Below, in pieces: positions 1 through 64,000 of a DNA stretch of 64,000 nucleotides; positions within the stretch are counted from its first letter, which is position 1, and the number at the start of each line of letters is the position of its first letter. The notes beneath the pieces were generated by a model. The model was given only the letters and a program-made list of their open reading frames with translations, was not told the origin of the DNA and ran no database searches. The translations under genes and the position numbers were made by a program. Source of the stretch: Thiohalobacter thiocyanaticus (GTDB taxonomy: Bacteria; Pseudomonadota; Gammaproteobacteria; Thiohalobacterales; Thiohalobacteraceae); contig NZ_AP018052.1 of the NCBI RefSeq assembly GCF_002356355.1, forward strand, positions 558,001 to 622,000. The letters run 5' to 3'.

Positions 1-876
<876 letters not shown>

Positions 877-913
877 AATCTCCCTCTGCACCGAATGGCA
901 CTTACTTCAGCCG

Positions 914-991
914 CGTCATCCCCGCGCAGGCGGGGATCCAGTGCCTGGCAGAACCCGCAAATGCTGGATTCCCGCCTGCGCGGGAATGACG
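914..991. repeat. dRS3-like palindromic repeat
   Basis: Two inverted arms, GTCATCCCCGCGCAGGCGGG and its complement-like GCGGGAATGACGG, enclose a short variable centre. It is the first of about fifteen members of this family in the window. The arms resemble the dRS3-type repeat known from Neisseria and similar intergenic palindromes in other proteobacteria. Confidence 0.85.
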
Positions 992-1033
992 GATAGACTG
1001 AAGTCCGGCTTATGTAAGTTCCATTCCCCTCTG

Positions 1034-1060
1034 CACCCGCTTCCCCGGCGGGTGTTTCTT
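1034..1060 (+). terminator. Rho-independent terminator after the sigma-54 activator
   Basis: A 7-bp perfect stem (CACCCGC / GCGGGTG) with a 7-base loop is followed by TTTCTT. It lies between the activator gene and the next operon, so the two are probably transcribed separately. Confidence 0.65.
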
Positions 1061-1176
1061 ACTGAAACCCGTAGTGCGTTTTCACCTCGGTTCAATCTGA
1101 AACGAGGGTATGGGTGATATCCCGCGTGGTTTATGACATTCCTGTTAAATCATTCAGATAGCGTTGTGACAAAGTC

Positions 1177-1192
1177 TGGCATGGAACTTGAG
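1177..1192 (+). promoter_or_regulatory. Possible sigma-54 promoter for the thiocyanate-dehydrogenase-like operon
   Basis: TGGCATGGAACTTGAG resembles the sigma-54 consensus TGGCACG-N4-TTGCA with correct spacing, but the conserved C of the -12 GC element is A. It lies about 117 bases upstream of the first start codon and just downstream of a sigma-54 activator gene. The -12 mismatch makes this tentative. Confidence 0.3.
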
Positions 1193-1308
1193 TGTAGGGA
1201 TTGGCGGCAGGTGCGCCGGGTCGTTCCAGTTCTCGCTTTGCAGACGGACAGCACGCAGCTTCCTGCCAACTCAAGTGAGTACACATCGAAACTGAAGGAG
1301 GAATCAAC

Positions 1309-1932
1309 ATGAAAACATCCAGACATCCGGCCCGGGGCGGTCGGCTGACTGTCGGGTGTTCGGCTGCGGCCGGTGCACTTATGCTCGCACTCGCTGCTCC
1401 GGGCACTGCAGTGGCCGATAGCATCGACGGAAACTTCCCCACGGCCGACGAAGTCGGCGGCGAAGTGTTCCCCAGAGGCGTGCAGGCCGGAGACCGGTTC
1501 CCCACCGACTGGGACATCTACGATGCCAACGGCAACAAGACCGATGTCAGCAAGCTGATCAAGGGCAAGCGCACTGTGCTGGCATTCTTCATCTCCGCGG
1601 TTCCGGTTTCCGTGGATGAGTTGACGAAGCTGCAGAACGCCTTTACCGGCAAGGGTGACACCCAGCTGCTGTTCGTGAATTCCGACCAGGTGGGCGGCAA
1701 GCTGCTGGGCGTGGACCCGATCCAGGAGACGGCCCGCACCGTGCGTGTGATCAAGCGTGAGGAGAACATCAAGCATCCGATGTTCGTCGCGCCCAACGAC
1801 GCCCTGAGCCCGACCGGCCTGTCCAACAAGCTCGGTTTCCGCGGTCTGCCGACGGTGTTCGTCATCGACAAGAACGGCAAGGTGGAAAAAGTCTATGTCG
1901 GACCGCAGGACTGGTCTGATACCAAGGTCTGA
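1309..1932 (+). CDS. Periplasmic thioredoxin-fold protein lacking the CXXC motif
   Basis: The 207-residue protein has an N-terminal Sec signal peptide ending near AVADS and a thioredoxin/TlpA-like domain. Where the redox CXXC should lie, after the beta-strand TVLAFFIS, the sequence reads AVPVSVDE. The cis-proline loop (GLPTVFVID) is kept. The only cysteine is inside the signal peptide, so the mature protein has none and cannot do thiol chemistry. A strong Shine-Dalgarno (AAGGAGGA) precedes the ATG. It is the first gene of a four-gene operon and ends 30 bases before the copper-enzyme-like gene. A role as assembly factor or structural partner of that enzyme is inference. Confidence 0.85.
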   Translation: MKTSRHPARGGRLTVGCSAAAGALMLALAAPGTAVADSIDGNFPTADEVGGEVFPRGVQAGDRFPTDWDIYDANGNKTDVSKLIKGKRTVLAFFISAVPVSVDELTKLQNAFTGKGDTQLLFVNSDQVGGKLLGVDPIQETARTVRVIKREENIKHPMFVAPNDALSPTGLSNKLGFRGLPTVFVIDKNGKVEKVYVGPQDWSDTKV

Positions 1933-1962
1933 GACAGTCAGCGAATCGTAGGAGAATTTTCA

Positions 1963-3429
1963 ATGAGTATTTCCCGACGCAATTTCATGAAGGGCGCCAT
2001 GGCCGCCGGCGTGGCCGGCACCGCCGGCAGCTTCGCCATGAACCCGGCCATGGCCGCGGTGCATGACGCCACCGGCGAGCGCCAGCACGAACTGTTCAAG
2101 CAGTTCAAGGGCAACGTCATCCTGCTGCCCGGCAAGTACAGCGGTTCGGTCTCCGCGCTGGACCTGTCCGTGCCCGAGACCCTGGCCTGGTACAACTTCG
2201 GCCTGGCCGGCATCGACATGCCGATTCCGCATCACATCGCCGCCATGCCCTCGGCCGACCCATACAAGACCTTCGATTTCTACCAGACCATGCAGCCGCC
2301 CGCGGCCCCCTACGTCAACGAGAACTCCCCGGAGTGGCGTGACCGCGGCGCATTCAAGATGTACAAGATGCGCTACGACGGCAGTGGCAAGCAGAACAAG
2401 ATCTCCGTGGTCAACGACGTCAGCGAGACCACCGGCATGGCGCTGGGCGTGCACGTCTCCATCGGTGTGGGTCCGAACGCCAACAAGTATGTCGCCTTCG
2501 CCGACGGCCAGAAGGACATGGTGCTGATCACCGACATCAGCGACAACCCGAAGATCGTCAAGGCCTTCCGTTGCGACTACGACCCGGTCGCCCGTCAGGT
2601 CAACATCTCTCATGTGTTCCCGGATTCCTCGACCGGCAAGTTCGACTACCTTGACCGCAAGGGTATGAAGACCAGTCACGAGGCGATGCTGGGCGAGGAG
2701 CTGATGCCGGCCGATCCGACCGCCGTGTTCGTCGACGCCTTCACCTGGCATCCCGAGCTGCCGCTGGGTGCGATCCTGATCCGCCGCCTGGGCTGCTGCG
2801 CCATCGTCGACACCAACACCTGGGAAGTCAAAGCCATGCTGTCCACCGGCAAGGGCGCCCCGGACAACTTCCCGTTGGTCAAGCAGCAGGGCTACACCTG
2901 GACCTACTCAGTGCCGTCCGTGCTGACCCCGCTGCACGAGGCCGGCTTCAACACCAGCGGCGAGTACTTCCTGGCCTGCAACAACGTGCTGCAGAACAAC
3001 ATCGCGGTCTACCGCTCCGAGGATCCGGACCCGATGAAGTGGAAGAAGGAGGCCTTCGTCGAGGGCTTCGGGCGCAAGTACCTGCCCCTGCACATGGGCA
3101 ACGTGCCGGATTCGCGCTGGGTATTCTTCACCATCTGGGCGCGCAAGCCGCACAACGGCTACATCTGCAAGGTCGATCCCAAGACCTGGAAGGTGGTCGC
3201 CAAGTGGGATACCGGTCCGGATCCGCACACCTGCGACTGCACCATCGACGGTCAGTTCATCACCACGGTGTACAGCGGTCACCAGTCCGGCCAGTCCGGC
3301 ATGGTGGTGATCCACGCCGACAGCGACGAGATCGTGGCACGCCTGCCGAACCCCGGCGGCATGCACGACCACGTGGTGGTGCCGGAGAGCTGGGAGGGCC
3401 TGAAGTCCTCGCGCAGTACTTCGGTCTGA
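1963..3429 (+). CDS. Tat-exported beta-propeller oxidoreductase, thiocyanate dehydrogenase-like
   Basis: The 488-residue protein starts with a twin-arginine signal (SRRNFMKG) and an Ala-rich hydrophobic stretch, cleaved near residue 32. The rest is a beta-propeller rich in histidine (for example H90-H91, H164, H217, H263, H325, H377, H397, H422, H440, H468 and H470), with K102 close to the first pair. This suits the thiocyanate dehydrogenase/N2O-reductase-like copper family, in which a His-rich trinuclear copper site oxidises thiocyanate to cyanate and sulfur in haloalkaliphilic sulfur oxidisers. The assignment rests on recalled family features, not an alignment, and the protein seems somewhat shorter than known enzymes. 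A Shine-Dalgarno (AGGAG) precedes the start. Neighbours encode periplasmic proteins, including a His-tailed one that could supply copper. Confidence 0.62.
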   Translation: MSISRRNFMKGAMAAGVAGTAGSFAMNPAMAAVHDATGERQHELFKQFKGNVILLPGKYSGSVSALDLSVPETLAWYNFGLAGIDMPIPHHIAAMPSADPYKTFDFYQTMQPPAAPYVNENSPEWRDRGAFKMYKMRYDGSGKQNKISVVNDVSETTGMALGVHVSIGVGPNANKYVAFADGQKDMVLITDISDNPKIVKAFRCDYDPVARQVNISHVFPDSSTGKFDYLDRKGMKTSHEAMLGEELMPADPTAVFVDAFTWHPELPLGAILIRRLGCCAIVDTNTWEVKAMLSTGKGAPDNFPLVKQQGYTWTYSVPSVLTPLHEAGFNTSGEYFLACNNVLQNNIAVYRSEDPDPMKWKKEAFVEGFGRKYLPLHMGNVPDSRWVFFTIWARKPHNGYICKVDPKTWKVVAKWDTGPDPHTCDCTIDGQFITTVYSGHQSGQSGMVVIHADSDEIVARLPNPGGMHDHVVVPESWEGLKSSRSTSV

Positions 3430-3440
3430 GGCCGTCAGTC

Positions 3441-3470
3441 GTGACCCGGCGTCTGCCGGGTCACTTCTTT
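3441..3470 (+). terminator. Terminator-like hairpin inside the operon
   Basis: A perfect 10-bp stem (GTGACCCGGC / GCCGGGTCAC) with a GTCT loop is followed by TTCTTT. It lies between the beta-propeller gene and the next gene, 20 bases before the next ATG. It may partly terminate transcription or stabilise the upstream message, giving more of the first two proteins. Confidence 0.6.
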
Positions 3471-3489
3471 ATGCAATCTGGAGTCGATT

Positions 3490-3972
3490 ATGAAAATTAT
3501 CAGTCAGGTAGTGAAAGTGCTGTTCATGATCGCCGGCTTGGTGGCCGTTCAGCCTGCGCTGCAGGCGCACACCGACGAATATCTTGACCAGCATGGTGCC
3601 GTGCACGGCGGCATGATGCGCATGTCAGGGCCCTATCACCTGGAACTGGTGGTGGAGTCAGGCAAGGCCGTGGTCTGGGTCATGGATCACGCCAATCAGC
3701 CGCGGCCGACCGCGGGCGCGCAGGGTCAGCTGATCCTGTTCCAGGACGGTGAACGCATCGTCCTCAATCTCGCGCCGGAAGGCGACAGCCGCATGCTGGC
3801 CGAGGATTCACGCATCAGCGCGACCGCTGCCCCGCGCGCGGTGCTGACCCTGAGCATGCGCGGCCAGGCGCCGCTGCAGGTGCGCTTCGCCGAATTGACG
3901 AAGGCGAAGGCCAGGACCGGGACCGGGACCGATCATGACCACGATCATGGTCACGCAGATCATGCGCATTGA
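3490..3972 (+). CDS. Periplasmic protein with a His-rich metal-binding tail
   Basis: The 160-residue protein has a signal peptide (cleaved near LQAHTDE), a small domain with HLELVV and WVMDHANQ strands, and a C-terminal tail DHDHDHGHADHAH. Histidine and methionine also cluster near the mature N-terminus (HGAVHGGMMRM). Such tails bind copper, nickel or zinc. Placed directly after a putative multicopper enzyme, a periplasmic copper-delivery role is the best guess, but no named family is recognised. Shine-Dalgarno GGAG lies before the ATG. The stop overlaps the start of the next gene. Confidence 0.8.
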   Translation: MKIISQVVKVLFMIAGLVAVQPALQAHTDEYLDQHGAVHGGMMRMSGPYHLELVVESGKAVVWVMDHANQPRPTAGAQGQLILFQDGERIVLNLAPEGDSRMLAEDSRISATAAPRAVLTLSMRGQAPLQVRFAELTKAKARTGTGTDHDHDHGHADHAH

Positions 3973-4591
3973 TCGCCGCAGTTTGACAACCGGGCTTGCG
4001 CTCATGCTGCTGCTGCCCCTGGGCGGCGTGTTCGCCGAGCCGGATTCGGGCGAGCAGGCGGTGCAGCGGCTGCTGGAGACCAACGCCTGTCCCGGCTGCA
4101 ATCTCGATGGCACCGATCTGTCCGGACAGAACCTGCTGGGGGCGGATCTGCACGGGGCCAGCCTGCGCCAGGTCAAGCTGGCCGACACCGCGGTCACGGG
4201 ATCGGATCTGCGCGAAGCCGATCTGACCGGCGCTGATCTGCGCGGCGCCATTCTGGGCGGCTGCAACCTGGCCGACGCGGTGCTCACCGAGGCGCGCCTG
4301 GAGGACGCCTTTCTCACCCGCGCCCGACTGCAGCGGGCCAATCTGGACGGGGCCGGCCTCAGGTATGCGCGCCTCGACAACGCCAATCTGGACGGCGCCA
4401 GCCTGGTCGGCGCCGATCTGCGCGAGGCGGATCTCTACAGTGCCCGGTTTTTCTTCGCCGACCTCAGCGATGCGCAGCTGCAGGGGGCGGACATGAACTC
4501 GGCGGACCTGGGCGAGGCGATGCTCGGAGGGGCGGTGACGGATTCGCTGACCGTGTGCCCCGACCGCAGCCAGGGCCCGTGTAACTGGTAG
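3962..4591 (+). CDS. Exported pentapeptide-repeat protein
   Basis: The start at 3962 gives 209 residues with a clean signal peptide (MRIDRRSLTTGLALMLLL ... VFAEP); an in-frame ATG at 3935 lies deep inside the upstream gene and would spoil the signal. The mature protein has a NACPGCNLDG element followed by about 25 A(D/N)LXX pentapeptides, which form a right-handed quadrilateral beta-helix. The CPGC motif before the first repeat is common in this type. It overlaps the stop of the His-tailed gene, so it is translationally coupled. The function is unknown; periplasmic scaffold of the operon product is a guess. Confidence 0.85.
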   Translation: MRIDRRSLTTGLALMLLLPLGGVFAEPDSGEQAVQRLLETNACPGCNLDGTDLSGQNLLGADLHGASLRQVKLADTAVTGSDLREADLTGADLRGAILGGCNLADAVLTEARLEDAFLTRARLQRANLDGAGLRYARLDNANLDGASLVGADLREADLYSARFFFADLSDAQLQGADMNSADLGEAMLGGAVTDSLTVCPDRSQGPCNW

Positions 4592-4638
4592 CAGGAAATT
4601 TGTTTTTGCTGTGTGGGATGTGCTCCTCCACCCTCTTA

Positions 4639-4666
4639 ACGGGACCTTCGCGTCCCGTTTTTTTTT
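4639..4666 (+). terminator. Rho-independent terminator of the thiocyanate-dehydrogenase-like operon
   Basis: The stem ACGGGAC / GTCCCGT with a 6-base loop is followed by a run of nine T. It lies 48 bases after the pentapeptide-repeat gene. Confidence 0.9.
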
Positions 4667-4732
4667 GGTTCATCGCGCCTTTCCGGGCAAGGCAAGCGAA
4701 CCAGCCCAGCCGGCAGGCCGGTAACCCAGAGC

Positions 4733-4996
4733 CGTCATCCCGGTACCGGCCTGCGCCGGCACAGGCTCCGGCCGGGATCCAGATACCTCGGCGGCCTCTG
4801 GATTGCGGCCTGCGCCGCAATGACGGATGCTGGCCTGGTTTACCTGTGGGGGCTGCAGCGACTCTTGAGCAACCCCGCAAATCTGTGAAGAACCTTTTTT
4901 TTGGGGAACGCTGATTAGTTCCCCTGCCGTCATTCCCGCGAAGGCGGGAATCCAGTGGTTTCAGCGACATGGATGCCCGCCTTCGCGGGCATGACG
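4733..4996. repeat. Two dRS3-like palindromic repeats
   Basis: The members lie at about 4733-4826 and 4928-4996. The first has diverged arms (GTCATCCCGGTACCGGCCTG ...). The gap 4667-5049 holds nothing else that I can recognise. Confidence 0.8.
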
Positions 4997-5049
4997 AATA
5001 AATCAGAGGTTCCTTTGGTTTGCCGCCGAATATTGCCGGGAATGCTGCC

Positions 5050-5922
5050 CTACGCCGCGGAGGCGCTGGGCAGAATGGCCGCGCGGGCGTCGGCGAACTG
5101 CTTGTCCGCCTCGCTGATGATGGCATCCACGCTTTCCGCCGGCAGTCCGACCAGATCCCAGGCGCGGGCGTCCATGGGCGGTACCCGTTCGGTTTCGGAG
5201 GCGGTGGAATGCACCGCGCTGGCGATGACGTCGGCCAGGTGGACCATGGCCACCTCGAGCCGGTGTTCGTCGACCTCCAGCGGCTGGTGATGCCAGCAGG
5301 CGCTGGCGATCAGGTGTTCGGGCAGGTGCCAGGTCTGCATCAGCGCGGCGCCGACCTGGCCGTGGTCGAAGCCGAAGGTTTCCCGTTCCAGAATATGCAG
5401 CGGTACCACGCTGCCGCGGGCCTGCTCCAGGATCATGGCGGCCTGCTCCGGGCGGTGGCGGTAGATCACCAGCGAGCCGATATCATGCAGCAGGCCGGCG
5501 ATGAAGAAGCGTTCGCTGCTGGGGGCGCGGTGGCGGGTGGCGAGGACGCGTGATACCACGCCGGTGTAGAGACTGTGTTCCCAGAACTCATCCATGTTCA
5601 CCAGTTCCGGCGGAATGCCGCTGAAGGCCTTGATCACGCTGGTGGCCAGGATCAGGTCCAGCAGTTCCAGGGTGCCGATCACGGTGATGGCGCGGGAGAC
5701 GGTGTCGATGCGCGAGGGGAAGCCGTAGAAGGGACTGTTGACGATCTTCAGCAGCCGGGCGGTGAGGGCGGGGTCGTCGGCGATGACGTTGCCGATGTCG
5801 GCCGCCGAGGCTTCCGGGTCGTTGATCATGTCCACGGCCCGCATGACCACCTCCGGCAGAGAGGCCAGCTCGTTGGCCCGGTGCACCAGTGTGTTGAGTT
5901 CAGTCTCCATCCGTTTCTCCAC
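5050..5922 (-). CDS. HDOD-domain signalling protein
   Basis: The 290-residue protein is almost entirely an HDOD domain, a degenerate relative of HD phosphohydrolases that serves as a protein-interaction module in bacterial signalling. Family hallmarks are visible: ASLPEVVMRAVDMINDPEAS at the start, LLKIVNSPFYGFPSRIDTVS, and a LLHDIG stretch near residue 148. The HD residues are partly kept, but the family rarely shows catalysis. It overlaps the upstream gene by 23 bases, so the two form an operon. No output domain is attached. The partner is unknown. Confidence 0.9.
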   Translation of the reverse strand: MEKRMETELNTLVHRANELASLPEVVMRAVDMINDPEASAADIGNVIADDPALTARLLKIVNSPFYGFPSRIDTVSRAITVIGTLELLDLILATSVIKAFSGIPPELVNMDEFWEHSLYTGVVSRVLATRHRAPSSERFFIAGLLHDIGSLVIYRHRPEQAAMILEQARGSVVPLHILERETFGFDHGQVGAALMQTWHLPEHLIASACWHHQPLEVDEHRLEVAMVHLADVIASAVHSTASETERVPPMDARAWDLVGLPAESVDAIISEADKQFADARAAILPSASAA

Positions 5923-6316
5923 CCTCGTTGCGGCTGCGGCAAATCCGTTTGAGTTCCCTGATCAGGGGGTGCGCCGGGTCATTGTGCGCAAAGCGTGTTT
6001 CCAATCGGGCCTCCAGCTGTGCGGGATTCAGCGCCGGGCCGGTCGGCTGCGCCGCGTCGTCGCCGGCGGTGTCGACCTCGACCCGGGCCACCCCGTTGGC
6101 GGCGAGCAGCCGCAGGTGGCGATCGGTCAGGGTGGCGCCGGCGGCCAGCAGCATCTGGCCGCGGGGCGAGGACACGTCCGCACCCAGGACCATGCCTTCC
6201 CGCAGTTCGCCGAGATCCTTTGTTGTTGTTGCCACAGCTGTTTCAGACCCCGTTGTATTCGCGCGCGGGCAACTGCCCCTCACCCTGCTGACGGGGTCGC
6301 AGTCTTGCGCGCGCAT
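5900..6316 (-). CDS. Small protein related to the domain often preceding HD-GYP/HDOD proteins
   Basis: The reading frame gives up to 138 residues. The recognisable part is LREGMVLGADVSSPRGQMLL followed by AAGATLTDRHLRLLAANGVA, a beta-rich module commonly found next to HD-GYP/HDOD domains in c-di-GMP signalling proteins. The first 25 or so residues look non-coding in character, and a GTG at 6235 (VATTTKDLGELREG) is a plausible true start. No HD domain is present. It probably works with the HDOD protein, whose start it overlaps. Confidence 0.6.
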   Translation of the reverse strand: MRAQDCDPVSRVRGSCPRANTTGSETAVATTTKDLGELREGMVLGADVSSPRGQMLLAAGATLTDRHLRLLAANGVARVEVDTAGDDAAQPTGPALNPAQLEARLETRFAHNDPAHPLIRELKRICRSRNEGGETDGD

Positions 6317-6425
6317 GCCTCGGATCGCGGGGCGCGACCGGACGGCTTGTTGTTATTACCCTGTTCAAGGGTGAAGCAATGGTGGAATTTTGTCCAGCAG
6401 CGCCGCCGGCGGTGATCGGCGATAT

Positions 6426-7466
6426 TCAGTCGGACCCGGGCGGGGCCGCCTGGGTCAGGGCGTGGAGATGGATAATTGCCAATGTAAGCAATAGGATGGC
6501 GCCGGCCTGGTGGGCGCTGGCCAGGTTGACCGGCACCTGGTGCAGCAGGGTGGCGATGCCCAGCGAGACCTGGACCAGGGCCATCAGCGCCAGCAGGTGC
6601 AGGCTCAGACGGGCCCGCCCGGGGGGCAGGCCGGGGCGGGTCAGCAGCCAGCCCAGCAGGATGACGCTGAAGGTGGTCAGGGCCAGCAGCCGGTGGTCGA
6701 ACTGCACCGTGGCCACATGGTCGAAGAAGTTTCGCCACCAGGGCTCGAAGGGAAACATCACCTCCGGCAGCAGCCGGCCGTCCATCAGCGGGAAGGTGTT
6801 GTAGGCCAGGCCGGCCTTGAGCCCGGCCACCAGGCCGCCGGAGGCGATGGTGAGCAGGATCAGTCCCAGCGCCGGCCAGCCGAAGCGGACCCCGGCGCGC
6901 CAGCGGTGGTCGGCACGGTTGTGATACAGGTCCAGCGCCAGCCAGAACATCCAGGCGTAGATCAGCACCGCCAGCATCAGGTGGGCGGTCAGGCGGTACT
7001 GGCTGACGTGCGGTCTGTCCACCAGGCCGCTCATCACCATGTACCAGCCCAGCACGCCCTGCAGCCCGCCGAGCACGAACAGGGCGGCCAGTTTCGGGAT
7101 GAGCGGGCGCTGAATCCAGCCGCGCCAGAGAAAGAACAGGAAGGGCAGCAGAAAGACGGTGCCGATGGTGCGCCCGAACAGCCGGTGGGCGAACTCGTAC
7201 CAGTAGATGGATTTGAACCCCTCCAGGCTCATGCCGGCGTTGACGTGCAGGTACTCGGGCGAGCCGCGGTACTTGTCGAACACCTCCTGCCACTCGGCCT
7301 CGTTGAGCGGCGGCAGGATGCCGAAGATCGGGTCCCACTCCACCATCGACAGCCCGGAGCCGGTCAGCCGGGTCAGCCCGCCCAGCACGATCATGGAGAA
7401 GACCATGGCGCAGCACAGGAACAGCCACCAGGCGATGATGCGGTTGCGGGTTTGTTGTTCTGTCAT
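6426..7466 (-). CDS. ctaA: Heme A synthase, CtaA/Cox15 family
   Basis: The enzyme oxidises heme O to heme A in the membrane for aa3-type cytochrome oxidases. The 346-residue protein starting at MTEQQT shows the family pattern: TM1 followed by GGLTRLTGSGLSMVEW, the conserved YWYEFAHRLFGRTIG heme-ligand histidine, a second-half GLVDRPHVSQYRLTAHL histidine pair, and a last FDHRLLA histidine. An upstream in-frame start at 7535 would add 23 residues without merit and would overlap the divergent gene, so 7466 was chosen. Its length fits Cox15. No ctaB or cox genes are in the window. Confidence 0.93.
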   Translation of the reverse strand: MTEQQTRNRIIAWWLFLCCAMVFSMIVLGGLTRLTGSGLSMVEWDPIFGILPPLNEAEWQEVFDKYRGSPEYLHVNAGMSLEGFKSIYWYEFAHRLFGRTIGTVFLLPFLFFLWRGWIQRPLIPKLAALFVLGGLQGVLGWYMVMSGLVDRPHVSQYRLTAHLMLAVLIYAWMFWLALDLYHNRADHRWRAGVRFGWPALGLILLTIASGGLVAGLKAGLAYNTFPLMDGRLLPEVMFPFEPWWRNFFDHVATVQFDHRLLALTTFSVILLGWLLTRPGLPPGRARLSLHLLALMALVQVSLGIATLLHQVPVNLASAHQAGAILLLTLAIIHLHALTQAAPPGSD

Positions 7467-7533
7467 GATGGGGGTATTTTCTGTCCCGGGAGGCTCATCC
7501 CAGCCGTGAACTATACCGACTTCGGGGGAAGGC

Positions 7534-8025
7534 ATGAAGCAGAGGCGGAATTTCCTGCTGGTCCTGGTGCTGCTGACAGGCGGCGGGCCCGGGGTGTTGC
7601 AGGCTGCGCCGCTGCCTGCGGACGGCGATGCTCCACGCGCTCACCCGATTCCCGAGATACTGGAACAGCGGCATCGGGTCTATGACATCAACCTGCATGA
7701 ACCGCAGGAACTGCGCCGGCTGCTGCAACGTCTGGATGAGGTCACACCCGGCCCCCGTCCGGGTTCGAACCCGCCCCGCTTCGCCCTGGTGCTGCACGGC
7801 CCCGAGATCGAATTCTTCGCCATCGGCAATTACGCCGAGTATCGCGACCTGGTGGATCTGGCCGCCCGCCTGGACGCCTTCGGGGTGATCGAGGTCAAGG
7901 CCTGCCAGACCCGCATGGAGTCTCTCGGCCTGGGCGGCGACGACCTGCCCGCCTTCGTCGAGATCGTGCCCTTCGGCCCGGCCGAGGTGGAGCGGCTGGA
8001 GCGGGAGGGTTACGTCAGGATGTAG
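7534..8025 (+). CDS. Exported DsrE/DsrF-like protein
   Basis: The 163-residue protein has a signal peptide (LLVLVLLTGGG, cleaved near LQAAP) and a DsrE-like fold: a strand FALVLHGPEIEFFA, then LAARLDAFGVIEVKACQTRM with one conserved-position cysteine, and a C-terminal VEIVPFGPAEVERL. DsrE-family proteins bind or carry sulfane sulfur; periplasmic single-cysteine members are frequent in sulfur oxidisers. It is divergent from ctaA and ends just before a repeat. The specific role is unknown. Confidence 0.75.
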   Translation: MKQRRNFLLVLVLLTGGGPGVLQAAPLPADGDAPRAHPIPEILEQRHRVYDINLHEPQELRRLLQRLDEVTPGPRPGSNPPRFALVLHGPEIEFFAIGNYAEYRDLVDLAARLDAFGVIEVKACQTRMESLGLGGDDLPAFVEIVPFGPAEVERLEREGYVRM

Positions 8026-8037
8026 CTGTCGCTATTC

Positions 8038-8122
8038 GTAGGATGGGTGGAGGCGCCTTTGCGCCGCAACCCATCGGTTTGAAGTGCGAATGATGGGTTG
8101 CGCTGCGCTTCACCCATCCTAC
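8038..8122. repeat. GTAGGATGGGT-type palindromic repeat
   Basis: The 85-bp element runs from GTAGGATGGGTGGAGG to TTCACCCATCCTAC, with an inner ACCCATC ... GATGGGT pair. It fills the gap between the DsrE-like gene and the Tas-like gene. Confidence 0.88.
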
Positions 8123-8135
8123 GGCGCAGGTGGTT

Positions 8136-9173
8136 TCAGGGGCAGGGATTGGGATGCGCCTGATGAATCGCTTCGATCCCCTCCAGGACTTCCTCCGACA
8201 GCGTCAGATCCGCACTCCCCAGATTGCTCTCCAGCTGCTCCATCCGGGTCGCGCCGATGATGTTGGCGGTCACGAAGGGCCGGCTGTTGACGTAGGCCAG
8301 CGCCATCTGCGCCGGGTCCAGGCCGTGGTCGCGGGCCAGCGCCACGTAGGCCGCGGTGGCGCGCTCGCCCTGGGGATTGGAATAGCGGCTGAAGCGCTCG
8401 AACAGGCTAAGGCGCGCGCCCTCGGGCCGGGCGCCGTCCAGGTACTTGCCGCTCAGCACCCCGAAGCCCAGCGGCGAGTAGGCCAGCAGGCCCACGTCCT
8501 CGCGCTGACTGATCTCGGCCAGGCCGATTTCGAATGAGCGATTCAACAGGCTGTAGGGATTCTGGATGCTGACGATGCGCGGCCAGCCGCGCGCCTCGGC
8601 CAGCTGCAGGTAGCGCATGGTGCCCCAGGGCGTCTCGTTGGAGATGCCGATGTGGCGGATCTTACCTGCCTCGACCTGGCACGCCAGCGCCTCCAGGGTA
8701 TCCTCGATGGGCAGCGATGGACTGGCGTCGTATTCATAACCCAGTTTGCCGAAGAAGTTGGCGCTGCGGTCCGGCCAGTGCACCTGGTAGAGATCGATAT
8801 AGTCGGTCTGCAGCCGGCGCAGGCTGTCATTGAGCGCGATCTCGATGTTGGCCGCATCGGGATGGCTGCTGCCGCCGCGGATGTGCGGGCACCAGTCGGT
8901 GGGGCCGGCCACCTTGCTGGCGATGACCAGATCGTCGCGTTTGCCGCGCCGCGCCAGCCAGCTGCCGATGTACGCCTCGGTGCGCCCCTGGGTCTCCCCG
9001 CGCGGCGGCACCGGGTAGAGCTCGGCGGTGTCGATGAAGTTCACCCCCGCCGCCACGGCGCGGTCGAGTTGTTCATGCGCATCGCGCTCGCTGTTCTGCT
9101 CGCCGAAGGTCATGGTGCCGAGGCAGATCAGGCTGACGTCGATATCGGTATGGCCGAGTTTGCGGTAGTGCAT
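8136..9173 (-). CDS. tas: Aldo/keto reductase, Tas-like
   Basis: The 345-residue protein matches E. coli Tas in length and along much of its sequence as I remember it: GLGTMTFGEQNSE-type start (here CLGTMTFGEQNSER), TAELYPVPPRGETQGRTEAY, LQTDYIDLYQVHWPDR, IGISNETPWGTMRYL, IQNPYSLLNRSFE. The aldo/keto reductase tetrad is visible: D49-type Asp in FIDTAELY, the Tyr of that motif, a Lys in VIASKV and a His in QVHWP. It should be a cytosolic NADPH-dependent reductase; the physiological substrate is unknown. It is monocistronic, with repeats on both sides. Confidence 0.93.
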   Translation of the reverse strand: MHYRKLGHTDIDVSLICLGTMTFGEQNSERDAHEQLDRAVAAGVNFIDTAELYPVPPRGETQGRTEAYIGSWLARRGKRDDLVIASKVAGPTDWCPHIRGGSSHPDAANIEIALNDSLRRLQTDYIDLYQVHWPDRSANFFGKLGYEYDASPSLPIEDTLEALACQVEAGKIRHIGISNETPWGTMRYLQLAEARGWPRIVSIQNPYSLLNRSFEIGLAEISQREDVGLLAYSPLGFGVLSGKYLDGARPEGARLSLFERFSRYSNPQGERATAAYVALARDHGLDPAQMALAYVNSRPFVTANIIGATRMEQLESNLGSADLTLSEEVLEGIEAIHQAHPNPCP

Positions 9174-9207
9174 GGTATGGGTTCCGTTGCCAGGTGGTAT
9201 TCAGTGT

Positions 9208-9731
9208 GTAGGATGGGTGAAGGCGCTCCGCGCCGTAACCCATCGGCCGGCGGCCAGCGATGGGTTGCGCTTGCGCTCCACCCGTCCTGCGCAAGCAGTA
9301 GGTCGGGTCAGCCCGACAGGGCGTAACCCGACACGGACCGCGGCTTATGTCGGGTTACGCTAGGCTAACCCGACCTACGTACTGCCCGTCATCCCCGCGC
9401 AGGCGGGACAAAAGCGCGCAGCGCGTTGAACGCCGGTACGGCGGCCCTTTATGCCCTTCAGGGTAGTAGGGCGAGCGCAGCGAGTAATCCAGATACCGCC
9501 GTGGCCATTGGATTCCCGCCTGCGCGGGAATGACGGTGAAAACGCAGTGTGTAGGATGGGTGAAGGCGCTCCGCGCCGTAACCCATCGGCCGGCGGCCAG
9601 CGATGGGTTGCGCTTGCGCTCCACCCATCCTACGCAAGTTCTGTAGTGCCGTAGGTCGGGTTAGCGCAGCGTAACCCGACATGATCCGCGGTCCGTGTCG
9701 GGTTACGCCCTGCCGGGCTAACCCGACCTAC
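9208..9731. repeat. Cluster of five palindromic repeats from three families
   Basis: In order: GTAGGATGGGT type (9208-9291), GTAGGTCGGGT type (9298-9378), a long dRS3-like element (9387-9536, inverted, with an internal segment), GTAGGATGGGT type (9551-9633) and GTAGGTCGGGT type (9651-9731). The two GTAGGATGGGT copies are nearly identical. The gap 9174-9756 contains nothing else. Confidence 0.9.
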
Positions 9732-9756
9732 CCCTGGATGCCGGTAGACGGGGCAT

Positions 9757-10908
9757 TTACAAGAACAATGTCAGCACCCCGGTATAGCCGTAGAGCCGGT
9801 TGTGGAAGATCTCGCCGTTGGCGAAGAAGCCCACCAGCGGGAACTCGCCCAGCCGGTCGCGGATGGCGCGCAGCTCGTCGGACTCCTCGCCGAACAGATT
9901 CTTGCCCCGGCCCAGACAGGAGTAATAGACGCCGCCGCGAATGGGGCGGTCGCCGGTGCGTTGCTTCAGATCGGCGAGCATGCGTTCCAGATCCTCCCAG
10001 GCCGAGGCGCCGTCGCGGCGGCAGAACTGGATTTCCTGGCCCGGCTGCAGCAGGTCGCCGACGGCCAGCAGCTGGTTGCGGGTATCCACCCCGACCAGGT
10101 TGCGCACCAGGTAGTCGGCGGTGTCCGAGCCCTGCAGCGGCAGGCCGGCGAAGATGTAGCCGGCCACCCGGTTGAGGTCGCGGGCCAGGATCTCGCCGAT
10201 GTCCTCGTAGAACACCTCCAGCGCCGGACGGTCGTCGATGCGGCTGATGACATTGCGTTCGCACTCGGTGATTTCGTGCTTGCCGGCGATGGGGGTGCAG
10301 CCCTGGCTCAGGCCGGTCACGACCCGGACGCGGTCGGAGAAGACCACGCCGGACAGGCCGCCCTGGACGATGCGGTTGGCGATCTGCGGTTCCTGGTCGC
10401 GCGAGGAACTCAGGCCGCCGACCAGAAAGCCGCCGGGCAGGCGCGCGGCCAGGCGTTCGATCAGTTCGGGGCCGGCGGCATTGCGCGGATCGCCATGGAC
10501 GATGCCCAGGTGGGCGGCGCTGTCCGCCAGCCAGTTGTCCAGGGCGTCGAGCTCGCTCATCTCCAGCGACTGCAGAGTGGGCAGGATGCGGTAGTCGTCC
10601 GGTCCGAAGGCGCCGACCATCGCCGCCATGGCCGGGGTTTCGTAGTACTCGGTGCCGGTGGCGCAGATGCCCATGCCGACCGTGCCCACCCAGTCGTCGA
10701 TCCCGGTCTGTTCGCGGAAGTGCTCCAGGATGGAGGGCAGGATGGCGGCGTGCTCGTCGGTGACGTAGAGAAAGCCCAGATTGGTCTCCGGCGGGATATA
10801 GCCGATCTGGCGCAGGCACTGCTCAGCGCTCTGTTCCCAGTCCGCGCCGGCGCTGTGGCCGTAACGGAAGCGCTGTGTGTCGGCCTGTTTGTGGGGCTGT
10901 TCCTTCAT
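9757..10908 (-). CDS. FIST-domain sensory protein
   Basis: The 383-residue protein has FIST_N and FIST_C character: an early NLGFLYVTDEHAAILPSI segment, a central GGFLVGGLSSSRD motif with VVFSDRVRVVTGLSQGCTPI, and a C-terminal GGVYYSCLGRGKNLFGEES followed by FPLVGFFANGEIFHNRL, which is typical of FIST_C. FIST domains are thought to bind small ligands such as amino acids and are often fused to signalling outputs; here it is stand-alone. No partner is adjacent. The assignment of fold is firm, the ligand unknown. Confidence 0.88.
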   Translation of the reverse strand: MKEQPHKQADTQRFRYGHSAGADWEQSAEQCLRQIGYIPPETNLGFLYVTDEHAAILPSILEHFREQTGIDDWVGTVGMGICATGTEYYETPAMAAMVGAFGPDDYRILPTLQSLEMSELDALDNWLADSAAHLGIVHGDPRNAAGPELIERLAARLPGGFLVGGLSSSRDQEPQIANRIVQGGLSGVVFSDRVRVVTGLSQGCTPIAGKHEITECERNVISRIDDRPALEVFYEDIGEILARDLNRVAGYIFAGLPLQGSDTADYLVRNLVGVDTRNQLLAVGDLLQPGQEIQFCRRDGASAWEDLERMLADLKQRTGDRPIRGGVYYSCLGRGKNLFGEESDELRAIRDRLGEFPLVGFFANGEIFHNRLYGYTGVLTLFL

Positions 10909-10971
10909 GCCGTTTACCGGGGGTCATGGATGAACGGATTCCGCTGAGAAAATTCAGATCATTACCCCTGC

Positions 10972-11136
10972 CGTCATGCCCGTGCAGGCGGGCATCCATG
11001 CCTCGGGAACACCTGGATTCCCGCCTTCGCGGGAATGACGGAAAAATCTAATCCTGTAGGTCGGGTTAGCGCAGCGTAACCCGACATGAGCCGCGTCCCC
11101 TGTCGGGTTACGCCCTGCCGGGCTAACCCGACCTAC
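10972..11136. repeat. dRS3-like and GTAGGTCGGGT-type repeats
   Basis: A dRS3-like palindrome (10972-11041) is followed by a GTAGGTCGGGT-type element (11056-11136) and a single dRS3 half-site near 11146. The gap 10909-11231 has no gene. Confidence 0.85.
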
Positions 11137-11231
11137 GCCTCTTCCCGTCATTCCCGTGCCGGCACCAGGCGCTTCGGTAATGTTAAGGGAAAAATACACC
11201 AGTGTCCGGGTTGAAGCTATCGTCCTACAGC

Positions 11232-11258
11232 AAAAACCCCCGGACCAGCCGGGGGTTT
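11232..11258 (-). terminator. Rho-independent terminator of phosphoribulokinase gene
   Basis: A perfect 10-bp stem (AAACCCCCGG / CCGGGGGTTT) with a 5-base loop is followed, on the minus strand, by a T-rich tail. It lies 24 bases beyond the stop codon. Confidence 0.85.
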
Positions 11259-11281
11259 GCGTGTTGCGATGGTGCTCGACT

Positions 11282-12154
11282 TCAGCCGCGTCCGGCCAGC
11301 ATCTGCTCGATGATCGGCGCCAGGATGATCTCCATGGCGAAGCCCATCTTGCCGCCCGGCACCACGATGGTGTTGCGCCGCGACATGAACGACCCCTCCA
11401 GCATGTTCAGCAGGTAGGGGAAGTCGACGCTGTGCTTCTTCGGATCGCGGAAGCGGATCACCACGAAGGACTCGTCGGCCGTAGGGATGTCGCGGGCGAT
11501 GAAGGGGTTGGAGGTGTCGACCGTCGGCACGCGCTGGAAGTTGATGTCGGTGCGCGAGAACTGCGGGGTGATGTAGTTCACGTAGTCGTGCATGCGGCGC
11601 AGGATGGTGTCGACGATGGCCTCGGCGGAGTAGCCGCGCTCGGCCGCGTCGCGGTGGATCTTCTGGATCCACTCCAGGTTGACCAGCGGCACCACGCCGA
11701 TCAGCAGGTCCACGAACTGGGCCACGTTGGCGTCCTCGGTCACCACGCCGCCGTGCAGGCCTTCGTAGAACAGCAGGTCGGTGCCGGCCGGGATGTCCTC
11801 CCAGGGGGTGAATTCGCCCGGCTTCTGGCCGTAGGGGGCGGCCTCTTCGTCGCTGTGCAGGTAGTAGCGGCGCTGGCAGGCACCGGTCTCGCCATAGGTC
11901 TTGAAGGTCTCCTCGAGCTTGTCGAAGATGTTGGCCTCGGGCCCGAAGTGGCTGAAGTTGCGGTTGCCTTCGGCCTCGGCCTTTTTCATGGCCTCCTTCA
12001 TGGCCGCGCGGTCATAGCGGTGGTAGCTGTCGCCCTCGATGACCAGGGGGTTGATGCCCTCGCGGCGGAAGATGTGCTCGAATGCCACCTTGACGGTGGT
12101 CGTGCCGGCGCCGGACGAGCCGGTGACCGCGATCACGGGATGCTTTTTGGACAT
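11282..12154 (-). CDS. prk: Phosphoribulokinase (Calvin cycle)
   Basis: The enzyme phosphorylates ribulose 5-phosphate to ribulose 1,5-bisphosphate, the CO2 acceptor of RuBisCO. The 290-residue length and sequence match the proteobacterial class I enzyme: P-loop TGSSGAGTTT at residues 11-20, IEGDSYHRYDRAAM with substrate-binding residues, HFGPEANIFDKLEE, the RRYYLHSDEEAAPYG segment, and the FYEGLHGG Walker B region. Its presence shows an autotrophic lifestyle. It is monocistronic here, with its own terminator and an AT-rich, possibly regulated promoter; no RuBisCO genes are in the window. Confidence 0.97.
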   Translation of the reverse strand: MSKKHPVIAVTGSSGAGTTTVKVAFEHIFRREGINPLVIEGDSYHRYDRAAMKEAMKKAEAEGNRNFSHFGPEANIFDKLEETFKTYGETGACQRRYYLHSDEEAAPYGQKPGEFTPWEDIPAGTDLLFYEGLHGGVVTEDANVAQFVDLLIGVVPLVNLEWIQKIHRDAAERGYSAEAIVDTILRRMHDYVNYITPQFSRTDINFQRVPTVDTSNPFIARDIPTADESFVVIRFRDPKKHSVDFPYLLNMLEGSFMSRRNTIVVPGGKMGFAMEIILAPIIEQMLAGRG

Positions 12155-12240
12155 GCTGTTCTCCTCAAGCCAAGGTTTTGAAATCCTGGATCGGCTGCCC
12201 GGAGGCGCCGTGCCCGCGCCGCTGGCGCAGGACTAAATTC

Positions 12241-12257
12241 TTGATCTAAATTGATAA
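12241..12257 (-). promoter_or_regulatory. Possible LysR-type (CbbR-like) operator upstream of prk
   Basis: TTGATCTAAATTGATAA is an imperfect inverted repeat (ATC ... GAT arms) in an AT-rich island within GC-rich sequence, 87-103 bases upstream of the prk start. Calvin-cycle genes are commonly controlled by CbbR at such sites. The match is only structural, so confidence is low. Confidence 0.25.
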
Positions 12258-12371
12258 ATTTCGGGCGCCCCTCGGGCCCGGGACGCGCTCCGCAGACCCC
12301 GGCAGGGGGGAGCCATTTCCGCCCGTGGAAAAGCCCGGCATCCTACCACAGTCGGTCCCGGTCGGCACCCT

Positions 12372-13070
12372 TTAGGGGGCAGGCGCATGGACGCGGCGGT
12401 ACAGCAGGTCCCATACCCCGTGCCCCAGGCGCTGGCCGCGCTGCTCGAATTTGGTCAGGGGGCGGTCGGCCGGACGTTCGGCGAACCGCCCCGGCCCTGC
12501 CGGGTTGGTGAAATCGGGGCTGGCCTCCATGACCTCCAGCATCTGTCCGGCATAGTCCTCCCAGTCGGTGGCCAGGTGGAAGATGCCGCCCGGGGCGAGC
12601 TTGCGCGCGACCAGGGCGACGAATTCCGGCTGCAGGATGCGCCGCTTGTGGTGCTTCTTCTTGGGCCAGGGATCGGGGAAGAACAGCAGCACCCGGTTCA
12701 GGCCGGCCTCCGGGATGGCGGCGCGCAGCACCTCGACGGCGTCGGCGCAGACGACCCGTATATTGGTCAGTTCCCGCTCGGCGATCAGGCGCAGCAGATG
12801 GCCCACCCCCGGCCGGTGGACCTCGATGCCGATGAAATCCTGCTCCGGTGCGGCCGCGGCCATGGTGGCCAGGCTGTCGCCGTTGCCGAAGCCGATTTCC
12901 AGGGTGCGCGGCGCGGCCCTGCCGAAGACCGCGTCCAGGTCCAGCGGGGCGTCCGGGGCCAGGCCGTAGCGGGGCAGCAGTTCGTCCAGTGCCCGCTGCT
13001 GGGACGGTGTGAGCCGTCCCTCGCGGCGCACGAAGGAGCGGATGCGGCGGAGGTGGTCGGTTGTGGTCAT
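12372..13070 (-). CDS. trmB: tRNA (guanine-N7-)-methyltransferase
   Basis: TrmB makes m7G46 in tRNA variable loops using SAM. The 232-residue protein shows [16 protein letters not shown] (SAM motif I), [15 protein letters not shown], and the diagnostic [19 protein letters not shown] segment with the catalytic Asp region, then LATDWEDYA and the C-terminal [12 protein letters not shown]. Length and motifs are normal. In many gammaproteobacteria trmB follows thiS-thiG; here it is separated from thiG by an MscS-type and a CorA-type gene plus repeats. Confidence 0.96.
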
Positions 13071-13087
13071 TAGAATCCTGATAGTCC

Positions 13088-13253
13088 GTCATTGCTAGGC
13101 GCGCAGCGCCGTGGCAATCTCCAAGCGATAGGCGTCGCATTATGAGATTGCCGCGCTGCGCTCGCAATGACGTAGGATGGGTGGAGCGCAGCGCAACCCA
13201 TCAGGCCCGGTAGGGCGATGGATTACGGCGTCATGCGCCTCCACCCAGCCTAC
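13088..13253. repeat. GTCATTGC-type and GTAGGATGGGT-type repeats abutting each other
   Basis: An element with ends CGTCATTGC ... GCAATGACG (13088-13171) joins directly to a GTAGGATGGGT-type palindrome (13172-13253), the G of one end lying next to the GTAGG of the other. It fills the gap between trmB and the mechanosensitive channel gene. Confidence 0.85.
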
Positions 13254-13279
13254 GCCTGAGGAACTGGCACCCGGAGCCC

Positions 13280-14566
13280 ATGAACGGCATCGAACTCGAC
13301 TACCGCGTCTGGCTGGAACGCATCCAGAACCCCGATTTCGGCTGGCAGCTGCTGGTGCTGGCGCTGGCCGGCATCGGCGCCTGGCTGGTGCACCGGGCGA
13401 TCTATGTCTCGCTGTCGCGGACGCCGGAGGGTCAGGCCGAGCGCCGGCTGCACGAATTCACCCGCAAGAGCCTGCGCCGCATGCTGTTCCCGCTGAGCAT
13501 GCTGGTGGGCGTATTCGTCGGCCGGGCCATCCTCGACAGCATCGACTACCCCGTGGCGGTACTCGATATCGCCGTGCCGCTGCTGCTGTCGCTGGCCGCC
13601 ATCCGCCTGCTGGTCTACCTGCTGCGCAAGAGCTTCACGCCCGGTCCGGCGGTCAAGGCCTGGGAGAGCCTGGTCAGTACCAGCATCTGGATCCTGGTGG
13701 CGCTGCATCTGCTGGGTTGGCTGCCCTATGTGCTGCAGGCCATGGACGAGTTCGCCTTCAGCCTGGGCAGTACCCGCATTTCGCTGCTCGCGGTGGTGAA
13801 GCTGGTACTGCTGATCGCCCTGCTGTGGGTGATCGCCTTCTGGTTGTCGGCGCTGATCGAGCGCCGCATGACCAGCGCCGCGCATGTCAGCCCCGGGCTG
13901 CGGGTGGGGGTGGCCAAGGTCAGCAAGGTGGTGCTGCTCACCCTGGCGCTGCTGATCGCCCTGGATGCCGTCGGCATCGATCTCACCGCGCTGACCGTGT
14001 TCGGCGGCGCGCTGGGTGTCGGTATCGGTTTCGGCCTGCAGCGCATCGCCAGCAACTTCATCAGCGGCTTCATCGTGCTGTTCGACCGCTCCATCAAGCC
14101 GGGCGATGTCATCAGCGTGGGCGACAAGTTCGGCTGGGTGCAGGAACTGCGCGCCCGCTACATCGTGGTGCGCGACCGCGACGGGGTGGAGACGCTGATT
14201 CCCAACGAGACCCTGATCACCACCGAGGTGATCAACTGGAGCTATTCCGACCGCGACGTGCGCATCAAGATCCCGGTCTCGATCAGCTACGGCGACGACC
14301 CGGAGCAGGCCATGGCGATCATGCTGGAGGCGGCGCACGCCTCGCCGCGCATCAAGGACGACCCGGCGCCCGTGTGCCGGCTGCTGGCATTCGGCGACAA
14401 CGGCATCCTGTTGGAACTGCGGGTCTGGATCCTGGACCCGGAGAACGGCGTCAACGGCGTGCGTTCGGAGGTGAACCTCGATATCTGGCGCCGTTTCAAG
14501 GCCGCCGGCATCACCATCCCGTTCCCGCAGCGGGATGTGTATATAAAATCAGGTCCTGGTAACTAG
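13280..14566 (+). CDS. MscS-family mechanosensitive ion channel
   Basis: The 428-residue protein has about five hydrophobic segments and then the MscS core: the pore helix VFGGALGVGIGFGLQ with Gly/Ala packing, IASNFISGFIVLFDRSIKPG, the beta-domain (GDVISVGDKFGWVQELRARY) and the C-terminal alpha/beta vestibule. It would open under hypo-osmotic stress to release solutes from the cytoplasm. It is longer than E. coli MscS (286 residues) by an N-terminal membrane extension, like the YnaI/YbdG type. Convergent with corA, separated by the tandem repeat array. Confidence 0.93.
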   Translation: MNGIELDYRVWLERIQNPDFGWQLLVLALAGIGAWLVHRAIYVSLSRTPEGQAERRLHEFTRKSLRRMLFPLSMLVGVFVGRAILDSIDYPVAVLDIAVPLLLSLAAIRLLVYLLRKSFTPGPAVKAWESLVSTSIWILVALHLLGWLPYVLQAMDEFAFSLGSTRISLLAVVKLVLLIALLWVIAFWLSALIERRMTSAAHVSPGLRVGVAKVSKVVLLTLALLIALDAVGIDLTALTVFGGALGVGIGFGLQRIASNFISGFIVLFDRSIKPGDVISVGDKFGWVQELRARYIVVRDRDGVETLIPNETLITTEVINWSYSDRDVRIKIPVSISYGDDPEQAMAIMLEAAHASPRIKDDPAPVCRLLAFGDNGILLELRVWILDPENGVNGVRSEVNLDIWRRFKAAGITIPFPQRDVYIKSGPGN

Positions 14567-14614
14567 GTTCCAGGGCTGAGGGGAAGCCCTGTAAAAAACA
14601 TGCGGGGCCAGGGT

Positions 14615-15054
14615 GTAGGATGGGTGAAGTGCAGTGCAACCCATCATGCCGCGGCCCCGGCGATGGGTTGCGGCACAGGGTGCCTCCACCCATCCTACGG
14701 ATTGGATCCAGGTTTTTCCTCGGCCTTGGTATGTGGGATGGGTGAAGCGTAGCGTAACCCATCATGCCGCGGCCCCGGCGATGGGTTGCGGCACAGGGTG
14801 CCTCCACCCATCCTACGTATTGGATCCAGGTTTTTCCTCGGCCTTGGTATGTGGGATGGGTGAAGCGTAGCGTAACCCATCATGCCGCGGCCCCGGCGAT
14901 GGGTTGCGGCACAGGGTGCCTCCACCCATCCTAACGTATTGGATCCAGGTTTTTTCCTCGGCCTTGGTATGTAGGATGGGTGAAGCGTAGCGTAACCCAT
15001 CATGCCGCGGCCCCGGCGATGGGTTGCGGCACAGGGTGCCTCCACCCATCCTAC
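14615..15054. repeat. Tandem array of a 118-120 bp unit, four copies
   Basis: Four GTAGGATGGGT-type palindromes start at 14615, 14733, 14851 and 14971 (periods 118, 118 and 120). Each about 84-bp palindrome is followed by a 34-bp spacer containing GGATCCAGGTTTTTCCTCGG, and the copies are almost identical. Copies 2 and 3 read GTGGGATGGGT. No gene is present in 14567-15064. Confidence 0.95.
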
Positions 15055-15064
15055 TGTCCTGCAG

Positions 15065-16024
15065 TCAGATCCACTTCTTCACCCGGAACAGCACCAGCAG
15101 TCCGATGGCCAGTGCCGCCATGGCGCCCAGGACGATGAAGTAGGAATAGCGCCAGGCCAACTCCGGCATGTATTCGAAGTTCATGCCGAAAACCCCGACG
15201 ATCACCGTTAGCGGCAGGAAGATGGCCGAGATCACGGTCAACACCCGCACGATCTCGTTGGTGCGGTGGGCGACGGCGGAGAAGTGCAACTGCACCAGGG
15301 ACTCGATCTCGCTCTGCTGATCGGTGGCGAACTTCATCACCCGGCGGATGTGCTCGAGCAGGTCGTTGTAACGCACGGCCAGGTGATCGTCGATGTCCAC
15401 GCCGGTGGTGTCGCGCCATACCGTGATCGCATCCTCCTGGCCCTCGCACAGCAGTTCCAGCTGGCGCAGGCGGCTGCGGTGGTTCATCAGCGCCAGCCAG
15501 TCGTCGAAAGGATGGCCGGGATCGAGCAGGTCCCGCCGCCAGGTTTCCAGCTGCTCGGTCAGCGGTTCGCGCATCTGCAGAAAGCGGTCGACCATGTTGG
15601 TCAGAATGAGATGCATCAGGCCCACCGGACGCGCCGGGATGCGCCCCTGACGCTGCAGCAGCCGCTCGCGCACCGTCTGAATGGAACGGCTGTCTGCGGC
15701 GCGCACGCTGACCAGCACCCGGTCGAACAGGAACAAGGCCGTGGGGCGGCTGTTGAAGTCCTCGTTCTGCTCCGGCGCCAGGCTGCGGAAGATGACCATT
15801 TCGTAGTCGCTGGTGCTGTCGCTGTAGGAGGGGTGGCCCGGGTTCAGGCTGTCGCGCACATGGCCCTCGTGGATCTCCACCCCGGTCAGACGGCGCACCT
15901 CGGCCGGCCAGTCCGGCTCCTGCTCGCGGATGAAGTCCAGCCATACCAGCCCCTCGGCGGGCAGGTGGCTCAGGGCCTCCGGGGCCTCGATCCGCTCGCG
16001 GGACTGGATATGCAGGACATGCAT
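15065..16024 (-). CDS. corA: CorA-family divalent metal ion transporter
   Basis: The 319-residue protein has the long N-terminal cytoplasmic domain, a long helix (HLAVRYNDLLEHIRRVMKFA ...), and two C-terminal transmembrane helices. The signature GMN motif is at residues 280-282 (VFGMNFEYMPEL) in the loop after TM1, and the protein ends in a basic tail (FRVKKWI). CorA pentamers carry Mg2+ and Co2+, or Zn2+ for ZntB-type members; which one applies here cannot be told. The start ATG is at 16024, 13 bases from the thiG stop. Confidence 0.92.
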   Translation of the reverse strand: MHVLHIQSRERIEAPEALSHLPAEGLVWLDFIREQEPDWPAEVRRLTGVEIHEGHVRDSLNPGHPSYSDSTSDYEMVIFRSLAPEQNEDFNSRPTALFLFDRVLVSVRAADSRSIQTVRERLLQRQGRIPARPVGLMHLILTNMVDRFLQMREPLTEQLETWRRDLLDPGHPFDDWLALMNHRSRLRQLELLCEGQEDAITVWRDTTGVDIDDHLAVRYNDLLEHIRRVMKFATDQQSEIESLVQLHFSAVAHRTNEIVRVLTVISAIFLPLTVIVGVFGMNFEYMPELAWRYSYFIVLGAMAALAIGLLVLFRVKKWI

Positions 16025-16037
16025 GCGCCGTGACGGC

Positions 16038-16847
16038 TCAGAAGAAGGTGCCGTCGATGGGCGAGGAGGCGCTGGCGAAGCGCTTGCGCGGGATGCGCCC
16101 GGCGCGGAAGGCCTCGCGCCCGGCCTCGATGGCCTTCTTCATGGCCGAGGCCATCAGCACCGGGTCGCCGGCCCCGGCGATGGCGGTGTTCATCAGCACG
16201 CCGTCACAGCCCAGTTCCAGCGCGATGGCGGCATCCGAGGCGGTGCCCACGCCGGCGTCGACCAGGATCGGCACGCTGGCGTTCTCGACAATGGTGAGGA
16301 TGTTGTAGGGGTTGCGGATGCCCAGGCCCGAGCCGATGGGCGCGGCCAGCGGCATCACCGCGACACAGCCCATCTCCTCGAAGCGCCTGGCGATGATGGG
16401 GTCGTCGTTGGTGTAGACCATGACCTCGAAGCCGTCCTTGATCAGGACCTCGGCCGCCTCCAGGGTCTGGATGATGTCCGGGAACAGGGTCTTCTCGTCG
16501 CCCAGTACCTCTAGCTTGACCAGGTTGTGGCCGTCCAGCAGCTCGCGCGCCAGGCGGCAGGTGCGCACCGCGTCCTCGGCCGTGTAGCAGCCGGCGGTGT
16601 TGGGCAGATAGGTGTAGCGGTCCGGCGGCAGCACCTCGAGCAGGTTGGGCTCGTTCGGGTCCTGGCCGATATTGGTGCGGCGGATGGCCACGGTGATGAT
16701 CTCCGCGCCGCTGGCCTCGACCGCCTGACGGGTCTGCTCCAGATCCCGGTACTTGCCGGTGCCGACCAGCAGGCGGGATTGATAGCTGCGTCCGGCGACG
16801 ATCAGCGGATCGTCGGTGGGCTGGATTTCCTGCATGGGGGTGGACAT
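16038..16847 (-). CDS. thiG: Thiazole synthase
   Basis: ThiG forms the thiazole phosphate of thiamine from DXP, dehydroglycine and ThiS-thiocarboxylate. The 269-residue protein starting at MSTPMQ carries [16 protein letters not shown], the Schiff-base lysine in [34 protein letters not shown] and [20 protein letters not shown]. The start was placed at 16847 because AGGAG lies 8 bases upstream; the longer frame begins in repeat sequence. It is followed by corA and preceded by thiS at a distance of 255 bases filled with a repeat, unusual for a normally tight thiSG pair. Confidence 0.96.
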
Positions 16848-16865
16848 CGGTGTCTCCTGATTAGC

Positions 16866-17031
16866 CGTCATTGCGAGTACCCATAGGGCATAAACGTAGC
16901 GTGGCAATCTCGTTACGCAGAAGCAGCCGGATGGAGATTATTCGCTGCGCTCACCCCTTCGGGGCCGCCCTGCGGACGTTCTGCGCTCGCAAGCTCGCTT
17001 GTGCCGCGGCACTGCGTGCCTCGCAATGACG
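16866..17031. repeat. GTCATTGCGAG-type palindromic repeat, long form
   Basis: The ends CGTCATTGCGAG and CTCGCAATGACG enclose about 140 bases that include GTGGCAATCTC and GC-rich inner palindromes. It separates thiS from thiG. Confidence 0.8.
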
Positions 17032-17102
17032 AGGAATTTTGAGAAGGCCCTTGTGACCTCTGCGCCTTTGCGTCACTGCGTTGAGAATTCTGATCGAATA
17101 CC

Positions 17103-17303
17103 TCACCCGCCGCCGATGGCGCGCACGATCTCGACCCGGTCGTCCGGTTGGAAGCGGTGGTCGGCGAACTCGCTGCGCGGCAGGATCTCGCGGTTGACCT
17201 CCACCGCCAGGCGCTGGCCGCTCAGCCCCAGCTCCTCGATGAGTTGCGCCGCCGTGAGATCTTCGGCAATCTCACGCGCTTCGCCGTTGAGTGTGATCTG
17301 CAT
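17103..17303 (-). CDS. thiS: Sulfur carrier protein ThiS
   Basis: The 66-residue ubiquitin-like protein carries sulfur as a C-terminal thiocarboxylate for thiazole synthesis. It starts MQITLNGEARE, contains LAVEVNREILPRSEF and ends in the diagnostic Gly-Gly (AIGGG). A much longer reading frame runs upstream to 18281 but lies antisense to the acyl-CoA synthetase gene, so the short start is taken. The Shine-Dalgarno is weak. Confidence 0.95.
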   Translation of the reverse strand: MQITLNGEAREIAEDLTAAQLIEELGLSGQRLAVEVNREILPRSEFADHRFQPDDRVEIVRAIGGG

Positions 17304-17381
17304 AAGAGTGTGATTCCAGACCGGGTCCGGCGCAACCGCCCGGTTCACCAGGGTTAGGCAGCGAATGGCAAACTTCGGCGC

Positions 17382-17482
17382 CGTCATTCCCGCGAAGGCG
17401 GGAATCCAGTGTCTGGCGGAGCAGACCAACGATGGATCCCGCTGGAGCCTGTGCCGGCGCAGGCCGGTACGGGGAATGACGG
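17382..17482. repeat. dRS3-like palindromic repeat
   Basis: The left arm is GTCATTCCCGCGAAGGCGGG; the right arm is diverged (GGCCGGTACGGGGAATGACGG). It lies between thiS and the divergent acyl-CoA synthetase gene. Confidence 0.8.
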
Positions 17483-17582
17483 GTAGACTGAAATCCGGCT
17501 TGCCACAAAGTGCCATTCGGTTCTGCGTGGATTCTACATCAAATCCGGCCATTGCGCGGCAGGGCCGGACAGCGGAGACCCC

Positions 17583-19379
17583 ATGAGCAGTGAAGACCTC
17601 ATTTCCACCGAGGCGGCCTCCACCCTGGACGGCCTGTTCCGGGAGCGGGTGCGCCGCACGCCCGAGGCGCCGGCCTACCGCTATTTCTCCCGCGGCGCGC
17701 AGGCCTGGCACAGCCTGAGCTGGCGCGACATGGACACGCGGGTGGCCCGCTGGCAGCAGGCGCTCGCCGCCGAGGGCCTCAGCCCCGGCGACCGGGTGGC
17801 CATCCTGCTGCGCAACGGGCCGGACTGGGCCGCCTTCGACATCGCCGCGCTGAGCCTGGGCCTGGTGGTGGTGCCGCTGTATGTGGACGACCGCCCCGAC
17901 AACGCCGCCTACATTCTCAACGACGCCTGGTGCCGGTTGCTGCTGGTGCAGTCGGCCGGGCACTGGCGGCGCCTGGACGAGGCCCTGAGCAAGGCCGAAC
18001 AGCTCACGCGGGTGGTGATCCTGGAGGGCGAGGTCGAGGCCACGGAAGCGGGGCGCCTGGTCGCAGTGCACGACTGGCTGCCGCAGGCCGCCGAACCCCT
18101 GCCGCCGGCCGGCCACGACGGTCAGGCGCTGGCCTCCATCGTCTACACCTCCGGCACCACCGGCCGGCCCAAGGGCGTGATGCTCAGCCACTACAACATG
18201 CTGTCGGTGGCGCACGCCGTGCTGACCATGATCGACGTCTACCAGGAGGACGAATTCGTCTCCTTCCTGCCGCTGTCGCACACCCTGGAGCGCACCGGCG
18301 GCTACTATCTGCCCATGATGGCCGGCGCCACGGTCAGCTACGCCCGCTCCGTGGCGCAGCTGGCCGAGGACCTGGCCAGCGTGCGCCCGACCATCCTGAT
18401 CGCGGTGCCGCGCATCTTCGAACGGGTCTATGGCCGCATCCAGGACCAGCTGGCCAGCGGCGGCGCGCTCAAGCGCGGCCTGTTCCGGCTCACCGTGCGC
18501 ACCGGCTGGCGGCGCTTCGAGCGCAGCCAGGGCCGGGCGCGCTGGTCGCCGGCGCTGCTGCTGTGGCCGCTGCTGCGGCGGCTGGTGGCGGACAAGGTGC
18601 TGGCGAAGCTGGGCGGTCGGCTGCGCGCGGCGGTCAGCGGCGGGGCGGCCATCCCCGAGCCGGTGTCCCGGCTATTCATCGGGCTCGGCCTGCCGCTGCT
18701 GCAGGGCTACGGACTGACCGAGTCCAGCCCGGTGATCAGCGTCAACACCTTCGAGGACAACGACCCGGCCAGCGTCGGCATCCCCATCCGCGACACCGAG
18801 GTGAGGATCGGCGCGGCCGACGAACTGCTCGCGCGCGGTCCCGGGGTGATGCTCGGCTACTGGAACAACCACACCGCCACCCGCGAGATGATCGATCCCG
18901 AGGGCTGGCTGCATACCGGCGACCAGGCCCGCATCGAGGGCGGCCACATCTACATCACCGGCCGGCTCAAGGACATCCTGGTCATGTCCAACGGCGAGAA
19001 GGTGCCCCCGGCGGACATGGAGGCGGCCATCATGCTCGATTCCCTGTTCGATCAGGCGCTGGTGGTGGGCGAGGGCCGGCCCTATCTCACCGCGATCATC
19101 GTGCCCGATCCGCAGCACTGGTTCGGCTTCGTGCGCGAACTGGGGCTGGACCCCTACGACAAGGCTCACCTGCACAACGAGAAGCTCGAGATCCGGGTGC
19201 TGCAGCGCATCCGCGCCCAGCTGCACGATTTTCCCGGCTACGCCAAGATCCGCCGGGTGGCGCTGACGCTGGATCCCTGGACCCTGGACGAGGGCCTGCT
19301 GACCCCGACCATGAAGATCAAGCGGGCGAAGGTGCTGGAGCAGTATGCGGAGCGGATCGAGGCACTATACGAGACGTAG
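17583..19379 (+). CDS. Long-chain acyl-CoA synthetase (AMP-forming)
   Basis: The 598-residue enzyme belongs to the ANL superfamily and should activate fatty acids to acyl-CoA through an acyl-adenylate. Motifs are complete: the P-loop YTSGTTGRPKGVML near residue 188, SFLPLSHTLERTGGYY, AVSGGAAIPEPVS, the A5 motif GYGLTESSPVISVN, HTGDQARIEGG and the hinge GRLKDILVMSNGEKVPP. It resembles FadD15-type/AMP-binding proteins of 600 residues. No acyl-CoA dehydrogenase is adjacent. Notably the stop codon TAG is the first part of a GTAGG repeat, so the C-terminus may have been set by repeat insertion. Confidence 0.93.
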   Translation: MSSEDLISTEAASTLDGLFRERVRRTPEAPAYRYFSRGAQAWHSLSWRDMDTRVARWQQALAAEGLSPGDRVAILLRNGPDWAAFDIAALSLGLVVVPLYVDDRPDNAAYILNDAWCRLLLVQSAGHWRRLDEALSKAEQLTRVVILEGEVEATEAGRLVAVHDWLPQAAEPLPPAGHDGQALASIVYTSGTTGRPKGVMLSHYNMLSVAHAVLTMIDVYQEDEFVSFLPLSHTLERTGGYYLPMMAGATVSYARSVAQLAEDLASVRPTILIAVPRIFERVYGRIQDQLASGGALKRGLFRLTVRTGWRRFERSQGRARWSPALLLWPLLRRLVADKVLAKLGGRLRAAVSGGAAIPEPVSRLFIGLGLPLLQGYGLTESSPVISVNTFEDNDPASVGIPIRDTEVRIGAADELLARGPGVMLGYWNNHTATREMIDPEGWLHTGDQARIEGGHIYITGRLKDILVMSNGEKVPPADMEAAIMLDSLFDQALVVGEGRPYLTAIIVPDPQHWFGFVRELGLDPYDKAHLHNEKLEIRVLQRIRAQLHDFPGYAKIRRVALTLDPWTLDEGLLTPTMKIKRAKVLEQYAERIEALYET

Positions 19380-19690
19380 GTTGGGCTTCGCGTTGCTCAG
19401 CCCAACCTACGTTTTAATCCCACATATGCCGGATTCCAGTTTATCCGTCATCCCCGCGAAGGCGGGGATCCAGTTGCCGCGGCGGTTTCTGGATTACTCG
19501 CTGCGCTTGCCCTACTACCCTGAAGGGCATAAAGGGCCGCCGTGCCGGCATTCAACGCGCTCCGCGCTTTTGTCCCGCCTTCGCGGGAATGACGGAACTG
19601 AAGTAAGCCTGTAGGCCGGGATAAGCGTAGCGTTCCCGGCAACTCTGCGATATGCCGGAAACGGACCTTCGGTCCTTATTCCGGCCTGTG
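19376..19690. repeat. Three repeats after the acyl-CoA synthetase gene
   Basis: A short GTAGGTTGGGC-type palindrome (19376-19410) overlaps the stop codon of the preceding gene. A long dRS3-like element with an internal segment follows (19446-19595), then a GTAGGCCGGGA-type palindrome (about 19611-19690). No gene lies in 19380-19723. Confidence 0.88.
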
Positions 19691-19723
19691 CTTGTCCCGG
19701 TAGCCCTCCCCAGCACCCATTTT

Positions 19724-21238
19724 CTAGTGGTCCGTCTCCGGCCCGTGCCCGATCAGGATCGCCTCGCGCACCGTGTTGGCCCGGCTCGCCAGTGCAGCGC
19801 GCTCGTAGGCCGGCATCTCCTTCAGGCCCAGGATGCGGTTCAGCGCGATGATCGTGTCCTCCGTGATCGGCAGGTTCTTGTCGGCGGCGGTGCCGAGGAA
19901 GATCGCGGCAAGGTCGATGGCGCTGGCGGCCTGGATGCCTTCAAGTTCGGTGCGGCCGAACACCATCACCTGTTCGTACATGGCCAGGTTCTGCAGCGGC
20001 GAGTCCAGCCGCGGCGTCTCGCCGTAGGCGGTCTGCAGCAGCTGCGCCGCCGCGTCCGCCGGCAGATTGTAGAGCGCGGCCATCTCAGTGCTGTAGCGGG
20101 CCAGCGCCTCGTCCTCGTGCCGGGCCAGCACATGGGCCGGCGCCCGGCTGACATTGAGCCGGCCGAGTTCCACCTCCGGGATGCCTTCCTGCGCCCAGAC
20201 CGGGCGCTGGCCGCGGAACACCTTCACTTCCACGCTGCGGCCGCCGCCGCGGGCGAAGTCGTGCACGCCGCGCCCGCCCTTAGCGCCGCCCCGGCCCCGG
20301 TCGCCGCGGCCATGGCCGGCGCTGAAGCGGGTGCGGCTGTCGAGCCGGTGGACGGCGTTCACGCTGGCCTCGGTATAGAGATAGCCGGAGGCGCCGGGCA
20401 GGGTGGTCTCCTCCAGGCTGCGATCGACGGCCGCGCTGACCGTGGTGCGCGGGGTGGCGCGGAAACTGAGGGCGCCGCTGAAATCCGGCGTGGACAGGTC
20501 GTTGAAGCGGCTGTCGTCCCAGGCCTGGCGGATCCAGCCGACATAGGCCCCGCCCTGCAGCCGGTTGGTGAACCTGCCCTTGAAGCCGACCGCGATGCGC
20601 TCGCCGTCGGAGTCGCACTGGTAACCGAAGTCGTCCACTGGATCGTTATAGCTGCGGATGTCGCGGACCAGCTGGACGTAGGCCTCGTAGTCCGGATGGA
20701 ACTCGTAGCCCAGGCGCGCGCCGAGACCGATGAGATCGCGGTCGCGGTCGTCGTTGTTCAGCGGCCCGACGCTGTCGTAGTCCAGCGCCTCGAAGGTGCC
20801 GCCCAGGCGCAGGTTGTAATCCCCGAACCGGTGCGCCACCCCGGCATGGGCGTGGCGGGAATCGAAGGTGGTCGGCTCATCGCCCACCAGGGTCTCGTCG
20901 GGCGAGCCGCGGTCCTCGTGTTCGGCGGTATAACCGACGCCGCCGAAGACATTGCCGGCCTCGCTGATGTCGTAGCGTCCCTCCAGTTCGGCCCAGTAGT
21001 CCTCGTAGTCCTAGTCCCCGTTGTCCCGGTAGCGGGCCAGGGTGGCGCCGGTGCGGGCCTGCAGCCGGTGCCGCTCCCAGTCGGAGACCAGCGTTACCGC
21101 GGGCGTGAACAGGGTGAGAATATCGTCCACCTCGTCGCTGCGGGTGGCGAAGATATTGCTGTCATACAGCAGGCCGGCGGGAAGGCCGAGCGCCAGGGCA
21201 ATGGACAGGGCGGGTACAGAGGCGGGCAATCGGTTCAT
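19724..21238 (-). pseudogene. Outer-membrane beta-barrel protein gene with an in-frame stop and a chimeric 3' half
   Basis: The frame opens at 21238 with a signal peptide (LSIALALGLPAG) and barrel-like strands with a LYDSNIF motif, as in putative beta-barrel porin (BBP2) proteins found near exosortase loci. A TAG at 21011-21013 (codon 76, in a run of Asp/Tyr codons) stops translation; the same frame continues open to 19724. Residues up to about TRFSAG are alternating barrel strands. After a Gly/Arg-rich join (GRGDRGRGGAKGG) the sequence turns into a soluble-looking helical region (EALARYSTEMAALYNLPADA ... ILIGHGPETDH) unlike any barrel. It looks like a fusion of two genes after deletion, plus a nonsense mutation; a sequencing error at the TAG is possible. 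Confidence 0.7.
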
Positions 21239-21307
21239 TGAACTCCGTCCGGTCGGGAGTCAACAGGGAGTCGTTATCCAGACTAGCTGCCAGAGTGAAG
21301 CGGGGAG

Positions 21308-21321
21308 TTGATTTCTGTCAA
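21308..21321 (-). promoter_or_regulatory. FNR-type binding site upstream of the barrel gene
   Basis: TTGATTTCTGTCAA matches the FNR consensus TTGAT-N4-ATCAA at nine of ten positions. It is centred about 76 bases upstream of the barrel-gene ATG, and an FNR-like regulator gene lies directly upstream on the same strand. An activating site at -41.5 would place the transcript start near 21273. Confidence 0.5.
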
Positions 21322-21383
21322 CAAAGCGAGCGAGAGTGGTGTCAGTGACAGGCCGACAATGAGAGCGGACGAACGGATGGGCT

Positions 21384-22130
21384 TCATTCAGTGCCGGCAT
21401 TCGCCTCGCACAGCCTCTGCAGCCGTTGTTTTTCGATACGGTAGGTGCCGGGGGCGATCTTTGCCAGGAGACCGCGCCGCCTGAAATCGGCAATGATGCG
21501 GCTGGCCGTTTCCGGCGTCATGCCGACCACGGCGGCCATGTCGTCGCGCGGCAGGAGTTGGATGTCGCCGTTGCGGTCCGGCGCCAGTTCGGTCAGCAAC
21601 AGCAGCAGCTGGGCGATGCGGTCGCGCGCAACCCCGGTGTTGAGCGTCTTGATCCAGTGATCGGCGCGGTCGACGTGGTACTGCAACTGCTGGCGTATCC
21701 GGTCGCACAGTTCGGGGTGGTGTGCTTCCAGGTCGCGCAGGGTGCTCACCGGAATGGCGCAGACATCGACAGGCTGGACCGCCATGGCGGTGTGCTGATA
21801 GGGCACGCCGGCATCCAGCAGTTCCAGTCCCACCACGGCGCCCTGTCCGAGCAGGCGGACGATGCGTTGCTCGCCGCTGGGCTTCGAGTGCATCAGCTTC
21901 ACCAGGCCGCGGCGGATGGAGTACACCACCTCTCCCCCTTTGCCTTCCTCGTACAGAATGCCGCCGGGGACGAGCACGAAGTTGTCGATCGGCTTCAGCA
22001 GATGGGCGAAGCTCACCTCCGGCAGTTCGGAGAACAGCATCAGGCGGCGGATGCCGCAGTGGCTGCAGTCGGCGCGCCCCTTCCATTTGCGATCGGTACA
22101 GTAGCTCGCCGGTTTGGTCTGTCCCGTCAT
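21384..22130 (-). CDS. Crp/Fnr-family regulator with FNR-like cysteines
   Basis: The 248-residue protein has an N-terminal cysteine cluster (C11, C22, C25 in DCSHCGIRRL), a cyclic-nucleotide-type sensor fold with a fourth cysteine at 124 (VDVCAIPVS), a dimerisation helix and a C-terminal helix-turn-helix (DDMAAVVGMTPETASRIIAD). Four cysteines in these places suit an oxygen-labile [4Fe-4S] cluster, as in E. coli FNR (C20, C23, C29, C122), though the N-terminal spacing differs. It probably acts as a redox or oxygen sensor. Likely targets include the barrel gene downstream, which has an FNR-like box. Confidence 0.9.
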   Translation of the reverse strand: MTGQTKPASYCTDRKWKGRADCSHCGIRRLMLFSELPEVSFAHLLKPIDNFVLVPGGILYEEGKGGEVVYSIRRGLVKLMHSKPSGEQRIVRLLGQGAVVGLELLDAGVPYQHTAMAVQPVDVCAIPVSTLRDLEAHHPELCDRIRQQLQYHVDRADHWIKTLNTGVARDRIAQLLLLLTELAPDRNGDIQLLPRDDMAAVVGMTPETASRIIADFRRRGLLAKIAPGTYRIEKQRLQRLCEANAGTE

Positions 22131-22424
22131 GTTGCCTGCTCAGGACCCGGTCAGGATCCGATGCCGCTCAAGACTGCTTGCAATTGTTATCGGATTGTGA
22201 ATTCTGCGGTCGTCGAACCCGTTTCTGCGAAATGTCATTCTGACTGTCCCGGTGCCTCATTAGGATCAGTCTAAACGACATTGTGGCGTGCCCACAATGG
22301 CGTTGGTTCCAGGGGATTCCATACCGGATGCGGTCCAGACCCGGACCCGCTTCCCCGTGTTGAAAATTACTGATGCAGCGCAGTGCCTGCCCTGCAGGGC
22401 TGGCTGCGGCCATGAGGAAAAGAA

Positions 22425-23936
22425 ATGCAGAAACGACCGAAAGTGCTTGCAACAGTCATCGGCCTGGCCCTGGCGCCCGTCGCCCTGGCCGGCGAGATCC
22501 AGGAGATCGACCTGACCAACTTCGGGCCCTTCGATGCCAGTGGGCCCATGCGCGTGATCTATGACCGCGACGTCTCCGGCGGGGTCGCGGGTGCGATCAC
22601 CTACGGCGAGATCGGCTGGGATGAGCTCAAGGCCGTGGATCCCGGCATCATCGTCTACAACAACGTGCCCATCTACGGCGCCAGCCAGATCATCGCCGAC
22701 TGCGTGATGGCGCCCCGCCTGGCCTCCCTGGCCGGTGATCCGGACAGGAAGTGCAATGATGGCTTCCAGACCCACAAGCGCTACAAGATGAGCGCTACCG
22801 GCGTGGGATCCATAGACATGGTGTTTACGGTCAGGAACGTGGATGCGGTCGACCCCATCGTGGACAAGGACGGCAACCCGGTCGCCAATGATCAGGATGC
22901 GGCGGTCAACGTCTACCGCATGATCGGCAAGCTCAACAACCACACCGGCGGCCGCCTGGGCGGGTTCCGGGTGGAACTGGGTCATGGCCTCGGCGACGAC
23001 TTCGTCAAGTCCACGGCCGGCGACGGCGTGAAGATCGCGCTGCGCGAGGAAGGCGCCGATCCCGCGGACGACCTGGGCGACAACCAGATGGCCGAATTCC
23101 CCGGCGGCCTGTTCTACGGCCCGGCCGACGCGCGCCACGACTGGGGCTTCTTCAGCAGTACCCGCGCCAACTTCGCGGTGGACACTGCTCGCCTGGCCGT
23201 GGACGAGGACAGCTTCGAGTCCACCATCCTGTCCAGCAACTACTCGGATCTGTTCGGCGAGTGGCTGCCCCTGGACTGGGTGCCGACCGGCTGGTTCTAT
23301 GACAGCGACGGCAACCCGGCCACCGACGCCGAAGTCGCCGCCTGGTATGACGGCACCCAGTGGCTGAGCTACGACATCGATGCCGGCACCGGCGACCGTA
23401 CCACCGAAGTCGTGACCCAGACCGACATTGACGGCTGGGAGGCTACGCCGCCGACGATCTATGACGACGATGGCGACAGTGCCACCACTGCGGCAGGCAC
23501 CCTGTATGCCACCTGGAACGCCGAGACCGAATTGTACGAACTGGCTGCGGGCGGTACTGCGACCAACGATGCCATGACCACCACCCTCGATGGTTCGGCC
23601 ACCCTGGAACGGCGTCCCGGCTATCAGCAGGGACCGATCGAGGACCTGGCGAACCTGAACCTCAACTACTACATCGAGATCGGCGATATCACCACCTGGC
23701 CGGGCTACGATCTGGGTACTGAGGAGGCCAGCTTCACCCTGCGCATCACCCCGCTGGAACCTGCCAGCACCGAGCCCCCCGCCTGGCTGCCGGTCGAGGA
23801 CGCCGACGCCGGCGATGACAACGGCGGCAATGGCGGCTGCGTCATGGGCGACGGCCGTTCCGGCTTCGATCCGCTGCTGCCGGGCATGGCACTGCTGGGC
23901 ATGGGCTATCTCGCCCTGCGCCGCCGCCGGGCCTGA
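22425..23936 (+). CDS. Secreted Asp/Gly-rich protein with a C-terminal tripartite sorting signal
   Basis: The 503-residue protein has a signal peptide (VLATVIGLALAPVALAG) and a large acidic extracellular region with DSDGNPATDAE and YDDDGDSATT stretches that could bind calcium. The C-terminus shows a Cys (NGGCVMGD), FDPLLPG, a hydrophobic helix (MALLGMGYLAL) and RRRRA. This is the plan of the JDVT-CTERM/GlyGly-CTERM class of signals, recognised by dedicated membrane proteases; JDVT-CTERM fits best because of the DPxLP motif. No matching protease is in the window. It is divergent from the FNR-like regulator gene and followed by a strong terminator. The function of the large domain is not recognised. 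Confidence 0.8.
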   Translation: MQKRPKVLATVIGLALAPVALAGEIQEIDLTNFGPFDASGPMRVIYDRDVSGGVAGAITYGEIGWDELKAVDPGIIVYNNVPIYGASQIIADCVMAPRLASLAGDPDRKCNDGFQTHKRYKMSATGVGSIDMVFTVRNVDAVDPIVDKDGNPVANDQDAAVNVYRMIGKLNNHTGGRLGGFRVELGHGLGDDFVKSTAGDGVKIALREEGADPADDLGDNQMAEFPGGLFYGPADARHDWGFFSSTRANFAVDTARLAVDEDSFESTILSSNYSDLFGEWLPLDWVPTGWFYDSDGNPATDAEVAAWYDGTQWLSYDIDAGTGDRTTEVVTQTDIDGWEATPPTIYDDDGDSATTAAGTLYATWNAETELYELAAGGTATNDAMTTTLDGSATLERRPGYQQGPIEDLANLNLNYYIEIGDITTWPGYDLGTEEASFTLRITPLEPASTEPPAWLPVEDADAGDDNGGNGGCVMGDGRSGFDPLLPGMALLGMGYLALRRRRA

Positions 23937-23963
23937 TCCCGCCGCACCGCGGCTGCAACACAG

Positions 23964-23991
23964 GCGCCGCCCCTCGGGGCGGCGCTTTTTT
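23964..23991 (+). terminator. Rho-independent terminator
   Basis: The 10-bp stem GCGCCGCCCC / GGGGCGGCGC with a TC loop is followed by six T. It ends the sorting-signal protein gene. Confidence 0.92.
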
Positions 23992-24049
23992 CATGTCGGC
24001 TGAAAACATTTAAATTCCCGTCCCGATGGGGGTAGAATCATCCTGCCGC

Positions 24050-24123
24050 GCGGGTGTGGTTCAATGGTAGAACCTCAGCTTCCCAAGCTGATGACGTGGG
24101 TTCGATTCCCATCACCCGCTCCA
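24050..24123 (+). tRNA. tRNA-Gly (anticodon CCC)
   Basis: The 74-base sequence folds as a complete cloverleaf: acceptor GCGGGTG / CACCCGC, D-loop TTCAATGGTAGAA, anticodon arm CAGC-TTCCCAA-GCTG with CCC at the anticodon, T-arm GTGGGTTCGATTCCCAT and an encoded CCA end. It closely resembles E. coli glyU. Confidence 0.97.
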
Positions 24124-24163
24124 ATTTCCCTTCCTCTTGATTCAAACAATCCCTGAATTCATT

Positions 24164-24232
24164 CGTCATGCCCGCGACGGCGGGCATCCATGTCTCCGAG
24201 GTATATGGATTCCCGCATTCGCGGGAATGACG
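24164..24232. repeat. dRS3-like palindromic repeat
   Basis: The arms are CGTCATGCCCGCGACGGCGG and GCATTCGCGGGAATGACG. It lies between tRNA-Gly and the secretion ATPase gene. Confidence 0.82.
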
Positions 24233-24313
24233 AGAAGGGGGCAATCAGGGTTTCCTTAAGCTTCGAGCCGGGCAGGTCGCTATTACTATCTGCACAGCGT
24301 ACAGGCCCGATTC

Positions 24314-26446
<2,133 letters not shown>

Positions 26447-26456
26447 GGGGTTGGGC

Positions 26457-26580
26457 ATGATGGGTTGCGCTGTGCTCCACCCATCCTACGCTGCTCGGGT
26501 AGGATGGGTGGAGGCGCCTGCGCCGTAACCCATCATTCATGCCTGCCTCGATGGGTTACGCTGCGCTTCACCCATCCTAC
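26457..26580. repeat. GTAGGATGGGT-type repeats, one half and one full copy
   Basis: A half element (GATGGGTTGCGC ... CACCCATCCTACG, about 26457-26489) is followed by a full 82-bp copy (26499-26580). They fill the gap between two convergent genes. Confidence 0.88.
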
Positions 26581-26592
26581 GATATTCACGCT

Positions 26593-27084
26593 TCAACGTT
26601 CCCCTGGACTGCGCCGCTCCGGCACCAGTTTCTCCTTCGCCAGATGGGCGTGAATCTCCAGCGGACTCAGCTTGCTCAGGTCCTTGGCCAGTTCGCGGAT
26701 CTGCACGTCGCTGCGGATGCGGCCGTTGAGTTCGTTGCGCAGGTGGCCCAGGGTCTTCTTCTGGGCGACCAGTACCAGTTCGTTCGCGCCATGGCCGTTG
26801 GTCAGGCGCCTGGCCTCTTCGGCGATGGAGCGGGCGAAGCGGCGCACGAACTCCTCCTCGTGCTGGCTGCGGTGATCGTCATAGCCGTGGGCGGCACCGC
26901 TCACGCTGCTGCGGTTGCGGCCGGATTTCCTTTCGCTCCACATGTCCTGTTCCCGGTCGGAGTTGACCAGGTCGCTGACCTCGGTGAGGTTGGGGCCGGA
27001 TTCCATTTCCGGAAAGGGCGTGTCCTGCAGGGTGAAGAAGCGGGCACGCAGGCCGTCTGCGACAACGATATAGTTCTGGTTCAT
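26593..27084 (-). CDS. Host attachment protein family member
   Basis: The 163-residue protein beginning MNQNYIVVADGLRARFFTL belongs to the family annotated as required for attachment to host cells, originally from plant-associated bacteria. Visible are the N-terminal strand with ADGxRARFF, a polar middle with DMWSERKSG, and the C-terminal ELVLVAQKKTLGHLRNEL followed by AKDLSKLSPLEIHAHL, all typical. The start at 27084 has AGGAG upstream; the longer frame to 27198 is not supported. Biochemical function is unknown; in a free-living bacterium a stress role is more likely than host attachment. Confidence 0.85.
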   Translation of the reverse strand: MNQNYIVVADGLRARFFTLQDTPFPEMESGPNLTEVSDLVNSDREQDMWSERKSGRNRSSVSGAAHGYDDHRSQHEEEFVRRFARSIAEEARRLTNGHGANELVLVAQKKTLGHLRNELNGRIRSDVQIRELAKDLSKLSPLEIHAHLAKEKLVPERRSPGER

Positions 27085-27302
27085 ACGCAACTCCTGTGAA
27101 GGTTTGAGTCTGCGGTCGGGCATGACGGACACGCCGCGTCGGTGGGGCGGTGTCCCGGGTGAAAGGGTTCCGAAGGAGAAAGCCGTGATGGAGGGCATAA
27201 GGACTTCATAGCGCCGTGGCAGGGGCTTTTCAAGGTGTCAGCGACTGACAAATTGCCGACTGTTCCAAAATCATGGGGTTATGGTGTGCCATTGCGAATT
27301 CG

Positions 27303-27383
27303 GTAGGATGGGTGGAGGCGCTTGCGCCGTAACCCATAATTCGGCCGGCCGCGATGGGTTGCGCTTCGCTTCACCCATCCTAC
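27303..27383. repeat. GTAGGATGGGT-type palindromic repeat
   Basis: One full copy with inner arms AACCCAT ... ATGGGTT. The surrounding 27085-27486 has no gene; the 5' region of the AsmA-like gene follows. Confidence 0.88.
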
Positions 27384-27486
27384 GATCCATTGACCATGGT
27401 CGATTCGGGCACGGCACTGGTAGAACCAGTCCAAGTGTCTTATTGTCTCGGGTACAGCTAAACCCAATTCTCGGAAAGGACTGCAA

Positions 27487-29592
27487 ATGAAAGCCCTGCG
27501 TATTGTCGGAATCCTGGTCGGTGTCCTGGTGCTGGTGCTGGTCATCGGCGCCGCGGCCCTGCTGATCTTCGTCGACCCCAACGACTACAAGGATCAGATC
27601 ACCCGCGCGGTGGAGGAGCAGACCGGACGCACCCTGACCATCGAGGGCGACATGGAGTTGTCCGTGTTCCCCTGGCTGGGCCTGGAGATCGGTAAGACCC
27701 GCCTGAGCAACGCGAAGGGCTTCGCCGAGGCGCCCTTCGCCGCGGTCGAGGAGGTGGGCGTGCAGGTGAGGCTGCTGCCGCTGCTGCGCAAGGAGCTGCA
27801 GATGTCCACCCTGCGCCTGAAGGGGCTGGATCTGTACCTGGGTGTGGACAAGCAGGGCAACCCCAACTGGTCCGACATGATCAAGCCGGCCGCCGAGCCC
27901 GCGCCCGAGGCCGACGAGGGCCGGGGCGCGGCCCTGGCCGGGCTGGCCATCGGCGGGGTGGAGATCTCGGATGCCAACCTGGTCTGGGACGATCAGCAGG
28001 CCGGCGCGCGCTATCAGCTCAGGGATCTGGACCTGAGCCTGAGCGAGATCGCCCCCGAGACGCCGATCGACTTCAAGCTGGATTTCGAGGTCGAACTGGA
28101 CCAGCCGGCCATGGAAGGTGAACTGGAGCTGGCCGGCGTGCTGACCCTGGGTCCGGAGCTGCAGCGCTTCGACATCCGCGATTTCAAGCTGGAGACCGAG
28201 GCCGAGGGCGAGACCCTGCCAGGCGGCAAGGTCGAGGCTGAACTGGCCAGCGCGGTGACGGTGGACCTGGGCGCGGGCACCCTGCAGGTCGCCGACCTGG
28301 TGCTGGAGGCCATGGGCCTGAAGATCACCGGCCAGGCCAGCGGCCAGGACATCCAGTCCGACCAGGCGCGCTTTGCCGGCAACCTGAAGCTGCAGGAGTT
28401 TGTGCCGCGTGAACTGATCGAACGTCTGGGGCAGCCGGCGCCGGAGGTCAGCGACGCCACCGTGCTGGGCAAGGCCGATGCCGACATCGGCTTCAGCGCC
28501 ACGTCGAAGAGCTTCAACGCCGACAAGCTGAGCCTGCGTCTGGACGACAGCACCCTCACCGGCAGCGCCGGCATCGCCAGTTTCGCTGCCCAGGCCATCC
28601 GCTTCGATCTGACCCTGGATCAGATCGACCTGGATCGCTACCTGCCGCCGCCGGCCGAGGGCGAGGTGCAGGCCGCGCCCACGCCGGCCCAGGCCGCCGC
28701 CGGCGGCGCCGGGGCCCTGCCGCTGGATACCCTGCGCGCGCTCAACCTCGACGGCACCCTGCGCATCAACCAGCTCAAGGCCTACCAGCTGCGCAGCGCC
28801 GACGTGCTGGTCACGGTCAAGGCCAAGGACGGCCTGGTGCGGGTCAACCCGGCCCGCGCCAGCATGTACCAGGGCGGCTACAGCGGCGACATCACCCTGG
28901 ATGCGCGCGGCGACACGGCGCGCATCGCCCTGGACGAGAAGGTCCAGGGGGTGCAGGCCGGCCCGCTGCTCAAGGATCTGATGGGCGACGACAAGCTGCT
29001 CGGCACCGCCGACGTCAACGCCAAGCTCACCGCCAGCGGCAACACCCCCGAGGCGCTCAAGCGCACCCTCAACGGCAACGCCGGCTTCAGCTTCACCGAG
29101 GGCGCGGTCAAGGGCATCAATGTCGCCGCCCTGATCCGCAACGCCAAGGCCCGTCTGGAAGGCAAGCCGGCACCGGCCGACAGCGGCCCCAACCAGACCG
29201 ACTTCACCTCGCTCACCGGCACGGCGAAGATCACCAACGGCGTGGTCCGCAACGATGATCTGGCCGCCATGTCGCCGCTGCTGCGCATCAACGGCCAGGG
29301 CATGGCCGACCTGCCGCAGGAGCAGGTCGACTACAGCCTCACCGTCAAGCTGGTCGGCTCGCTGGAAGGCCAGGGCGGAGAGGGGCTGGCCGACCTCAAG
29401 GGTGTGGCCATTCCGCTGCGCATCGAGGGCCCCTTCGCCAAGCCCAACTACAGCGTGGACCTGGCCAAGGTGCTGGAAGGCGCGGCCAAGGAGAAGGTCA
29501 AGGAGAAGGTCGAGGAAGAGGTGCAGAAGAAGCTCGAGGACAAGCTGGACGACAAGGTCAAGGACCAGCTCAAGGGCATCTTCGGGCGGTAG
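27487..29592 (+). CDS. AsmA-family inner-membrane/periplasmic protein
   Basis: The 701-residue protein has one N-terminal transmembrane helix and the AsmA signature that follows (DPNDYKDQITRAVEEQTGRT). Next come LTIEGDMELSVFPWLGLEIG and repeated long beta strands, with a typical C-terminal domain (LTGTAKITNGVVRNDDLAAM, then PLRIEGPFAKPNYSVDLAKV) and a charged coiled tail (EKVKEKVEEEVQKKLEDKL). AsmA/TamB-like proteins form beta-groove bridges that help move lipids to the outer membrane. The Shine-Dalgarno AAGGA precedes the start. It is monocistronic between repeats. Confidence 0.93.
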   Translation: MKALRIVGILVGVLVLVLVIGAAALLIFVDPNDYKDQITRAVEEQTGRTLTIEGDMELSVFPWLGLEIGKTRLSNAKGFAEAPFAAVEEVGVQVRLLPLLRKELQMSTLRLKGLDLYLGVDKQGNPNWSDMIKPAAEPAPEADEGRGAALAGLAIGGVEISDANLVWDDQQAGARYQLRDLDLSLSEIAPETPIDFKLDFEVELDQPAMEGELELAGVLTLGPELQRFDIRDFKLETEAEGETLPGGKVEAELASAVTVDLGAGTLQVADLVLEAMGLKITGQASGQDIQSDQARFAGNLKLQEFVPRELIERLGQPAPEVSDATVLGKADADIGFSATSKSFNADKLSLRLDDSTLTGSAGIASFAAQAIRFDLTLDQIDLDRYLPPPAEGEVQAAPTPAQAAAGGAGALPLDTLRALNLDGTLRINQLKAYQLRSADVLVTVKAKDGLVRVNPARASMYQGGYSGDITLDARGDTARIALDEKVQGVQAGPLLKDLMGDDKLLGTADVNAKLTASGNTPEALKRTLNGNAGFSFTEGAVKGINVAALIRNAKARLEGKPAPADSGPNQTDFTSLTGTAKITNGVVRNDDLAAMSPLLRINGQGMADLPQEQVDYSLTVKLVGSLEGQGGEGLADLKGVAIPLRIEGPFAKPNYSVDLAKVLEGAAKEKVKEKVEEEVQKKLEDKLDDKVKDQLKGIFGR

Positions 29593-29673
29593 GAAGATAC
29601 CTCCCGTTCCAACATATCCATCGTCATTCCCGAGCAGGGGCAAATCTGCATCGCACTCCGTATCGGATTGACT

Positions 29674-30011
29674 CGTCATTGCGAGGCGCATGGCGCCGTG
29701 GCAATCTCCCGACGACTGCTCCAGCGTTGCGAGATTGCTTCGCGCTGCTCGCAATGACAGTTCCAATTCCAGTGTCGTAGGATGGGTGAAGCGCAGCGCA
29801 ACCCATCACGATCCGCGGGTGTGATGGGTTGCGGCGCAAGGCGCCTTCATCCATCCTACGGTTTGCTGCAATTTGTGCCGTCATCCCGGCGCAGGCCGGG
29901 ATCCAGAAGCCGCTGCGGTAACTGGATTACTCGCTGCGCTCGCCCTGCGGGCCACCCTGAAGGGCGTTCAACGCGCTGCGCGCTTTTGTCCCGCCTGCGC
30001 GGGAATGACGG
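29674..30011. repeat. Three repeats upstream of the mutY fragment
   Basis: A GTCATTGCGAG-type element (29674-29759), a GTAGGATGGGT-type element (29777-29859) and a long dRS3-like element (29879-30011) lie in a row, with a dRS3 half-site at 29622. The GTAGGATGGGT copy is almost identical, including flanks, to the one at 30108. Confidence 0.88.
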
Positions 30012-30037
30012 GGTGATATTTCCGACCCCCATTTCCC

Positions 30038-30103
30038 ATGACCTTCGCCCACCGCCTCCTCACCTGGTACGACCGCAACGGCCGCAGGGACCTGTCCTGG
30101 CAG
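30038..30103 (+). pseudogene. Duplicated 5' fragment of mutY
   Basis: These 66 bases, beginning ATGACCTTCGCCCACCGC, repeat the first 22 codons of mutY (30217-30282) with only two differences. The copy runs directly into a GTAGGATGGGT repeat at CTGGCAG|TGTCGTAGG, where the true gene continues CTGGCAGCAGAAC. It cannot encode a useful protein. Confidence 0.92.
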
Positions 30104-30107
30104 TGTC

Positions 30108-30190
30108 GTAGGATGGGTGAAGCGCAGCGCAACCCATCGCGATCCGCGGGTGTGATGGGTTGCGGCGCACGGCGCCTTCACCCATCCTAC
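30108..30190. repeat. GTAGGATGGGT-type repeat between the mutY fragment and mutY
   Basis: The copy shares not only the palindrome but also flanks (AGTGTC on the left, GGTTTGCT on the right) with the copy at 29777-29859, which indicates a recent copying event. Confidence 0.92.
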
Positions 30191-30216
30191 GGTTTGCTAT
30201 CTGACGCCTGATCCTG

Positions 30217-31275
<1,059 letters not shown>

Positions 31276-31278
31276 AAC

Positions 31279-31551
31279 ATGAGCCGTATGGTGCACTGCG
31301 TGAAACTGGGCCGCGAGGCCGAAGGCCTGGACCGCCCGCCCTATCCCGGCGAGCTGGGCAAGCGCATCTACGAGAACGTCTCCAAGGAGGCCTGGCAGAA
31401 GTGGCTGGGCCAGCAGACCATGCTGATCAACGAATACCGGCTGTCCCCGGTCGAGCCCAAGGCCCGCCAGTTCCTGGAGGAGCAGATGGAGAAGTTCTTC
31501 TTCGGCGAAGGCTCCGAGGCGCCGCCGGACTATGTGCCGCCGGCGAGCTGA
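31279..31551 (+). CDS. yggX: Probable Fe(2+)-trafficking protein YggX
   Basis: The 90-residue cytosolic protein matches YggX in full: [20 protein letters not shown] with the conserved Cys, [32 protein letters not shown] and [17 protein letters not shown]. YggX limits oxidative damage to iron-sulfur clusters and may move Fe2+. It is cotranscribed with mutY, itself an iron-sulfur protein. Confidence 0.97.
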
Positions 31552-31605
31552 TCCGACTTGCGCCCGCCCGCGTTTTCACGTTAAATACGCGGCTTCTCCC
31601 TTCGC

Positions 31606-31681
31606 GGCCAGGTAGCTCAGTCGGTAGAGCAGGGGATTGAAAATCCCCGTGTCGGCAGTTCGATTCTGTCCCTGGCCACCA
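31606..31681 (+). tRNA. tRNA-Phe (anticodon GAA)
   Basis: The 76-base cloverleaf has acceptor GGCCAGG / CCTGGCC, D-arm AGCTCAGTCGGTAGAGC, anticodon arm GGGGA-TTGAAAA-TCCCC with GAA, T-arm with TTCGATT and an encoded CCA. Confidence 0.97.
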
Positions 31682-31721
31682 TCTTCCCTCCCGACCATTC
31701 CGTGTACTGTACCTTCCGCGT

Positions 31722-31803
31722 GTAGGATGGGTGGAGGCGCGTGCGCCGCAACCCATCACCCGGCCGGATCCCGATGGGTTGCGCTTCGCTTCACCCATCC
31801 TAC
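31722..31803. repeat. GTAGGATGGGT-type palindromic repeat
   Basis: One full copy between tRNA-Phe and the phosphomannomutase gene. Confidence 0.88.
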
Positions 31804-31863
31804 TGTAGGCTCCTGAATATCTGTTATTCTCGGCGCCTCCCATAAAATACCGAGAGGGGGCGC

Positions 31864-33333
31864 ATGCCTGAAGTCCAGCAACGTATCGCCGATCTGATGC
31901 AGCGCAGCGGCGTCGGCTTCGGCACCAGCGGTGCCCGCGGCCGGGTGACGGACATGACCCCGCCGGTCTGCTACGCCTACACCCGCGCCTTCCTGCAGTA
32001 TCTGGAATCCAGTCAGGGCCTGCGTCCCGGCAGCCGGGTGGCCATCGCCGGCGACCTGCGCCCCAGCACGCCCGATATCATGGCCGCGGTGGCCCGGGCC
32101 TGCCTCGATGCCGGTTATAAACCCCTCAACTGCGGTTTCATCCCCTCGCCGGCCGTGGCCCTGTACGGCATCGAGCAGGGCATCCCCGCCATCATGGTCA
32201 CCGGCAGCCACATCCCGGATGACCGCAACGGCATCAAGTTCAACAAGCTCGGCGGCGAGATCCTGAAAGACGACGAACTGGGCATCCGGGCGCAGACCGT
32301 GACGGTCCCCGAGCCGTTCCCGGCCGACTACCCCGCGGCCCTGCCGTCAGTCGATGAAGCGCCGGCGCAGCGCTACCTGCAGCGCTACCTGGATTTCTTC
32401 CCGGCCGCAGCCCTGGCCGGCCTGAAGGTGGGCGTCTACGAGCATTCCGGCGTCGGCCGCGATCTGCTGGCAACACTGCTGGAGCGGCTGGGCGCGGACA
32501 TCGCCCGCCTGAACCGCTCCGAGGTCTTCATCCCGGTCGACACCGAGGCCATCCGGCCCGAGGATGTGGAACTGGCCCGCGGCTGGGCGCGGGAACTGAA
32601 GCTGGATGCCATCGTCTCCACCGACGGCGACGCCGATCGCCCGCTGGTCGCCGACGCAACCGGCCGCTGGCTGCGCGGGGATATCGTCGGCGTGCTGTGC
32701 GCCCAGTATCTCGGCATCGACCGCCTGGCCACCCCGGTGAGCAGCAATACGGTGGTGGAGAAGTGCGACAGCTTCGCGCGGGTGGAGCGCACCCGCATCG
32801 GCTCGCCCTACGTCATCGCCGGCATGCAGGCCCTGGCAGGGGAGGGCGCGGCCAGCGTGGCCGGCTACGAGGCCAACGGCGGTTTTCTGCTGCAGACGCC
32901 GGTGCAGCGCGACGGGCGTGAACTCAACGCCCTGCCCACCCGCGACGCCTTCATTGTGATCCTGGCCGTGCTGGCCGCGGCCCGGGAGCAGGGCAGCGTG
33001 AGCGTGCTCGCCGCCGCCCTGCCGCCGCGCTACACCTTCAGCGACCGCATCAAGGCCTTCCCGACCGAACAATCCGCCCGCATCCTCGCTGAACTTGACG
33101 GCAGTCAGGCCAAACTGGAGGCGATCTTCGGCAAAATCACACAAAGTCGCATGATTGCGCTGGATCCCACCGACGGTCTGCGCCTGACCTTCGGCAACCA
33201 GGAGGTCATCCATCTGCGCCCCTCCGGTAACGCCCCCGAACTGCGCTGCTACAACGAGGCCGACAGCGCCGAGCGCGCCGAGGCCCTGAACCGCGACTGC
33301 ATGGCTCTGCTGGCCGGCTGGCGGGAATCCTGA
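31864..33333 (+). CDS. Phosphomannomutase/phosphoglucomutase family protein
   Basis: The 489-residue alpha-D-phosphohexomutase has the phosphoserine loop TGSHIPDDRNGIKF (Ser115), the metal-binding DGDADRP (Asp254), the sugar-binding GYEANGG (about residue 338) and the phosphate-binding RPSGNAPELR near the C-terminus. TGSHIP instead of the common TASHNP is a recognised variant. It would interconvert hexose 6- and 1-phosphates, probably mannose, feeding GDP-mannose and hence GDP-fucose made by the gmd/fcl genes at 58-60 kb. It is monocistronic, with repeats on both sides. Confidence 0.92.
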   Translation: MPEVQQRIADLMQRSGVGFGTSGARGRVTDMTPPVCYAYTRAFLQYLESSQGLRPGSRVAIAGDLRPSTPDIMAAVARACLDAGYKPLNCGFIPSPAVALYGIEQGIPAIMVTGSHIPDDRNGIKFNKLGGEILKDDELGIRAQTVTVPEPFPADYPAALPSVDEAPAQRYLQRYLDFFPAAALAGLKVGVYEHSGVGRDLLATLLERLGADIARLNRSEVFIPVDTEAIRPEDVELARGWARELKLDAIVSTDGDADRPLVADATGRWLRGDIVGVLCAQYLGIDRLATPVSSNTVVEKCDSFARVERTRIGSPYVIAGMQALAGEGAASVAGYEANGGFLLQTPVQRDGRELNALPTRDAFIVILAVLAAAREQGSVSVLAAALPPRYTFSDRIKAFPTEQSARILAELDGSQAKLEAIFGKITQSRMIALDPTDGLRLTFGNQEVIHLRPSGNAPELRCYNEADSAERAEALNRDCMALLAGWRES

Positions 33334-33342
33334 TACAGATAC

Positions 33343-33547
33343 GTAGGTCGGGTCAGCCTGCAAGGCGTAACCCGACATCATCCGCCGCTGTGTCGGGTTA
33401 CGCTGCGCTAACCCGACCTACTGTACTAACCCGACCTACCACTGCAAAACACCCGTCATCCCGGCGCAGGCCGGGATCCAGATGCCGCGGCGGTTTCCGC
33501 ATCCTGGCGACGTAGGTCGGGTCAGCCTCCAGGGAATAACCCGATGC
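33343..33547. repeat. GTAGGTCGGGT repeats and a dRS3-like half element
   Basis: A full GTAGGTCGGGT-type copy (33343-33421), a dRS3-like half (33454-33486) and the left half of another GTAGGTCGGGT-type copy (33512-33547) make up most of the gap 33334-33646. Confidence 0.85.
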
Positions 33548-33646
33548 AATCCTCAGACTTGCCAAGATTATAGCGATGGCCGATTATCGGATTGAGTAAG
33601 TTCAGGCATCGGCCGGGACGCCGGGCACAGATAAGGGAATATCTGT

Positions 33647-33883
33647 ATGCCGACGATATTGAGAGCAGGTCCGTACCGGTTCTTCTTCTATGCCGGGGAC
33701 CGGGGAGAACCGCGCCACATTCATGTGGAACGCGACGCCAATATTGCCAAATTCTGGCTGGACCCGGTTCGCCTGCAGCGCAGCGGTGGCTTCACCCGCA
33801 GAGATATTGCGCGGATTCACGAGATAATTGAGCAACACCATTCAGTGCTTCTGGAGGCATGGGATGACTACTTCGGCAGTTGA
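33647..33883 (+). CDS. DUF4160 protein, likely half of a toxin-antitoxin-like pair
   Basis: The 78-residue protein starts MPTILRAGPYRFFFYAGDRG and has the DUF4160 pattern EPRHIHVERDANIAKFWLDP. DUF4160 genes are usually followed by DUF2442 genes, as here, in arrangements thought to be toxin-antitoxin modules; activity is largely untested. The stop overlaps the start region of the next gene by 20 bases. The base composition is less GC-rich than neighbouring housekeeping genes. Confidence 0.85.
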   Translation: MPTILRAGPYRFFFYAGDRGEPRHIHVERDANIAKFWLDPVRLQRSGGFTRRDIARIHEIIEQHHSVLLEAWDDYFGS

Positions 33884-34175
33884 AATGGAGGTGCCCAACG
33901 CCGTGGGCGTCCAGGTGACCGAGGACACTTTGAGCGTCGAGCTCAGTGACGGGCGTTCGATTGCGGTCCCGCTGGAGTGGTACCCTCGTCTTGTGCATGC
34001 CTCGATTGAAGAGCGCAACGACTGGCGCCTCATCGGCGCCGGTCAGGGCATACATTGGGAGTCGCTTGACGAGGATATCAGTGTCGCAGGCCTGCTGGCC
34101 GGCAAGCCGTCAGGCGAAAGCCAGACGTCATTCAGGCAGTGGCTGGAGCACCGCGCAGCGGCTAAAGCTCCCTGA
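33864..34175 (+). CDS. DUF2442 protein, partner of the DUF4160 gene
   Basis: Starting at 33864 (after GGAGG) gives 103 residues with the DUF2442 pattern VTEDTLSVELSDGRSIAVPL followed by EWYPRL and WRLIGAGQGIHWESLDEDIS. It overlaps the DUF4160 gene, so the two are translationally coupled. An earlier in-frame ATG at 33828 would extend it through the upstream gene and is not needed. Confidence 0.87.
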   Translation: MTTSAVEMEVPNAVGVQVTEDTLSVELSDGRSIAVPLEWYPRLVHASIEERNDWRLIGAGQGIHWESLDEDISVAGLLAGKPSGESQTSFRQWLEHRAAAKAP

Positions 34176-34190
34176 GCATCGTGTAGTAAT

Positions 34191-34381
34191 GTAGGTTGGG
34201 CTGAGCAACGCGAAGCCCAACACCCGGCCCGGGCGAGCCATTGTTGGGCTTCACCCTGTTCAGCCCAACCTATTTGCTATTTTTCCTTGAAGTGACGTAT
34301 TGCGTAGGTCGGGTTAGCCTGAAAGGCATAACCCGACTTACCCGCCGCCCTGTCGGGTTACGCTGCGCTAACCCGACCTAC
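34191..34381. repeat. GTAGGTTGGGC-type and GTAGGTCGGGT-type repeats
   Basis: A GTAGGTTGGGC-type copy (34191-34272) and a GTAGGTCGGGT-type copy (34304-34381) separate two toxin-antitoxin-type pairs. The second ends six bases before the TumA-like stop codon. Confidence 0.88.
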
Positions 34382-34386
34382 CCTGC

Positions 34387-34743
34387 TCAGGCCGCATCCC
34401 GTACGGCGGCATGAATGACGATCTCATCGAACGGTGCCGACAGTCGCCCGCGGCTGTCCTTTTCCAGCAGTTCCAGTTCCATGAGCCGGGCAACGTCGGT
34501 GTGGACATTCTTGTAATTGCGGCTCAGTTGTTCCGCCAGCGCATGCGTATTCAGTCCCGGATGCGCGGCCACGAAACGCACCAATTCCAGGCGTTTTTCG
34601 GTAATGGCGGAGAACAGGGCATGCAGGCTGCCGAAAACGATGCGGGGAGGGATATCATCCCCGGCCTGAGTGCGGCGCCATGTATCGGTAAAGGCCTCCA
34701 GTGCCGCCTGGGGTTTGAGTACCTCGAACTCGATCCGGCTCAT
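34387..34743 (-). CDS. TumA-like antitoxin, HVO_A0114-type winged-helix protein
   Basis: The start at 34743 gives 118 residues: an N-terminal segment (FEVLKPQAALEAFTDTWRRT), then a winged helix (KRLELVRFVAAHPGLNTHAL followed by AEQLSRNYKNVHTDVARLME and LLEKDSRGRLSAPFDEIVIH). This is the form of antitoxins paired with TumE-type toxins, which also act as DNA-binding autorepressors. It overlaps the upstream toxin gene by the sequence ATGA. Confidence 0.85.
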   Translation of the reverse strand: MSRIEFEVLKPQAALEAFTDTWRRTQAGDDIPPRIVFGSLHALFSAITEKRLELVRFVAAHPGLNTHALAEQLSRNYKNVHTDVARLMELELLEKDSRGRLSAPFDEIVIHAAVRDAA

Positions 34744-35033
34744 TCGTCCCACCTCCATCCGGCAAGATGTGTGCAATCAAGCCGGAAATCTGCAATCAAC
34801 TGTTCAAGTGACTGGAAACGATAAGCTTCCTCCCTGTCCCGGTAGTGGCGATGATCACCCTTGCCGCGTTCATTGTCGTAACGGACCAGGCAATCGCCGC
34901 CGCAGCCGCAGTACAGCCGGTATTTCAGGCCGTGCGGCCGGTCAGCATCCGCTCGAGGCAATGCCCAGATAACCATTTCGACCAGAACCCGGCCCTGGCT
35001 GGCCTTGTAGTGAAAGAGCTTCCTTGCTCGCAT
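34740..35033 (-). CDS. TumE-family toxin-like protein
   Basis: The 97-residue protein contains VLVEMVIWALPRADADRPHG, KYRLYCGCGGDCLVRYDNE and RGKGDHRHYRDREEAYRF, the hallmark of the TumE (DUF6516) family, seen as a putative toxin. It is upstream of, and overlaps by four bases, the TumA-like antitoxin gene; toxin-first order is common in this module. The upstream region is AT-rich (TAATATATATGG), a likely promoter. Confidence 0.85.
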   Translation of the reverse strand: MRARKLFHYKASQGRVLVEMVIWALPRADADRPHGLKYRLYCGCGGDCLVRYDNERGKGDHRHYRDREEAYRFQSLEQLIADFRLDCTHLAGWRWDE

Positions 35034-35085
35034 AATGGCATGCTAGACCATAATATATATGGCGTCAAAGACCATAATCAGTGAC

Positions 35086-35243
35086 GTAGGTCGGGTTAGC
35101 CTGCAAGGCGTAACCCGACATCATCCGCCGCTGTGTCGGGTTACGCTGCGCTAACCCGATCTACGCTTGTTTCCGTCATCCCGGCGCAGGCCGGGATCCA
35201 TTTCCGCAGCGGTTTCTGGATCCCCGCCTGCGCGGGGATGACG
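35086..35243. repeat. GTAGGTCGGGT-type and dRS3-like repeats
   Basis: The members lie at 35086-35164 and 35174-35243. The rest of the gap to 35456 holds the leader of the APS kinase gene, with no clear promoter that I can assign. Confidence 0.88.
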
Positions 35244-35456
35244 GAAAAGGTTGGACAGGCATAGCCTTGCCCATCAAATCCCCGCCCGCCCGGCCGTTAC
35301 AGACAGGGCGCGGCCGCTTTACCCCGCCGACACGGGGCCCTAAGATGACCGTGCAGCCGTCGCATGAGCGGTGGCCACATAATGATAAACTCGCTCGTCC
35401 CTACCCCCTGGATAAGCCAGAACAGAAACTGCACATTTTTGAATAAAAGGGAAAAC

Positions 35457-37184
35457 ATGGAAAATTACGCAGTCCCCCACGGCGGCGGCGAACTGGTCGA
35501 CCTGCTGGTCGATGCGGCCCAGGCCGAAGCGCTGAAGGATGCCTCCAAGGATTTTCATTCCCTGACCCTGAGCCAGCGCCAGCTGTGCGATCTGGAACTG
35601 CTGATGAACGGCGGCTTCACGCCGCTCGACGGCTTCATGAACCAGGCCGCCTATGATTCGGTGCTGGAACGCATGCAGCTGCCCGACGGCACCCTCTGGC
35701 CCGTCCCGATCGTGCTGGATGTGGAGGCTAAATTCGCCGAAAAGCTGGAAACAGGCAGCAAGATCGCCCTGCGCGACGGCGAGGGCTTCATGCCCGCCGT
35801 GCTCACCGTGGAAGACATCTGGACGCCGGACAAGGCGCGCGAGGCCGAGCGGGTCTACGGCACCCAGTCCGTCCAGCACCCGGGCGTGCGCTACCTGAAC
35901 GAGCAGGTGAAGCAGGTCTACATCAGCGGCCGCATCGAGGGCATCGAGACCCCGATCCATTACGATTTCGAGAGCCTGTGGGATACCCCGCAGGAACTGC
36001 GCCACCTGCTGGCCAAGATGGGCTGGCGCCGGGTGGTGGCCTTCCAGACCAGCAAGGTCATGCACCGGCTGCAGCGCGACATCACCCTGGAGGCGGCCAA
36101 GCAGGTCGGCGGCCACATCCTGCTGCACCCCACCGTGGGCATGACCAAGCCGGGCGATCTGCACTACTACGCCCGCGTACACTGCTACCAGGCCATCCGC
36201 CGCCACTTCCCGCACAACCTGGCCATGCTCTCACTGCTGCCGCTGGCCATGCGCATGGCCGGCCCGCGCGAGGCCCTGTGGCATGGCATCGTGCACAAGA
36301 ACTTCGGCTGTTCGCACTTCATCGTCGGCCCGGATCACGCCTCGCCGCCCGTCGGCGGCAACGGCCAGGCCATCTTCTACAGCCAGTACGCCGCCCAGGA
36401 GTTGATCGCGCAGCACCAGGACGGGCTGGGCATCGAGATGGTGCCGGTGGAGTCCCATCTCTATGTGCCGCGTCGCGGCCGCTACCTGCCGGTGAGCGAG
36501 ATCGAGCGCGACGGCGAGGAGGGGCTGTCCTTCAGCGAGGCCGAACTGCGCGAGCGCATCGCCCGCAATGCCGACATCCCGGACTGGTTCAGCTACCCCG
36601 AGGTCATCACCGAACTCAAGCGGGTCTGCCCGCCGCGCTCGCGCCAGGGCTTCACCCTGTTCTTCACCGGCCTGTCCGGCGCGGGCAAGTCGACGCTCGC
36701 CAAGATCATCTACGCCAAGCTGGTTGAGGCCGGCGGCCGTCCGGTGACCCTGCTCGACGGCGACATCGTGCGCCAGCACCTGTCCAGCGAGCTGGGCTTC
36801 TCCAGGGAGCACCGCAACATTAACGTCAACCGCATCGGCTTCGTCGCCAGCGAGATCACCAAGAACGGCGGTGTTGCCATCTGCGCGCCAATCGCCCCCT
36901 ATACCGCCATGCGCCGCTCGGCCCGCGAAATGATCGAGGAGCACGGCGCCTTCATCGAGATCCATGTCGCCACCCCGCTGGAGACCTGCGAGGATCGCGA
37001 CCGCAAGGGGCTCTACGCCAAGGCGCGCCAGGGCCTGATCCCGGAGTTCACCGGCATCTCGGACCCCTACGAGGTGCCGGAGAATCCGGAACTGCGCGTG
37101 GACACCACCGGCCTCAACCCGATGGAGGCGGCGCAGGAGATCTATCTCTACCTGCTGCGGGAGGGCTATCTGGACAGCGAATGA
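35457..37184 (+). CDS. cysC: Two-domain APS kinase with an inactive ATP-sulfurylase-like domain
   Basis: The 575-residue protein joins an ATP-sulfurylase-like domain (about 1-385) to an APS kinase (about 395-575). The kinase half is complete: P-loop GLSGAGKST (405-413), LLDGDIVRQHLSSELGFSRE, NINVNRIGFVASEITKNGG and the lid region KGLYAKARQG. It makes PAPS from APS and ATP. In the sulfurylase half the QTRNPxHRxH motif reads QTSKVMHRLQ (197-206) and GRDH reads GPDH (Pro292), so the catalytic Arg, Asn, second His and Arg are gone. Thiobacillus denitrificans has a protein of this kind without sulfurylase activity. The start at MENYAV was chosen because AAAAGGG precedes it. PAPS may serve the sulfotransferases at 40-46 kb. 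Confidence 0.92.
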   Translation: MENYAVPHGGGELVDLLVDAAQAEALKDASKDFHSLTLSQRQLCDLELLMNGGFTPLDGFMNQAAYDSVLERMQLPDGTLWPVPIVLDVEAKFAEKLETGSKIALRDGEGFMPAVLTVEDIWTPDKAREAERVYGTQSVQHPGVRYLNEQVKQVYISGRIEGIETPIHYDFESLWDTPQELRHLLAKMGWRRVVAFQTSKVMHRLQRDITLEAAKQVGGHILLHPTVGMTKPGDLHYYARVHCYQAIRRHFPHNLAMLSLLPLAMRMAGPREALWHGIVHKNFGCSHFIVGPDHASPPVGGNGQAIFYSQYAAQELIAQHQDGLGIEMVPVESHLYVPRRGRYLPVSEIERDGEEGLSFSEAELRERIARNADIPDWFSYPEVITELKRVCPPRSRQGFTLFFTGLSGAGKSTLAKIIYAKLVEAGGRPVTLLDGDIVRQHLSSELGFSREHRNINVNRIGFVASEITKNGGVAICAPIAPYTAMRRSAREMIEEHGAFIEIHVATPLETCEDRDRKGLYAKARQGLIPEFTGISDPYEVPENPELRVDTTGLNPMEAAQEIYLYLLREGYLDSE

Positions 37185-37186
37185 AT

Positions 37187-37379
37187 CGTCATCCCCGCGC
37201 AGGCGGGAATGACGGAGAACAAAACCAGTAATGTAGGTTGGGCTGAGCAAAGCGAAGCCCAACAGGTGATCGCCTCGGTCTTGTTGGGCTTCACCTTGTT
37301 CAGCCCAACCTACGTACTGGGCTAATCCGACCTACGACAACCCCTCTCCCCTTGTGGGAGAGGGTCGGGGAGAGGGGGT
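37187..37379. repeat. Short dRS3-like, GTAGGTTGGGC-type and CCCCTCTCC repeats
   Basis: A minimal 28-bp dRS3-like hairpin (37187-37214) lies right after the APS kinase stop and may work as terminator stem. A GTAGGTTGGGC-type copy (37233-37313) and a CCCCTCTCCCC ... GGGGAGAGGGG hairpin (37339-37379) follow, the last just before hicA. Confidence 0.85.
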
Positions 37380-37399
37380 AATCGCAAAGGAGTTGCGGA

Positions 37400-37588
37400 A
37401 TGAAAGTCAGGGAGGTGATTCGAGTGATTGAGGCGGACGGTTGGTATCAGGTCAGGATGAAAGGCAGTCACCGGCAATACAGGCACGATGTTAAAATCGG
37501 ATTGGTTACGGTGCCCGGGAAATTGAATGACGACCTGGCGCCGGGTACCCTGAACAGCATATTGAAGCAGGCGGGGTTAAAGTCATGA
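37400..37588 (+). CDS. hicA: HicA-type toxin
   Basis: The 62-residue protein is an mRNA interferase of the double-stranded-RNA-binding fold. It has VIRVIEADGWYQVRMKGSHR followed by QYRHDVKIGLVTVPGKLNDD, including the catalytic His in GSHRQY, and LAPGTLNSILKQAGL, all standard for HicA. The ATG is preceded by AAAGGAG. It overlaps hicB by four bases (ATGA). Confidence 0.95.
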   Translation: MKVREVIRVIEADGWYQVRMKGSHRQYRHDVKIGLVTVPGKLNDDLAPGTLNSILKQAGLKS

Positions 37589-37797
37589 AGTATCTGATCA
37601 TAATCGAGCAGACTGAAACGGGTTACTCAGCGTATTCGCCCGATCTGCCCGGCTGCGTGTCCACCGGCGGCAGCCCAGAGGATGCCGAGGCGAACATGAA
37701 AGAGGCCATCGAGTTTCACATCGAGGGCCTGAAGGAAGATGGGCTGCCGGTACCGAAGCCGACGAGCCTGTCGTCCTACGTGGAAGTGGCGGCTTGA
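37585..37797 (+). CDS. hicB: HicB-type antitoxin
   Basis: The 70-residue protein has the partial RNase H-like fold of HicB: MKYLIIIEQTETGYSAYSPD, LPGCVSTGGSPEDAEANMKE and AIEFHIEGLKEDGLPVPKPT. It is a short HicB without a C-terminal DNA-binding domain, so autoregulation by it alone is doubtful. It is translationally coupled to hicA. Confidence 0.95.
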   Translation: MKYLIIIEQTETGYSAYSPDLPGCVSTGGSPEDAEANMKEAIEFHIEGLKEDGLPVPKPTSLSSYVEVAA

Positions 37798-37888
37798 TAC
37801 CAGATCCGCACACCCAGGCACGCGGGCCGGAATAAGGTCCGCAAGGCCCGATCCCGGCAGCTGCGGACTGCCGGTTGAGCAACGCCAC

Positions 37889-37916
37889 AGCCCCTCTCCC
37901 TTGAGGGAGAGGGGAC
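37889..37916. repeat. CCCCTCTCC hairpin after hicB
   Basis: CCCCTCTCCCT and AGGGAGAGGGG form a strong stem with almost no loop. It is related to the element at 37339 and brackets hicAB. It may act as a terminator. Confidence 0.65.
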
Positions 37917-38039
37917 GTTGTTTTGACGTTCCCAGTAGATCTTCTCCGCCTCTCAAGGTTGTTTAGACTATTCTGAGACGATTAATAAGACCATTATTCC
38001 CAGTCTCAAGGCAACCAAGAGTTATTTGGGTGAAAGCAA

Positions 38040-38105
38040 ATGAGCCGACTCAGTACCGAGGAACGCGAGATCCGGGAAGCCTTTGAGAAGGGAGAGCTGA
38101 AGTGA
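38040..38105 (+). pseudogene. N-terminal remnant of an antitoxin gene cut off at a repeat
   Basis: ATG at 38040 opens a 21-codon frame, MSRLSTEEREIREAFEKGEL plus Lys, ending in TGA one base before a GTAGGTCGGGT repeat (38107-38183). The peptide is the usual beginning of BrnA/CopG-type antitoxins, which continue for about 70 more residues. The rest is missing, and the gene downstream is on the other strand. The repeat seems to mark the break. The AT-rich leader (37960-38039) may be its old promoter. Confidence 0.6.
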
Positions 38106-38106
38106 T

Positions 38107-38183
38107 GTAGGTCGGGTTAGCCTGCAAGGCGTAACCCGACACACCCACGGCAAGTCGGGTTACGCTGCGCTAACCCGACCTAC
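38107..38183. repeat. GTAGGTCGGGT-type palindromic repeat
   Basis: A full copy directly after the antitoxin remnant. It has the common core AGCCTGCAAGGCGTAACCCG and right arm GCTGCGCTAACCCGACCTAC. Confidence 0.9.
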
Positions 38184-38231
38184 GGATTCACCCTGAGCAG
38201 TTTGCGCGGGCAGCGCCCGCCTGCGATCTCT

Positions 38232-39098
38232 TCAGTTCAGGACCTCTTCCGCGCTGGCCGCGGTCAGCACCCGCTCCGACCATTCGAGCAGCTGCTCGGC
38301 ATCGGCGGTCTCGATCCGTTGCCGCACCGGCTCCGGCAGGGGGCCGAATCTGCGGGTCATCTGCCGCAACAGCACCTGGGCCTCGCCCTGTTGCATGCCC
38401 TGTTGCCTGAATCGCTCTGCAAATGTACTCATCTTTTCCGCCTCTTCGCGATATTCCTCTTGATACCGCGCCCGTTCCGCCTCGTCAAGCCCGGCATAGA
38501 TATCCACAAAATCCAGATACTTGAGCTGTTTCTCCGGGTGCGGTTCCAGTTCGGTCAGGCCGCGCACCGCCTGAGCGTAGACCTCCACCCGCTGGCCGGA
38601 CGCATGGCGCATGTTGGGCAGGTTCAACCGGGCCACGATGTTGGGGCTGTCGCGGTACTGCTCGAACGACAGCTCAGGCAATACGCAGGCGAGGTAGTGG
38701 AATGACAGGTACGTGTGCCGCTCCCCGCCCAGCGCCAGCCGCTCACGCCGTCGGCCGCGTCTGAGAAACACCACCACCGGCACTACCCGGTCGCAGTCCA
38801 GCAGCTCGCTCAGATCCAGGCAGTAGTGGGCCAGGCGATGGAGGGAGAACCGCCCCGGCTCGCTTTCCTCTTCCACCACGAACAGGATCGCCTCCCGGCG
38901 CCCGTCGGGCCATTGCACCTGAAGCGGGACATCCAGCTCCCGGAACCGCTCGCCGAGACGTTCCTTGAGCTGTTCCTGGCGTACCGGGGTGATCTGCACA
39001 GTCGCATCCAGCGCCTCGGCTTCAGCCGCCGCGAACAGCTCCAGCGCCTGGCGTGGGTAATCGAGAATGAGGTTCTTGAAGTTCTGGTCATGATCCAT
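38232..39098 (-). CDS. Rpn-family (YhgA-like) PD-(D/E)XK nuclease with DUF4351 tail
   Basis: The 288-residue protein starts MDHDQNFKNLILDYPRQALE and has the Rpn/YhgA-like nuclease pattern: LQVQWPDGRREAILFVVEEE (with the E and x-E catalytic strand), SLHRLAHYCLDLSE and VVPVVVFLRRG. The C-terminal 60 residues (MTRRFGPLPEPVRQRIETAD followed by AEQLLEWSERVLTA) are a DUF4351 domain. Rpn proteins are DNA nucleases linked to recombination and, in recent work, to phage defence. The start at 39098 has AAGGATG at good spacing. Several repeats surround it. Confidence 0.85.
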   Translation of the reverse strand: MDHDQNFKNLILDYPRQALELFAAAEAEALDATVQITPVRQEQLKERLGERFRELDVPLQVQWPDGRREAILFVVEEESEPGRFSLHRLAHYCLDLSELLDCDRVVPVVVFLRRGRRRERLALGGERHTYLSFHYLACVLPELSFEQYRDSPNIVARLNLPNMRHASGQRVEVYAQAVRGLTELEPHPEKQLKYLDFVDIYAGLDEAERARYQEEYREEAEKMSTFAERFRQQGMQQGEAQVLLRQMTRRFGPLPEPVRQRIETADAEQLLEWSERVLTAASAEEVLN

Positions 39099-39324
39099 GA
39101 CCGGCATCCTTGTCGGTGTCTTCCATGACACCGCGAGAGTAGCATTTTCCGGCCGGGCTTATCGCGCGGTTTCCGCCGATAATGAACTTACATAGAGCTA
39201 TCACTACTTTTAGTGTAGATATTGTATTTTGTGATAGCTTCGGTTTCAGGGACGCCATCCCCACGAAGGCGGAAATCAAGGGCCAGGCCGGAACCGTCCG
39301 GGGAAAGCCTGATTAATTCCCTTT

Positions 39325-39490
39325 CCGTCATCCCGGCTCCCACCCCGTCATCCCGGCTCCCACCCCGTCATCCCGGCACCACCCCGTCATCCCGGCACCA
39401 CCCCGTCATCCCGGCACCACCCCGTCATCCCGGCACCACCCCGTCATCCCGGCACCACCCCGTCATCCCCGCGCAGGCGGGGATCCAGAA
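39325..39490. repeat. 19-20 bp minisatellite derived from a dRS3-like half-site
   Basis: CCGTCATCCCGGC units begin at 39325, 39345, 39365, 39384, 39403, 39422, 39441 and 39460, so periods are 20, 20 and then 19 five times. The first two units end in TCCCAC and the others in ACCAC. The last unit runs into a full dRS3-like arm (GCGCAGGCGGGGATCCAG). The gap 39099-39517 holds no gene. Confidence 0.95.
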
Positions 39491-39517
39491 ACCGCCGCGC
39501 CCAGTCGATTCCACCCC

Positions 39518-40411
39518 TCACAACCGCCCCTCATCCCCCTGCCCATACAGCAGCAGACTCAGCACATAGATCCCCTGCGCCGTGGTGTGGAAATTGCCCA
39601 CGGCCCGGCCGGGCCCGATGCCGTTGCGCGTCCACACCAGATCGCGAGCCCCTGGCAGGGGCAGCAACATCGGGGTGTTGGCCCAGGCCCCATCAGGCAG
39701 CTGAGCGCGCAGCAGTCGCCGCAGCCAAGCCGGTTTAACCTGCCCGCCGGCCCCGGATTCGGTCAGCATCAGTACCCGCTGCAGGTACACGTCCACCGGG
39801 CGCGGATCCCAGGTGAGCTGGCCGACCAGCCGTGCCTGCAGCCGGCTCACGGTCGCGGCCAGATCCGGATCCTGCGGGCACTGCTTGCGCTGCTGCAGCC
39901 GCAGGCCCATCAGCTGGTGGGTCACGCAGGCCGAGCGGAAGCGGTGCCCGTCGCAGAAACCGGCCTGGTTCTGGGCCTGGATATCCGGCAGCGCCCACAG
40001 GTCCGCATCGCAGGTCAGCGAGAAGATGAAATGCCGGTTGTAGTAGGGCAGCCCCTCGAGCGAGGCCGGGGTGACCGGGATCCACACCCCGTCCCGGAAC
40101 AGCGGCCGCCACAGGTAATCGGGATCGCGCCCCAGGTAGCGCTGCGTGTAGCGGTCGAAAAGTGCCTGCAGCCGCGCATCCCCGGTGAGGCGGGCGCTCT
40201 GCTGCAGCATCCGCCACAGCATCGGGTTGTTGGTGGAGAGCAGGTGTTCGGAATTTGTCTCGGTCCAGTGGATGGAGGCGTTCAGCGCGGCTTCCAGTTC
40301 TGCATGTGCCGGTGGGGGAGTATCGCGGTTGTACTGCCAAACGTATACGGCGTAGCCGAGAGTTGGCAGTGTGACGATTGATATAAATATAATCAGTAGC
40401 TTGCGAAGCAT
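39518..40411 (-). CDS. Membrane-anchored protein of unknown function, possible alpha-toroid fold
   Basis: The 297-residue protein has an N-terminal transmembrane anchor (LLIIFISIVTLPTLGYAVYV) and an otherwise soluble, probably periplasmic part. LLRAQLPDGAWANTP and FHTTAQGIYVLSLLLYG are of the kind seen in terpenoid-cyclase-like alpha-alpha toroids (QXXDGXW and following helix). Four cysteines lie in the middle. No named family is recognised. It is transcribed away from the exopolysaccharide cluster. Confidence 0.7.
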   Translation of the reverse strand: MLRKLLIIFISIVTLPTLGYAVYVWQYNRDTPPPAHAELEAALNASIHWTETNSEHLLSTNNPMLWRMLQQSARLTGDARLQALFDRYTQRYLGRDPDYLWRPLFRDGVWIPVTPASLEGLPYYNRHFIFSLTCDADLWALPDIQAQNQAGFCDGHRFRSACVTHQLMGLRLQQRKQCPQDPDLAATVSRLQARLVGQLTWDPRPVDVYLQRVLMLTESGAGGQVKPAWLRRLLRAQLPDGAWANTPMLLPLPGARDLVWTRNGIGPGRAVGNFHTTAQGIYVLSLLLYGQGDEGRL

Positions 40412-40595
40412 GGGACGCCTTTCATTATTCGGTGTTCAGGATAGTCTCATCCAAACTGTCGCGCCGGGCAAACAATCCGGTAAAAGGGACTGACACAAAG
40501 GGTTGGCGCCCATCCGCCGTTACATCCAAAGGCGGTGGCCAAACGCGCCCGTAACCCGCAAAATAGCGTGCTGGCGGTCAGCACCGCACGCAAAC

Positions 40596-40640
40596 AGTTT
40601 ATAATTATAATTTATACTTTATAAACAGTATATTACTCCA
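40596..40640 (+). promoter_or_regulatory. AT-rich promoter region of the exopolysaccharide cluster
   Basis: A run of A/T (TTTATAATTATAATTTATAC) within GC-rich DNA lies 25-70 bases before the first sulfotransferase start and contains TATAAT-like hexamers. It is the likely promoter of the rightward cluster, but no single -35/-10 pair can be picked with confidence. Confidence 0.4.
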
Positions 40641-40663
40641 CCAAGAATCAGGATTTGCGCATC

Positions 40664-41473
40664 ATGATGCATGAAAAGTCGATCCCCGTTCGCGGTGATA
40701 CGCCTGAAAGAGCCATTCTGTGCATGGCAGGCAGTGGTAGATCCGGTACGTCCCTGGTCGCGAGTTTCTTGCACAAATCTGGAATCATGATGGGGAATGA
40801 TATGCGCGGCCCCACTCATTCGAACAGGTTGGGGTATTTCGAGGACATGGATTTCCTCGACTTCCATAAAGGGATGCTGTCACGCAGTGGCGTGGATCGA
40901 TATACGCCATGGCTGGAATTCGATATCAGCGAAAATGATTTCAGGTATGGGCAGGAACTGATCGAAAAACGGAATAAGGAGCACGTGCACTGGGGGTGGA
41001 AGGATCCGCGGGCGACCATGTTTATGGATTTCTGGCTGAAGGTCGAACCCGATATCAGATTTCTAGTGATGTATCGCGATCCCTCTGAGGTTATGACATC
41101 GATGTACCGGGAGCAGAGGCGGCGGATAAGATATCGTCACCCCACGTATGCGCCTCGCACTTGGATAGTGAATAATCTGCAAGCTTTGAATTTTTCTCAG
41201 AGGCATCCGGGCTCGGTGGCGTTTCTGGATTTGAGAACGATAAAGGAAAAGCCGCGGGAAGTGATTGGGGAATTAAGCGCCTGGATGGGTGTGCCACTGT
41301 CAGTTGATGTATGGAACCAGGTATACAAGCCTTCCGAACTGCGAGCGGTGAGACAGAACAGATTGAAGGAGCCAGTGATTAGCAATTTGGTTAGATTTGC
41401 TCATTCCTGTTATGGATCGGAAATGCGGGAAGTGTACAAGTTGCTGTGCGCCTCATCCCTGGGAAAAAGATGA
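40664..41473 (+). CDS. PAPS-dependent sulfotransferase family protein
   Basis: The 269-residue protein has the 5'-phosphosulfate-binding loop MAGSGRSGTSLVASFLHKSG at residues 21-40, WKDPRATMFMDFW, and a 3'-phosphate-binding-like region FLVMYRDPSEVMTSMYREQR. It should move sulfate from PAPS onto a sugar or lipid. ATG 40664 lies about ten bases after AGGA; a TTG at 40655 is the alternative. Codon use is more AT-rich than in flanking genes, suggesting transfer. It is the first gene of the exopolysaccharide cluster. Confidence 0.88.
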   Translation: MMHEKSIPVRGDTPERAILCMAGSGRSGTSLVASFLHKSGIMMGNDMRGPTHSNRLGYFEDMDFLDFHKGMLSRSGVDRYTPWLEFDISENDFRYGQELIEKRNKEHVHWGWKDPRATMFMDFWLKVEPDIRFLVMYRDPSEVMTSMYREQRRRIRYRHPTYAPRTWIVNNLQALNFSQRHPGSVAFLDLRTIKEKPREVIGELSAWMGVPLSVDVWNQVYKPSELRAVRQNRLKEPVISNLVRFAHSCYGSEMREVYKLLCASSLGKR

Positions 41474-41540
41474 GGGGGATGAATTAGGGGTGACTTCGAC
41501 GGCGGTGCCCGGTGAATGGCGAAAAGGATTAGGTGGCGGT

Positions 41541-43682
41541 ATGCGTACGCTACTGCATACGATACTGTTGTGTGTCTGCCTGGGAGGAATGCCGGCCCTG
41601 CTGGCGGCTGAGAGTGCGCAGTACCAACCAGCGTCTGCACGTATGCTGCCAGCACTGGAAGCGCTTTCATTGACACCCCCAGGGTCGGCCGGCCGGCCGG
41701 CGGGTTCCCGGGGAAGGGTGATCTCACGCGGAGATCAGCTGTTTTTCGAAGACGGTACGCGAGCGAGATTCTGGGGGGTAGGCCTTACGTTTTCCGGCTG
41801 GCGACCGATAGCCTTCCCGCCGCCGAAAGAAGACGTAGAGGATTTTGTTTACACGCTGAAGTCATACGGGTTCAATCTGGTCAGATTTGTCGGTATCGAT
41901 AATAGCCTCCCTTCTTTATGTGAATACTGGAAGAAGTATGGCCATTTCGGCGGCCCGGTCATGGATCGTCTTGATTATCTGGTGGCGGAGCTCGTTGAGA
42001 GCGGTATCTATTATTCCTTCTCCATCAATAACTCATCCTTGTGTCCCCTCGATGCGTTCGATGGCGATCATACCAACGATCATCCGCAATCCTGGCGACG
42101 CTATCATGGTAAACGTTTGATCCGTCCCTACATGGTACGCAGACAGACGGACTGGATTGCAGATTTTTTTGCGCATAAGAACCCCTATACGGACAAAACC
42201 TATGCGGAAGATCCCGCCAATGTGTATCTCGCTGCGGTCAATGAGGACTCGGTCTGGTCTGTTTACTTCCGCGATAACAAATATCTTTCGAAGCAGGACC
42301 GGCTATGGCTCGATGAGGATTTCAGGGACTGGTTGAATAGCCGGAGGTCGATCCAGGATAGAAAGGGAACTGAAGCCTCGACTGCCGAGGCAGCCGATTT
42401 CAGTCTCTGGAGGCCAAGGTGGCTGCTTAGCCGGGACCAGAGGAAGTTGATCTATTCCTATCTGGCTCACGCCGATGCCCGTCTGGTTACGGAACTGAAG
42501 GATCGGCTACGGGCTATAGGGTATCAGGGTCTGATAACGCCGACCAACAACTGGTATGGATACGGGGCGCTGGATACTGCATCGCGGCATGGAGATTACG
42601 TCGAGGTGCATGGCTATTTCGATCACCCGATGGGGGCGGACAGGGAGATAGAAGGCAAATCGTTCCTGATGCGGGACGAGGGTTTTGCGGGGATTGATAA
42701 AACCGACTGGTCTTTTCCTCTCACCAAGGCAGCGCGCAGTGCGCTGCCTGATAAACCGCTGATCATGGGGGAGTGGAATCATGCGGCCTGGAGTCCCTAC
42801 GCTTATGAGGGGCCCTTTCTCATGTACGCCTATAGTGCCTTGCAGGACTATGCCGGCTTGGTGGCGCATACCTGGTTTCCCTATCCGGAATCCAGGAATG
42901 GCCCGGATGTGGAGCTAAATGCATTTTCCGTTTCGACGAACCCGCTGTTCCTCAGGCTGAGCCCGATATTGTCGGCCGCATGGCTGGGACATTGCCTCAA
43001 ACCGCATGCCGAAGTACTCGAAGTTGGTCTGGGTGATTCCTTCGGGGAGGTGGTCGACAGGACATTTGCTGTGGAAATGGGGCCTGATCCTGCCGTCAAA
43101 GTCGGTGACGGATTTCATAAGCTGATGCGAGTGCGATTCCCCCATAGTCCGGTTATTGATTTAAAATCGGATGCTGGCTCGGATCCCGGCGTTATTCGCC
43201 TCTCGAGTCAGATGTCTGCTGCTGCGGGCTGGGCCGCAGTCGAAGGCGATTGCGTGGCCGGTGCGGTGTTTTCGGGGCAGGGAGGTGTGCTGGATCTGGC
43301 GGGCGGTGTAAGCATAAGAATGAACGAGCAGGGAAGTGTGGTTGCGGTGGCCCTTGATGGCAGGCGAATTGCCGATTCATCGGACTTGGCGGTTACGCTG
43401 GTGGGCTCGCCTGCCATCGCTTGGCCTGAGGGCAATGGTGAGCGGATGCGATTCAGGCAGCCGGCCGGGACTACCCTGACGGCCGGGGCGGTATCTGCAT
43501 CCCTGTCGATGCCGAAGACTGGAGAATGCCCGCAGGGGCAGTGGGTGGGAGGTCAGTCGCGGTATGACAAGATGATCATTCAGTCGGCGAAGGAGAATAA
43601 TCTCTGTGTGATCCAAGTCGAAAGCAGGAATGGCGCTTGGGTGAGGCTCAGAGAGGGAGATGTCCTAGTGTCAACCGAATAA
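41541..43682 (+). CDS. Secreted glycoside hydrolase of the GH-A type
   Basis: The 713-residue protein starting at 41541 has a signal peptide (LLHTILLCVCLGGMPALLAA). The catalytic barrel shows GTRARFWGVGLTFSGW, LKSYGFNLVRFVGID, the likely acid/base Glu235 in AAVNEDSVW, EVHGYFDHPMG and the likely nucleophile Glu411 in LIMGEWNHAAW, all in the order of clan GH-A enzymes such as GH5 and GH42. The C-terminal 200 residues look like beta-sandwich domains. It probably trims or degrades a polysaccharide made by this locus. The longer frame from 41397 overlaps the sulfotransferase gene and was rejected because it lacks a signal. Confidence 0.85.
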   Translation: MRTLLHTILLCVCLGGMPALLAAESAQYQPASARMLPALEALSLTPPGSAGRPAGSRGRVISRGDQLFFEDGTRARFWGVGLTFSGWRPIAFPPPKEDVEDFVYTLKSYGFNLVRFVGIDNSLPSLCEYWKKYGHFGGPVMDRLDYLVAELVESGIYYSFSINNSSLCPLDAFDGDHTNDHPQSWRRYHGKRLIRPYMVRRQTDWIADFFAHKNPYTDKTYAEDPANVYLAAVNEDSVWSVYFRDNKYLSKQDRLWLDEDFRDWLNSRRSIQDRKGTEASTAEAADFSLWRPRWLLSRDQRKLIYSYLAHADARLVTELKDRLRAIGYQGLITPTNNWYGYGALDTASRHGDYVEVHGYFDHPMGADREIEGKSFLMRDEGFAGIDKTDWSFPLTKAARSALPDKPLIMGEWNHAAWSPYAYEGPFLMYAYSALQDYAGLVAHTWFPYPESRNGPDVELNAFSVSTNPLFLRLSPILSAAWLGHCLKPHAEVLEVGLGDSFGEVVDRTFAVEMGPDPAVKVGDGFHKLMRVRFPHSPVIDLKSDAGSDPGVIRLSSQMSAAAGWAAVEGDCVAGAVFSGQGGVLDLAGGVSIRMNEQGSVVAVALDGRRIADSSDLAVTLVGSPAIAWPEGNGERMRFRQPAGTTLTAGAVSASLSMPKTGECPQGQWVGGQSRYDKMIIQSAKENNLCVIQVESRNGAWVRLREGDVLVSTE

Positions 43683-43766
43683 GCTGGACTTCCGCGGAAA
43701 GCATAAAATCGGCCGGCTGGCTGCCCAGCCCCGAAATAACCATTACTGAGGCAGGTGGAGGATAAA

Positions 43767-44603
43767 ATGCAACCGGGTTCACATAAGAAACTGAATCGCT
43801 GGGGTAAGAAGGCTGCACCAGCGCTTTCGCGCGTCCTCAATCGCTCCCCCATGGTCGGGCTTGTCTCGATGATATCTTGGTATCTGGCCTTCATTCAGGG
43901 TAAAGGGTCGGGGGCGGGATGGGATCTCGAGGCGGAAATAAAGGGGGCGTTGAGCGCTATTCGCAGGGACAGTCATGAATCGCTTGTGTTGTTCGATGTG
44001 GGTGCGAATGTGGGTGACTGGACGGAAGGGATGCTAGCTGCCCTGGGGGATGGCTGTGCCATATACCAGTTCGAGCCAACCTTGGAATGCCGTGAGATCC
44101 TGCTGCAGAAGTCGAGGCCGAATGTGGTTCTGGTCCCGTATGGAGTCGGTGCCGAGGAAGGCGAGGCGGAAATCTATAGTATTTCGGGAGTAAAGGCAAA
44201 ATCGGCTTCCCTGTATGCCCGTAAGGATACCTGCTTTGAGGATCGAAGCTATACGAAGGAAACGATACGAATAACCACGATAGACGATTTCGTGGACCAG
44301 AATAATATGGATAGAATCGACTTCATGAAGATGGATATTGAGGGGCATGAATACGCGGCCCTGAAAGGGGCTGTGAAGACGCTCGAGCGGGGCGCTATCG
44401 CGGCGCTTACATTCGAATTCGGAACTGGAAACATCAATTCCCGAACCTACTTTCGGGATTTCTGGGATCTGCTTACGCCTCTCGGATATAGGATTTCCAG
44501 GATCTGACCTGGAGGAATCCTGCTCCCGGTCGATCAGTATTATGAGGATCTCGAGTATTTCCGGGGAGCTACTAACTACCTTGCCGTGCTTGAGTTGTCT
44601 TGA
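43767..44603 (+). pseudogene. FkbM-family methyltransferase gene with an in-frame TGA
   Basis: From ATG 43767 (after GGAGG) the frame encodes a SAM-dependent methyltransferase: VLFDVGANVGDWTEGMLAAL, YQFEPTLECREIL, VGAEEGEAEIYS, ITTIDDFVDQNNMDRIDFMK, MDIEGHEYAALKGA and LTFEFGTGN. A TGA at 44505-44507 (codon 247) follows GYRISRI, but the same frame goes on with PGGILLPVDQYYEDLEYFRG and ATNYLAVLELS to a TGA at 44601-44603, which is the normal FkbM ending. So a point mutation, or sequencing error, removed about 31 residues. The 246-residue product has the whole SAM core and might still work. A decayed copy of the same 3' end lies at 45737. Confidence 0.85.
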
Positions 44604-44873
44604 AGTATTACCCATAGGACTACCTGTCAGTCTCTAACAAAATGACGGGATGAAACAGCTTTGATTGAATTGCAATGACAAGAAGGCAGTGGATGGAGAT
44701 GATGTCGGTGGGCTGGGTTGGCAGCTTTTTGTGTGCGCAAATTAGTGCGGAGCATCGAGAGACTCAGCTGTAAAAGTATGGGAAGTAGAGGGTTTTAGGG
44801 AGTTGTTCCAGTTGATTTGGGTTGTAGAAAAGTTGGATTGTGTTTCTAGTAAGTGCTACGGGGCAAGGTGTCT

Positions 44874-45725
44874 ATGAGTATGCCAATTCTTCTATCTGGT
44901 GCTAGAAAACTGGTTCGATCGGCTGAAATGAAATATCGGATAGCCTCATCTGATACGAGACTATTGCCAGATTTTATAATCGTTGGTGCTCAAAAAGCTG
45001 GAACAACTAGTATGTTCTATTGGCTGAGTAAGCATCCTCAGCTTAAGGCTTCGGCCGCTAAAGAAGTGCATTATTTTGATGGGGGGCTTGACTCTTCGAT
45101 AGATAATTATGCGAAAGGTCTCTCATGGTACAAGGCGCATTTCCCAAAATACACGTCATTGCGGGAAGGCGAACGAGTTTTTGAGGCGTCCCCGTTATAT
45201 CTGTTTAATCCGAATGCTCCAAAGCGGATATACGAATTATTGCCTGACGTTAAAATAATTGTGATGCTAAGAAATCCGATAGAGCGGGCAGTTTCTCACT
45301 ATTTTCATGAGAAAAGACGCAACAGGGAGCCGCTAACGCTATATGAAGCAATTGTTACTGAAGAGCAACGACTTAGGCCGTATGTTGATGCGGGTGATTA
45401 TAAAAATCCAATATATATTCAGCATAGCTATAAATCAAGAGGGCTTTATCTGGAACAGTTGAAGCGTTACTTAGATTATTTTCCTTTGAAAAACATTCTC
45501 ATACTGAGTAGCGAAGACTTTTTTCGTGAGCCTGAAAAATGCATGAAACAGGTCTTTGAATTCGTCTCAGTAGATCCAAATTATAGATTGGGGCATTTAA
45601 AAAGAATGAATGTCGGAAGCAACAGATCTGCAATTGAGCCTGAAGTATACGAATACCTAAAAGATTATTTTAGTCAACCAAATGCGGATCTTTATGAGTT
45701 TCTGAGTATGGATTACGGGTGGTGA
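44874..45725 (+). CDS. Sulfotransferase, heparan N-sulfotransferase-like
   Basis: The 283-residue protein has PDFIIVGAQKAGTTSMFYWL (5'-phosphosulfate loop, residues 33-50), KEVHYFDG, a 3'-phosphate-binding segment VKIIVMLRNPIERAVSHYFH and GLYLEQLKRYLDYFP, as in the Sulfotransfer_1 family that includes heparan sulfate sulfotransferases. It should sulfate a glycan with PAPS. ATG 44874 has AAGGTG upstream; GTG 44853 is an alternative. The gene and 250 bases on each side are clearly AT-rich compared with the rest of the window, so it is probably acquired. It lies between an FkbM gene and a decayed copy of that gene's end. Confidence 0.92.
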   Translation: MSMPILLSGARKLVRSAEMKYRIASSDTRLLPDFIIVGAQKAGTTSMFYWLSKHPQLKASAAKEVHYFDGGLDSSIDNYAKGLSWYKAHFPKYTSLREGERVFEASPLYLFNPNAPKRIYELLPDVKIIVMLRNPIERAVSHYFHEKRRNREPLTLYEAIVTEEQRLRPYVDAGDYKNPIYIQHSYKSRGLYLEQLKRYLDYFPLKNILILSSEDFFREPEKCMKQVFEFVSVDPNYRLGHLKRMNVGSNRSAIEPEVYEYLKDYFSQPNADLYEFLSMDYGW

Positions 45726-45736
45726 TGCGCCCAATA

Positions 45737-45947
45737 GCTGTGCCGCAGTGCTTGTATTTGAAATCGGGGCGGCAAACATTAATGTCAGAATATGCTTCCT
45801 GCATTTTGGGCTGAGTTATCCTAATGGGTATAGGATTTCAAAAGATGATCCTGGAGGGAAATTGCATTAGGTCGGTCAATATTGAAAAGATTTCAAGTAT
45901 ATCGGCGGGGGGCGGTAAACTATCTCACAGCACTTGGGGCGTTTTGA
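45737..45947 (+). pseudogene. Decayed 3' end of an FkbM methyltransferase gene
   Basis: The segment matches the last 210 bases of the FkbM gene at 43767-44603 in order, with many substitutions: LVFEIGAANIN versus LTFEFGTGNIN, NGYRISKDDPGGK versus LGYRISRI(stop)PGGI, and the closing tract with several stops. Frameshifts and stops show it is dead. It lies directly after the AT-rich sulfotransferase gene. Confidence 0.75.
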
Positions 45948-46006
45948 GGAAACTCCAAGGTGCTTTTCAAGTCGCTTAGAGAAATGAAAACAGAAAGTCG
46001 CCTCCC

Positions 46007-47245
46007 TTGAGATTCGGTATCAAACAACGATTGCAGGAAATGGCATGGGTGACCGGTGGGTTGGCGACCTCGCGCATACTCACGCTGCTCGCTTCCGTCG
46101 TGGGCGCGAGGATCCTCGAGGTGGAGGAGTTCGGAAGATTTACATTATTCGTTACGGTGGCGCTGTTGATGGCGGACATGGGGCGTCCCATAGATAACGC
46201 CTATGTCCGGGAGACTTCCGGGAAACACAATGTCGATGCTGAGTCATATTATCACTACTCCGTCCGCCTCAAGCTCGCTTTGGTTGCAGTCGCGCTGCTC
46301 GCCTGGATTCCGGTCTGGGCGTATTCCGGAAGTGTATATGCGAGCATCCCCGGAATAATAGGCGCCGCAATGGTGGTCGGCTCATTCTGGATGATAACGT
46401 ATTCACTACTGTCCGATTTTCAGCGGCGACAGCAATTCATGCGGGTGGGCCTGCTCAATCCATTGACCGGCCTCACGCTTCTGCTTGCGGTTGCTGTTGT
46501 GGCAGCAGGGGGCGAGCCGGGGCTGGGGGCTGTGGTGATTTGCACCCTTGTTCTGTCGCTGGCGGTGGCGGTGTTTAACCTGGCGCTGATTTTCAAGCGA
46601 CGCGCGGCAAGGCTGTACGGTGATGAGCGCAAGCGGTTCCTCAAGCTGGTATGGGTGTTCTTCTCCTCGGGGGCGGTGCTGCAACTTGCAGGTCGGCTGG
46701 ACACATTGTTGGTGGCCGCGATGACCAATATGAGAGAGCTGGCATACTATGGTGCGGCCGCCCGTACTGCAGGGCCGGTCGGGATGCTGGGGGCGGGGGC
46801 GGGTATGCTGCTCCTGCCGGTGGCAAGGCAGGCCTATGAATCGTCCCGGGGGCTGCATGATTATGTGCGCAGGTCCCTGCTCTACAACATGGCGCAGTTA
46901 GCCGTTCTGGCCCTGCTGTTCGCATTCAGTGACCAGATTGTGTTATGGCTTTTCGGTGAGGGCTATGGCGCGAGCGCGGTGATATTGAAATGGCTGCTGC
47001 TTTCGCGGATGCTGAGCGCACTGGTCGTTCCCTATCGGGTGTTGCTGCAGGCCAGCCAGCGTCCGGGGCGGCTGTTTTCCCTTTCCCTGATCAGAATGTT
47101 TTCGGGCGCAGCGGGAATTCTGGCGCTGGTACCGGTGATGGGGGCATCCGGAGCAGCGGTTGGTTTGAGTGTGGGTGAGTTCGTCACCCTGTGCAGCGCT
47201 GCGGCCTTCGTGCATCGCGGCTGGCGTCATGATAGGGAATTCTAA
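46007..47245 (+). CDS. Polysaccharide flippase, Wzx-like
   Basis: The 412-residue membrane protein has about twelve transmembrane helices and the MATE/MOP-like polysaccharide exporter pattern: WVTGGLATSRILTLLASVVG followed by ARILEVEEFGRF near the start, and a later LVAAMTNMRELAYYGAAAR segment. It would flip lipid-linked repeat units across the inner membrane for polymerisation. The start is uncertain: TTG 46007 is the first usable codon, with ATG 46040 as alternative. It is followed after three bases by the polymerase/ligase gene. Confidence 0.87.
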   Translation: MRFGIKQRLQEMAWVTGGLATSRILTLLASVVGARILEVEEFGRFTLFVTVALLMADMGRPIDNAYVRETSGKHNVDAESYYHYSVRLKLALVAVALLAWIPVWAYSGSVYASIPGIIGAAMVVGSFWMITYSLLSDFQRRQQFMRVGLLNPLTGLTLLLAVAVVAAGGEPGLGAVVICTLVLSLAVAVFNLALIFKRRAARLYGDERKRFLKLVWVFFSSGAVLQLAGRLDTLLVAAMTNMRELAYYGAAARTAGPVGMLGAGAGMLLLPVARQAYESSRGLHDYVRRSLLYNMAQLAVLALLFAFSDQIVLWLFGEGYGASAVILKWLLLSRMLSALVVPYRVLLQASQRPGRLFSLSLIRMFSGAAGILALVPVMGASGAAVGLSVGEFVTLCSAAAFVHRGWRHDREF

Positions 47246-47248
47246 TAG

Positions 47249-48679
47249 ATGAGCCTTGTTGTCAGCATAGCCGCTATCGGCCTCGTCCTGTTCACTATCG
47301 GCCTGGTGATCGGCCGGATGCGCCTTATCGCCGATACCGGGTCCAGGTATGAGTGGGGTTTCTGGGGCTGGGCCTGGGTGGCCATGTTCATGAGCGGTAC
47401 CCTGTTCTTCGGGCACAGCTACTCAACTAGGTCCGTGGCATTGGATGCCTCCGCCATGGTCCAATTGGCTTGGGTGGCGGCCGCATGTTGCTTCGTGTTG
47501 GTGTCGCTACCACGAACTAAAATTCTTTTCGGCTTGGCAGCGTTGCCCATAATGTTGTTTCTCCTGTACGGGCTGTTCGGGCTCGTTACCAGTGTCCTGT
47601 CCCCGGCGCCTAAGTTCTCGGCCTACAAGGCGGGCTTGGTGGTGGTGGATGCCATACTGGCGGCCGGGTTTCTGTCGTTGAGCCTGCGCGGAAGTCGTTG
47701 GCGGGTGTCGGACTTCGTGCTGGGATTGATTGTACTCGCCCTAGGTGGGGCGCTGCTCGGTGCAGTTCTATGGCCGGGCGAGGCCTTTCAGCTCAAATCA
47801 GGCGTTTTCGGGGTGATGCTTTACGGCACCCTGCCCATAATGCATCCGAACGAACTGGGGATGTGGGGCGGAATCGTGATGGTCGTTTCCCTGGTCCGCT
47901 GGTTCGCGGCCTCCACGGCAAGATCGAGGTGGGCCTGGTTGTTCATTGGCACGTCGAGCGCGACAGTGGTTCTGCTGGCCCAGTCGCGCACCTCGGTGGC
48001 TGCCATCCTGGTCAGCCTGCTGGTTGCGATCCCGTATCTGGCAAGAACGCGGGCCCAGGCCCTGATCGGTGGGGGCGTGCTGATCATGCTTGCGGTCGGC
48101 GTCGTTGGCGTAGCCACTGTGATTGTCGGACCTGACACACTGTTCGGGCCGCTCGTCGAATACCTCAAGAGGGGGCAAGATCAGGGTGGCTTGGAAACGA
48201 TGCATGGCCGGGTGTGGGCATGGATGAATATCGGCTGGCCGATGTTTATGGAGTCACCACTCATCGGCAATGGGTTCGACGCCGGGACTCGGTTTGCTAC
48301 CGATGTCACGATCGGTCATCTACACAATTCGTTTTTCCAGGTCCTTGCCAACAGCGGGCTACTCGGTTTCATCCCCTGGGTGATGGCGGTAACTATCGGG
48401 TCCTGCCAGCTGTTTCTCAGGGCATGGCGTCGCCGCAGTGCGCCGCTGCAACAGCGGGTCTCTGCCCTGGTGGCGCTGCTCATTATGATAGGCTTGCTCG
48501 CGAGAGCTTGGACCGGCTCTGTCCTGGTATCACATGCCTGGTCTACTATGATGTTCCTTGGCTTGATGGTGGATCTATACGCCAGCCGGCGCAGTCGGGT
48601 GAGCGAGTCGGCTGCAAACAACGTTAAGAATAAAACCGATGTCACACGAAAAACTCTATTGGCTCACAGACGGGCTTAA
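47249..48679 (+). CDS. O-antigen ligase/polymerase family membrane protein
   Basis: The 476-residue protein has ten or more transmembrane helices and the Wzy_C-type signature: a large periplasmic loop with GRVWAWMNIGWPMFMESPLI followed by GNGFDAGTRFA, then HLHNSFFQVLANSGLLGFIP. It should polymerise the repeat unit or ligate the glycan in the periplasm. Next to a Wzx-like flippase, a Wzy polymerase role is more likely. Its last 41 bases overlap the next gene. Confidence 0.87.
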   Translation: MSLVVSIAAIGLVLFTIGLVIGRMRLIADTGSRYEWGFWGWAWVAMFMSGTLFFGHSYSTRSVALDASAMVQLAWVAAACCFVLVSLPRTKILFGLAALPIMLFLLYGLFGLVTSVLSPAPKFSAYKAGLVVVDAILAAGFLSLSLRGSRWRVSDFVLGLIVLALGGALLGAVLWPGEAFQLKSGVFGVMLYGTLPIMHPNELGMWGGIVMVVSLVRWFAASTARSRWAWLFIGTSSATVVLLAQSRTSVAAILVSLLVAIPYLARTRAQALIGGGVLIMLAVGVVGVATVIVGPDTLFGPLVEYLKRGQDQGGLETMHGRVWAWMNIGWPMFMESPLIGNGFDAGTRFATDVTIGHLHNSFFQVLANSGLLGFIPWVMAVTIGSCQLFLRAWRRRSAPLQQRVSALVALLIMIGLLARAWTGSVLVSHAWSTMMFLGLMVDLYASRRSRVSESAANNVKNKTDVTRKTLLAHRRA

Positions 48680-49352
48680 GCGGGCAGTCGCCGGAAGCCG
48701 GATGGGAGGCGTGTTCAACTCTCCCGCCGGCAAGCTGGTGCGCAGCTGGCTGTTCCAGGGCGTGTTGTATATGTCGCCCGATGAGCTGCTGTTTCGTATA
48801 GCGGCGGAGGTCGCAGTGATCGGGGCGGTATGGTGGCTGATTGCCGATCCGGTTTCCTGGTCCGGCGTCCTGGCAGTCATTGTGGTACACACCCTGTTCT
48901 GGCTCGTGAACAGCCATTTCTGGGCGCTGGAGATCCGCAAGGGCGTGCGGCTGGTGAAGAATCGGCCGCAGGCGGTGAAGAATTACCTGGAGGCGTTGCG
49001 GGGACGGTGCACAAGATGTCGCTCCATTAAGTGGTGCTTCGCCTCGGGTAGTCTTGCCCGTGGCGCCTTCGGTGTGTATTCGGACCTCGACGTGGCCTGT
49101 ATCCCCCGGCCGGGGAACTGGAATCGCATCGTGGTGCTGGCCTTCGGCATGCGGGAGCGGTTGATCGCCGCGTTCAAAAGGATGCCGGTGGAGCTGTACT
49201 GCTACAGTGAGGAGGCGCTGGCGCACATCTCACCCGAAGAGTGCCGACTTGTCCTGAAGGGGCCGGGGAAGGCGGATGGTGATATGCAGAGATGGATGAG
49301 TTGGGATTGTTTCTGGGATTCGCCGTCGGAATTTTTCCAGCAATGCGAGTGA
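48639..49352 (+). CDS. Membrane-anchored nucleotidyltransferase-fold protein
   Basis: The 237-residue protein has two hydrophobic helices (AAEVAVIGAVWWLIADPVSW and GVLAVIVVHTLFWLV) and then a polymerase-beta-type nucleotidyltransferase core: ASGSLARGAFGVYSDLDV with G137-S138 and D149/D151. A CTRC pair precedes the core (RGRCTRCRSIKW). Its substrate is not known. Fusion of this fold to membrane helices within a polysaccharide cluster is unusual. It overlaps the polymerase gene by 41 bases. Confidence 0.8.
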   Translation: MSHEKLYWLTDGLKRAVAGSRMGGVFNSPAGKLVRSWLFQGVLYMSPDELLFRIAAEVAVIGAVWWLIADPVSWSGVLAVIVVHTLFWLVNSHFWALEIRKGVRLVKNRPQAVKNYLEALRGRCTRCRSIKWCFASGSLARGAFGVYSDLDVACIPRPGNWNRIVVLAFGMRERLIAAFKRMPVELYCYSEEALAHISPEECRLVLKGPGKADGDMQRWMSWDCFWDSPSEFFQQCE

Positions 49353-49436
49353 GCGTGCCGGGGTACGACTTGATATACGCTGCGTCCCGGCTGACAGGGC
49401 CTGGCCTTAAATAACCAATAATTAGGGGCTGACAGC

Positions 49437-50564
49437 TTGAGGAAGGTTCTGAGTATTCACTGGGGGTTCTCGCTCGGAGGCGTGGCCCAATATGCCGCCA
49501 CCCTGGAGCGCGTCAGGGCGCGGATGCCGCTGCAGCTGCGCTCCCTGTGCCTGCTGCCCAGGGGGCGGGTCGTGGACGAGGCGACGCTTGCGAAGCTCGA
49601 TGTTCGGGTGCTGCCGGTGCGTTCGCTGGCAGATCTCACCTGGATTCGCGGCGCGCGCAGGGTGATCGCCGAGGAGGCGCCGGACTGTGTCCTGAGTCAT
49701 GGCTTCAACGGCCATCTCGTGGCCCTGCTGGGGACGCGGGGTCGCAGCACCGATGTGATCCGCCTGGCTACCTATCATGGCAGCTATCACCCTCCGAGTC
49801 GTGGGAAGCGGCTGGTTGCGCCGCTCTACAACGGCTTTACCCACTGGTATCTGCGCAGCCGGGCCGCCGGTGTGCTCAATGTCGCTCAATTCTGCGCGGA
49901 TTTTCTCGCCGACCACGGTGTGCCCGCAAGCAAGTTGACGGTGGTCCACAACGGCATCCCGGACCTCAAACTCGATCCTGGCGTGCGCGAGGCCATCCGT
50001 AGGGAGTGGGGGTTCGGCCCGGAGCACACCCTCATCGGTGTGGCTTCCCGGCTCGATCCGGTCAAGGGGCTGGAGTATCTGCTGCAGGCCTTCGCCGGCG
50101 TGGCGCAGGATCATCTCGGTGCGCGACTGGTGCTGATGGGAGATGGCACGGTCCGCTCGGACCTCGAGGCGCAGGCCGGTGCCCTGGGAATTCGCGACCG
50201 CGTCCTGTTCACAGGCATGCGCGCCGACGTGCCACAGTGCCTGGCCGCCCTGGATGTCTTCGCACTGCCGTCGCTGGCCGAGTATCATTCCATCGGCCTG
50301 CTGGAGGCCATGCGCGCGGGCCTGCCCATCGTCGCGACCGACGTGGGGGGGAATACAGAGTCCGTGCGCGACGGGCAGGAAGGACTGATCGTCGCACCGG
50401 CGGACGCGGTGGGATTGAAGTCCGCCCTGGCCCGGCTGCTCGATGACAGGGACTTGTGCGCCCGACTCGGACAAGCGGCGCGGAGCCGATTCGTCAGCGA
50501 GTTCACGGAATATGCCATGCTGGCCAAGACTGCCAGCTGGCTGTCGCGTGTGTGTGGCGACTAG
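49437..50564 (+). CDS. Glycosyltransferase family 4 protein
   Basis: The 375-residue GT-B enzyme has the N-terminal HWGFSLGGVAQYAATLERV and the GT4 C-terminal domain: VHNGIPDLKL, IGVASRLDPVKGLEYLLQAF, LVLMGDGTVRSDLE and the donor-binding PSLAEYHSIGLLEAMRAGLP followed by IVATDVGGNTESV. It begins with TTG, preceded by AGGGG. It adds a sugar to the growing lipid-linked unit; donor unknown. The next gene starts two bases after its stop. Confidence 0.92.
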   Translation: MRKVLSIHWGFSLGGVAQYAATLERVRARMPLQLRSLCLLPRGRVVDEATLAKLDVRVLPVRSLADLTWIRGARRVIAEEAPDCVLSHGFNGHLVALLGTRGRSTDVIRLATYHGSYHPPSRGKRLVAPLYNGFTHWYLRSRAAGVLNVAQFCADFLADHGVPASKLTVVHNGIPDLKLDPGVREAIRREWGFGPEHTLIGVASRLDPVKGLEYLLQAFAGVAQDHLGARLVLMGDGTVRSDLEAQAGALGIRDRVLFTGMRADVPQCLAALDVFALPSLAEYHSIGLLEAMRAGLPIVATDVGGNTESVRDGQEGLIVAPADAVGLKSALARLLDDRDLCARLGQAARSRFVSEFTEYAMLAKTASWLSRVCGD

Positions 50565-50566
50565 AC

Positions 50567-51700
50567 ATGCGCGTCGTCTTCTGTATTTACGATTTCGTCG
50601 AGGCCAAACTTCCGCTGCAGCCCTGGCTGACCATCCGCCTGATTGCCGAGTGTCTTGCGCGGCGGGGGCATGAGGTGCATCTGGTCAGCGATGTGCCGGC
50701 GCCGGCGCGCCTGACTGGGTGCCAGTCGCACTCGGTCGCTTCCCTGCGTGGGTCGAACGCAGCGGAGATGAAGGGACTGCTGGGCAGGCTGCGCCCCGAT
50801 GCGCAGGTGTTCCTGCCCACGCCGCTGAACATCGCCACGGCGTCCTGGCTCGATGGGCTCGAATGCCGTTGTGTCGGGTTTGCCTCCTATCCTTTCTACA
50901 CCGCAGGTGAGTTGATGACGGCGGCGCGCCATATCGGGCGGGCGGAGGTGAGGCAGTATCTGCGCCATCTGCTGGTGCCGGGATTCAGCTGGAAACGCGC
51001 GATGCGCCGGCGCATGCACGCGTTGGTCGCGCAGTCTGAAACGACCGCTGCCCGACTCAATGCATGGCTCGGGCAGCGACCCTTTGCCGCCTGTATCCCG
51101 CCTGGCATTGATCTGACGCAATGGCCGCTGGCGCAGGCGCGGGAGCCGGCCAGGCGCGAGCGGCTGCGGCTGCTCTATCTTGGGGCAGCGATTCCCATCC
51201 GGGGATTTCAGCTTGCGCTGGCTGCGCTTGCCCGGACCCGGGACGCGCCGGTCGATCTGCGGGTGCTGGCGCGTGGCGCCGGCCCGGTTCAGATTGCGGC
51301 GATTGAAGCCGATGTGGCGCGGCACGGCCTGCAGGGGCGGGTTGAGATCGAAGGAGGCTGGGTCGACCATGACAGATTGGTCGAGGAGATTCACGCTGCC
51401 GATGCCGTGTTGCAGCCGTTCATCCTGGTGCCGTCCGAGCTGCCGGTGACGGCCATGGAGGTTATTGCCTGCGGCACGCCGGTGATCGGCGCGCGCATCG
51501 ATGGTCTGCCATCGACCATCGGCCCGGCTGGCGCAGTGGTAAAGCAGGCCGATGCCGCCGCTCTGGGCGAGCAGATCGCCGCCATGAGCCGGGAGCCTGC
51601 AATCCTGGAGAAGTGGAAAAACGGCTGTGTCGAGCAGCGCGCGCGCATGTGCGACTGGGATCGGATAACCGACGAGTGGGAGGCTGTGCTGGGTGGCTGA
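50567..51700 (+). CDS. Glycosyltransferase family 4 protein
   Basis: Starting at ATG 50567 gives 377 residues of a GT-B enzyme: IRLIAECLARRGHEVHLVSD, then CIPPGIDLTQWPL, LLYLGAAIPIRGFQLALAAL, RGAGPVQIAAIEADV and the C-terminal PSELPVTAMEVIACGTPVIG followed by ARIDGLPSTIGPAG. A reading frame from 50456 overlaps the upstream gene needlessly. The 3' end overlaps the next gene by eight bases. Confidence 0.9.
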   Translation: MRVVFCIYDFVEAKLPLQPWLTIRLIAECLARRGHEVHLVSDVPAPARLTGCQSHSVASLRGSNAAEMKGLLGRLRPDAQVFLPTPLNIATASWLDGLECRCVGFASYPFYTAGELMTAARHIGRAEVRQYLRHLLVPGFSWKRAMRRRMHALVAQSETTAARLNAWLGQRPFAACIPPGIDLTQWPLAQAREPARRERLRLLYLGAAIPIRGFQLALAALARTRDAPVDLRVLARGAGPVQIAAIEADVARHGLQGRVEIEGGWVDHDRLVEEIHAADAVLQPFILVPSELPVTAMEVIACGTPVIGARIDGLPSTIGPAGAVVKQADAAALGEQIAAMSREPAILEKWKNGCVEQRARMCDWDRITDEWEAVLGG

Positions 51701-52388
51701 TACCGCAACGCATCTCCCGACCCTGATCTCGATTGTGGGTGTCGACGGCAGCGGCAAATCCACGCTGGGCGGCTGGCTGATCGAGGAACTGGAGCGCCGC
51801 GGACGGCGGCCGGTGCTGGTCTGGTCTCGATTTCGCAATTACCTGTCCAAGCCGTTGCTCGCGCTGACACGGCTGACGGGACACAATTACTACAGGACGA
51901 TTGACGGCGTCCGGTTCGGTTTCCATGACTTCGAGCGTCTGTACGGCTATCGCGAACTGTTCGCCCTGCTGCAGGCGATCGATGTGAACATCGCGGCCTA
52001 CAGCAGGATTCAACGCCGGCGGCAAGCTGCCGATATTGTTGTCTGCGAGCGCGGTCCCTGGGATACCCTGGTCGATGTGACGGCGGATACCGGGCTGGCC
52101 TGGCTGCCCGGCTCGCGGCTGGGGGTTGCCTACGGCCGTCTCATGCGCCGCGATGCCAGGGTGCTGCTGATCTCGCGTAATTACCGGAATATCGTGCAGA
52201 CGCGGCCGGAACTGGTTAACGACGGCAAGCTGGAGTTGCGGATGGGACTGTATGAACAACTGGCCCGTGAGCAGGGCTGGGATGTCATTGACAATAACGG
52301 TTCTCTGGACAGAGCCAGGCGCGGGATCCTGGCCGCGCTCGGACTGCCGGAGGCCGGCGCGGCTGCCACGGACCAGGGGGCGGAGTGA
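51693..52388 (+). CDS. Thymidylate-kinase-like P-loop protein
   Basis: The 231-residue protein has a P-loop ISIVGVDGSGKSTLGGWLIE, a DR(Y/H)-like region VVCERGPWDTLVDVTADTG and later RNYRNIVQTRPELV. It resembles thymidylate kinases but differs in the LID and in the substrate-binding region. Its place within a glycosyltransferase operon suggests a kinase acting on a lipid, sugar or nucleotide linked to glycan synthesis rather than dTMP. GTG 51693 is preceded by GGGAGG; it overlaps both neighbours. Confidence 0.8.
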   Translation: MADTATHLPTLISIVGVDGSGKSTLGGWLIEELERRGRRPVLVWSRFRNYLSKPLLALTRLTGHNYYRTIDGVRFGFHDFERLYGYRELFALLQAIDVNIAAYSRIQRRRQAADIVVCERGPWDTLVDVTADTGLAWLPGSRLGVAYGRLMRRDARVLLISRNYRNIVQTRPELVNDGKLELRMGLYEQLAREQGWDVIDNNGSLDRARRGILAALGLPEAGAAATDQGAE

Positions 52389-53230
52389 CGATGCGAGCGC
52401 CGGTTTCCGTCGTGATCCTGACTCTGGACGAGGAGGTCAATATCGGGCGCTGCCTGGATTCCGTGGCCTGGTGCGACGACGTGGTGGTGCTGGACTCGTT
52501 CAGTACCGACAGGACGTGCGAGATCGCCAGGGGAAAGGGGGCGCGGATCGTGGAGCGCGCCTTCGACAATTATGCCAATCAGCGCAACCACGCGCTGAAG
52601 GAGATCGACTACAGCAACGACTGGCTGCTGATGCTGGACGCCGATGAAGTCGTGCCGGGGGAAATGGTGGAAGAGATGGCCGCCACACTCACGGGCGGCG
52701 GCGAGGATGTCACCCTGTACCGCATGCGGCGCAAGGATTACTTCATGGGGTCCTGGCTCAAGCACAGCACGAACTATTCAACGCTGTGGTTCGGCCGGCT
52801 CATGCGTCTCGGCCGGGTCTGGGTGGAGCGCGAAATCAACGAGGAATATCACACTGATGGACTCACCCGGGATCTTGATTCCGCGATCGTCCATTATCCC
52901 TTCAACAAGGGGTTGTCCGCCTGGGTGGAAAAACACAACCGGTATTCGAGCATGGAGGCCGAGTTACTTGTCCACGGCGGAGGTTATGAATGGAAGCTGC
53001 GGGAGTTGTTTGACTCCGACCCGGTTGCGCGCCGCAAGGCGCTCAAGGCGCTGATATATTCCATGCCCGGCAGGCCCTTGGTGATGTTTCTGGGGCGCTA
53101 TTTCGTCGCCGGCGGTGTTCTGGACGGTCGCGCCGGGCTGATGTTCTGCCTGCTCAAGAGCTGGTATGAATACCTGATCGATTGCAAGGCGAAGGAGTTG
53201 CGGCGGCGCATGCGGGGGTTGCCGGTTTGA
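52385..53230 (+). CDS. Glycosyltransferase family 2 protein, WaaE/KdtX-like
   Basis: The 281-residue GT-A enzyme has VSVVILTLDEEVNIGRCLDS, VLDSFSTDRTCEIARGKGAR, FDNYANQRNHALKE and the metal-binding LLMLDADEVVPGEM (DAD), as in the LPS beta-1,4-glucosyltransferase WaaE group. Start GTG 52385 overlaps the upstream stop; ATG 52391 is possible. It adds a hexose in the repeat unit. Confidence 0.92.
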   Translation: MTMRAPVSVVILTLDEEVNIGRCLDSVAWCDDVVVLDSFSTDRTCEIARGKGARIVERAFDNYANQRNHALKEIDYSNDWLLMLDADEVVPGEMVEEMAATLTGGGEDVTLYRMRRKDYFMGSWLKHSTNYSTLWFGRLMRLGRVWVEREINEEYHTDGLTRDLDSAIVHYPFNKGLSAWVEKHNRYSSMEAELLVHGGGYEWKLRELFDSDPVARRKALKALIYSMPGRPLVMFLGRYFVAGGVLDGRAGLMFCLLKSWYEYLIDCKAKELRRRMRGLPV

Positions 53231-54462
53231 GTGACGTCCGCGCGCCAGGATTCCCGCGACGGCTCCTCCTCGTCTCGATCAACTATCTGCCCGAAATGAC
53301 GGGGATAGGCAAATACAGCGGCGAGATGGCCGAATGGCTGGCCTCCCGGGGGGTGGAGGTGGAAGTGGTGACCGCGCCGCCCTACTATCCGGCATGGAAA
53401 GTCTCGCCTGAATATGGTTCGTACCTGTATCGGCGTGAAACAATAAACGGAGTGGGTATAACGCGCTGCCCACTCTGGGTACCGGCACGCCCCAGCGGTC
53501 TGAAACGCATCCTGCATCTGGCCAGTTTCGCGCTGAGTGCGTTCCCGGTCATCGTCTGGAAGGCAGTGCGCATGCGGCCGGATATCGTGTTCGTGGTGGA
53601 GCCGCCGTTGTTCTGTGCGCCGTCAGCGTTGCTCGCTGCCGGCCTCGGCGGCGCACAGTCATGGCTGCATGTGCAGGATTTCGAGGTCGATGCCGCTTTC
53701 GACCTGGGGGTGCTGAAGGCACGCTGGCTGCGTAAGCTGGTGCTGAAAACAGAGTCGTGGCTGATGCGGCGGTTCGCCAGGGTGACCACCATTTCCGAGC
53801 GTATGCTGGAACGCCTGAGTCAAAAGGGCGTCGAACCGGAGCGTGTGGGATTGTTGCCCAACTGGGTCGAACTGGAGCGGATATACCCTCTCCAGGAGCC
53901 CTCATCCCTGCGTGCTGAATGGGGTATGACTGAATCGGATACGGTCGTGTTGTATTCCGGGAACATGGGCGAGAAACAGGGCCTGGAGATATTGCTGGAG
54001 ACGGCCAGGCGGCTTGAGGACAGGAGCGACATTCGCTTTGTTCTGTGCGGCGACGGTTCGGCGCGGGCACGGCTGGAGGTGTTGGCCGGGGGGATGAGGA
54101 ACGTGGAATTCAAACCGTTGCAGCCACTGGACAGGCTCAACGATCTGCTGAACCTGGCCGATATCCATGTGCTGCCCCAGCGTGGAGACGCGGCGGACCT
54201 GGTGCTGCCGTCGAAGCTGACGAATATGCTCGCCAGCGCAAGGCCCGTGGTGGCGACTGCGGCGCCGGGAACACAGGTGGCAGAGATCGTCGAGGCGTGT
54301 GGTATCGTGGTGCCCCCTGAGGACGCCGATGCCCTGGCGCGGGCGGTGGCCCAACTGTCTGATTCGGCTGCAAAAAGATCGGAATTCGGCGCGGCGGCAC
54401 GGCGGCTTGCCGAAACCGATTGGGGCAAGGACAATGTGCTTTCGCGTGTTTTTGGCCGATAG
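53227..54462 (+). CDS. Glycosyltransferase, WcaI-like (GT4)
   Basis: The 411-residue protein resembles colanic-acid WcaI: LLLVSINYLPEMTGIGKYSG, EMAEWLASRGVEVEVVTAPP, YYPAWKVSPEYG, INGVGITRCPLWVPARPSGL, YSGNMGEKQGLEILLETARR and DIHVLPQRGDAADLVLPSKL. WcaI is a putative fucosyltransferase in colanic acid synthesis, which fits the gmd/fcl genes downstream. TTG 53227 overlaps the upstream TGA (TTGA); the frame extends further upstream but inside the preceding gene. Confidence 0.9.
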   Translation: MSDVRAPGFPRRLLLVSINYLPEMTGIGKYSGEMAEWLASRGVEVEVVTAPPYYPAWKVSPEYGSYLYRRETINGVGITRCPLWVPARPSGLKRILHLASFALSAFPVIVWKAVRMRPDIVFVVEPPLFCAPSALLAAGLGGAQSWLHVQDFEVDAAFDLGVLKARWLRKLVLKTESWLMRRFARVTTISERMLERLSQKGVEPERVGLLPNWVELERIYPLQEPSSLRAEWGMTESDTVVLYSGNMGEKQGLEILLETARRLEDRSDIRFVLCGDGSARARLEVLAGGMRNVEFKPLQPLDRLNDLLNLADIHVLPQRGDAADLVLPSKLTNMLASARPVVATAAPGTQVAEIVEACGIVVPPEDADALARAVAQLSDSAAKRSEFGAAARRLAETDWGKDNVLSRVFGR

Positions 54463-54546
54463 TCGGACCAGCAATAAAAAAAACTAATTAATTATGAGCC
54501 GGTAGCCGGGATGAGTGTCCGGCGCCGGCGGGGTGAGAATCAGTAA

Positions 54547-56133
54547 ATGGGTATGAACAGCGCAACCACCACCAAGTCTCTTTCGATATTTTCAGCCGGA
54601 ATCTGGGTCTTGTTGATTTTGACGGCAGGCATCCTGGGCTATGCCTATGCCGACGCCATCGAATACATGGTAAATCGTTGGAACGGCTCCGAGGAATATG
54701 GTTATGCCTATCTGATACCGGTTATTACCGCTTTCCTGATCTGGCAGCGCAGGTTCGAAATCCAGAGGGTCGGAATACGGCATTCCTATGCCGGGCTGGT
54801 GCTGGTTGCGTTAGGCGGCCTGCTGCTGTTTCTGGGTACCATGGCCACAACGCATACGCTGTCGCAGTATTCCATCGTCATCGTGATTATGGGACTTGCA
54901 CTGACTTTCCTGGGGTGGTCCGCCTTCAGGCTGGCCTTTGCGCCGCTGTTCCTGCTCTTCTTCATGGTGCCGTTACCGCCGTTCGTTTTCAATACGCTGT
55001 CCAATCAGCTGCAGCTGATTTCCTCCGAGATCGGGGTTGCGGTGATCCGTCTGTTCGGCATCAGCGTCTATCTCGAAGGCAATGTGATCGACCTGGGCAG
55101 CTACAAGCTGCAGGTGGTCGAGGCCTGCAGCGGCCTGCGCTACCTGTTCCCGCTGGCCAGCCTTTCATTCGTTGCCGCGTATATCTATAAGGGTGCGTTG
55201 TGGAAGAAGGCGATCATTTTCCTGTCCAGTGCGCCCATCACGGTGTTGATGAACAGCTTTCGCATCGGCGTGATCGGTGTCCTGGTGGAATACGGCGGCC
55301 CGGGCCAGGCGGAAGGTTTTCTGCATGATTTCGAGGGCTGGGTCATCTTCATGGCCTGTATTGCCATCCTGATCCTGGAGATGGCGGTGCTGGCCAAGAT
55401 CGGCAAGCGGAAAATGACCCTGAGCGAGGCCTTCGGTATCGATATACCCGAGCCCCCCGAAGATGATGTTCCCCGCAAGCGGGTCAAGCCTGCTGTCCCC
55501 GGTTATCTGGCCATTGGTGTTGCACTGCTGACTGTCTGGGGAGTGGAGCATGCCTCCAGCAGCGAAAATATCGTGCCTGATCGCAGGCTTTTCGTGGGTT
55601 TTCCCATGGAGTTCGGCAACTGGGCGGGACGAGAGGACCGGCTGGAAAGCATTTACCTCCAGGCGCTGAAGCTGGATGACTACATCATGGCCGATTATCG
55701 TAATGGTAAGGGTCAGCAGGTGAATTTCTATGCGGCCTACTATGCCGATCAGGCTGCCGGCGAGGCCGCGCATTCGCCCCGCGCCTGTATTCCGGGTGGT
55801 GGCTGGCTGATCAGGAATCATGAGGTGGTGCCGGTGGAAGGAGTTGAGGTTCTCGGGCGCTCACTTGAAGTCAACCGCATGATTATCGCCAAGGGGGATT
55901 TCCGCCAGTTGGTGTATTACTGGTTCCAGCAACGGGGGCGGGTGATTACCAATGAGTACTGGGTAAAAGGCTACCTGTTCTGGGATGCGCTGACCCGCAA
56001 CCGCACCGACGGGGCCCTGGTGCGGCTGACCATCCCGATTCAGCCCGGGCAGGATCTGGCCGATGCAGAGGAGGCGCTGCGGGAGTTTGCCGGGCTGGTG
56101 GTGCCGAAACTGGGACCGTATGTGCCGGAGTGA
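54547..56133 (+). CDS. Exosortase fused to an EpsI domain (XrtD-like)
   Basis: The 528-residue protein joins an exosortase (about 1-300, eight membrane helices) to an EpsI domain (about 320-528). Candidate catalytic residues are C194 (EACSGLRYL), R239 (NSFRIGVIG) and H260 (GFLHDFEGW). The tract FMVPLPPFVFNTLSNQLQLI followed by SVYLEGNVIDLGSYKLQVVE resembles the XrtD group thought to process VPLPA-CTERM proteins, rather than XrtA; this subtype call is from memory. EpsI has AHSPRACIPGGGWLI and VYYWFQQRGRVITNEY. Exosortases cut PEP-CTERM-like proteins and are tied to exopolysaccharide production. No VPLPA-type substrate is seen in the window. Confidence 0.9.
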   Translation: MGMNSATTTKSLSIFSAGIWVLLILTAGILGYAYADAIEYMVNRWNGSEEYGYAYLIPVITAFLIWQRRFEIQRVGIRHSYAGLVLVALGGLLLFLGTMATTHTLSQYSIVIVIMGLALTFLGWSAFRLAFAPLFLLFFMVPLPPFVFNTLSNQLQLISSEIGVAVIRLFGISVYLEGNVIDLGSYKLQVVEACSGLRYLFPLASLSFVAAYIYKGALWKKAIIFLSSAPITVLMNSFRIGVIGVLVEYGGPGQAEGFLHDFEGWVIFMACIAILILEMAVLAKIGKRKMTLSEAFGIDIPEPPEDDVPRKRVKPAVPGYLAIGVALLTVWGVEHASSSENIVPDRRLFVGFPMEFGNWAGREDRLESIYLQALKLDDYIMADYRNGKGQQVNFYAAYYADQAAGEAAHSPRACIPGGGWLIRNHEVVPVEGVEVLGRSLEVNRMIIAKGDFRQLVYYWFQQRGRVITNEYWVKGYLFWDALTRNRTDGALVRLTIPIQPGQDLADAEEALREFAGLVVPKLGPYVPE

Positions 56134-56144
56134 ATTGTGGGTGT

Positions 56145-56328
56145 CAGGTTACGCCCTGTCGGGCTAACCCGACCCACACCGGCTGAAAAATATATTCGTC
56201 ATTCCCGCGCAGGCGGGAATCCAAGACGTTCGGTGGTTTCTGGATTACTCGCTGCGCTCGCCCTTCGGGCCGCCCTACGGGCGTTCAACGCGCTCCGCGC
56301 TTTTGTCCCACCTGCGCGGGGATGACGG
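56145..56328. repeat. Partial GTAGGTCGGGT-type and long dRS3-like repeats
   Basis: A right half (GTTACGCCCTGTCGGGCTAA ...) ends near 56177, followed by a long dRS3-like element (56197-56328) with the internal GGATTACTCGCTGCGCTCGC segment. They fill the gap before the WecA-like gene. Confidence 0.85.
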
Positions 56329-56352
56329 TAATTGAAGGATAACTAGAAAATC

Positions 56353-57999
56353 TTGACTGAGATTCCTGCCAATCACCTGTTGATACTGGTCGCGGCCATG
56401 GTCATCAGCATGACGCTGATCCCGGTCATGGTCCGGCTGGCGCCCGTGCTGGGCATGGTCGACAAGCCGGATCCGCGCAAGGTGCATTCCGTTCCCATCC
56501 CGCGGGTGGGCGGAGTCGGGATCGTTATCGGCAGTCTGGTGCCGCTGTTGGTGTGGCTGCCTGTCGACACTCTGATGGCGAGCTATCTTGCGGGGGCGCT
56601 GATCCTGCTCCTGTTCGGGGCCTGGGACGATGCCAAAGAGCTGGGCCACTATGTGAAGTTCATCGGCCAGTTCGCGGCGGTGCTCGGCGTGGTCTACTGG
56701 GGCGATCTGTATGTCACCCAGCTGCCGCTGCTGGGGCCGGATGCCATGTCGGAATCCATGGGCCGGGTGTTCACCGTCATCGCCATGGTGGGCATGATCA
56801 ACGCCATGAACCACTCCGACGGCCTGGACGGGCTGGCCGGGGGCGAATCGCTGATCAGCCTGCTGGCGATCATCTATCTGGCCTATCAGGCCGGCGGCGA
56901 TCCGGCGGTGATCATTGCGGTGGCCACCATCGGTGGGGTGTTTGGCTTTCTGCGCTTCAACTCGCATCCGGCGCGGGTATTCATGGGCGACGGCGGCAGT
57001 CAGTTCCTGGGCTTCACCCTGGCCTTTCTGGCGGTATACCTGATGACCCGGGTCAATCCGGCACTGAGCCCGGCCCTGCCGCTGCTGTTTCTCGGGCTGC
57101 CTATCGTCGACATCCTGGCGGTGTTCGCCCAGCGCATCTACCACGGCATGAACTGGTTCCGCGCCACCAAGAACCATATTCATCACCGGCTGCTGGAACT
57201 GGGCTTCGAGCATCACGAATCCGTGATCACCATCTATGCCATCCAGGCGTTGCTGGTGCTGCTTGCGGTGGTGCTGCCCTACGAGCATGACCTGCTCATC
57301 ATCGGGATCTACGTCGGAGTTTCCGTAGCGGTCTTCGCCGGGCTGATCGTTGCGGAACGCAGCGGCTGGCGGAAGAGCCGGGAACGGCTGCTGTTCCCGG
57401 CGGTGAAGGCTTTCGGTGTGATCCGCAAGCAGCCCCAGTTCCTGCAGGCGCTGACCGGCCTGGTGATGGCGGTGATCGCCCTGTATGCGCTGGTGGTCGC
57501 CTTTGTGGTGGAACAGGTGCCGCTGCAGTTCGGCTATATTCTTGTCGTGCTCGCCGGCCTCCTGCTCGCCCGGCTGCTGGCGGGCTTCCGCCTGTGGTTT
57601 CTGTTCCTGCGCCTGACGCTGTTCCTGTCCATGGCGGCGCTGGTGTATCTGGTCAACCTGTATCCGCAGCCCTGGTTCGCAGAGGTATCCCGCTTTTTCG
57701 ATTATGCGGTGTTTGCGGTGTTGATCCTGGCGATTGCTGCGGGCATGCGGTTCGCGGAGAATTCCCGCTTCGATGTCAGTCCGCTGGATTTTCTGGTCAT
57801 CCTGATGTTGCTGGTGGCAGGGATCTTCCCGCAGCAGATCGGGTTGAGCGAGATGCTGCTGCGGCTGATCATTGAGTTCGTGGTGTTGTTCTATGCGGTG
57901 GAGTGGGTGCTCAAGCACATGCGCAGCCGGTGGAACCTGATGACGCTGGGGGTGCTGGGGAGTCTGGTGGTGTTGTCGGGGCGGTTTGTGGTGGGGTGA
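56353..57999 (+). CDS. Polyprenyl-phosphate sugar-1-phosphate transferase, WecA/MraY type
   Basis: The enzyme would start glycan synthesis by moving a sugar 1-phosphate (GlcNAc-1-P in WecA) to undecaprenyl phosphate. The 548-residue membrane protein has DKPDPRKVHSVPIPRVGGVG, GAWDDAKEL, NAMNHSDGLDGLAGG (metal-binding Asp), HPARVFMGDGGSQFLGF and ATKNHIHHRLLELGF. It is about 200 residues longer than WecA because of extra C-terminal transmembrane helices (from about 350). It begins with TTG; a later ATG at 56398 is possible. Confidence 0.9.
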   Translation: MTEIPANHLLILVAAMVISMTLIPVMVRLAPVLGMVDKPDPRKVHSVPIPRVGGVGIVIGSLVPLLVWLPVDTLMASYLAGALILLLFGAWDDAKELGHYVKFIGQFAAVLGVVYWGDLYVTQLPLLGPDAMSESMGRVFTVIAMVGMINAMNHSDGLDGLAGGESLISLLAIIYLAYQAGGDPAVIIAVATIGGVFGFLRFNSHPARVFMGDGGSQFLGFTLAFLAVYLMTRVNPALSPALPLLFLGLPIVDILAVFAQRIYHGMNWFRATKNHIHHRLLELGFEHHESVITIYAIQALLVLLAVVLPYEHDLLIIGIYVGVSVAVFAGLIVAERSGWRKSRERLLFPAVKAFGVIRKQPQFLQALTGLVMAVIALYALVVAFVVEQVPLQFGYILVVLAGLLLARLLAGFRLWFLFLRLTLFLSMAALVYLVNLYPQPWFAEVSRFFDYAVFAVLILAIAAGMRFAENSRFDVSPLDFLVILMLLVAGIFPQQIGLSEMLLRLIIEFVVLFYAVEWVLKHMRSRWNLMTLGVLGSLVVLSGRFVVG

Positions 58000-58011
58000 G
58001 GGGTAAGTCTT

Positions 58012-58221
58012 GCAGGTTGGATCAGCCGAAGGCGTAATCCGGCATTGCGTGATGTCGGGTTACGCTGCGCTAACCCGACCTACGGCACTGTTGGTTGGCC
58101 GTCAGCTTTCCCGTCATCCCGGCGAAGGCCGGGATCCATGAACCGCGGCGGCTTCTGGATCCCGGCCTTCGCCGGGATGACGGGTGTGGGTTGGGGTGAT
58201 GGGTGTGGGTTGGGATGATGG
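58012..58221. repeat. GTAGGTCGGGT-like repeat, dRS3-like repeat and a 19-bp tandem pair
   Basis: A diverged GTAGGTCGGGT-type copy (about 58012-58083), a dRS3-like copy (58112-58182) and a direct repeat of GGGTGTGGGTTGGGGTGAT (58183-58221, two units, one change) precede gmd. Confidence 0.85.
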
Positions 58222-58254
58222 AAAATATTTTGAATTGTGGGGTGTGAGAGAAAA

Positions 58255-59343
58255 ATGAGTAAAGTTGCATTGATCACCGGCATCACGGGCCAGGACGGCG
58301 CCTATCTGGCGGAGTTCCTGCTGGAGAAGGGCTATGAAGTGCACGGCCTCAAGCGCCGGGCCTCGTCGTTCAATACCGACCGCATCGATCACCTGTACCA
58401 GGATCCGCATGTCAGCGACCGACATTTCATACTGCACTATGGCGATCTGACCGATTCCACCAACCTGATCCGCATCATCCAGCAGGTGCAGCCGGACGAG
58501 ATCTACAACCTGGCCGCGCAGAGCCATGTGGCGGTCTCCTTCGAGACGCCGGAGTACACCGCCAATGCCGATGCGCTTGGCACCCTGCGGCTGCTGGAGG
58601 CGATCCGCATCCTGGGACTGGAGAAGAAGACCAAATTCTATCAGGCCTCGACCAGCGAGCTGTTCGGCAAGGTGCAGGAGATACCGCAGAAGGAGACCAC
58701 GCCCTTCTATCCGCGCAGCCCCTATGCCGTGGCCAAGCTCTATGCCTACTGGATCTGCGTCAACTACCGGGAGGCCTACGGCATCTATGCCTGCAACGGT
58801 ATCCTGTTCAACCACGAATCCCCCATTCGCGGCGAGACCTTCGTCACCCGCAAGATCACCCGCGCCATCGCCCGCATCAAGCTCGGGCTGCAGGACAAGC
58901 TGTACCTGGGCAACCTGGACGCCAAGCGCGACTGGGGGCATGCAAAGGACTATGTGCGTATGCAGTGGCTGATGCTGCAGCAGGATGAGCCGGACGATTA
59001 CTGCATCGCCACCGGGGTGCAGTACTCGGTGCGTGATTTCGTCAACGCCGCCTGCAGCGAGGTCGGCATCCAGTTGGACTGGCAGGGCGAGGGCGTGGAC
59101 GAGAAGGGCATCGACCGCAAGAGCGGGCAGGTGCTGGTTGAGGTCGACCCGCGCTACTTCCGGCCCACCGAGGTGGAGACCCTGCTGGGCGATCCGTCCA
59201 AGGCCAAGCAACAGCTGGGCTGGGTGCCGGAGATCAGCTTCGACGAGATGGTTGCGGAGATGGTGCGCGAGGACATCAAGATCGCCGAGCGTGATGAACT
59301 GTGCAAGCGTGAGGGCTACAAGACGTTCGATTACAACGAGTGA
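58255..59343 (+). CDS. gmd: GDP-mannose 4,6-dehydratase
   Basis: Gmd makes GDP-4-keto-6-deoxymannose, the first step to GDP-L-fucose and related sugars. The 362-residue short-chain dehydrogenase has the NADP loop [33 protein letters not shown], the catalytic Ser/Thr in [16 protein letters not shown]-x3-K in [12 protein letters not shown], and [19 protein letters not shown]. The start at 58255 (MSKVAL) has AGAGAGAAAA upstream. It lies 43 bases before fcl. Confidence 0.97.
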
Positions 59344-59386
59344 AGATCAAGAGCGCCACGGAATACACGGAAAGCACGGAAGATTT

Positions 59387-60340
59387 ATGAATAAAAACGC
59401 AATAATCTATGTGGCTGGCCACCGCGGCCTGGTTGGCGGCGCCATCGTCCGGCAGCTGGAGAAGGCGGGATATACGAACCTGGTCACGCGCACCAGCCGC
59501 GAGCTGGATCTGCGCGACCAGGCGCAGGTGAATGAATTCTTCGAGGCGGAGCAGCCGGAGTACGTGTTCCTGGCGGCGGCCAAGGTGGGCGGGATTCTGG
59601 CCAACGACAGTTACCCGGCCGAGTTCCTGTATGACAACCTGATGCTGGAGGCCAATGTCATCCACGCCGCGTATAAGAATGGGGTGAAGAAGCTGCTGTT
59701 CCTGGGCAGTACCTGCATCTACCCCAAGCACGCGCCCCAGCCGATGCCGGAGGACAGCCTGCTCACCGGGCCGCTGGAGCCGACCAACGAATGGTACGCG
59801 GTGGCCAAAATCGCCGGCATCAAGCTGTGCCAGGCCTACCGGCGCCAATACGGCTGCAGCTTCATTTCGGCCATGCCGACCAACCTGTACGGCATCGGCG
59901 ACAACTTCGATCTGGAGAAATCCCACGTCATGCCGGCGCTGATCCGCAAGATGCACGAGGCGAAGCAGGCCGGGGCGCCGAGCGTGAAGATCTGGGGTAC
60001 GGGCACGCCGCTGCGCGAGTTCCTGTTCGTCGACGACTGTGCCGATGCCTGCCTGTTCCTGATGCAGAATTACGACGACGCAGGCATCGTCAATATCGGC
60101 GTGGGCGAGGATATCTCCATCGCCGACCTGGCCCGGCTGGTGGCCGGGGTGGTGGGCTATGCGGGCGAACTGGTGTTCGACACCAGTAAACCTGACGGCA
60201 CGCCGCGCAAGCTGGTGGATACCTCGCGGATCAATGCCCTGGGCTGGCGGCCGACGGTTTCCCTGGAGGCGGGAATCCGGTTAACCTACGATTGGTACCG
60301 CGAGCAGCTGGATGCTGCCGGGGTGCGGGGGGTTGGATAA
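59387..60340 (+). CDS. fcl: GDP-L-fucose synthase
   Basis: Fcl (WcaG) epimerises and reduces the Gmd product to GDP-L-fucose. The 317-residue protein shows [60 protein letters not shown] with the catalytic Ser, Y-x3-K in [33 protein letters not shown] and [15 protein letters not shown]. It is paired with gmd. A CCACGGAATACACGGAA repeat lies in the spacer before it. Confidence 0.97.
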
Positions 60341-60350
60341 TATTCTAATA

Positions 60351-60565
60351 GCCACGGAATACACGGAAGGCACGGAAAAAAACAAAATATATTAAAAAGT
60401 TATTTGTTTCCGGTCGTGTTCTCGTCATCCCGGCGCAGGCCGGGATCCAGAAGCCGCCGCGGTAACTGGATTCCCGCCTGCGCGGGAATGACGGGAAAGG
60501 CGGCGGATAACCTGCAGATACTCATGTTTTGGTTTTTTCCGTGCTTTCCGTGTATTCCGTGGCCA
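60351..60565. repeat. CCACGGAATACACGGAA inverted repeats around a dRS3-like repeat
   Basis: GCCACGGAATACACGGAAGG at 60351 and its inverse CCTTTCCGTGTATTCCGTGG-like copy at about 60534-60565 enclose a dRS3-like palindrome (60423-60494). A third, direct copy lies at 59354-59380 before fcl. No gene lies in 60341-60595. Confidence 0.85.
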
Positions 60566-60595
60566 TTAAAATCAAATAAAACACAGGTGGATGCA

Positions 60596-63019
60596 ATGAA
60601 TCTCAAGAAAACGACACTGGTGGTGGTGCTGGCTGCGGTCCTCGGGGCCTGCGGCGGCGCGGAGGAGCGCAAGCAGGCCTATCTGGAACGCGGCAAGGCC
60701 TACCTGGAGGAGGAGAACTTCGACAAGGCCCGGGTGGAGATCAAGAACGTGCTGCAGATCGATCCCAAGCATGCCGAAGCCTATCTGCTGATGGGTCGGA
60801 TCATGGAGGAGGAGCAGGCGTGGGCCAAGGCATACGGCAATTATAAGAAAGCGGTTGATCTCGATCCTTCGCTGCTCGATGCGCGTATGAGGCTTGGTCA
60901 GTTCATGCTGCTTCAGGCAAATGCATCCAGGGCCCGTGAAGAAGTCGAGGCGGAGGAAGAGGCTATAGCGGTAGTTCGGGAGCAATTGGCTGCGATCCGC
61001 GAAAACAACCCGGACCATCAGGGTGTTGTCATACTGGAAGCTGCTCTGCAGTCACGCGAGGGTGATGCTGAAGCGTCTATCTCTACCCTCAAAAAATATT
61101 TTGACCGATATCCTGATAAGACCGAGGTTGCTGTATTGCTTGCTCGCTCCTATATGGGGGTAGAGCAATTCGATGATGCACAACAGGTGCTCGAGCGGGC
61201 TGTCAGTACCGCCCCCGATGATCCGGCTCTGAGGGTAAGGCTGGCCCGTGCCTATGCCCGCGGGGATAAGTCGGAGCAGGCGATAAACAGCATGCATGAG
61301 GCCATCCGGTTGCAGCCTGATGCGCTGGAGCCTCGAATTACACTGGCGACTTATCTGGCTCAGCTGGATCGGCATGAAGAGGCTGAAAAGATTCTTCGTG
61401 AAACCATTGCCGCAGATCCGGAGGATCCTGATCGCTACCTGGTCATGGCTGATTTTATCCACCGCTGGAAATCGTTTGATCAAGCAGTGGACGAGCTACA
61501 ACAGGCTATCCGTGAGTTGCCGGAAGCCGAAGGGATTCGCTTTGCGCTGGCCAGACTGTATGCCAGTGAAAATCACACGGAAGAACAGAAGCAGGTGCTT
61601 GGAGATATTGCCGACAAGTGGGGCGATGAGCCGCCTGGATTGACAGCCAGAGTGGCATTGGCTGAGATCGCTGCTTCTGAAGGAGATGTGGATACAACGC
61701 GGAAGCTTGTGTCCGAGGTGCTTGAGCATAACCCTGGTGATAATGGGGCTCTTATGCTCAAGGGCAGGCTTGCGTTGATGGATAGGAATTATACTGATGC
61801 AATTACCGCCTTGCGTACTGTTGTTAAAGATCAACCGGACAACGCCAAAGCCATAACCCTCCTGGCTGAGGCCCACCTGCAGAATGGTGAGATCGAGCTG
61901 GCTGGTGACAACATGCGTCGTGCCGTTGAGGCTGCGCCTGATGATCTGGATGTCCGGTTGCTTTATGCAAACTATCTCATGCAGCGTCGTGAGGTTGATG
62001 CGGCGGAGGAGCAGGTGGATGCGGCCCTGAGAATCTCTCCCGACGATGCGAGAGCATTGATTGCCAAGAGCAATATACTGGCTGCCCGGAATGATCCTGA
62101 GCAGTTGAAGAAAGCTATTATGGATATTAAGGAAGCCGCCCCTGATAGTCCGGAAGGATACTTCCGCATGGCACGGGTATACCGCGCATTGGGCGAGCTT
62201 GAAGCCGCTCATGCTGAATATGAAAAAGCGCTTGATCTTGCCGAGGGGTATGGCGCCGCCATGCTGCTTGGCGATATGGTTGCCCTGGAGTTACAGATGG
62301 GCATGATTGATTCTGCAGAGGGGCGTGTGCAGTCCGTGTTGAGTGCTGATCCTGAGCATAGGACGGCACATGGGCTGATGGCCGCTGTACGAATTGCCCA
62401 GAAGCGGTATGAGGATGCCGAGCAGGAATACCTGGCTCAGATCGAGATAACTCCTGACGTGGCTCAACCATACAGCCGGCTGGCCGCGATCAGGCTGGCC
62501 CAGGACGATCAGGCGGGTGCCATTGAAGCTTACCGCATGGGGGTTGACCGGCTGCCGGGTTCTCCCGCGCTCCTGGTGCCTTTGGCAGGAGTGCACGAGC
62601 GCCAGGGTAATTACGACCGCGCCATCGAGCTCTACGAGCAGGTACTGGAGAGCAATCCCGACAACGCAATCGCCACCAACAACCTGGCCGCTTTGCTGTC
62701 CGATCGCCGCACCGATCAGGCCAGCCTGGACCGTGCCCTGGAACTGGCCGACAAGTTCAGGGATGCCGAGCAGGCCGTGTTCCTGGATACCCTGGGTTGG
62801 GTGCATTACCGCCGCGGCGAGTATGAGCAGGCGGTCGAGATCCTCAGCCGGGTGGTGGAGCAATCGCCCGATATCGCCATCTTCCACTATCACCTGGGCA
62901 TGGCGCACCATGGCGCCGGCAATGCCGCCCTGGCCCGCGAGCACCTGCAGCAGGCGGTGGATGCGGGCGGCGACTTCGCCGGTATCGAGGAGGCCAGGAA
63001 GGTGCTGGAAGGGCTGTAG
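60596..63019 (+). CDS. prsT: TPR-repeat lipoprotein, PrsT-like
   Basis: The 807-residue protein has a lipoprotein signal (LVVVLAAVLGACGG, Cys19) and then about twenty tetratricopeptide repeats, such as AYLERGKAYLEEENFDKARV with EIKNVLQIDPKHAEA. It matches the PEP-CTERM-system TPR lipoprotein PrsT, which accompanies exosortase/exopolysaccharide loci and probably acts as an outer-membrane-linked scaffold. ATG 60596 is preceded by AGGTGG; the frame extends upstream through repeats only. The middle (about 60850-62550) has lower GC than the two ends. Confidence 0.9.
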   Translation: MNLKKTTLVVVLAAVLGACGGAEERKQAYLERGKAYLEEENFDKARVEIKNVLQIDPKHAEAYLLMGRIMEEEQAWAKAYGNYKKAVDLDPSLLDARMRLGQFMLLQANASRAREEVEAEEEAIAVVREQLAAIRENNPDHQGVVILEAALQSREGDAEASISTLKKYFDRYPDKTEVAVLLARSYMGVEQFDDAQQVLERAVSTAPDDPALRVRLARAYARGDKSEQAINSMHEAIRLQPDALEPRITLATYLAQLDRHEEAEKILRETIAADPEDPDRYLVMADFIHRWKSFDQAVDELQQAIRELPEAEGIRFALARLYASENHTEEQKQVLGDIADKWGDEPPGLTARVALAEIAASEGDVDTTRKLVSEVLEHNPGDNGALMLKGRLALMDRNYTDAITALRTVVKDQPDNAKAITLLAEAHLQNGEIELAGDNMRRAVEAAPDDLDVRLLYANYLMQRREVDAAEEQVDAALRISPDDARALIAKSNILAARNDPEQLKKAIMDIKEAAPDSPEGYFRMARVYRALGELEAAHAEYEKALDLAEGYGAAMLLGDMVALELQMGMIDSAEGRVQSVLSADPEHRTAHGLMAAVRIAQKRYEDAEQEYLAQIEITPDVAQPYSRLAAIRLAQDDQAGAIEAYRMGVDRLPGSPALLVPLAGVHERQGNYDRAIELYEQVLESNPDNAIATNNLAALLSDRRTDQASLDRALELADKFRDAEQAVFLDTLGWVHYRRGEYEQAVEILSRVVEQSPDIAIFHYHLGMAHHGAGNAALAREHLQQAVDAGGDFAGIEEARKVLEGL

Positions 63020-63020
63020 C

Positions 63021-63246
63021 GGTGTCCGGTTTGCCGGGAACGCTGCGCTTGCTTATCCCGGCCTACGGGGCTGGTAGGATGGGTGGAGCGCGGCGCAACC
63101 CATCGCGGACCGCCGGGACGATGGGTTACGGCGCTGTGCGCCTTCACCCATCCTACCCGATCTGCCCGCGCAGGCGGATCCAAGTGCCCGGGAAGCCTGC
63201 GCGAAGGCGGTGAAACGGCGTCATCCCCGCGCAGGCGGGGATCCAG
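63021..63246. repeat. GTAGGCCGGGA half, GTAGGATGGGT full and dRS3-like half repeats
   Basis: A half element ends in TTATCCCGGCCTAC (63021-63066), then comes a full GTAGGATGGGT-type copy (63074-63156) and a dRS3-like arm (63219-63246). The region 63250-63552 is a leader with an AT-rich stretch near 63370-63470, probably the promoter of the next gene. Confidence 0.85.
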
Positions 63247-63552
63247 TGTCCGCAGGGCATGCGGATCCCCCGCGCTCCGGCGCCGGACTGACGGCAAACC
63301 ACCGGGCGCAGGGCCGGTTTGCATCCGTCCGTGTCGTCATGCTTGACTACGCTTGTCTTATCTGACTGTTTATAAATAAAAAAATCAACCAATTGCATGT
63401 CTGCCCGATTACTGGGTATAGTCGGACGTTGCATAATGAGACAAAAATAATAACTCCCTGTTTTGCTTTAGTTTCCGCGCGGTCAGAACGATACAGGGGT
63501 CATAAGCCCGCTGCGCGTTTGTCGTAATGGACGTCTTGTTCTGGGGTGGACG

Positions 63553-64000
63553 ATGCTGACAGTCGGTCTGGTGAGTTACGCCGCCGGCACCTTGGCGGCG
63601 CTGGTGCTTGCGCTGGTGCTGCTCACCGGCAAGGCGGGCGGTGTGCGCAAGCATCTGCTCATGTTCGCCGCGGCGGCCAGTGCCCTGTGGATGGGTATAT
63701 CCGCCGCCCACAGCGCCGGCCATGCCCACTTCTACGCCACGCTGATCACGGAACTGCTGCGTGACTTTGCCTGGCTGATCTTTCTCGGCGGGGTACTCAC
63801 CGCTCTCATCACCGACCGCGCGCGCGCGCGGCGCCGCTTCCGCAATCTCGCCATGCTCTCGGGCGGTTACCTGCTGCTGGTTGCCAGCGCGACGACCTAT
63901 CGCTTCGCCGGCGGTGAGGTGTTCCACATCGGGTTCGGCATGGACTGGCTGCTGGCCGGCTACCTGGTCGTGCCCATCGGCGGGCTGGTGCTGATCGAGC
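63553..64000 (+). CDS. prsK: PrsK-like sensor histidine kinase, 3' end outside the window
   Basis: The first 149 residues are visible, from ATG 63553 (after GGGGTGGA) in an open frame to the window end. They form a multi-helix membrane domain (VGLVSYAAGTLAALVLALVL, LLMFAAAASALWMGISA, TELLRDFAWLIFLGGVLTAL) of the kind at the N-terminus of PEP-CTERM system kinase PrsK. PrsK with PrsR controls sigma-54-dependent genes of exosortase systems. The kinase domain itself lies outside, so the call relies on the membrane domain and on the adjacent prsT and exosortase genes. Confidence 0.75.
   Translation, partial: MLTVGLVSYAAGTLAALVLALVLLTGKAGGVRKHLLMFAAAASALWMGISAAHSAGHAHFYATLITELLRDFAWLIFLGGVLTALITDRARARRRFRNLAMLSGGYLLLVASATTYRFAGGEVFHIGFGMDWLLAGYLVVPIGGLVLIE

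Follow-up and report, generated by a model that had tools for sequence, protein, structure and literature searches.

The four consecutive plus-strand genes at 1309-4591 of the window, the 64,000-nucleotide stretch of DNA analysed here, are in all likelihood the thiocyanate-oxidation locus of Thiohalobacter sp. FOKN1, an assignment that concerns both the identity of the enzyme, thiocyanate dehydrogenase (TcDH), and the pathway. An enzyme of this kind is expected to bind three copper ions and to oxidize SCN- to OCN- and sulfur. A promoter-type site precedes the genes and a terminator follows them (Table 1). Since the gene order is kept in about 27 other loci, chance can be excluded as its origin. 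The original prediction of a four-gene operon at 1177-4591 held, with all four open reading frames at the places it implied, and its start is exactly the first base of a -24/-12-like site, TGGCATGGAACTTGAG. The enzyme, the Cys-less thioredoxin-fold gene upstream of it, the sigma-54 regulator and the "Cus" genes were already published in 2019. We add the conserved pair of downstream genes, the link of this pair to metal RND pumps, a link to SoxXA, and a narrower reading of copper assembly.

Table 1. Features of the locus, in window coordinates
Feature	Position	Strand	Basis
NtrC-type sigma-54 response regulator, 3' part	1..876	+	locus L032
Putative sigma-54 (-24/-12) promoter TGGCATGGAACTTGAG	1177..1192	+	position conserved in relatives
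Exported Cys-less thioredoxin-fold protein, 207 aa, ResA/TlpA-like fold	1309..1932	+	Pfam, model
Thiocyanate dehydrogenase (TcDH), 488 aa	1963..3429	+	PDB matches, active-site alignment, published coordinates
Periplasmic beta-sandwich protein, 160 aa, probable metal-binding RND pump partner	3490..3972	+	invariant residues, model, neighbourhoods
Exported pentapeptide-repeat protein, invariant CxxC and C-terminal CPxxxxGPC	3962..4591	+	Pfam
Intrinsic terminator, stem ACGGGAC..GTCCCGT and T run	4639..4666	+	stem-loop

The longest version of the pentapeptide reading frame begins at 3935, and the start given in Table 1 overlaps the stop of the preceding gene. Further upstream, beyond the window edge, the same locus (L032) encodes a histidine kinase, an RND pump and two HlyD proteins.

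The 488-residue protein matches every TcDH structure in the PDB (E 1e-71 to 1e-81, residues 36-487). Its Tat export had been predicted, and the Tat signal indeed scores above the Pfam cut-off (TAT_signal, 23.6 bits against 22.7), with TIGR01409 also above its own. The active site was checked in the numbering of 5F75 against the 13-residue list of Tsallagov et al. (PMC6504805): K103, H135, H136, Q156, H206, E288, D314, H381, H437, H482, H528, D529 and R544. All 13 are kept in the alignment with the Thioalkalivibrio paradoxus enzyme, as K58, H90, H91, Q111, H164, E240, D258, H325, H377, H422, H468, D469 and R484. The TcDH gene of FOKN1 has been placed at 559,963-561,429 of AP018052 (PMC8958297), which equals window 1963-3429 exactly, and the genome holds a single copy. 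The prediction that the enzyme is a TcDH is thus borne out by both the copper-site residues and the published coordinates, and we infer its copper content and substrate accordingly to be those of TcDH. The type I enzymes of T. paradoxus (5F75) and Pelomicrobium (8Q9X) have the propeller, the Tat export and 13/13 active-site residues in common with it. The FOKN1 protein falls into a type II group, in which most loci share 70% identity or more; identity is 56-60% with clade B (genomes G245, G255 and G754), 33-39% with type I and only 35-39% with characterised TcDHs.

The full set of 13 residues is found in 28 of the 30 aligned homologues. The two exceptions, on a Methylocella tundrae plasmid (L031, 8458-10365) and in genome G545 (L046, 8847-10529), have Gln for the copper ligand His482, as does PDB chain 8yu5. 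The distant Methylocella homologue, which adjoins ABC transporter genes and has different neighbours, was the only one in a search of plasmids. Six Cys of TcDH (278, 279, 339, 402, 424 and 426) are conserved in clade A and mostly absent from clade B and type I, two of them directly after copper ligand H422 (HTCDC). They might form disulfides or a sulfur relay.

The neighbours proved to be conserved with TcDH, as a comparison of open frames across 34 loci reveals. Every type II locus whose contig allows a view has the thioredoxin-fold gene upstream of TcDH. Of the assessable clade A loci (duplicates left out; two loci break off too soon), 26/27 have the 160-aa gene and 24/27 the pentapeptide gene. 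Both are missing from the Nitrospira NOB1 and clade B loci. The cassette is conserved across Gamma-, Beta- and Alphaproteobacteria; at a greater distance there are genes for a heavy-metal RND pump and two HlyD proteins, joined in many loci by a GAF-domain histidine kinase and a sigma-54 response regulator. The type I locus of T. thiocyanoxidans, which carries copCD, fccAB, tatA and ABC genes (PMC5744179), differs in having no thioredoxin-fold, RND/HlyD, 160-aa or pentapeptide genes. Excerpts of the accounts of the FOKN1 and T. thiocyanaticus HRh1 loci (PMC6934394, PMC6504805, PMC8958297) give the identical gene (with the same coordinates for FOKN1) and the same upstream thioredoxin-fold, sigma-54 regulator, kinase, RND and HlyD genes; the promoter, the downstream gene pair and the linkage to SoxXA are not described in them.

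Several individual loci are peculiar. In a Nitrospira defluvii NOB1 MAG (L025, 9220-11467), a nitrite oxidiser that alone among 29 genomes of its genus has TcDH, the enzyme is 71% identical and accompanied by a thioredoxin-fold partner and a true CusA-type pump; cyanase is present and there is no SoxA above cut-off. Provided that the contig is not mis-binned, this organism might turn thiocyanate into cyanate and ammonium. The TcDH gene of Paracoccus sp. S-4012 (L028, 10001-11453) matches piecewise in different frames, without a detected pentapeptide gene, and is either a decaying copy or a sequencing error. In Guyparkeria SCN-R1, TcDH is followed by a Cu/Zn superoxide dismutase gene and then by a 58-residue piece of the TcDH C terminus (L007, 12437-12607); the paper on this strain gives a fragment of 52 residues and places it upstream. 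Such a SodC gene is found near TcDH in L013, L014, L015, L027, L029 and L030 as well as in L007, and DUF302 genes occur near TcDH in some loci.

Expression of the cluster is very probably turned on at the -24/-12 promoter by the adjacent sigma-54 regulator and histidine kinase. The site lies 132 bases before the first start codon; taken alone it is no better than shuffles within the window (p about 0.1). Relatives have a site at the corresponding position, in several cases with a full match to the consensus, and good sites 105-190 nt upstream of the first gene occur for the most part where the kinase/regulator pair is present. The search found no such site in Paracoccus, Amaricoccus, Rhodoplanes, Pseudaminobacter, Nitrospira, G255 or G754, which for the most part have no such pair near TcDH (Rhodoplanes has a kinase match further off). 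In place of the pair, the Paracoccus and Amaricoccus loci encode an ArsR regulator and a YeeE-type transporter nearby. REP-like palindromes (GATTCCCGCCTKCGCGGGAATGACG) occur 19 times in the window, at 914-991, 4928-4996 and 15 more places, with zero expected by chance, and pairs of them flank the cassette on both sides.

Two readings of the upstream genes, published in the FOKN1/HRh1 accounts, appear questionable from the sequences. The kinase was described as a copper transporter, but it has HisKA, HATPase and GAF domains and lies beside a response regulator. The pump was named CusA. It does belong to the CusA/CzcA heavy-metal RND family (TIGR00914, 780 bits against a cut-off of 701), but the positions of the CusA residues Met573, Met623 and Met672 are A, F and E in clade A pumps, including its own. 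Because these three Cu(I) methionines are absent, the methionine test does not support the name Cus for this pump. Clade B and Nitrospira pumps have M, M and M at these positions, and their loci are also those that lack the 160-aa and pentapeptide genes.

With its C-terminal DHDHDHGHADHAH, the 160-aa protein had been taken for a putative His-tailed metal carrier. The tail is real, but it is lineage-specific (Thiohalobacter, the G004 relative and a few others) and does not extend to the whole family. What the family does conserve is A26-H27, H50, E52 and D66, all invariant, with H39 and H67 nearly so. The His right after the predicted cleavage site is invariant in 22/22 members, and signal peptidase I, cutting at AxA-like sites, would expose His27 as the mature N terminus, which together with H50, E52 and D66 makes a set of candidate ligands. 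The model is an Ig-like sandwich whose closest folds are the copper-binding proteins FetP, P19, FtrA and CrdA (Z 10.9-9.4; next unrelated row 8.6); CopC reaches only Z 6.4, with no Pfam match. A shared fold of a model shows no function, and none of the 22 members gave a convincing match in Pfam or NCBIfam. Homology to P19/FetP (PF10634), suggested by the HxE motif, was not supported (no Pfam match; hhalign probability 1.4%), and the designed Pizza propellers among the PDB profile matches were rejected as repeated 14-residue chance matches.

Homologues with the same motifs lie near an RND pump in gammaproteobacteria without a TcDH profile match, directly adjoining it in G134 and two ORFs away in G292. 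CrdA of Helicobacter pylori (CrdAB-CzcBA), like FetP/P19 a periplasmic copper binder, also works with an RND pump and is encoded in its operon. For these reasons we prefer a role in metal efflux or buffering over a TcDH-specific one, and on balance the 160-aa protein would be a partner of the RND pump in metal efflux. The likeness has limits, since P19 has no detectable sequence homology to the family and CrdA has zero His and uses Met (PMC9182242), as opposed to the invariant His, Glu and Asp here. Together with the RND/HlyD pump, the protein would buffer or remove metal, probably copper, around the abundantly made TcDH.

The two other neighbours were correctly predicted as to their families. 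The pentapeptide-repeat protein gives strong Pfam matches in several stretches (PF00805, 119 bits, E 4.5e-35), with tandem A(D/N)LXX repeats and four invariant Cys. Beyond these Cys nothing points to metal, which leaves its predicted part in copper assembly without backing, and a literature search for work that relevantly links pentapeptide repeats with copper and thiocyanate found none. The 207-aa protein falls into the Redoxin/AhpC-TSA group (Redoxin, 40.4 bits), and its model is confidently ResA/TlpA-like, matching ResA with Z 16 and 2.1 A over 131 residues. It differs from ResA and TlpA in the loss of the CxxC and of all other Cys: there is none past the signal peptide here, and none in the domain of 26/26 members. 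The family (n = 26) has no conserved His either, and no Met reaches 23/26. It is thus neither a thiol carrier nor an obvious metal carrier.

What does this protein do? Tsallagov et al. (2019) proposed that it takes zero-valent sulfur from TcDH and hands it to the next enzymes. Its fold is in line with this, as is its constant position immediately before TcDH in type II loci, but a domain without Cys cannot form a persulfide, the proposal depends on non-covalent glutathione binding, and SoxXA beside TcDH in other loci provides a known alternative route; we consider it unlikely. The original prediction made the three small proteins candidates for copper-site assembly; as dedicated factors they would deliver copper to the trinuclear centre of TcDH and mature it. 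Their tight co-occurrence and order with TcDH stood up and favour such a role, as do the invariant N-terminal His, H50, E52 and D66, which recall the N-terminal His Cu(II) site of CopC, the copC gene flanking TcDH in Thioalkalivibrio (PMC5744179), and the inactivity of the isolated FOKN1 enzyme, which did not oxidize thiocyanate (PMC6934394). The role of the three as a set did not hold up as well: the thioredoxin-fold protein has no conserved possible ligands, the His tail is lineage-specific, members of the 160-aa family also lie by RND pumps in genomes that gave no TcDH match, and the TcDHs of clade B and Nitrospira manage without the 160-aa and pentapeptide genes. We therefore regard dedicated copper delivery by all three as doubtful. 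Since both readings miss the residues expected of the thioredoxin-fold protein, the most economical role for it is that of a non-catalytic binding partner of the TcDH propeller, which we propose tentatively.

The same inactivity, together with the low identity to characterised TcDHs, could also suggest that the type II propeller is a copper enzyme for a non-thiocyanate substrate, e.g., another reduced sulfur species. This is highly improbable, since every active-site residue is kept. Moreover, in the published work the FOKN1 enzyme makes up 2.455% of the proteome and is abundant in thiocyanate-grown cells (PMC6934394), and a protein of ~54 kDa is strongly overproduced by T. thiocyanaticus on thiocyanate (PMC6504805). 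Many host genomes derive from thiocyanate reactors, to judge by their record titles, and cyanase is enriched in the hosts (13/23, against 37/274 class genomes; Fisher p 6e-6, with lineages mixed and kinship ignored). A more elaborate possibility is that type II loci form a unit for maturation and sulfur hand-over, in which the Cys-less scaffold, the N-terminal-His copper protein, the four-Cys pentapeptide protein, C278, C279, C424 and C426 of the enzyme and the TcDH-linked SoxXA would load copper and pass sulfur directly to SoxYZ, the 160-aa protein replacing CopC, to which it is unrelated in sequence. This joint scheme is quite improbable; if true, it would explain the inactivity of isolated TcDH.

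As thiocyanate dehydrogenase the enzyme would release sulfur, and the neighbourhoods suggest where it goes. SoxX and SoxA genes, which often come with a SAXB-like gene, stand after the cassette in Thiobacillus; in G255 and G754 they are close to TcDH, and in Paracoccus thiocyanatus SoxA is. These TcDH-linked genes are often a second genomic copy, most such genomes carrying a further SoxA elsewhere; in FOKN1 the sox genes are far from TcDH. The second SoxXA pair beside TcDH in many relatives suggests that the sulfur atom probably passes from TcDH to the Sox carrier system.

Thiocyanate oxidation is relevant to waste water from mines and coke ovens, and these results bear on the copper supply of TcDH and the fate of its sulfur. 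They bring no new enzyme, but a short list of conserved neighbour genes, whose roles we infer, and a testable reason for the inactivity of the isolated FOKN1 TcDH.

Follow-up and report, generated by a model that had tools for sequence, protein, structure and literature searches.

A candidate locus for a sulfated, fucose-containing surface polysaccharide beside the exosortase XrtD of Thiohalobacter thiocyanaticus

Sulfated capsule loci and exosortase-linked exopolysaccharide loci are each already known. In 2021, sulfated polysaccharides were stated to be exclusive to cyanobacteria among bacteria (PMC8205485). The synechan xss cluster of Synechocystis 6803 brings together two sulfotransferases, Wzx, Wzy and glycosyltransferases, as does the locus described here; it differs in being cyanobacterial, in its own copolymerase gene and in its regulators, and the main text of that paper mentions exosortase 0 times (PMC8205485). 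Later papers reported sulfated capsules in marine Gammaproteobacteria, Vibrio sp. KMM 8419 (PMC11641403) and Cobetia marina KMM 1449 (PMC11766843), with PAPS-synthesis and sulfotransferase genes inside the polysaccharide cluster of a gammaproteobacterium, again as here. In both the sulfated capsule was measured, whereas the present locus is known from genes alone (PMC11641403, PMC11766843). The Vibrio clusters differ among strains of one species (PMC11641403). Both systems have ABC-transporter export, rhamnose, and cysD/cysN/cysC for PAPS (PMC11641403, PMC11766843); the Thiohalobacter locus, in contrast, is of the Wzx/Wzy type, with Gmd/Fcl, a two-domain APS kinase and an XrtD frame, and the Cobetia paper mentions exosortase 0 times (PMC11766843). 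A sulfated polymer, which a first-pass annotation of this DNA had considered notable for a sulfur-oxidising autotroph, is better precedented outside cyanobacteria than was implied (PMC11641403, PMC11766843).

The other half of the comparison is the PEP-CTERM/EpsH family of exopolysaccharide loci, which combine an exosortase with EpsI, PrsT, PrsK, PrsR and polysaccharide genes, as here; 'sulfotransferase' and 'fucose' are absent from the main text of that study, and an APS kinase frame does not appear to be described there (Haft 2006, PMC1569441). For the kinase, the closest described protein is that of the chemolithotroph Thiobacillus denitrificans (PDB 3CR8), which likewise joins a degraded sulfurylase-like domain to an intact kinase domain (PMC13213808, PMC6715247), although degraded at partly other residues (QARQPMHRAQ versus QTSKVMHRLQ). 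The combination of a sulfated-polysaccharide locus with an exosortase-EPS locus was not found in the literature searched, whose coverage leaves subscription journals mostly outside.

Gene content of the locus

The window analysed is a 64-kb stretch of the T. thiocyanaticus genome, and its positions 40664-63019 contain two PAPS-type sulfotransferases, Wzx, a Wzy-like protein, four glycosyltransferases, a WecA-like initiator, gmd, fcl, an XrtD-EpsI fusion and PrsT. Pfam and NCBIfam profile searches confirmed all genes named in the first-pass annotation, which, like the others given below, lie on the + strand. StfA (40664-41473) exceeds the cut-offs of both PF00685 (E 2.3e-7) and PF13469 (E 9.3e-7) and has readable PAPS-site motifs (GSGRSGTS, RDPSEVMTS); among solved structures it has no significant relative (best E 0.014). 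StfB (44853-45725; PF00685 2.2e-18), with the motifs GAQKAGTT and RNPIERAVS, matches 3rnl (5e-34), 1zrh (9e-25) and 1nst (8e-21); it resembles glycan sulfotransferases and is a relative of the heparan sulfate sulfotransferases.

Downstream follow a Wzx-type flippase (46007-47245; PF13440 1.2e-14, PF01943 1.5e-12), a Wzy-like protein (47249-48679; PF04932, Wzy_C, 2.8e-14), two GT4 glycosyltransferases (49437-50564, PF00534 1.5e-37; 50567-51700, PF13692 1.6e-14 as scored on a longer reading frame, ORF 50456-51700) and a GT2 glycosyltransferase (52385-53230; PF00535 8.6e-16). The fourth glycosyltransferase is of the GT4-type WcaI family (53260-54462; NF007640 571 bits, cut-off 276, on ORF 53182-54462). 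We take the role of WcaI to be fucosyl transfer, and this candidate fucosyltransferase is the sole hint of that activity at the locus. XrtD fused to EpsI (54547-56133; TIGR04152 580 bits, cut-off 400; TIGR02914 140, cut-off 42.8) is followed by the initiating sugar-phosphate transferase (56353-57999), Gmd (58237-59343; GDP-mannose 4,6-dehydratase, TIGR01472 620 bits, cut-off 415), Fcl (59387-60340; GDP-L-fucose synthase, NF047922 521 bits, cut-off 500) and the TPR protein PrsT (60404-63019; TIGR02917 323 bits, cut-off 312), so that both enzymes of the GDP-L-fucose pathway exceed their model cut-offs. Past 63019 come the histidine kinase PrsK, of which only the start lies in the window (63553-64000, continuing to genome position 623694), and then PrsR; the two score 778 bits with TIGR02916 (cut-off 300) and 715 with TIGR02915 (cut-off 502.6).

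Beyond the genes named in the first-pass annotation, the stretch encodes an FkbM-family methyltransferase (43755-44507; PF05050 1.3e-23), a membrane protein with a nucleotidyltransferase-like motif (48639-49352; weak PF01909, E 0.037, below cut-off), a thymidylate-kinase-like P-loop protein (51693-52388; weak PF02223, E 0.0068, below cut-off) and a secreted protein of no known family with an N-terminal signal-like stretch (41541-43682). The last had looked, by eye only, like a glycoside hydrolase; we rejected this assignment, as no Pfam family matched even at E 5, the best solved-structure match had E 0.88 and the predicted model (pLDDT 34.8) was useless. No relatives of it were found at E 1 among the 1796 ORFs of the fetched loci. 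A scan for sigma-54 (PrsR-type) sites before the locus and the VPLPA-CTERM genes gave no clear excess over background among 13 target loci, of which L021 and L022 had no ORF and L017 had one that runs antisense to its match.

The gene content supports the first-pass annotation in its main outline: the sulfotransferases, flippase, glycosyltransferases, gmd, fcl, exosortase-EpsI fusion and PrsT are present by Pfam/NCBIfam, and initiator, glycosyltransferases, Wzx and Wzy (Wzy by its PF04932 domain only) are together as in a Wzx/Wzy-dependent polysaccharide locus, here joined by sulfotransferases, a route to GDP-fucose and an exosortase. The claimed polymerase does carry a Wzy_C domain, which would suit a ligase as well as a polymerase, and the initiator matches PF00953 (4.3e-37) while staying under the cut-off of TIGR02380 (156.5 bits against 326), so 'WecA-like' is as far as its name should go. 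These same proteins bear on a rival reading, in which the product is a sulfated O-antigen or lipid-anchored capsule instead of a free exopolysaccharide, the Wzy_C protein perhaps being a ligase and XrtD a mere neighbour. A WecA-like start, Wzx and Wzy_C domains equally suit an O-antigen, and no copolymerase or outer-membrane export protein was recognised among the locus proteins scanned with Pfam and NCBIfam, yet such export and chain-length genes are recognised in the XrtA locus of the same genome. Against this, PrsT, PrsK, PrsR and XrtD go with exopolysaccharide (Haft 2006, PMC1569441), and we regard the O-antigen or capsule reading as unlikely, also in view of the gene order in relatives described below.

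Conserved frame and variable cassette

A two-domain APS kinase lies 12-26 kb from XrtD in 12 gammaproteobacterial genomes, and the polysaccharide genes in between differ. The left frame consists of a phosphohexomutase and the kinase, the right frame of XrtD-EpsI, the WecA-like initiator, Gmd, Fcl, PrsT, PrsK and PrsR. The WecA-like gene adjoins XrtD in all 12 linked genomes and PrsT was seen in 11 of the 12, an association that argues against the O-antigen or capsule reading. The phosphohexomutase, outer gene of the left frame (31864-33333; PGM_PMM I-IV), adjoins the kinase also in genomes G008, G001, G006, G370 and G295. It had been annotated as a phosphomannomutase; the phosphohexomutase is there, but mannose specificity stays putative, since every NCBIfam match falls below its cut-off (best 178 bits against 439). 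Between the two Thiohalobacter genomes the frame proteins are common, mostly 82-97% identical, while the cassette is not. At the locus, neither Gmd nor Fcl turned up in three of the 12 linked genomes (G083, G094, G153), which means that fucose is not a constant component. On its sequence-based evidence, the locus is best explained as an exchangeable cassette within a conserved frame.

Sulfotransferases recur within this frame. A PF00685 gene lies in the kinase-XrtD interval of 7 of the 12 genomes, where chance would give 0.39. A weaker test, counting PF00685 within 20 kb of XrtD, was positive in 8 of 43 genomes where 2.1 were expected, four of the eight belonging to the window's family. With our own iterated profile, 9 of 12 cassettes contained sulfotransferases, and 5 of 6 extra candidates exceeded the PF13469 cut-off; none was detected by that profile in the remaining three cassettes (G083, G094, G295), where the kinase is present. 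In G001, kinase and sulfotransferase lie 35 bp apart on one strand. Of the 43 genomes with XrtD, 20 encode a two-domain kinase whose frame is unbroken as judged by its length, the broken-frame G089 being uncounted. Eight of these 20 kinases are on a contig other than XrtD's, where linkage is unreadable; four of the eight, in G206, G298, G373 and G347, retain the intact motif and may really be unlinked. The cross-genome comparison strengthens the idea that these loci would serve sulfation.

Could the kinase be a housekeeping neighbour instead, with the cassette merely occupying the same chromosomal place? The three cassettes without a detected sulfotransferase would fit that view. The excess of interval sulfotransferases speaks against it, as does G329: one of its three APS kinase copies, a single-domain enzyme unrelated to the others discussed here, sits 18 kb away from XrtD, and two sulfotransferases lie in the gap. 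Further evidence comes from the kinase itself.

The two-domain APS kinase and PAPS supply

The first-pass annotation had placed an APS kinase just outside the locus and counted it as part of the system. Its kinase P-loop (GLSGAGKST) is indeed intact, and, being the sole APS kinase detected in this genome of 3.23 Mb, 3.5 kb from StfA and with linked counterparts in the other genomes, the enzyme does appear to belong; the correction is that the protein (35364-37184, start possibly 35457) has two domains, sulfurylase-like and APS kinase. It scores over the cut-off of NF004040, the model for bifunctional ATP sulfurylase/APS kinase (851 bits), yet its sulfurylase-like domain reads QTSKVMHRLQ, degraded relative to QTRNPxHRAH. 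The predicted type is that of 3CR8, kinase active and ATP sulfurylase inactive. PAPS synthesis and sulfotransferase genes thus accompany the polysaccharide cluster, the hallmark of the proven sulfated capsule of Vibrio (PMC11641403).

An intact sulfurylase motif was found in 0 of 12 XrtD-linked kinases against 41 of 64 unlinked ones (degraded: 12/12 versus 23/64), where 'degraded' means any departure from QTRNPxHRAH and the unlinked G223a and G267 differ from it at a single residue. The sample comprised 74 of the 79 NF004040 rows at E<=1e-130 (11 linked, 63 unlinked), three short or broken rows and two of single-domain length having been left out, plus G008 (linked) and G004 (unlinked) from the gene-order search. 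In a tree of 43 of the 45 two-domain rows (G302 and G089 excluded as short), the linked kinases share ancestry. The XrtD-linked loci are therefore not independent, and the linkage could be passively inherited, as the housekeeping reading would have it. However, the motif is lost in every linked kinase, and a PAPS reductase (PF01507) was not detected in the Thiohalobacter genome by a search that detected 14 of 14 controls; with no reductive use of PAPS found, sulfation is the sole use found in this genome. Taken with the interval counts, this makes a housekeeping role for the kinase very improbable in our view. APS could come from the products of aprA and of a separate sat, whose motif is intact; both genes are present.

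Proposed product and the place of XrtD

What do the sulfotransferases act on? Another 11 PF00685 genes lie elsewhere in the genome, two of them TPR-fused and in one operon with an OGT-like (GT41-type) transferase, so it is conceivable that other loci sulfate proteins or lipids. That five-gene operon, which also includes two methyltransferases, adjoins a VPLPA-CTERM gene. (A candidate at genome position 2434139 was rejected; Pfam assigns it to NKWYS, PF10364.) XrtD processes proteins, and StfA and StfB might likewise act on proteins or protein-borne glycans, such as XrtD substrates, instead of a polysaccharide. We consider this quite unlikely, as StfA and StfB are single-domain proteins set within a run of polysaccharide genes, and StfB is like the heparan sulfate sulfotransferases. 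XrtD itself, by its TIGR04152 score and the VPLPA-CTERM proteins of the same genome (8 over cut-off, 12 at E<1e-3), is classed as the VPLPA-CTERM-specific exosortase, with predicted cleavage of those tails. Its action on the glycan is doubtful, since disruption of EpsH left methanolan production unaffected in Methylobacillus (Haft 2006, PMC1569441). The second exosortase locus of the genome, the XrtA locus with its TIGR03027 and TIGR03007 proteins, also has a sulfotransferase, so sulfotransferases may mark polysaccharide loci generally rather than XrtD.

We think it probable, though by no means certain, that this Wzx/Wzy-type locus makes a surface polysaccharide that is sulfated and contains fucose, the locus being an exchangeable cassette in a conserved frame. 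The WecA-like enzyme would begin the repeat unit on undecaprenyl phosphate, and the four glycosyltransferases would lengthen it; one of them probably transfers fucose, drawing on the GDP-fucose supplied by Gmd and Fcl. The two-domain kinase would convert APS to PAPS, with which StfA and StfB would sulfate the glycan in the cytoplasm, before Wzx flips the unit and the Wzy-like protein polymerises it. As no export or chain-length gene was seen in the XrtD locus, export may rely on proteins encoded at the XrtA locus, namely its PEP-CTERM factors for export and chain length. XrtD would process VPLPA-CTERM surface proteins encoded elsewhere, which could then join the polymer coat. A broader picture is tempting and, to our minds, doubtful: gammaproteobacterial sulfated polymers may be serotype-like, with a dead-sulfurylase kinase diverting APS from sulfur oxidation to PAPS used for sulfation only, cassette swaps changing the chemistry, and XrtD fastening VPLPA-CTERM proteins to the polymer.

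The locus brings the gene signature of sulfated polymers into a sulfur chemolithotroph and ties that signature to an exosortase. It also suggests what two-domain APS kinases may be for when their sulfurylase motif is degraded. With one APS kinase and no PAPS reductase found, loss of the kinase should abolish PAPS-dependent sulfation; no known effect on sulfur assimilation is expected from its removal, which makes the role of a sulfated matrix directly testable in such bacteria. The conserved frame, finally, can serve as an easy rule for picking out candidate sulfated polymers from genomes that lack annotation.

Gene content of the window

The window (bases 558001-622000) belongs to a 3.23-Mb genome, assembled as one contig, of the sulfur-oxidizing genus Thiohalobacter; aprA is present (1126 bits). 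Of the named relatives, Thiohalobacter thiocyanaticus Hrh1 is the nearest (XrtD 82% identical). All genes named in the first-pass annotation were confirmed within the window, and further ones encode an FkbM methyltransferase, a family-less secreted protein, a membrane NTase-like protein, and a thymidylate-kinase-like (TMK-like) protein. The trio of NTase-like membrane protein, GT4, and TMK-like protein (window 48639-49352, 50567-51700, 51693-52388) recurs side by side in genomes G081, G083, G295, G084, and G190 of our gammaproteobacterial comparison. GC content is 0.448 at 44-46 kb versus 0.60-0.68 upstream of 40 kb, a drop that fits with recent acquisition of the 44-46 kb part. Elsewhere, the product of window 22425-23936 matches the choice-of-anchor F family (NF033657, 255 bits; cut-off 50) and is possibly a surface protein.

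A conserved frame around a variable middle

Among 370 gammaproteobacterial genomes, 41 encode an XrtD above the cut-off; G004 and G008, the latter from the same genus as the source genome, were added from an order search, giving a set of 43. Counting G371, whose exosortase falls under the cut-off, as a non-match, the two-domain APS kinase model NF004040 (E<=1e-130) matched 19/41 XrtD genomes versus 52/329 others (Fisher 2.2e-5). Where an XrtD genome carries an unbroken two-domain kinase, the two genes lie 12.1-26.3 kb apart on one contig in 12 of 20 cases (hereafter 'linked') and on separate contigs in the remaining 8. The WecA-like gene adjoins XrtD in all 12 linked genomes, and PrsT follows it in 11, the exception being G370, where the contig ends. 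PrsK is visible in 8/12, the stretch or contig ending, or none being shown, in the rest. A phosphohexomutase lies past the kinase in 6/12, a count mostly limited by stretch ends; in G134 none was seen. Gmd and Fcl occur at the locus in eight linked genomes, seven times between the WecA-like gene and PrsT and within the cassette in G134; they were not found there in G083, G094, and G153, and are out of view in G370.

Between the source genome (G000) and G008, frame proteins are 82-97% identical, apart from PrsT (about 70%) and from Gmd and the WecA-like protein, and the best matches between their cassettes reach just 23-28%. In G008, gmd and the WecA-like gene appear interrupted (C1:1388655-1391671), by sequencing error or real loss.

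Our home-made profile places sulfotransferases in the middle of 9 of the 12 linked genomes (two each in G000, G008, and G005, four in G001, five in G081, three in G370, and one each in G006, G134, and G153), with none detected in G083, G094, and G295. Six candidates are missed by PF00685; in a Pfam check, five exceed the PF13469 cut-off and one falls slightly under it (25.8 versus 27). With PF00685 alone, the middle is positive in 7/12 genomes versus 0.39 expected (P 1.7e-8), where the expectation derives from each genome's own match number, the test assumes independent genomes and random gene places in seven drafts, and some counted matches sit close to the cut-off. In G001, sulfotransferase and kinase are separated by 35 bp on the same strand. 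In G329, two sulfotransferases lie between XrtD and one of three APS kinase copies, a single-domain enzyme encoded 18 kb away. Away from the XrtD contig, an APS kinase within 2 kb of a sulfotransferase occurs at G229:C14:58651-61281 and G325:C84:7758-10736, possibly additional sulfation loci.

According to a Vibrio study, PAPS-synthesis and sulfotransferase genes within a polysaccharide cluster are the hallmark of sulfated polysaccharides, and sulfation of the Vibrio capsule was measured (PMC11641403); a similar case is described for Cobetia (PMC11766843). Sulfated GAG-like polymers of a sulfidic cave biofilm, on record through a title cited in PMC10483923, are a precedent from a sulfur-rich setting. 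The association of exosortases with EPS genes is likewise known from Haft 2006 (PMC1569441); the word 'sulfotransferase' does not occur in the main text of that paper. No paper linking exosortase and sulfotransferase loci was found in the literature searched, whose scope excluded most subscription journals.

The two-domain APS kinase and PAPS use

The gene first annotated as an APS kinase does encode the kinase domain, but fused to a sulfurylase-like domain (NF004040, 851 bits). The sulfurylase motif, QTRNPMHR.H in the solved 1I2D and 2GKS, reads QTSKVMHRLQ here and QARQPMHRAQ in T. denitrificans 3CR8. Two papers describe the T. denitrificans protein as an APS kinase joined to an AS-like domain, and both cite a 2009 article whose title describes it as without ATP sulfurylase activity (PMC13213808, PMC6715247). 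A single-domain Sat whose motif is intact is encoded separately in the source genome. From its altered motif, we predict that the two-domain enzyme is a dedicated APS kinase. It is the sole PF01583 match in the source genome (E<=1e-20), and no PAPS reductase (PF01507, E<=0.001) was found there, versus 14/14 control genomes; thus, sulfotransferases (13 PF00685 matches, including two at the locus) are the only PAPS consumers found in this genome.

Across 76 two-domain kinases, the motif is intact in 0/12 linked versus 41/64 unlinked enzymes (Fisher 2.7e-5), although, because of common ancestry, the 12 loci are not 12 independent events and our Fisher values are too strong. In a kinase tree of 43 rows, a 100/100 branch separates the linked from the intact group, and one group (94/91) joins the 12 linked rows with six unlinked ones, five of which have a locus gene near the kinase (G084, G199, G004, G190, and G239, not G256). 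A sulfotransferase lies within 9 kb of the kinase in 7/12 linked, 1/23 unlinked degraded, and 5/41 unlinked intact cases, with flanks shortened by contig ends in some rows; as only one unlinked degraded kinase has such a neighbor, the degraded motif by itself is no predictor of a neighboring sulfotransferase.

Proposed working and other sulfotransferase loci

Beyond the observed gene identities, motifs, frame, cassette differences, single APS kinase, and undetected PAPS reductase, we infer how the locus would work: its enzymes, with activities predicted throughout, would build a sulfated, fucose-containing polymer that may leave through the exporter of a second (XrtA) locus, while XrtD would act on VPLPA-CTERM proteins, eight of which exceed the cut-off in the source genome. 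StfB, one of the two sulfotransferases at the locus, resembles enzymes that 3-O-sulfate (1zrh, 9e-25) or N-sulfate (1nst, 8e-21) heparan sulfate, which suggests a glycan substrate; for StfA, solved structures give no comparable support.

Further sulfotransferases lie elsewhere in the source genome. In stretch L030, five adjacent TPR-fused modification enzymes (6699-17249; genome 826699-837249, minus strand), in the order sulfotransferase, methyltransferase, methyltransferase, GT41 (OGT-like), sulfotransferase, adjoin a VPLPA-CTERM gene (L030:5229-6269). This run looks like a system to glycosylate, methylate, and sulfate a protein at the cell surface, which may be a substrate of XrtD. At genome 1355-1374 kb (stretches L028/L029), a 19-kb span holds four PF00685 sulfotransferases that possibly act on lipid or LPS; a gene for a lipid A acyltransferase lies a few kb away. 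The second exosortase locus (2444257-2455883; stretches L026/L027) encodes XrtA (TIGR03109, 356 bits), a PEP-CTERM export protein, and a chain-length determinant, with a sulfotransferase (2437874-2438722) about 5.5 kb from XrtA. Because this locus also has one, sulfotransferases may mark the polysaccharide loci of these bacteria generally.
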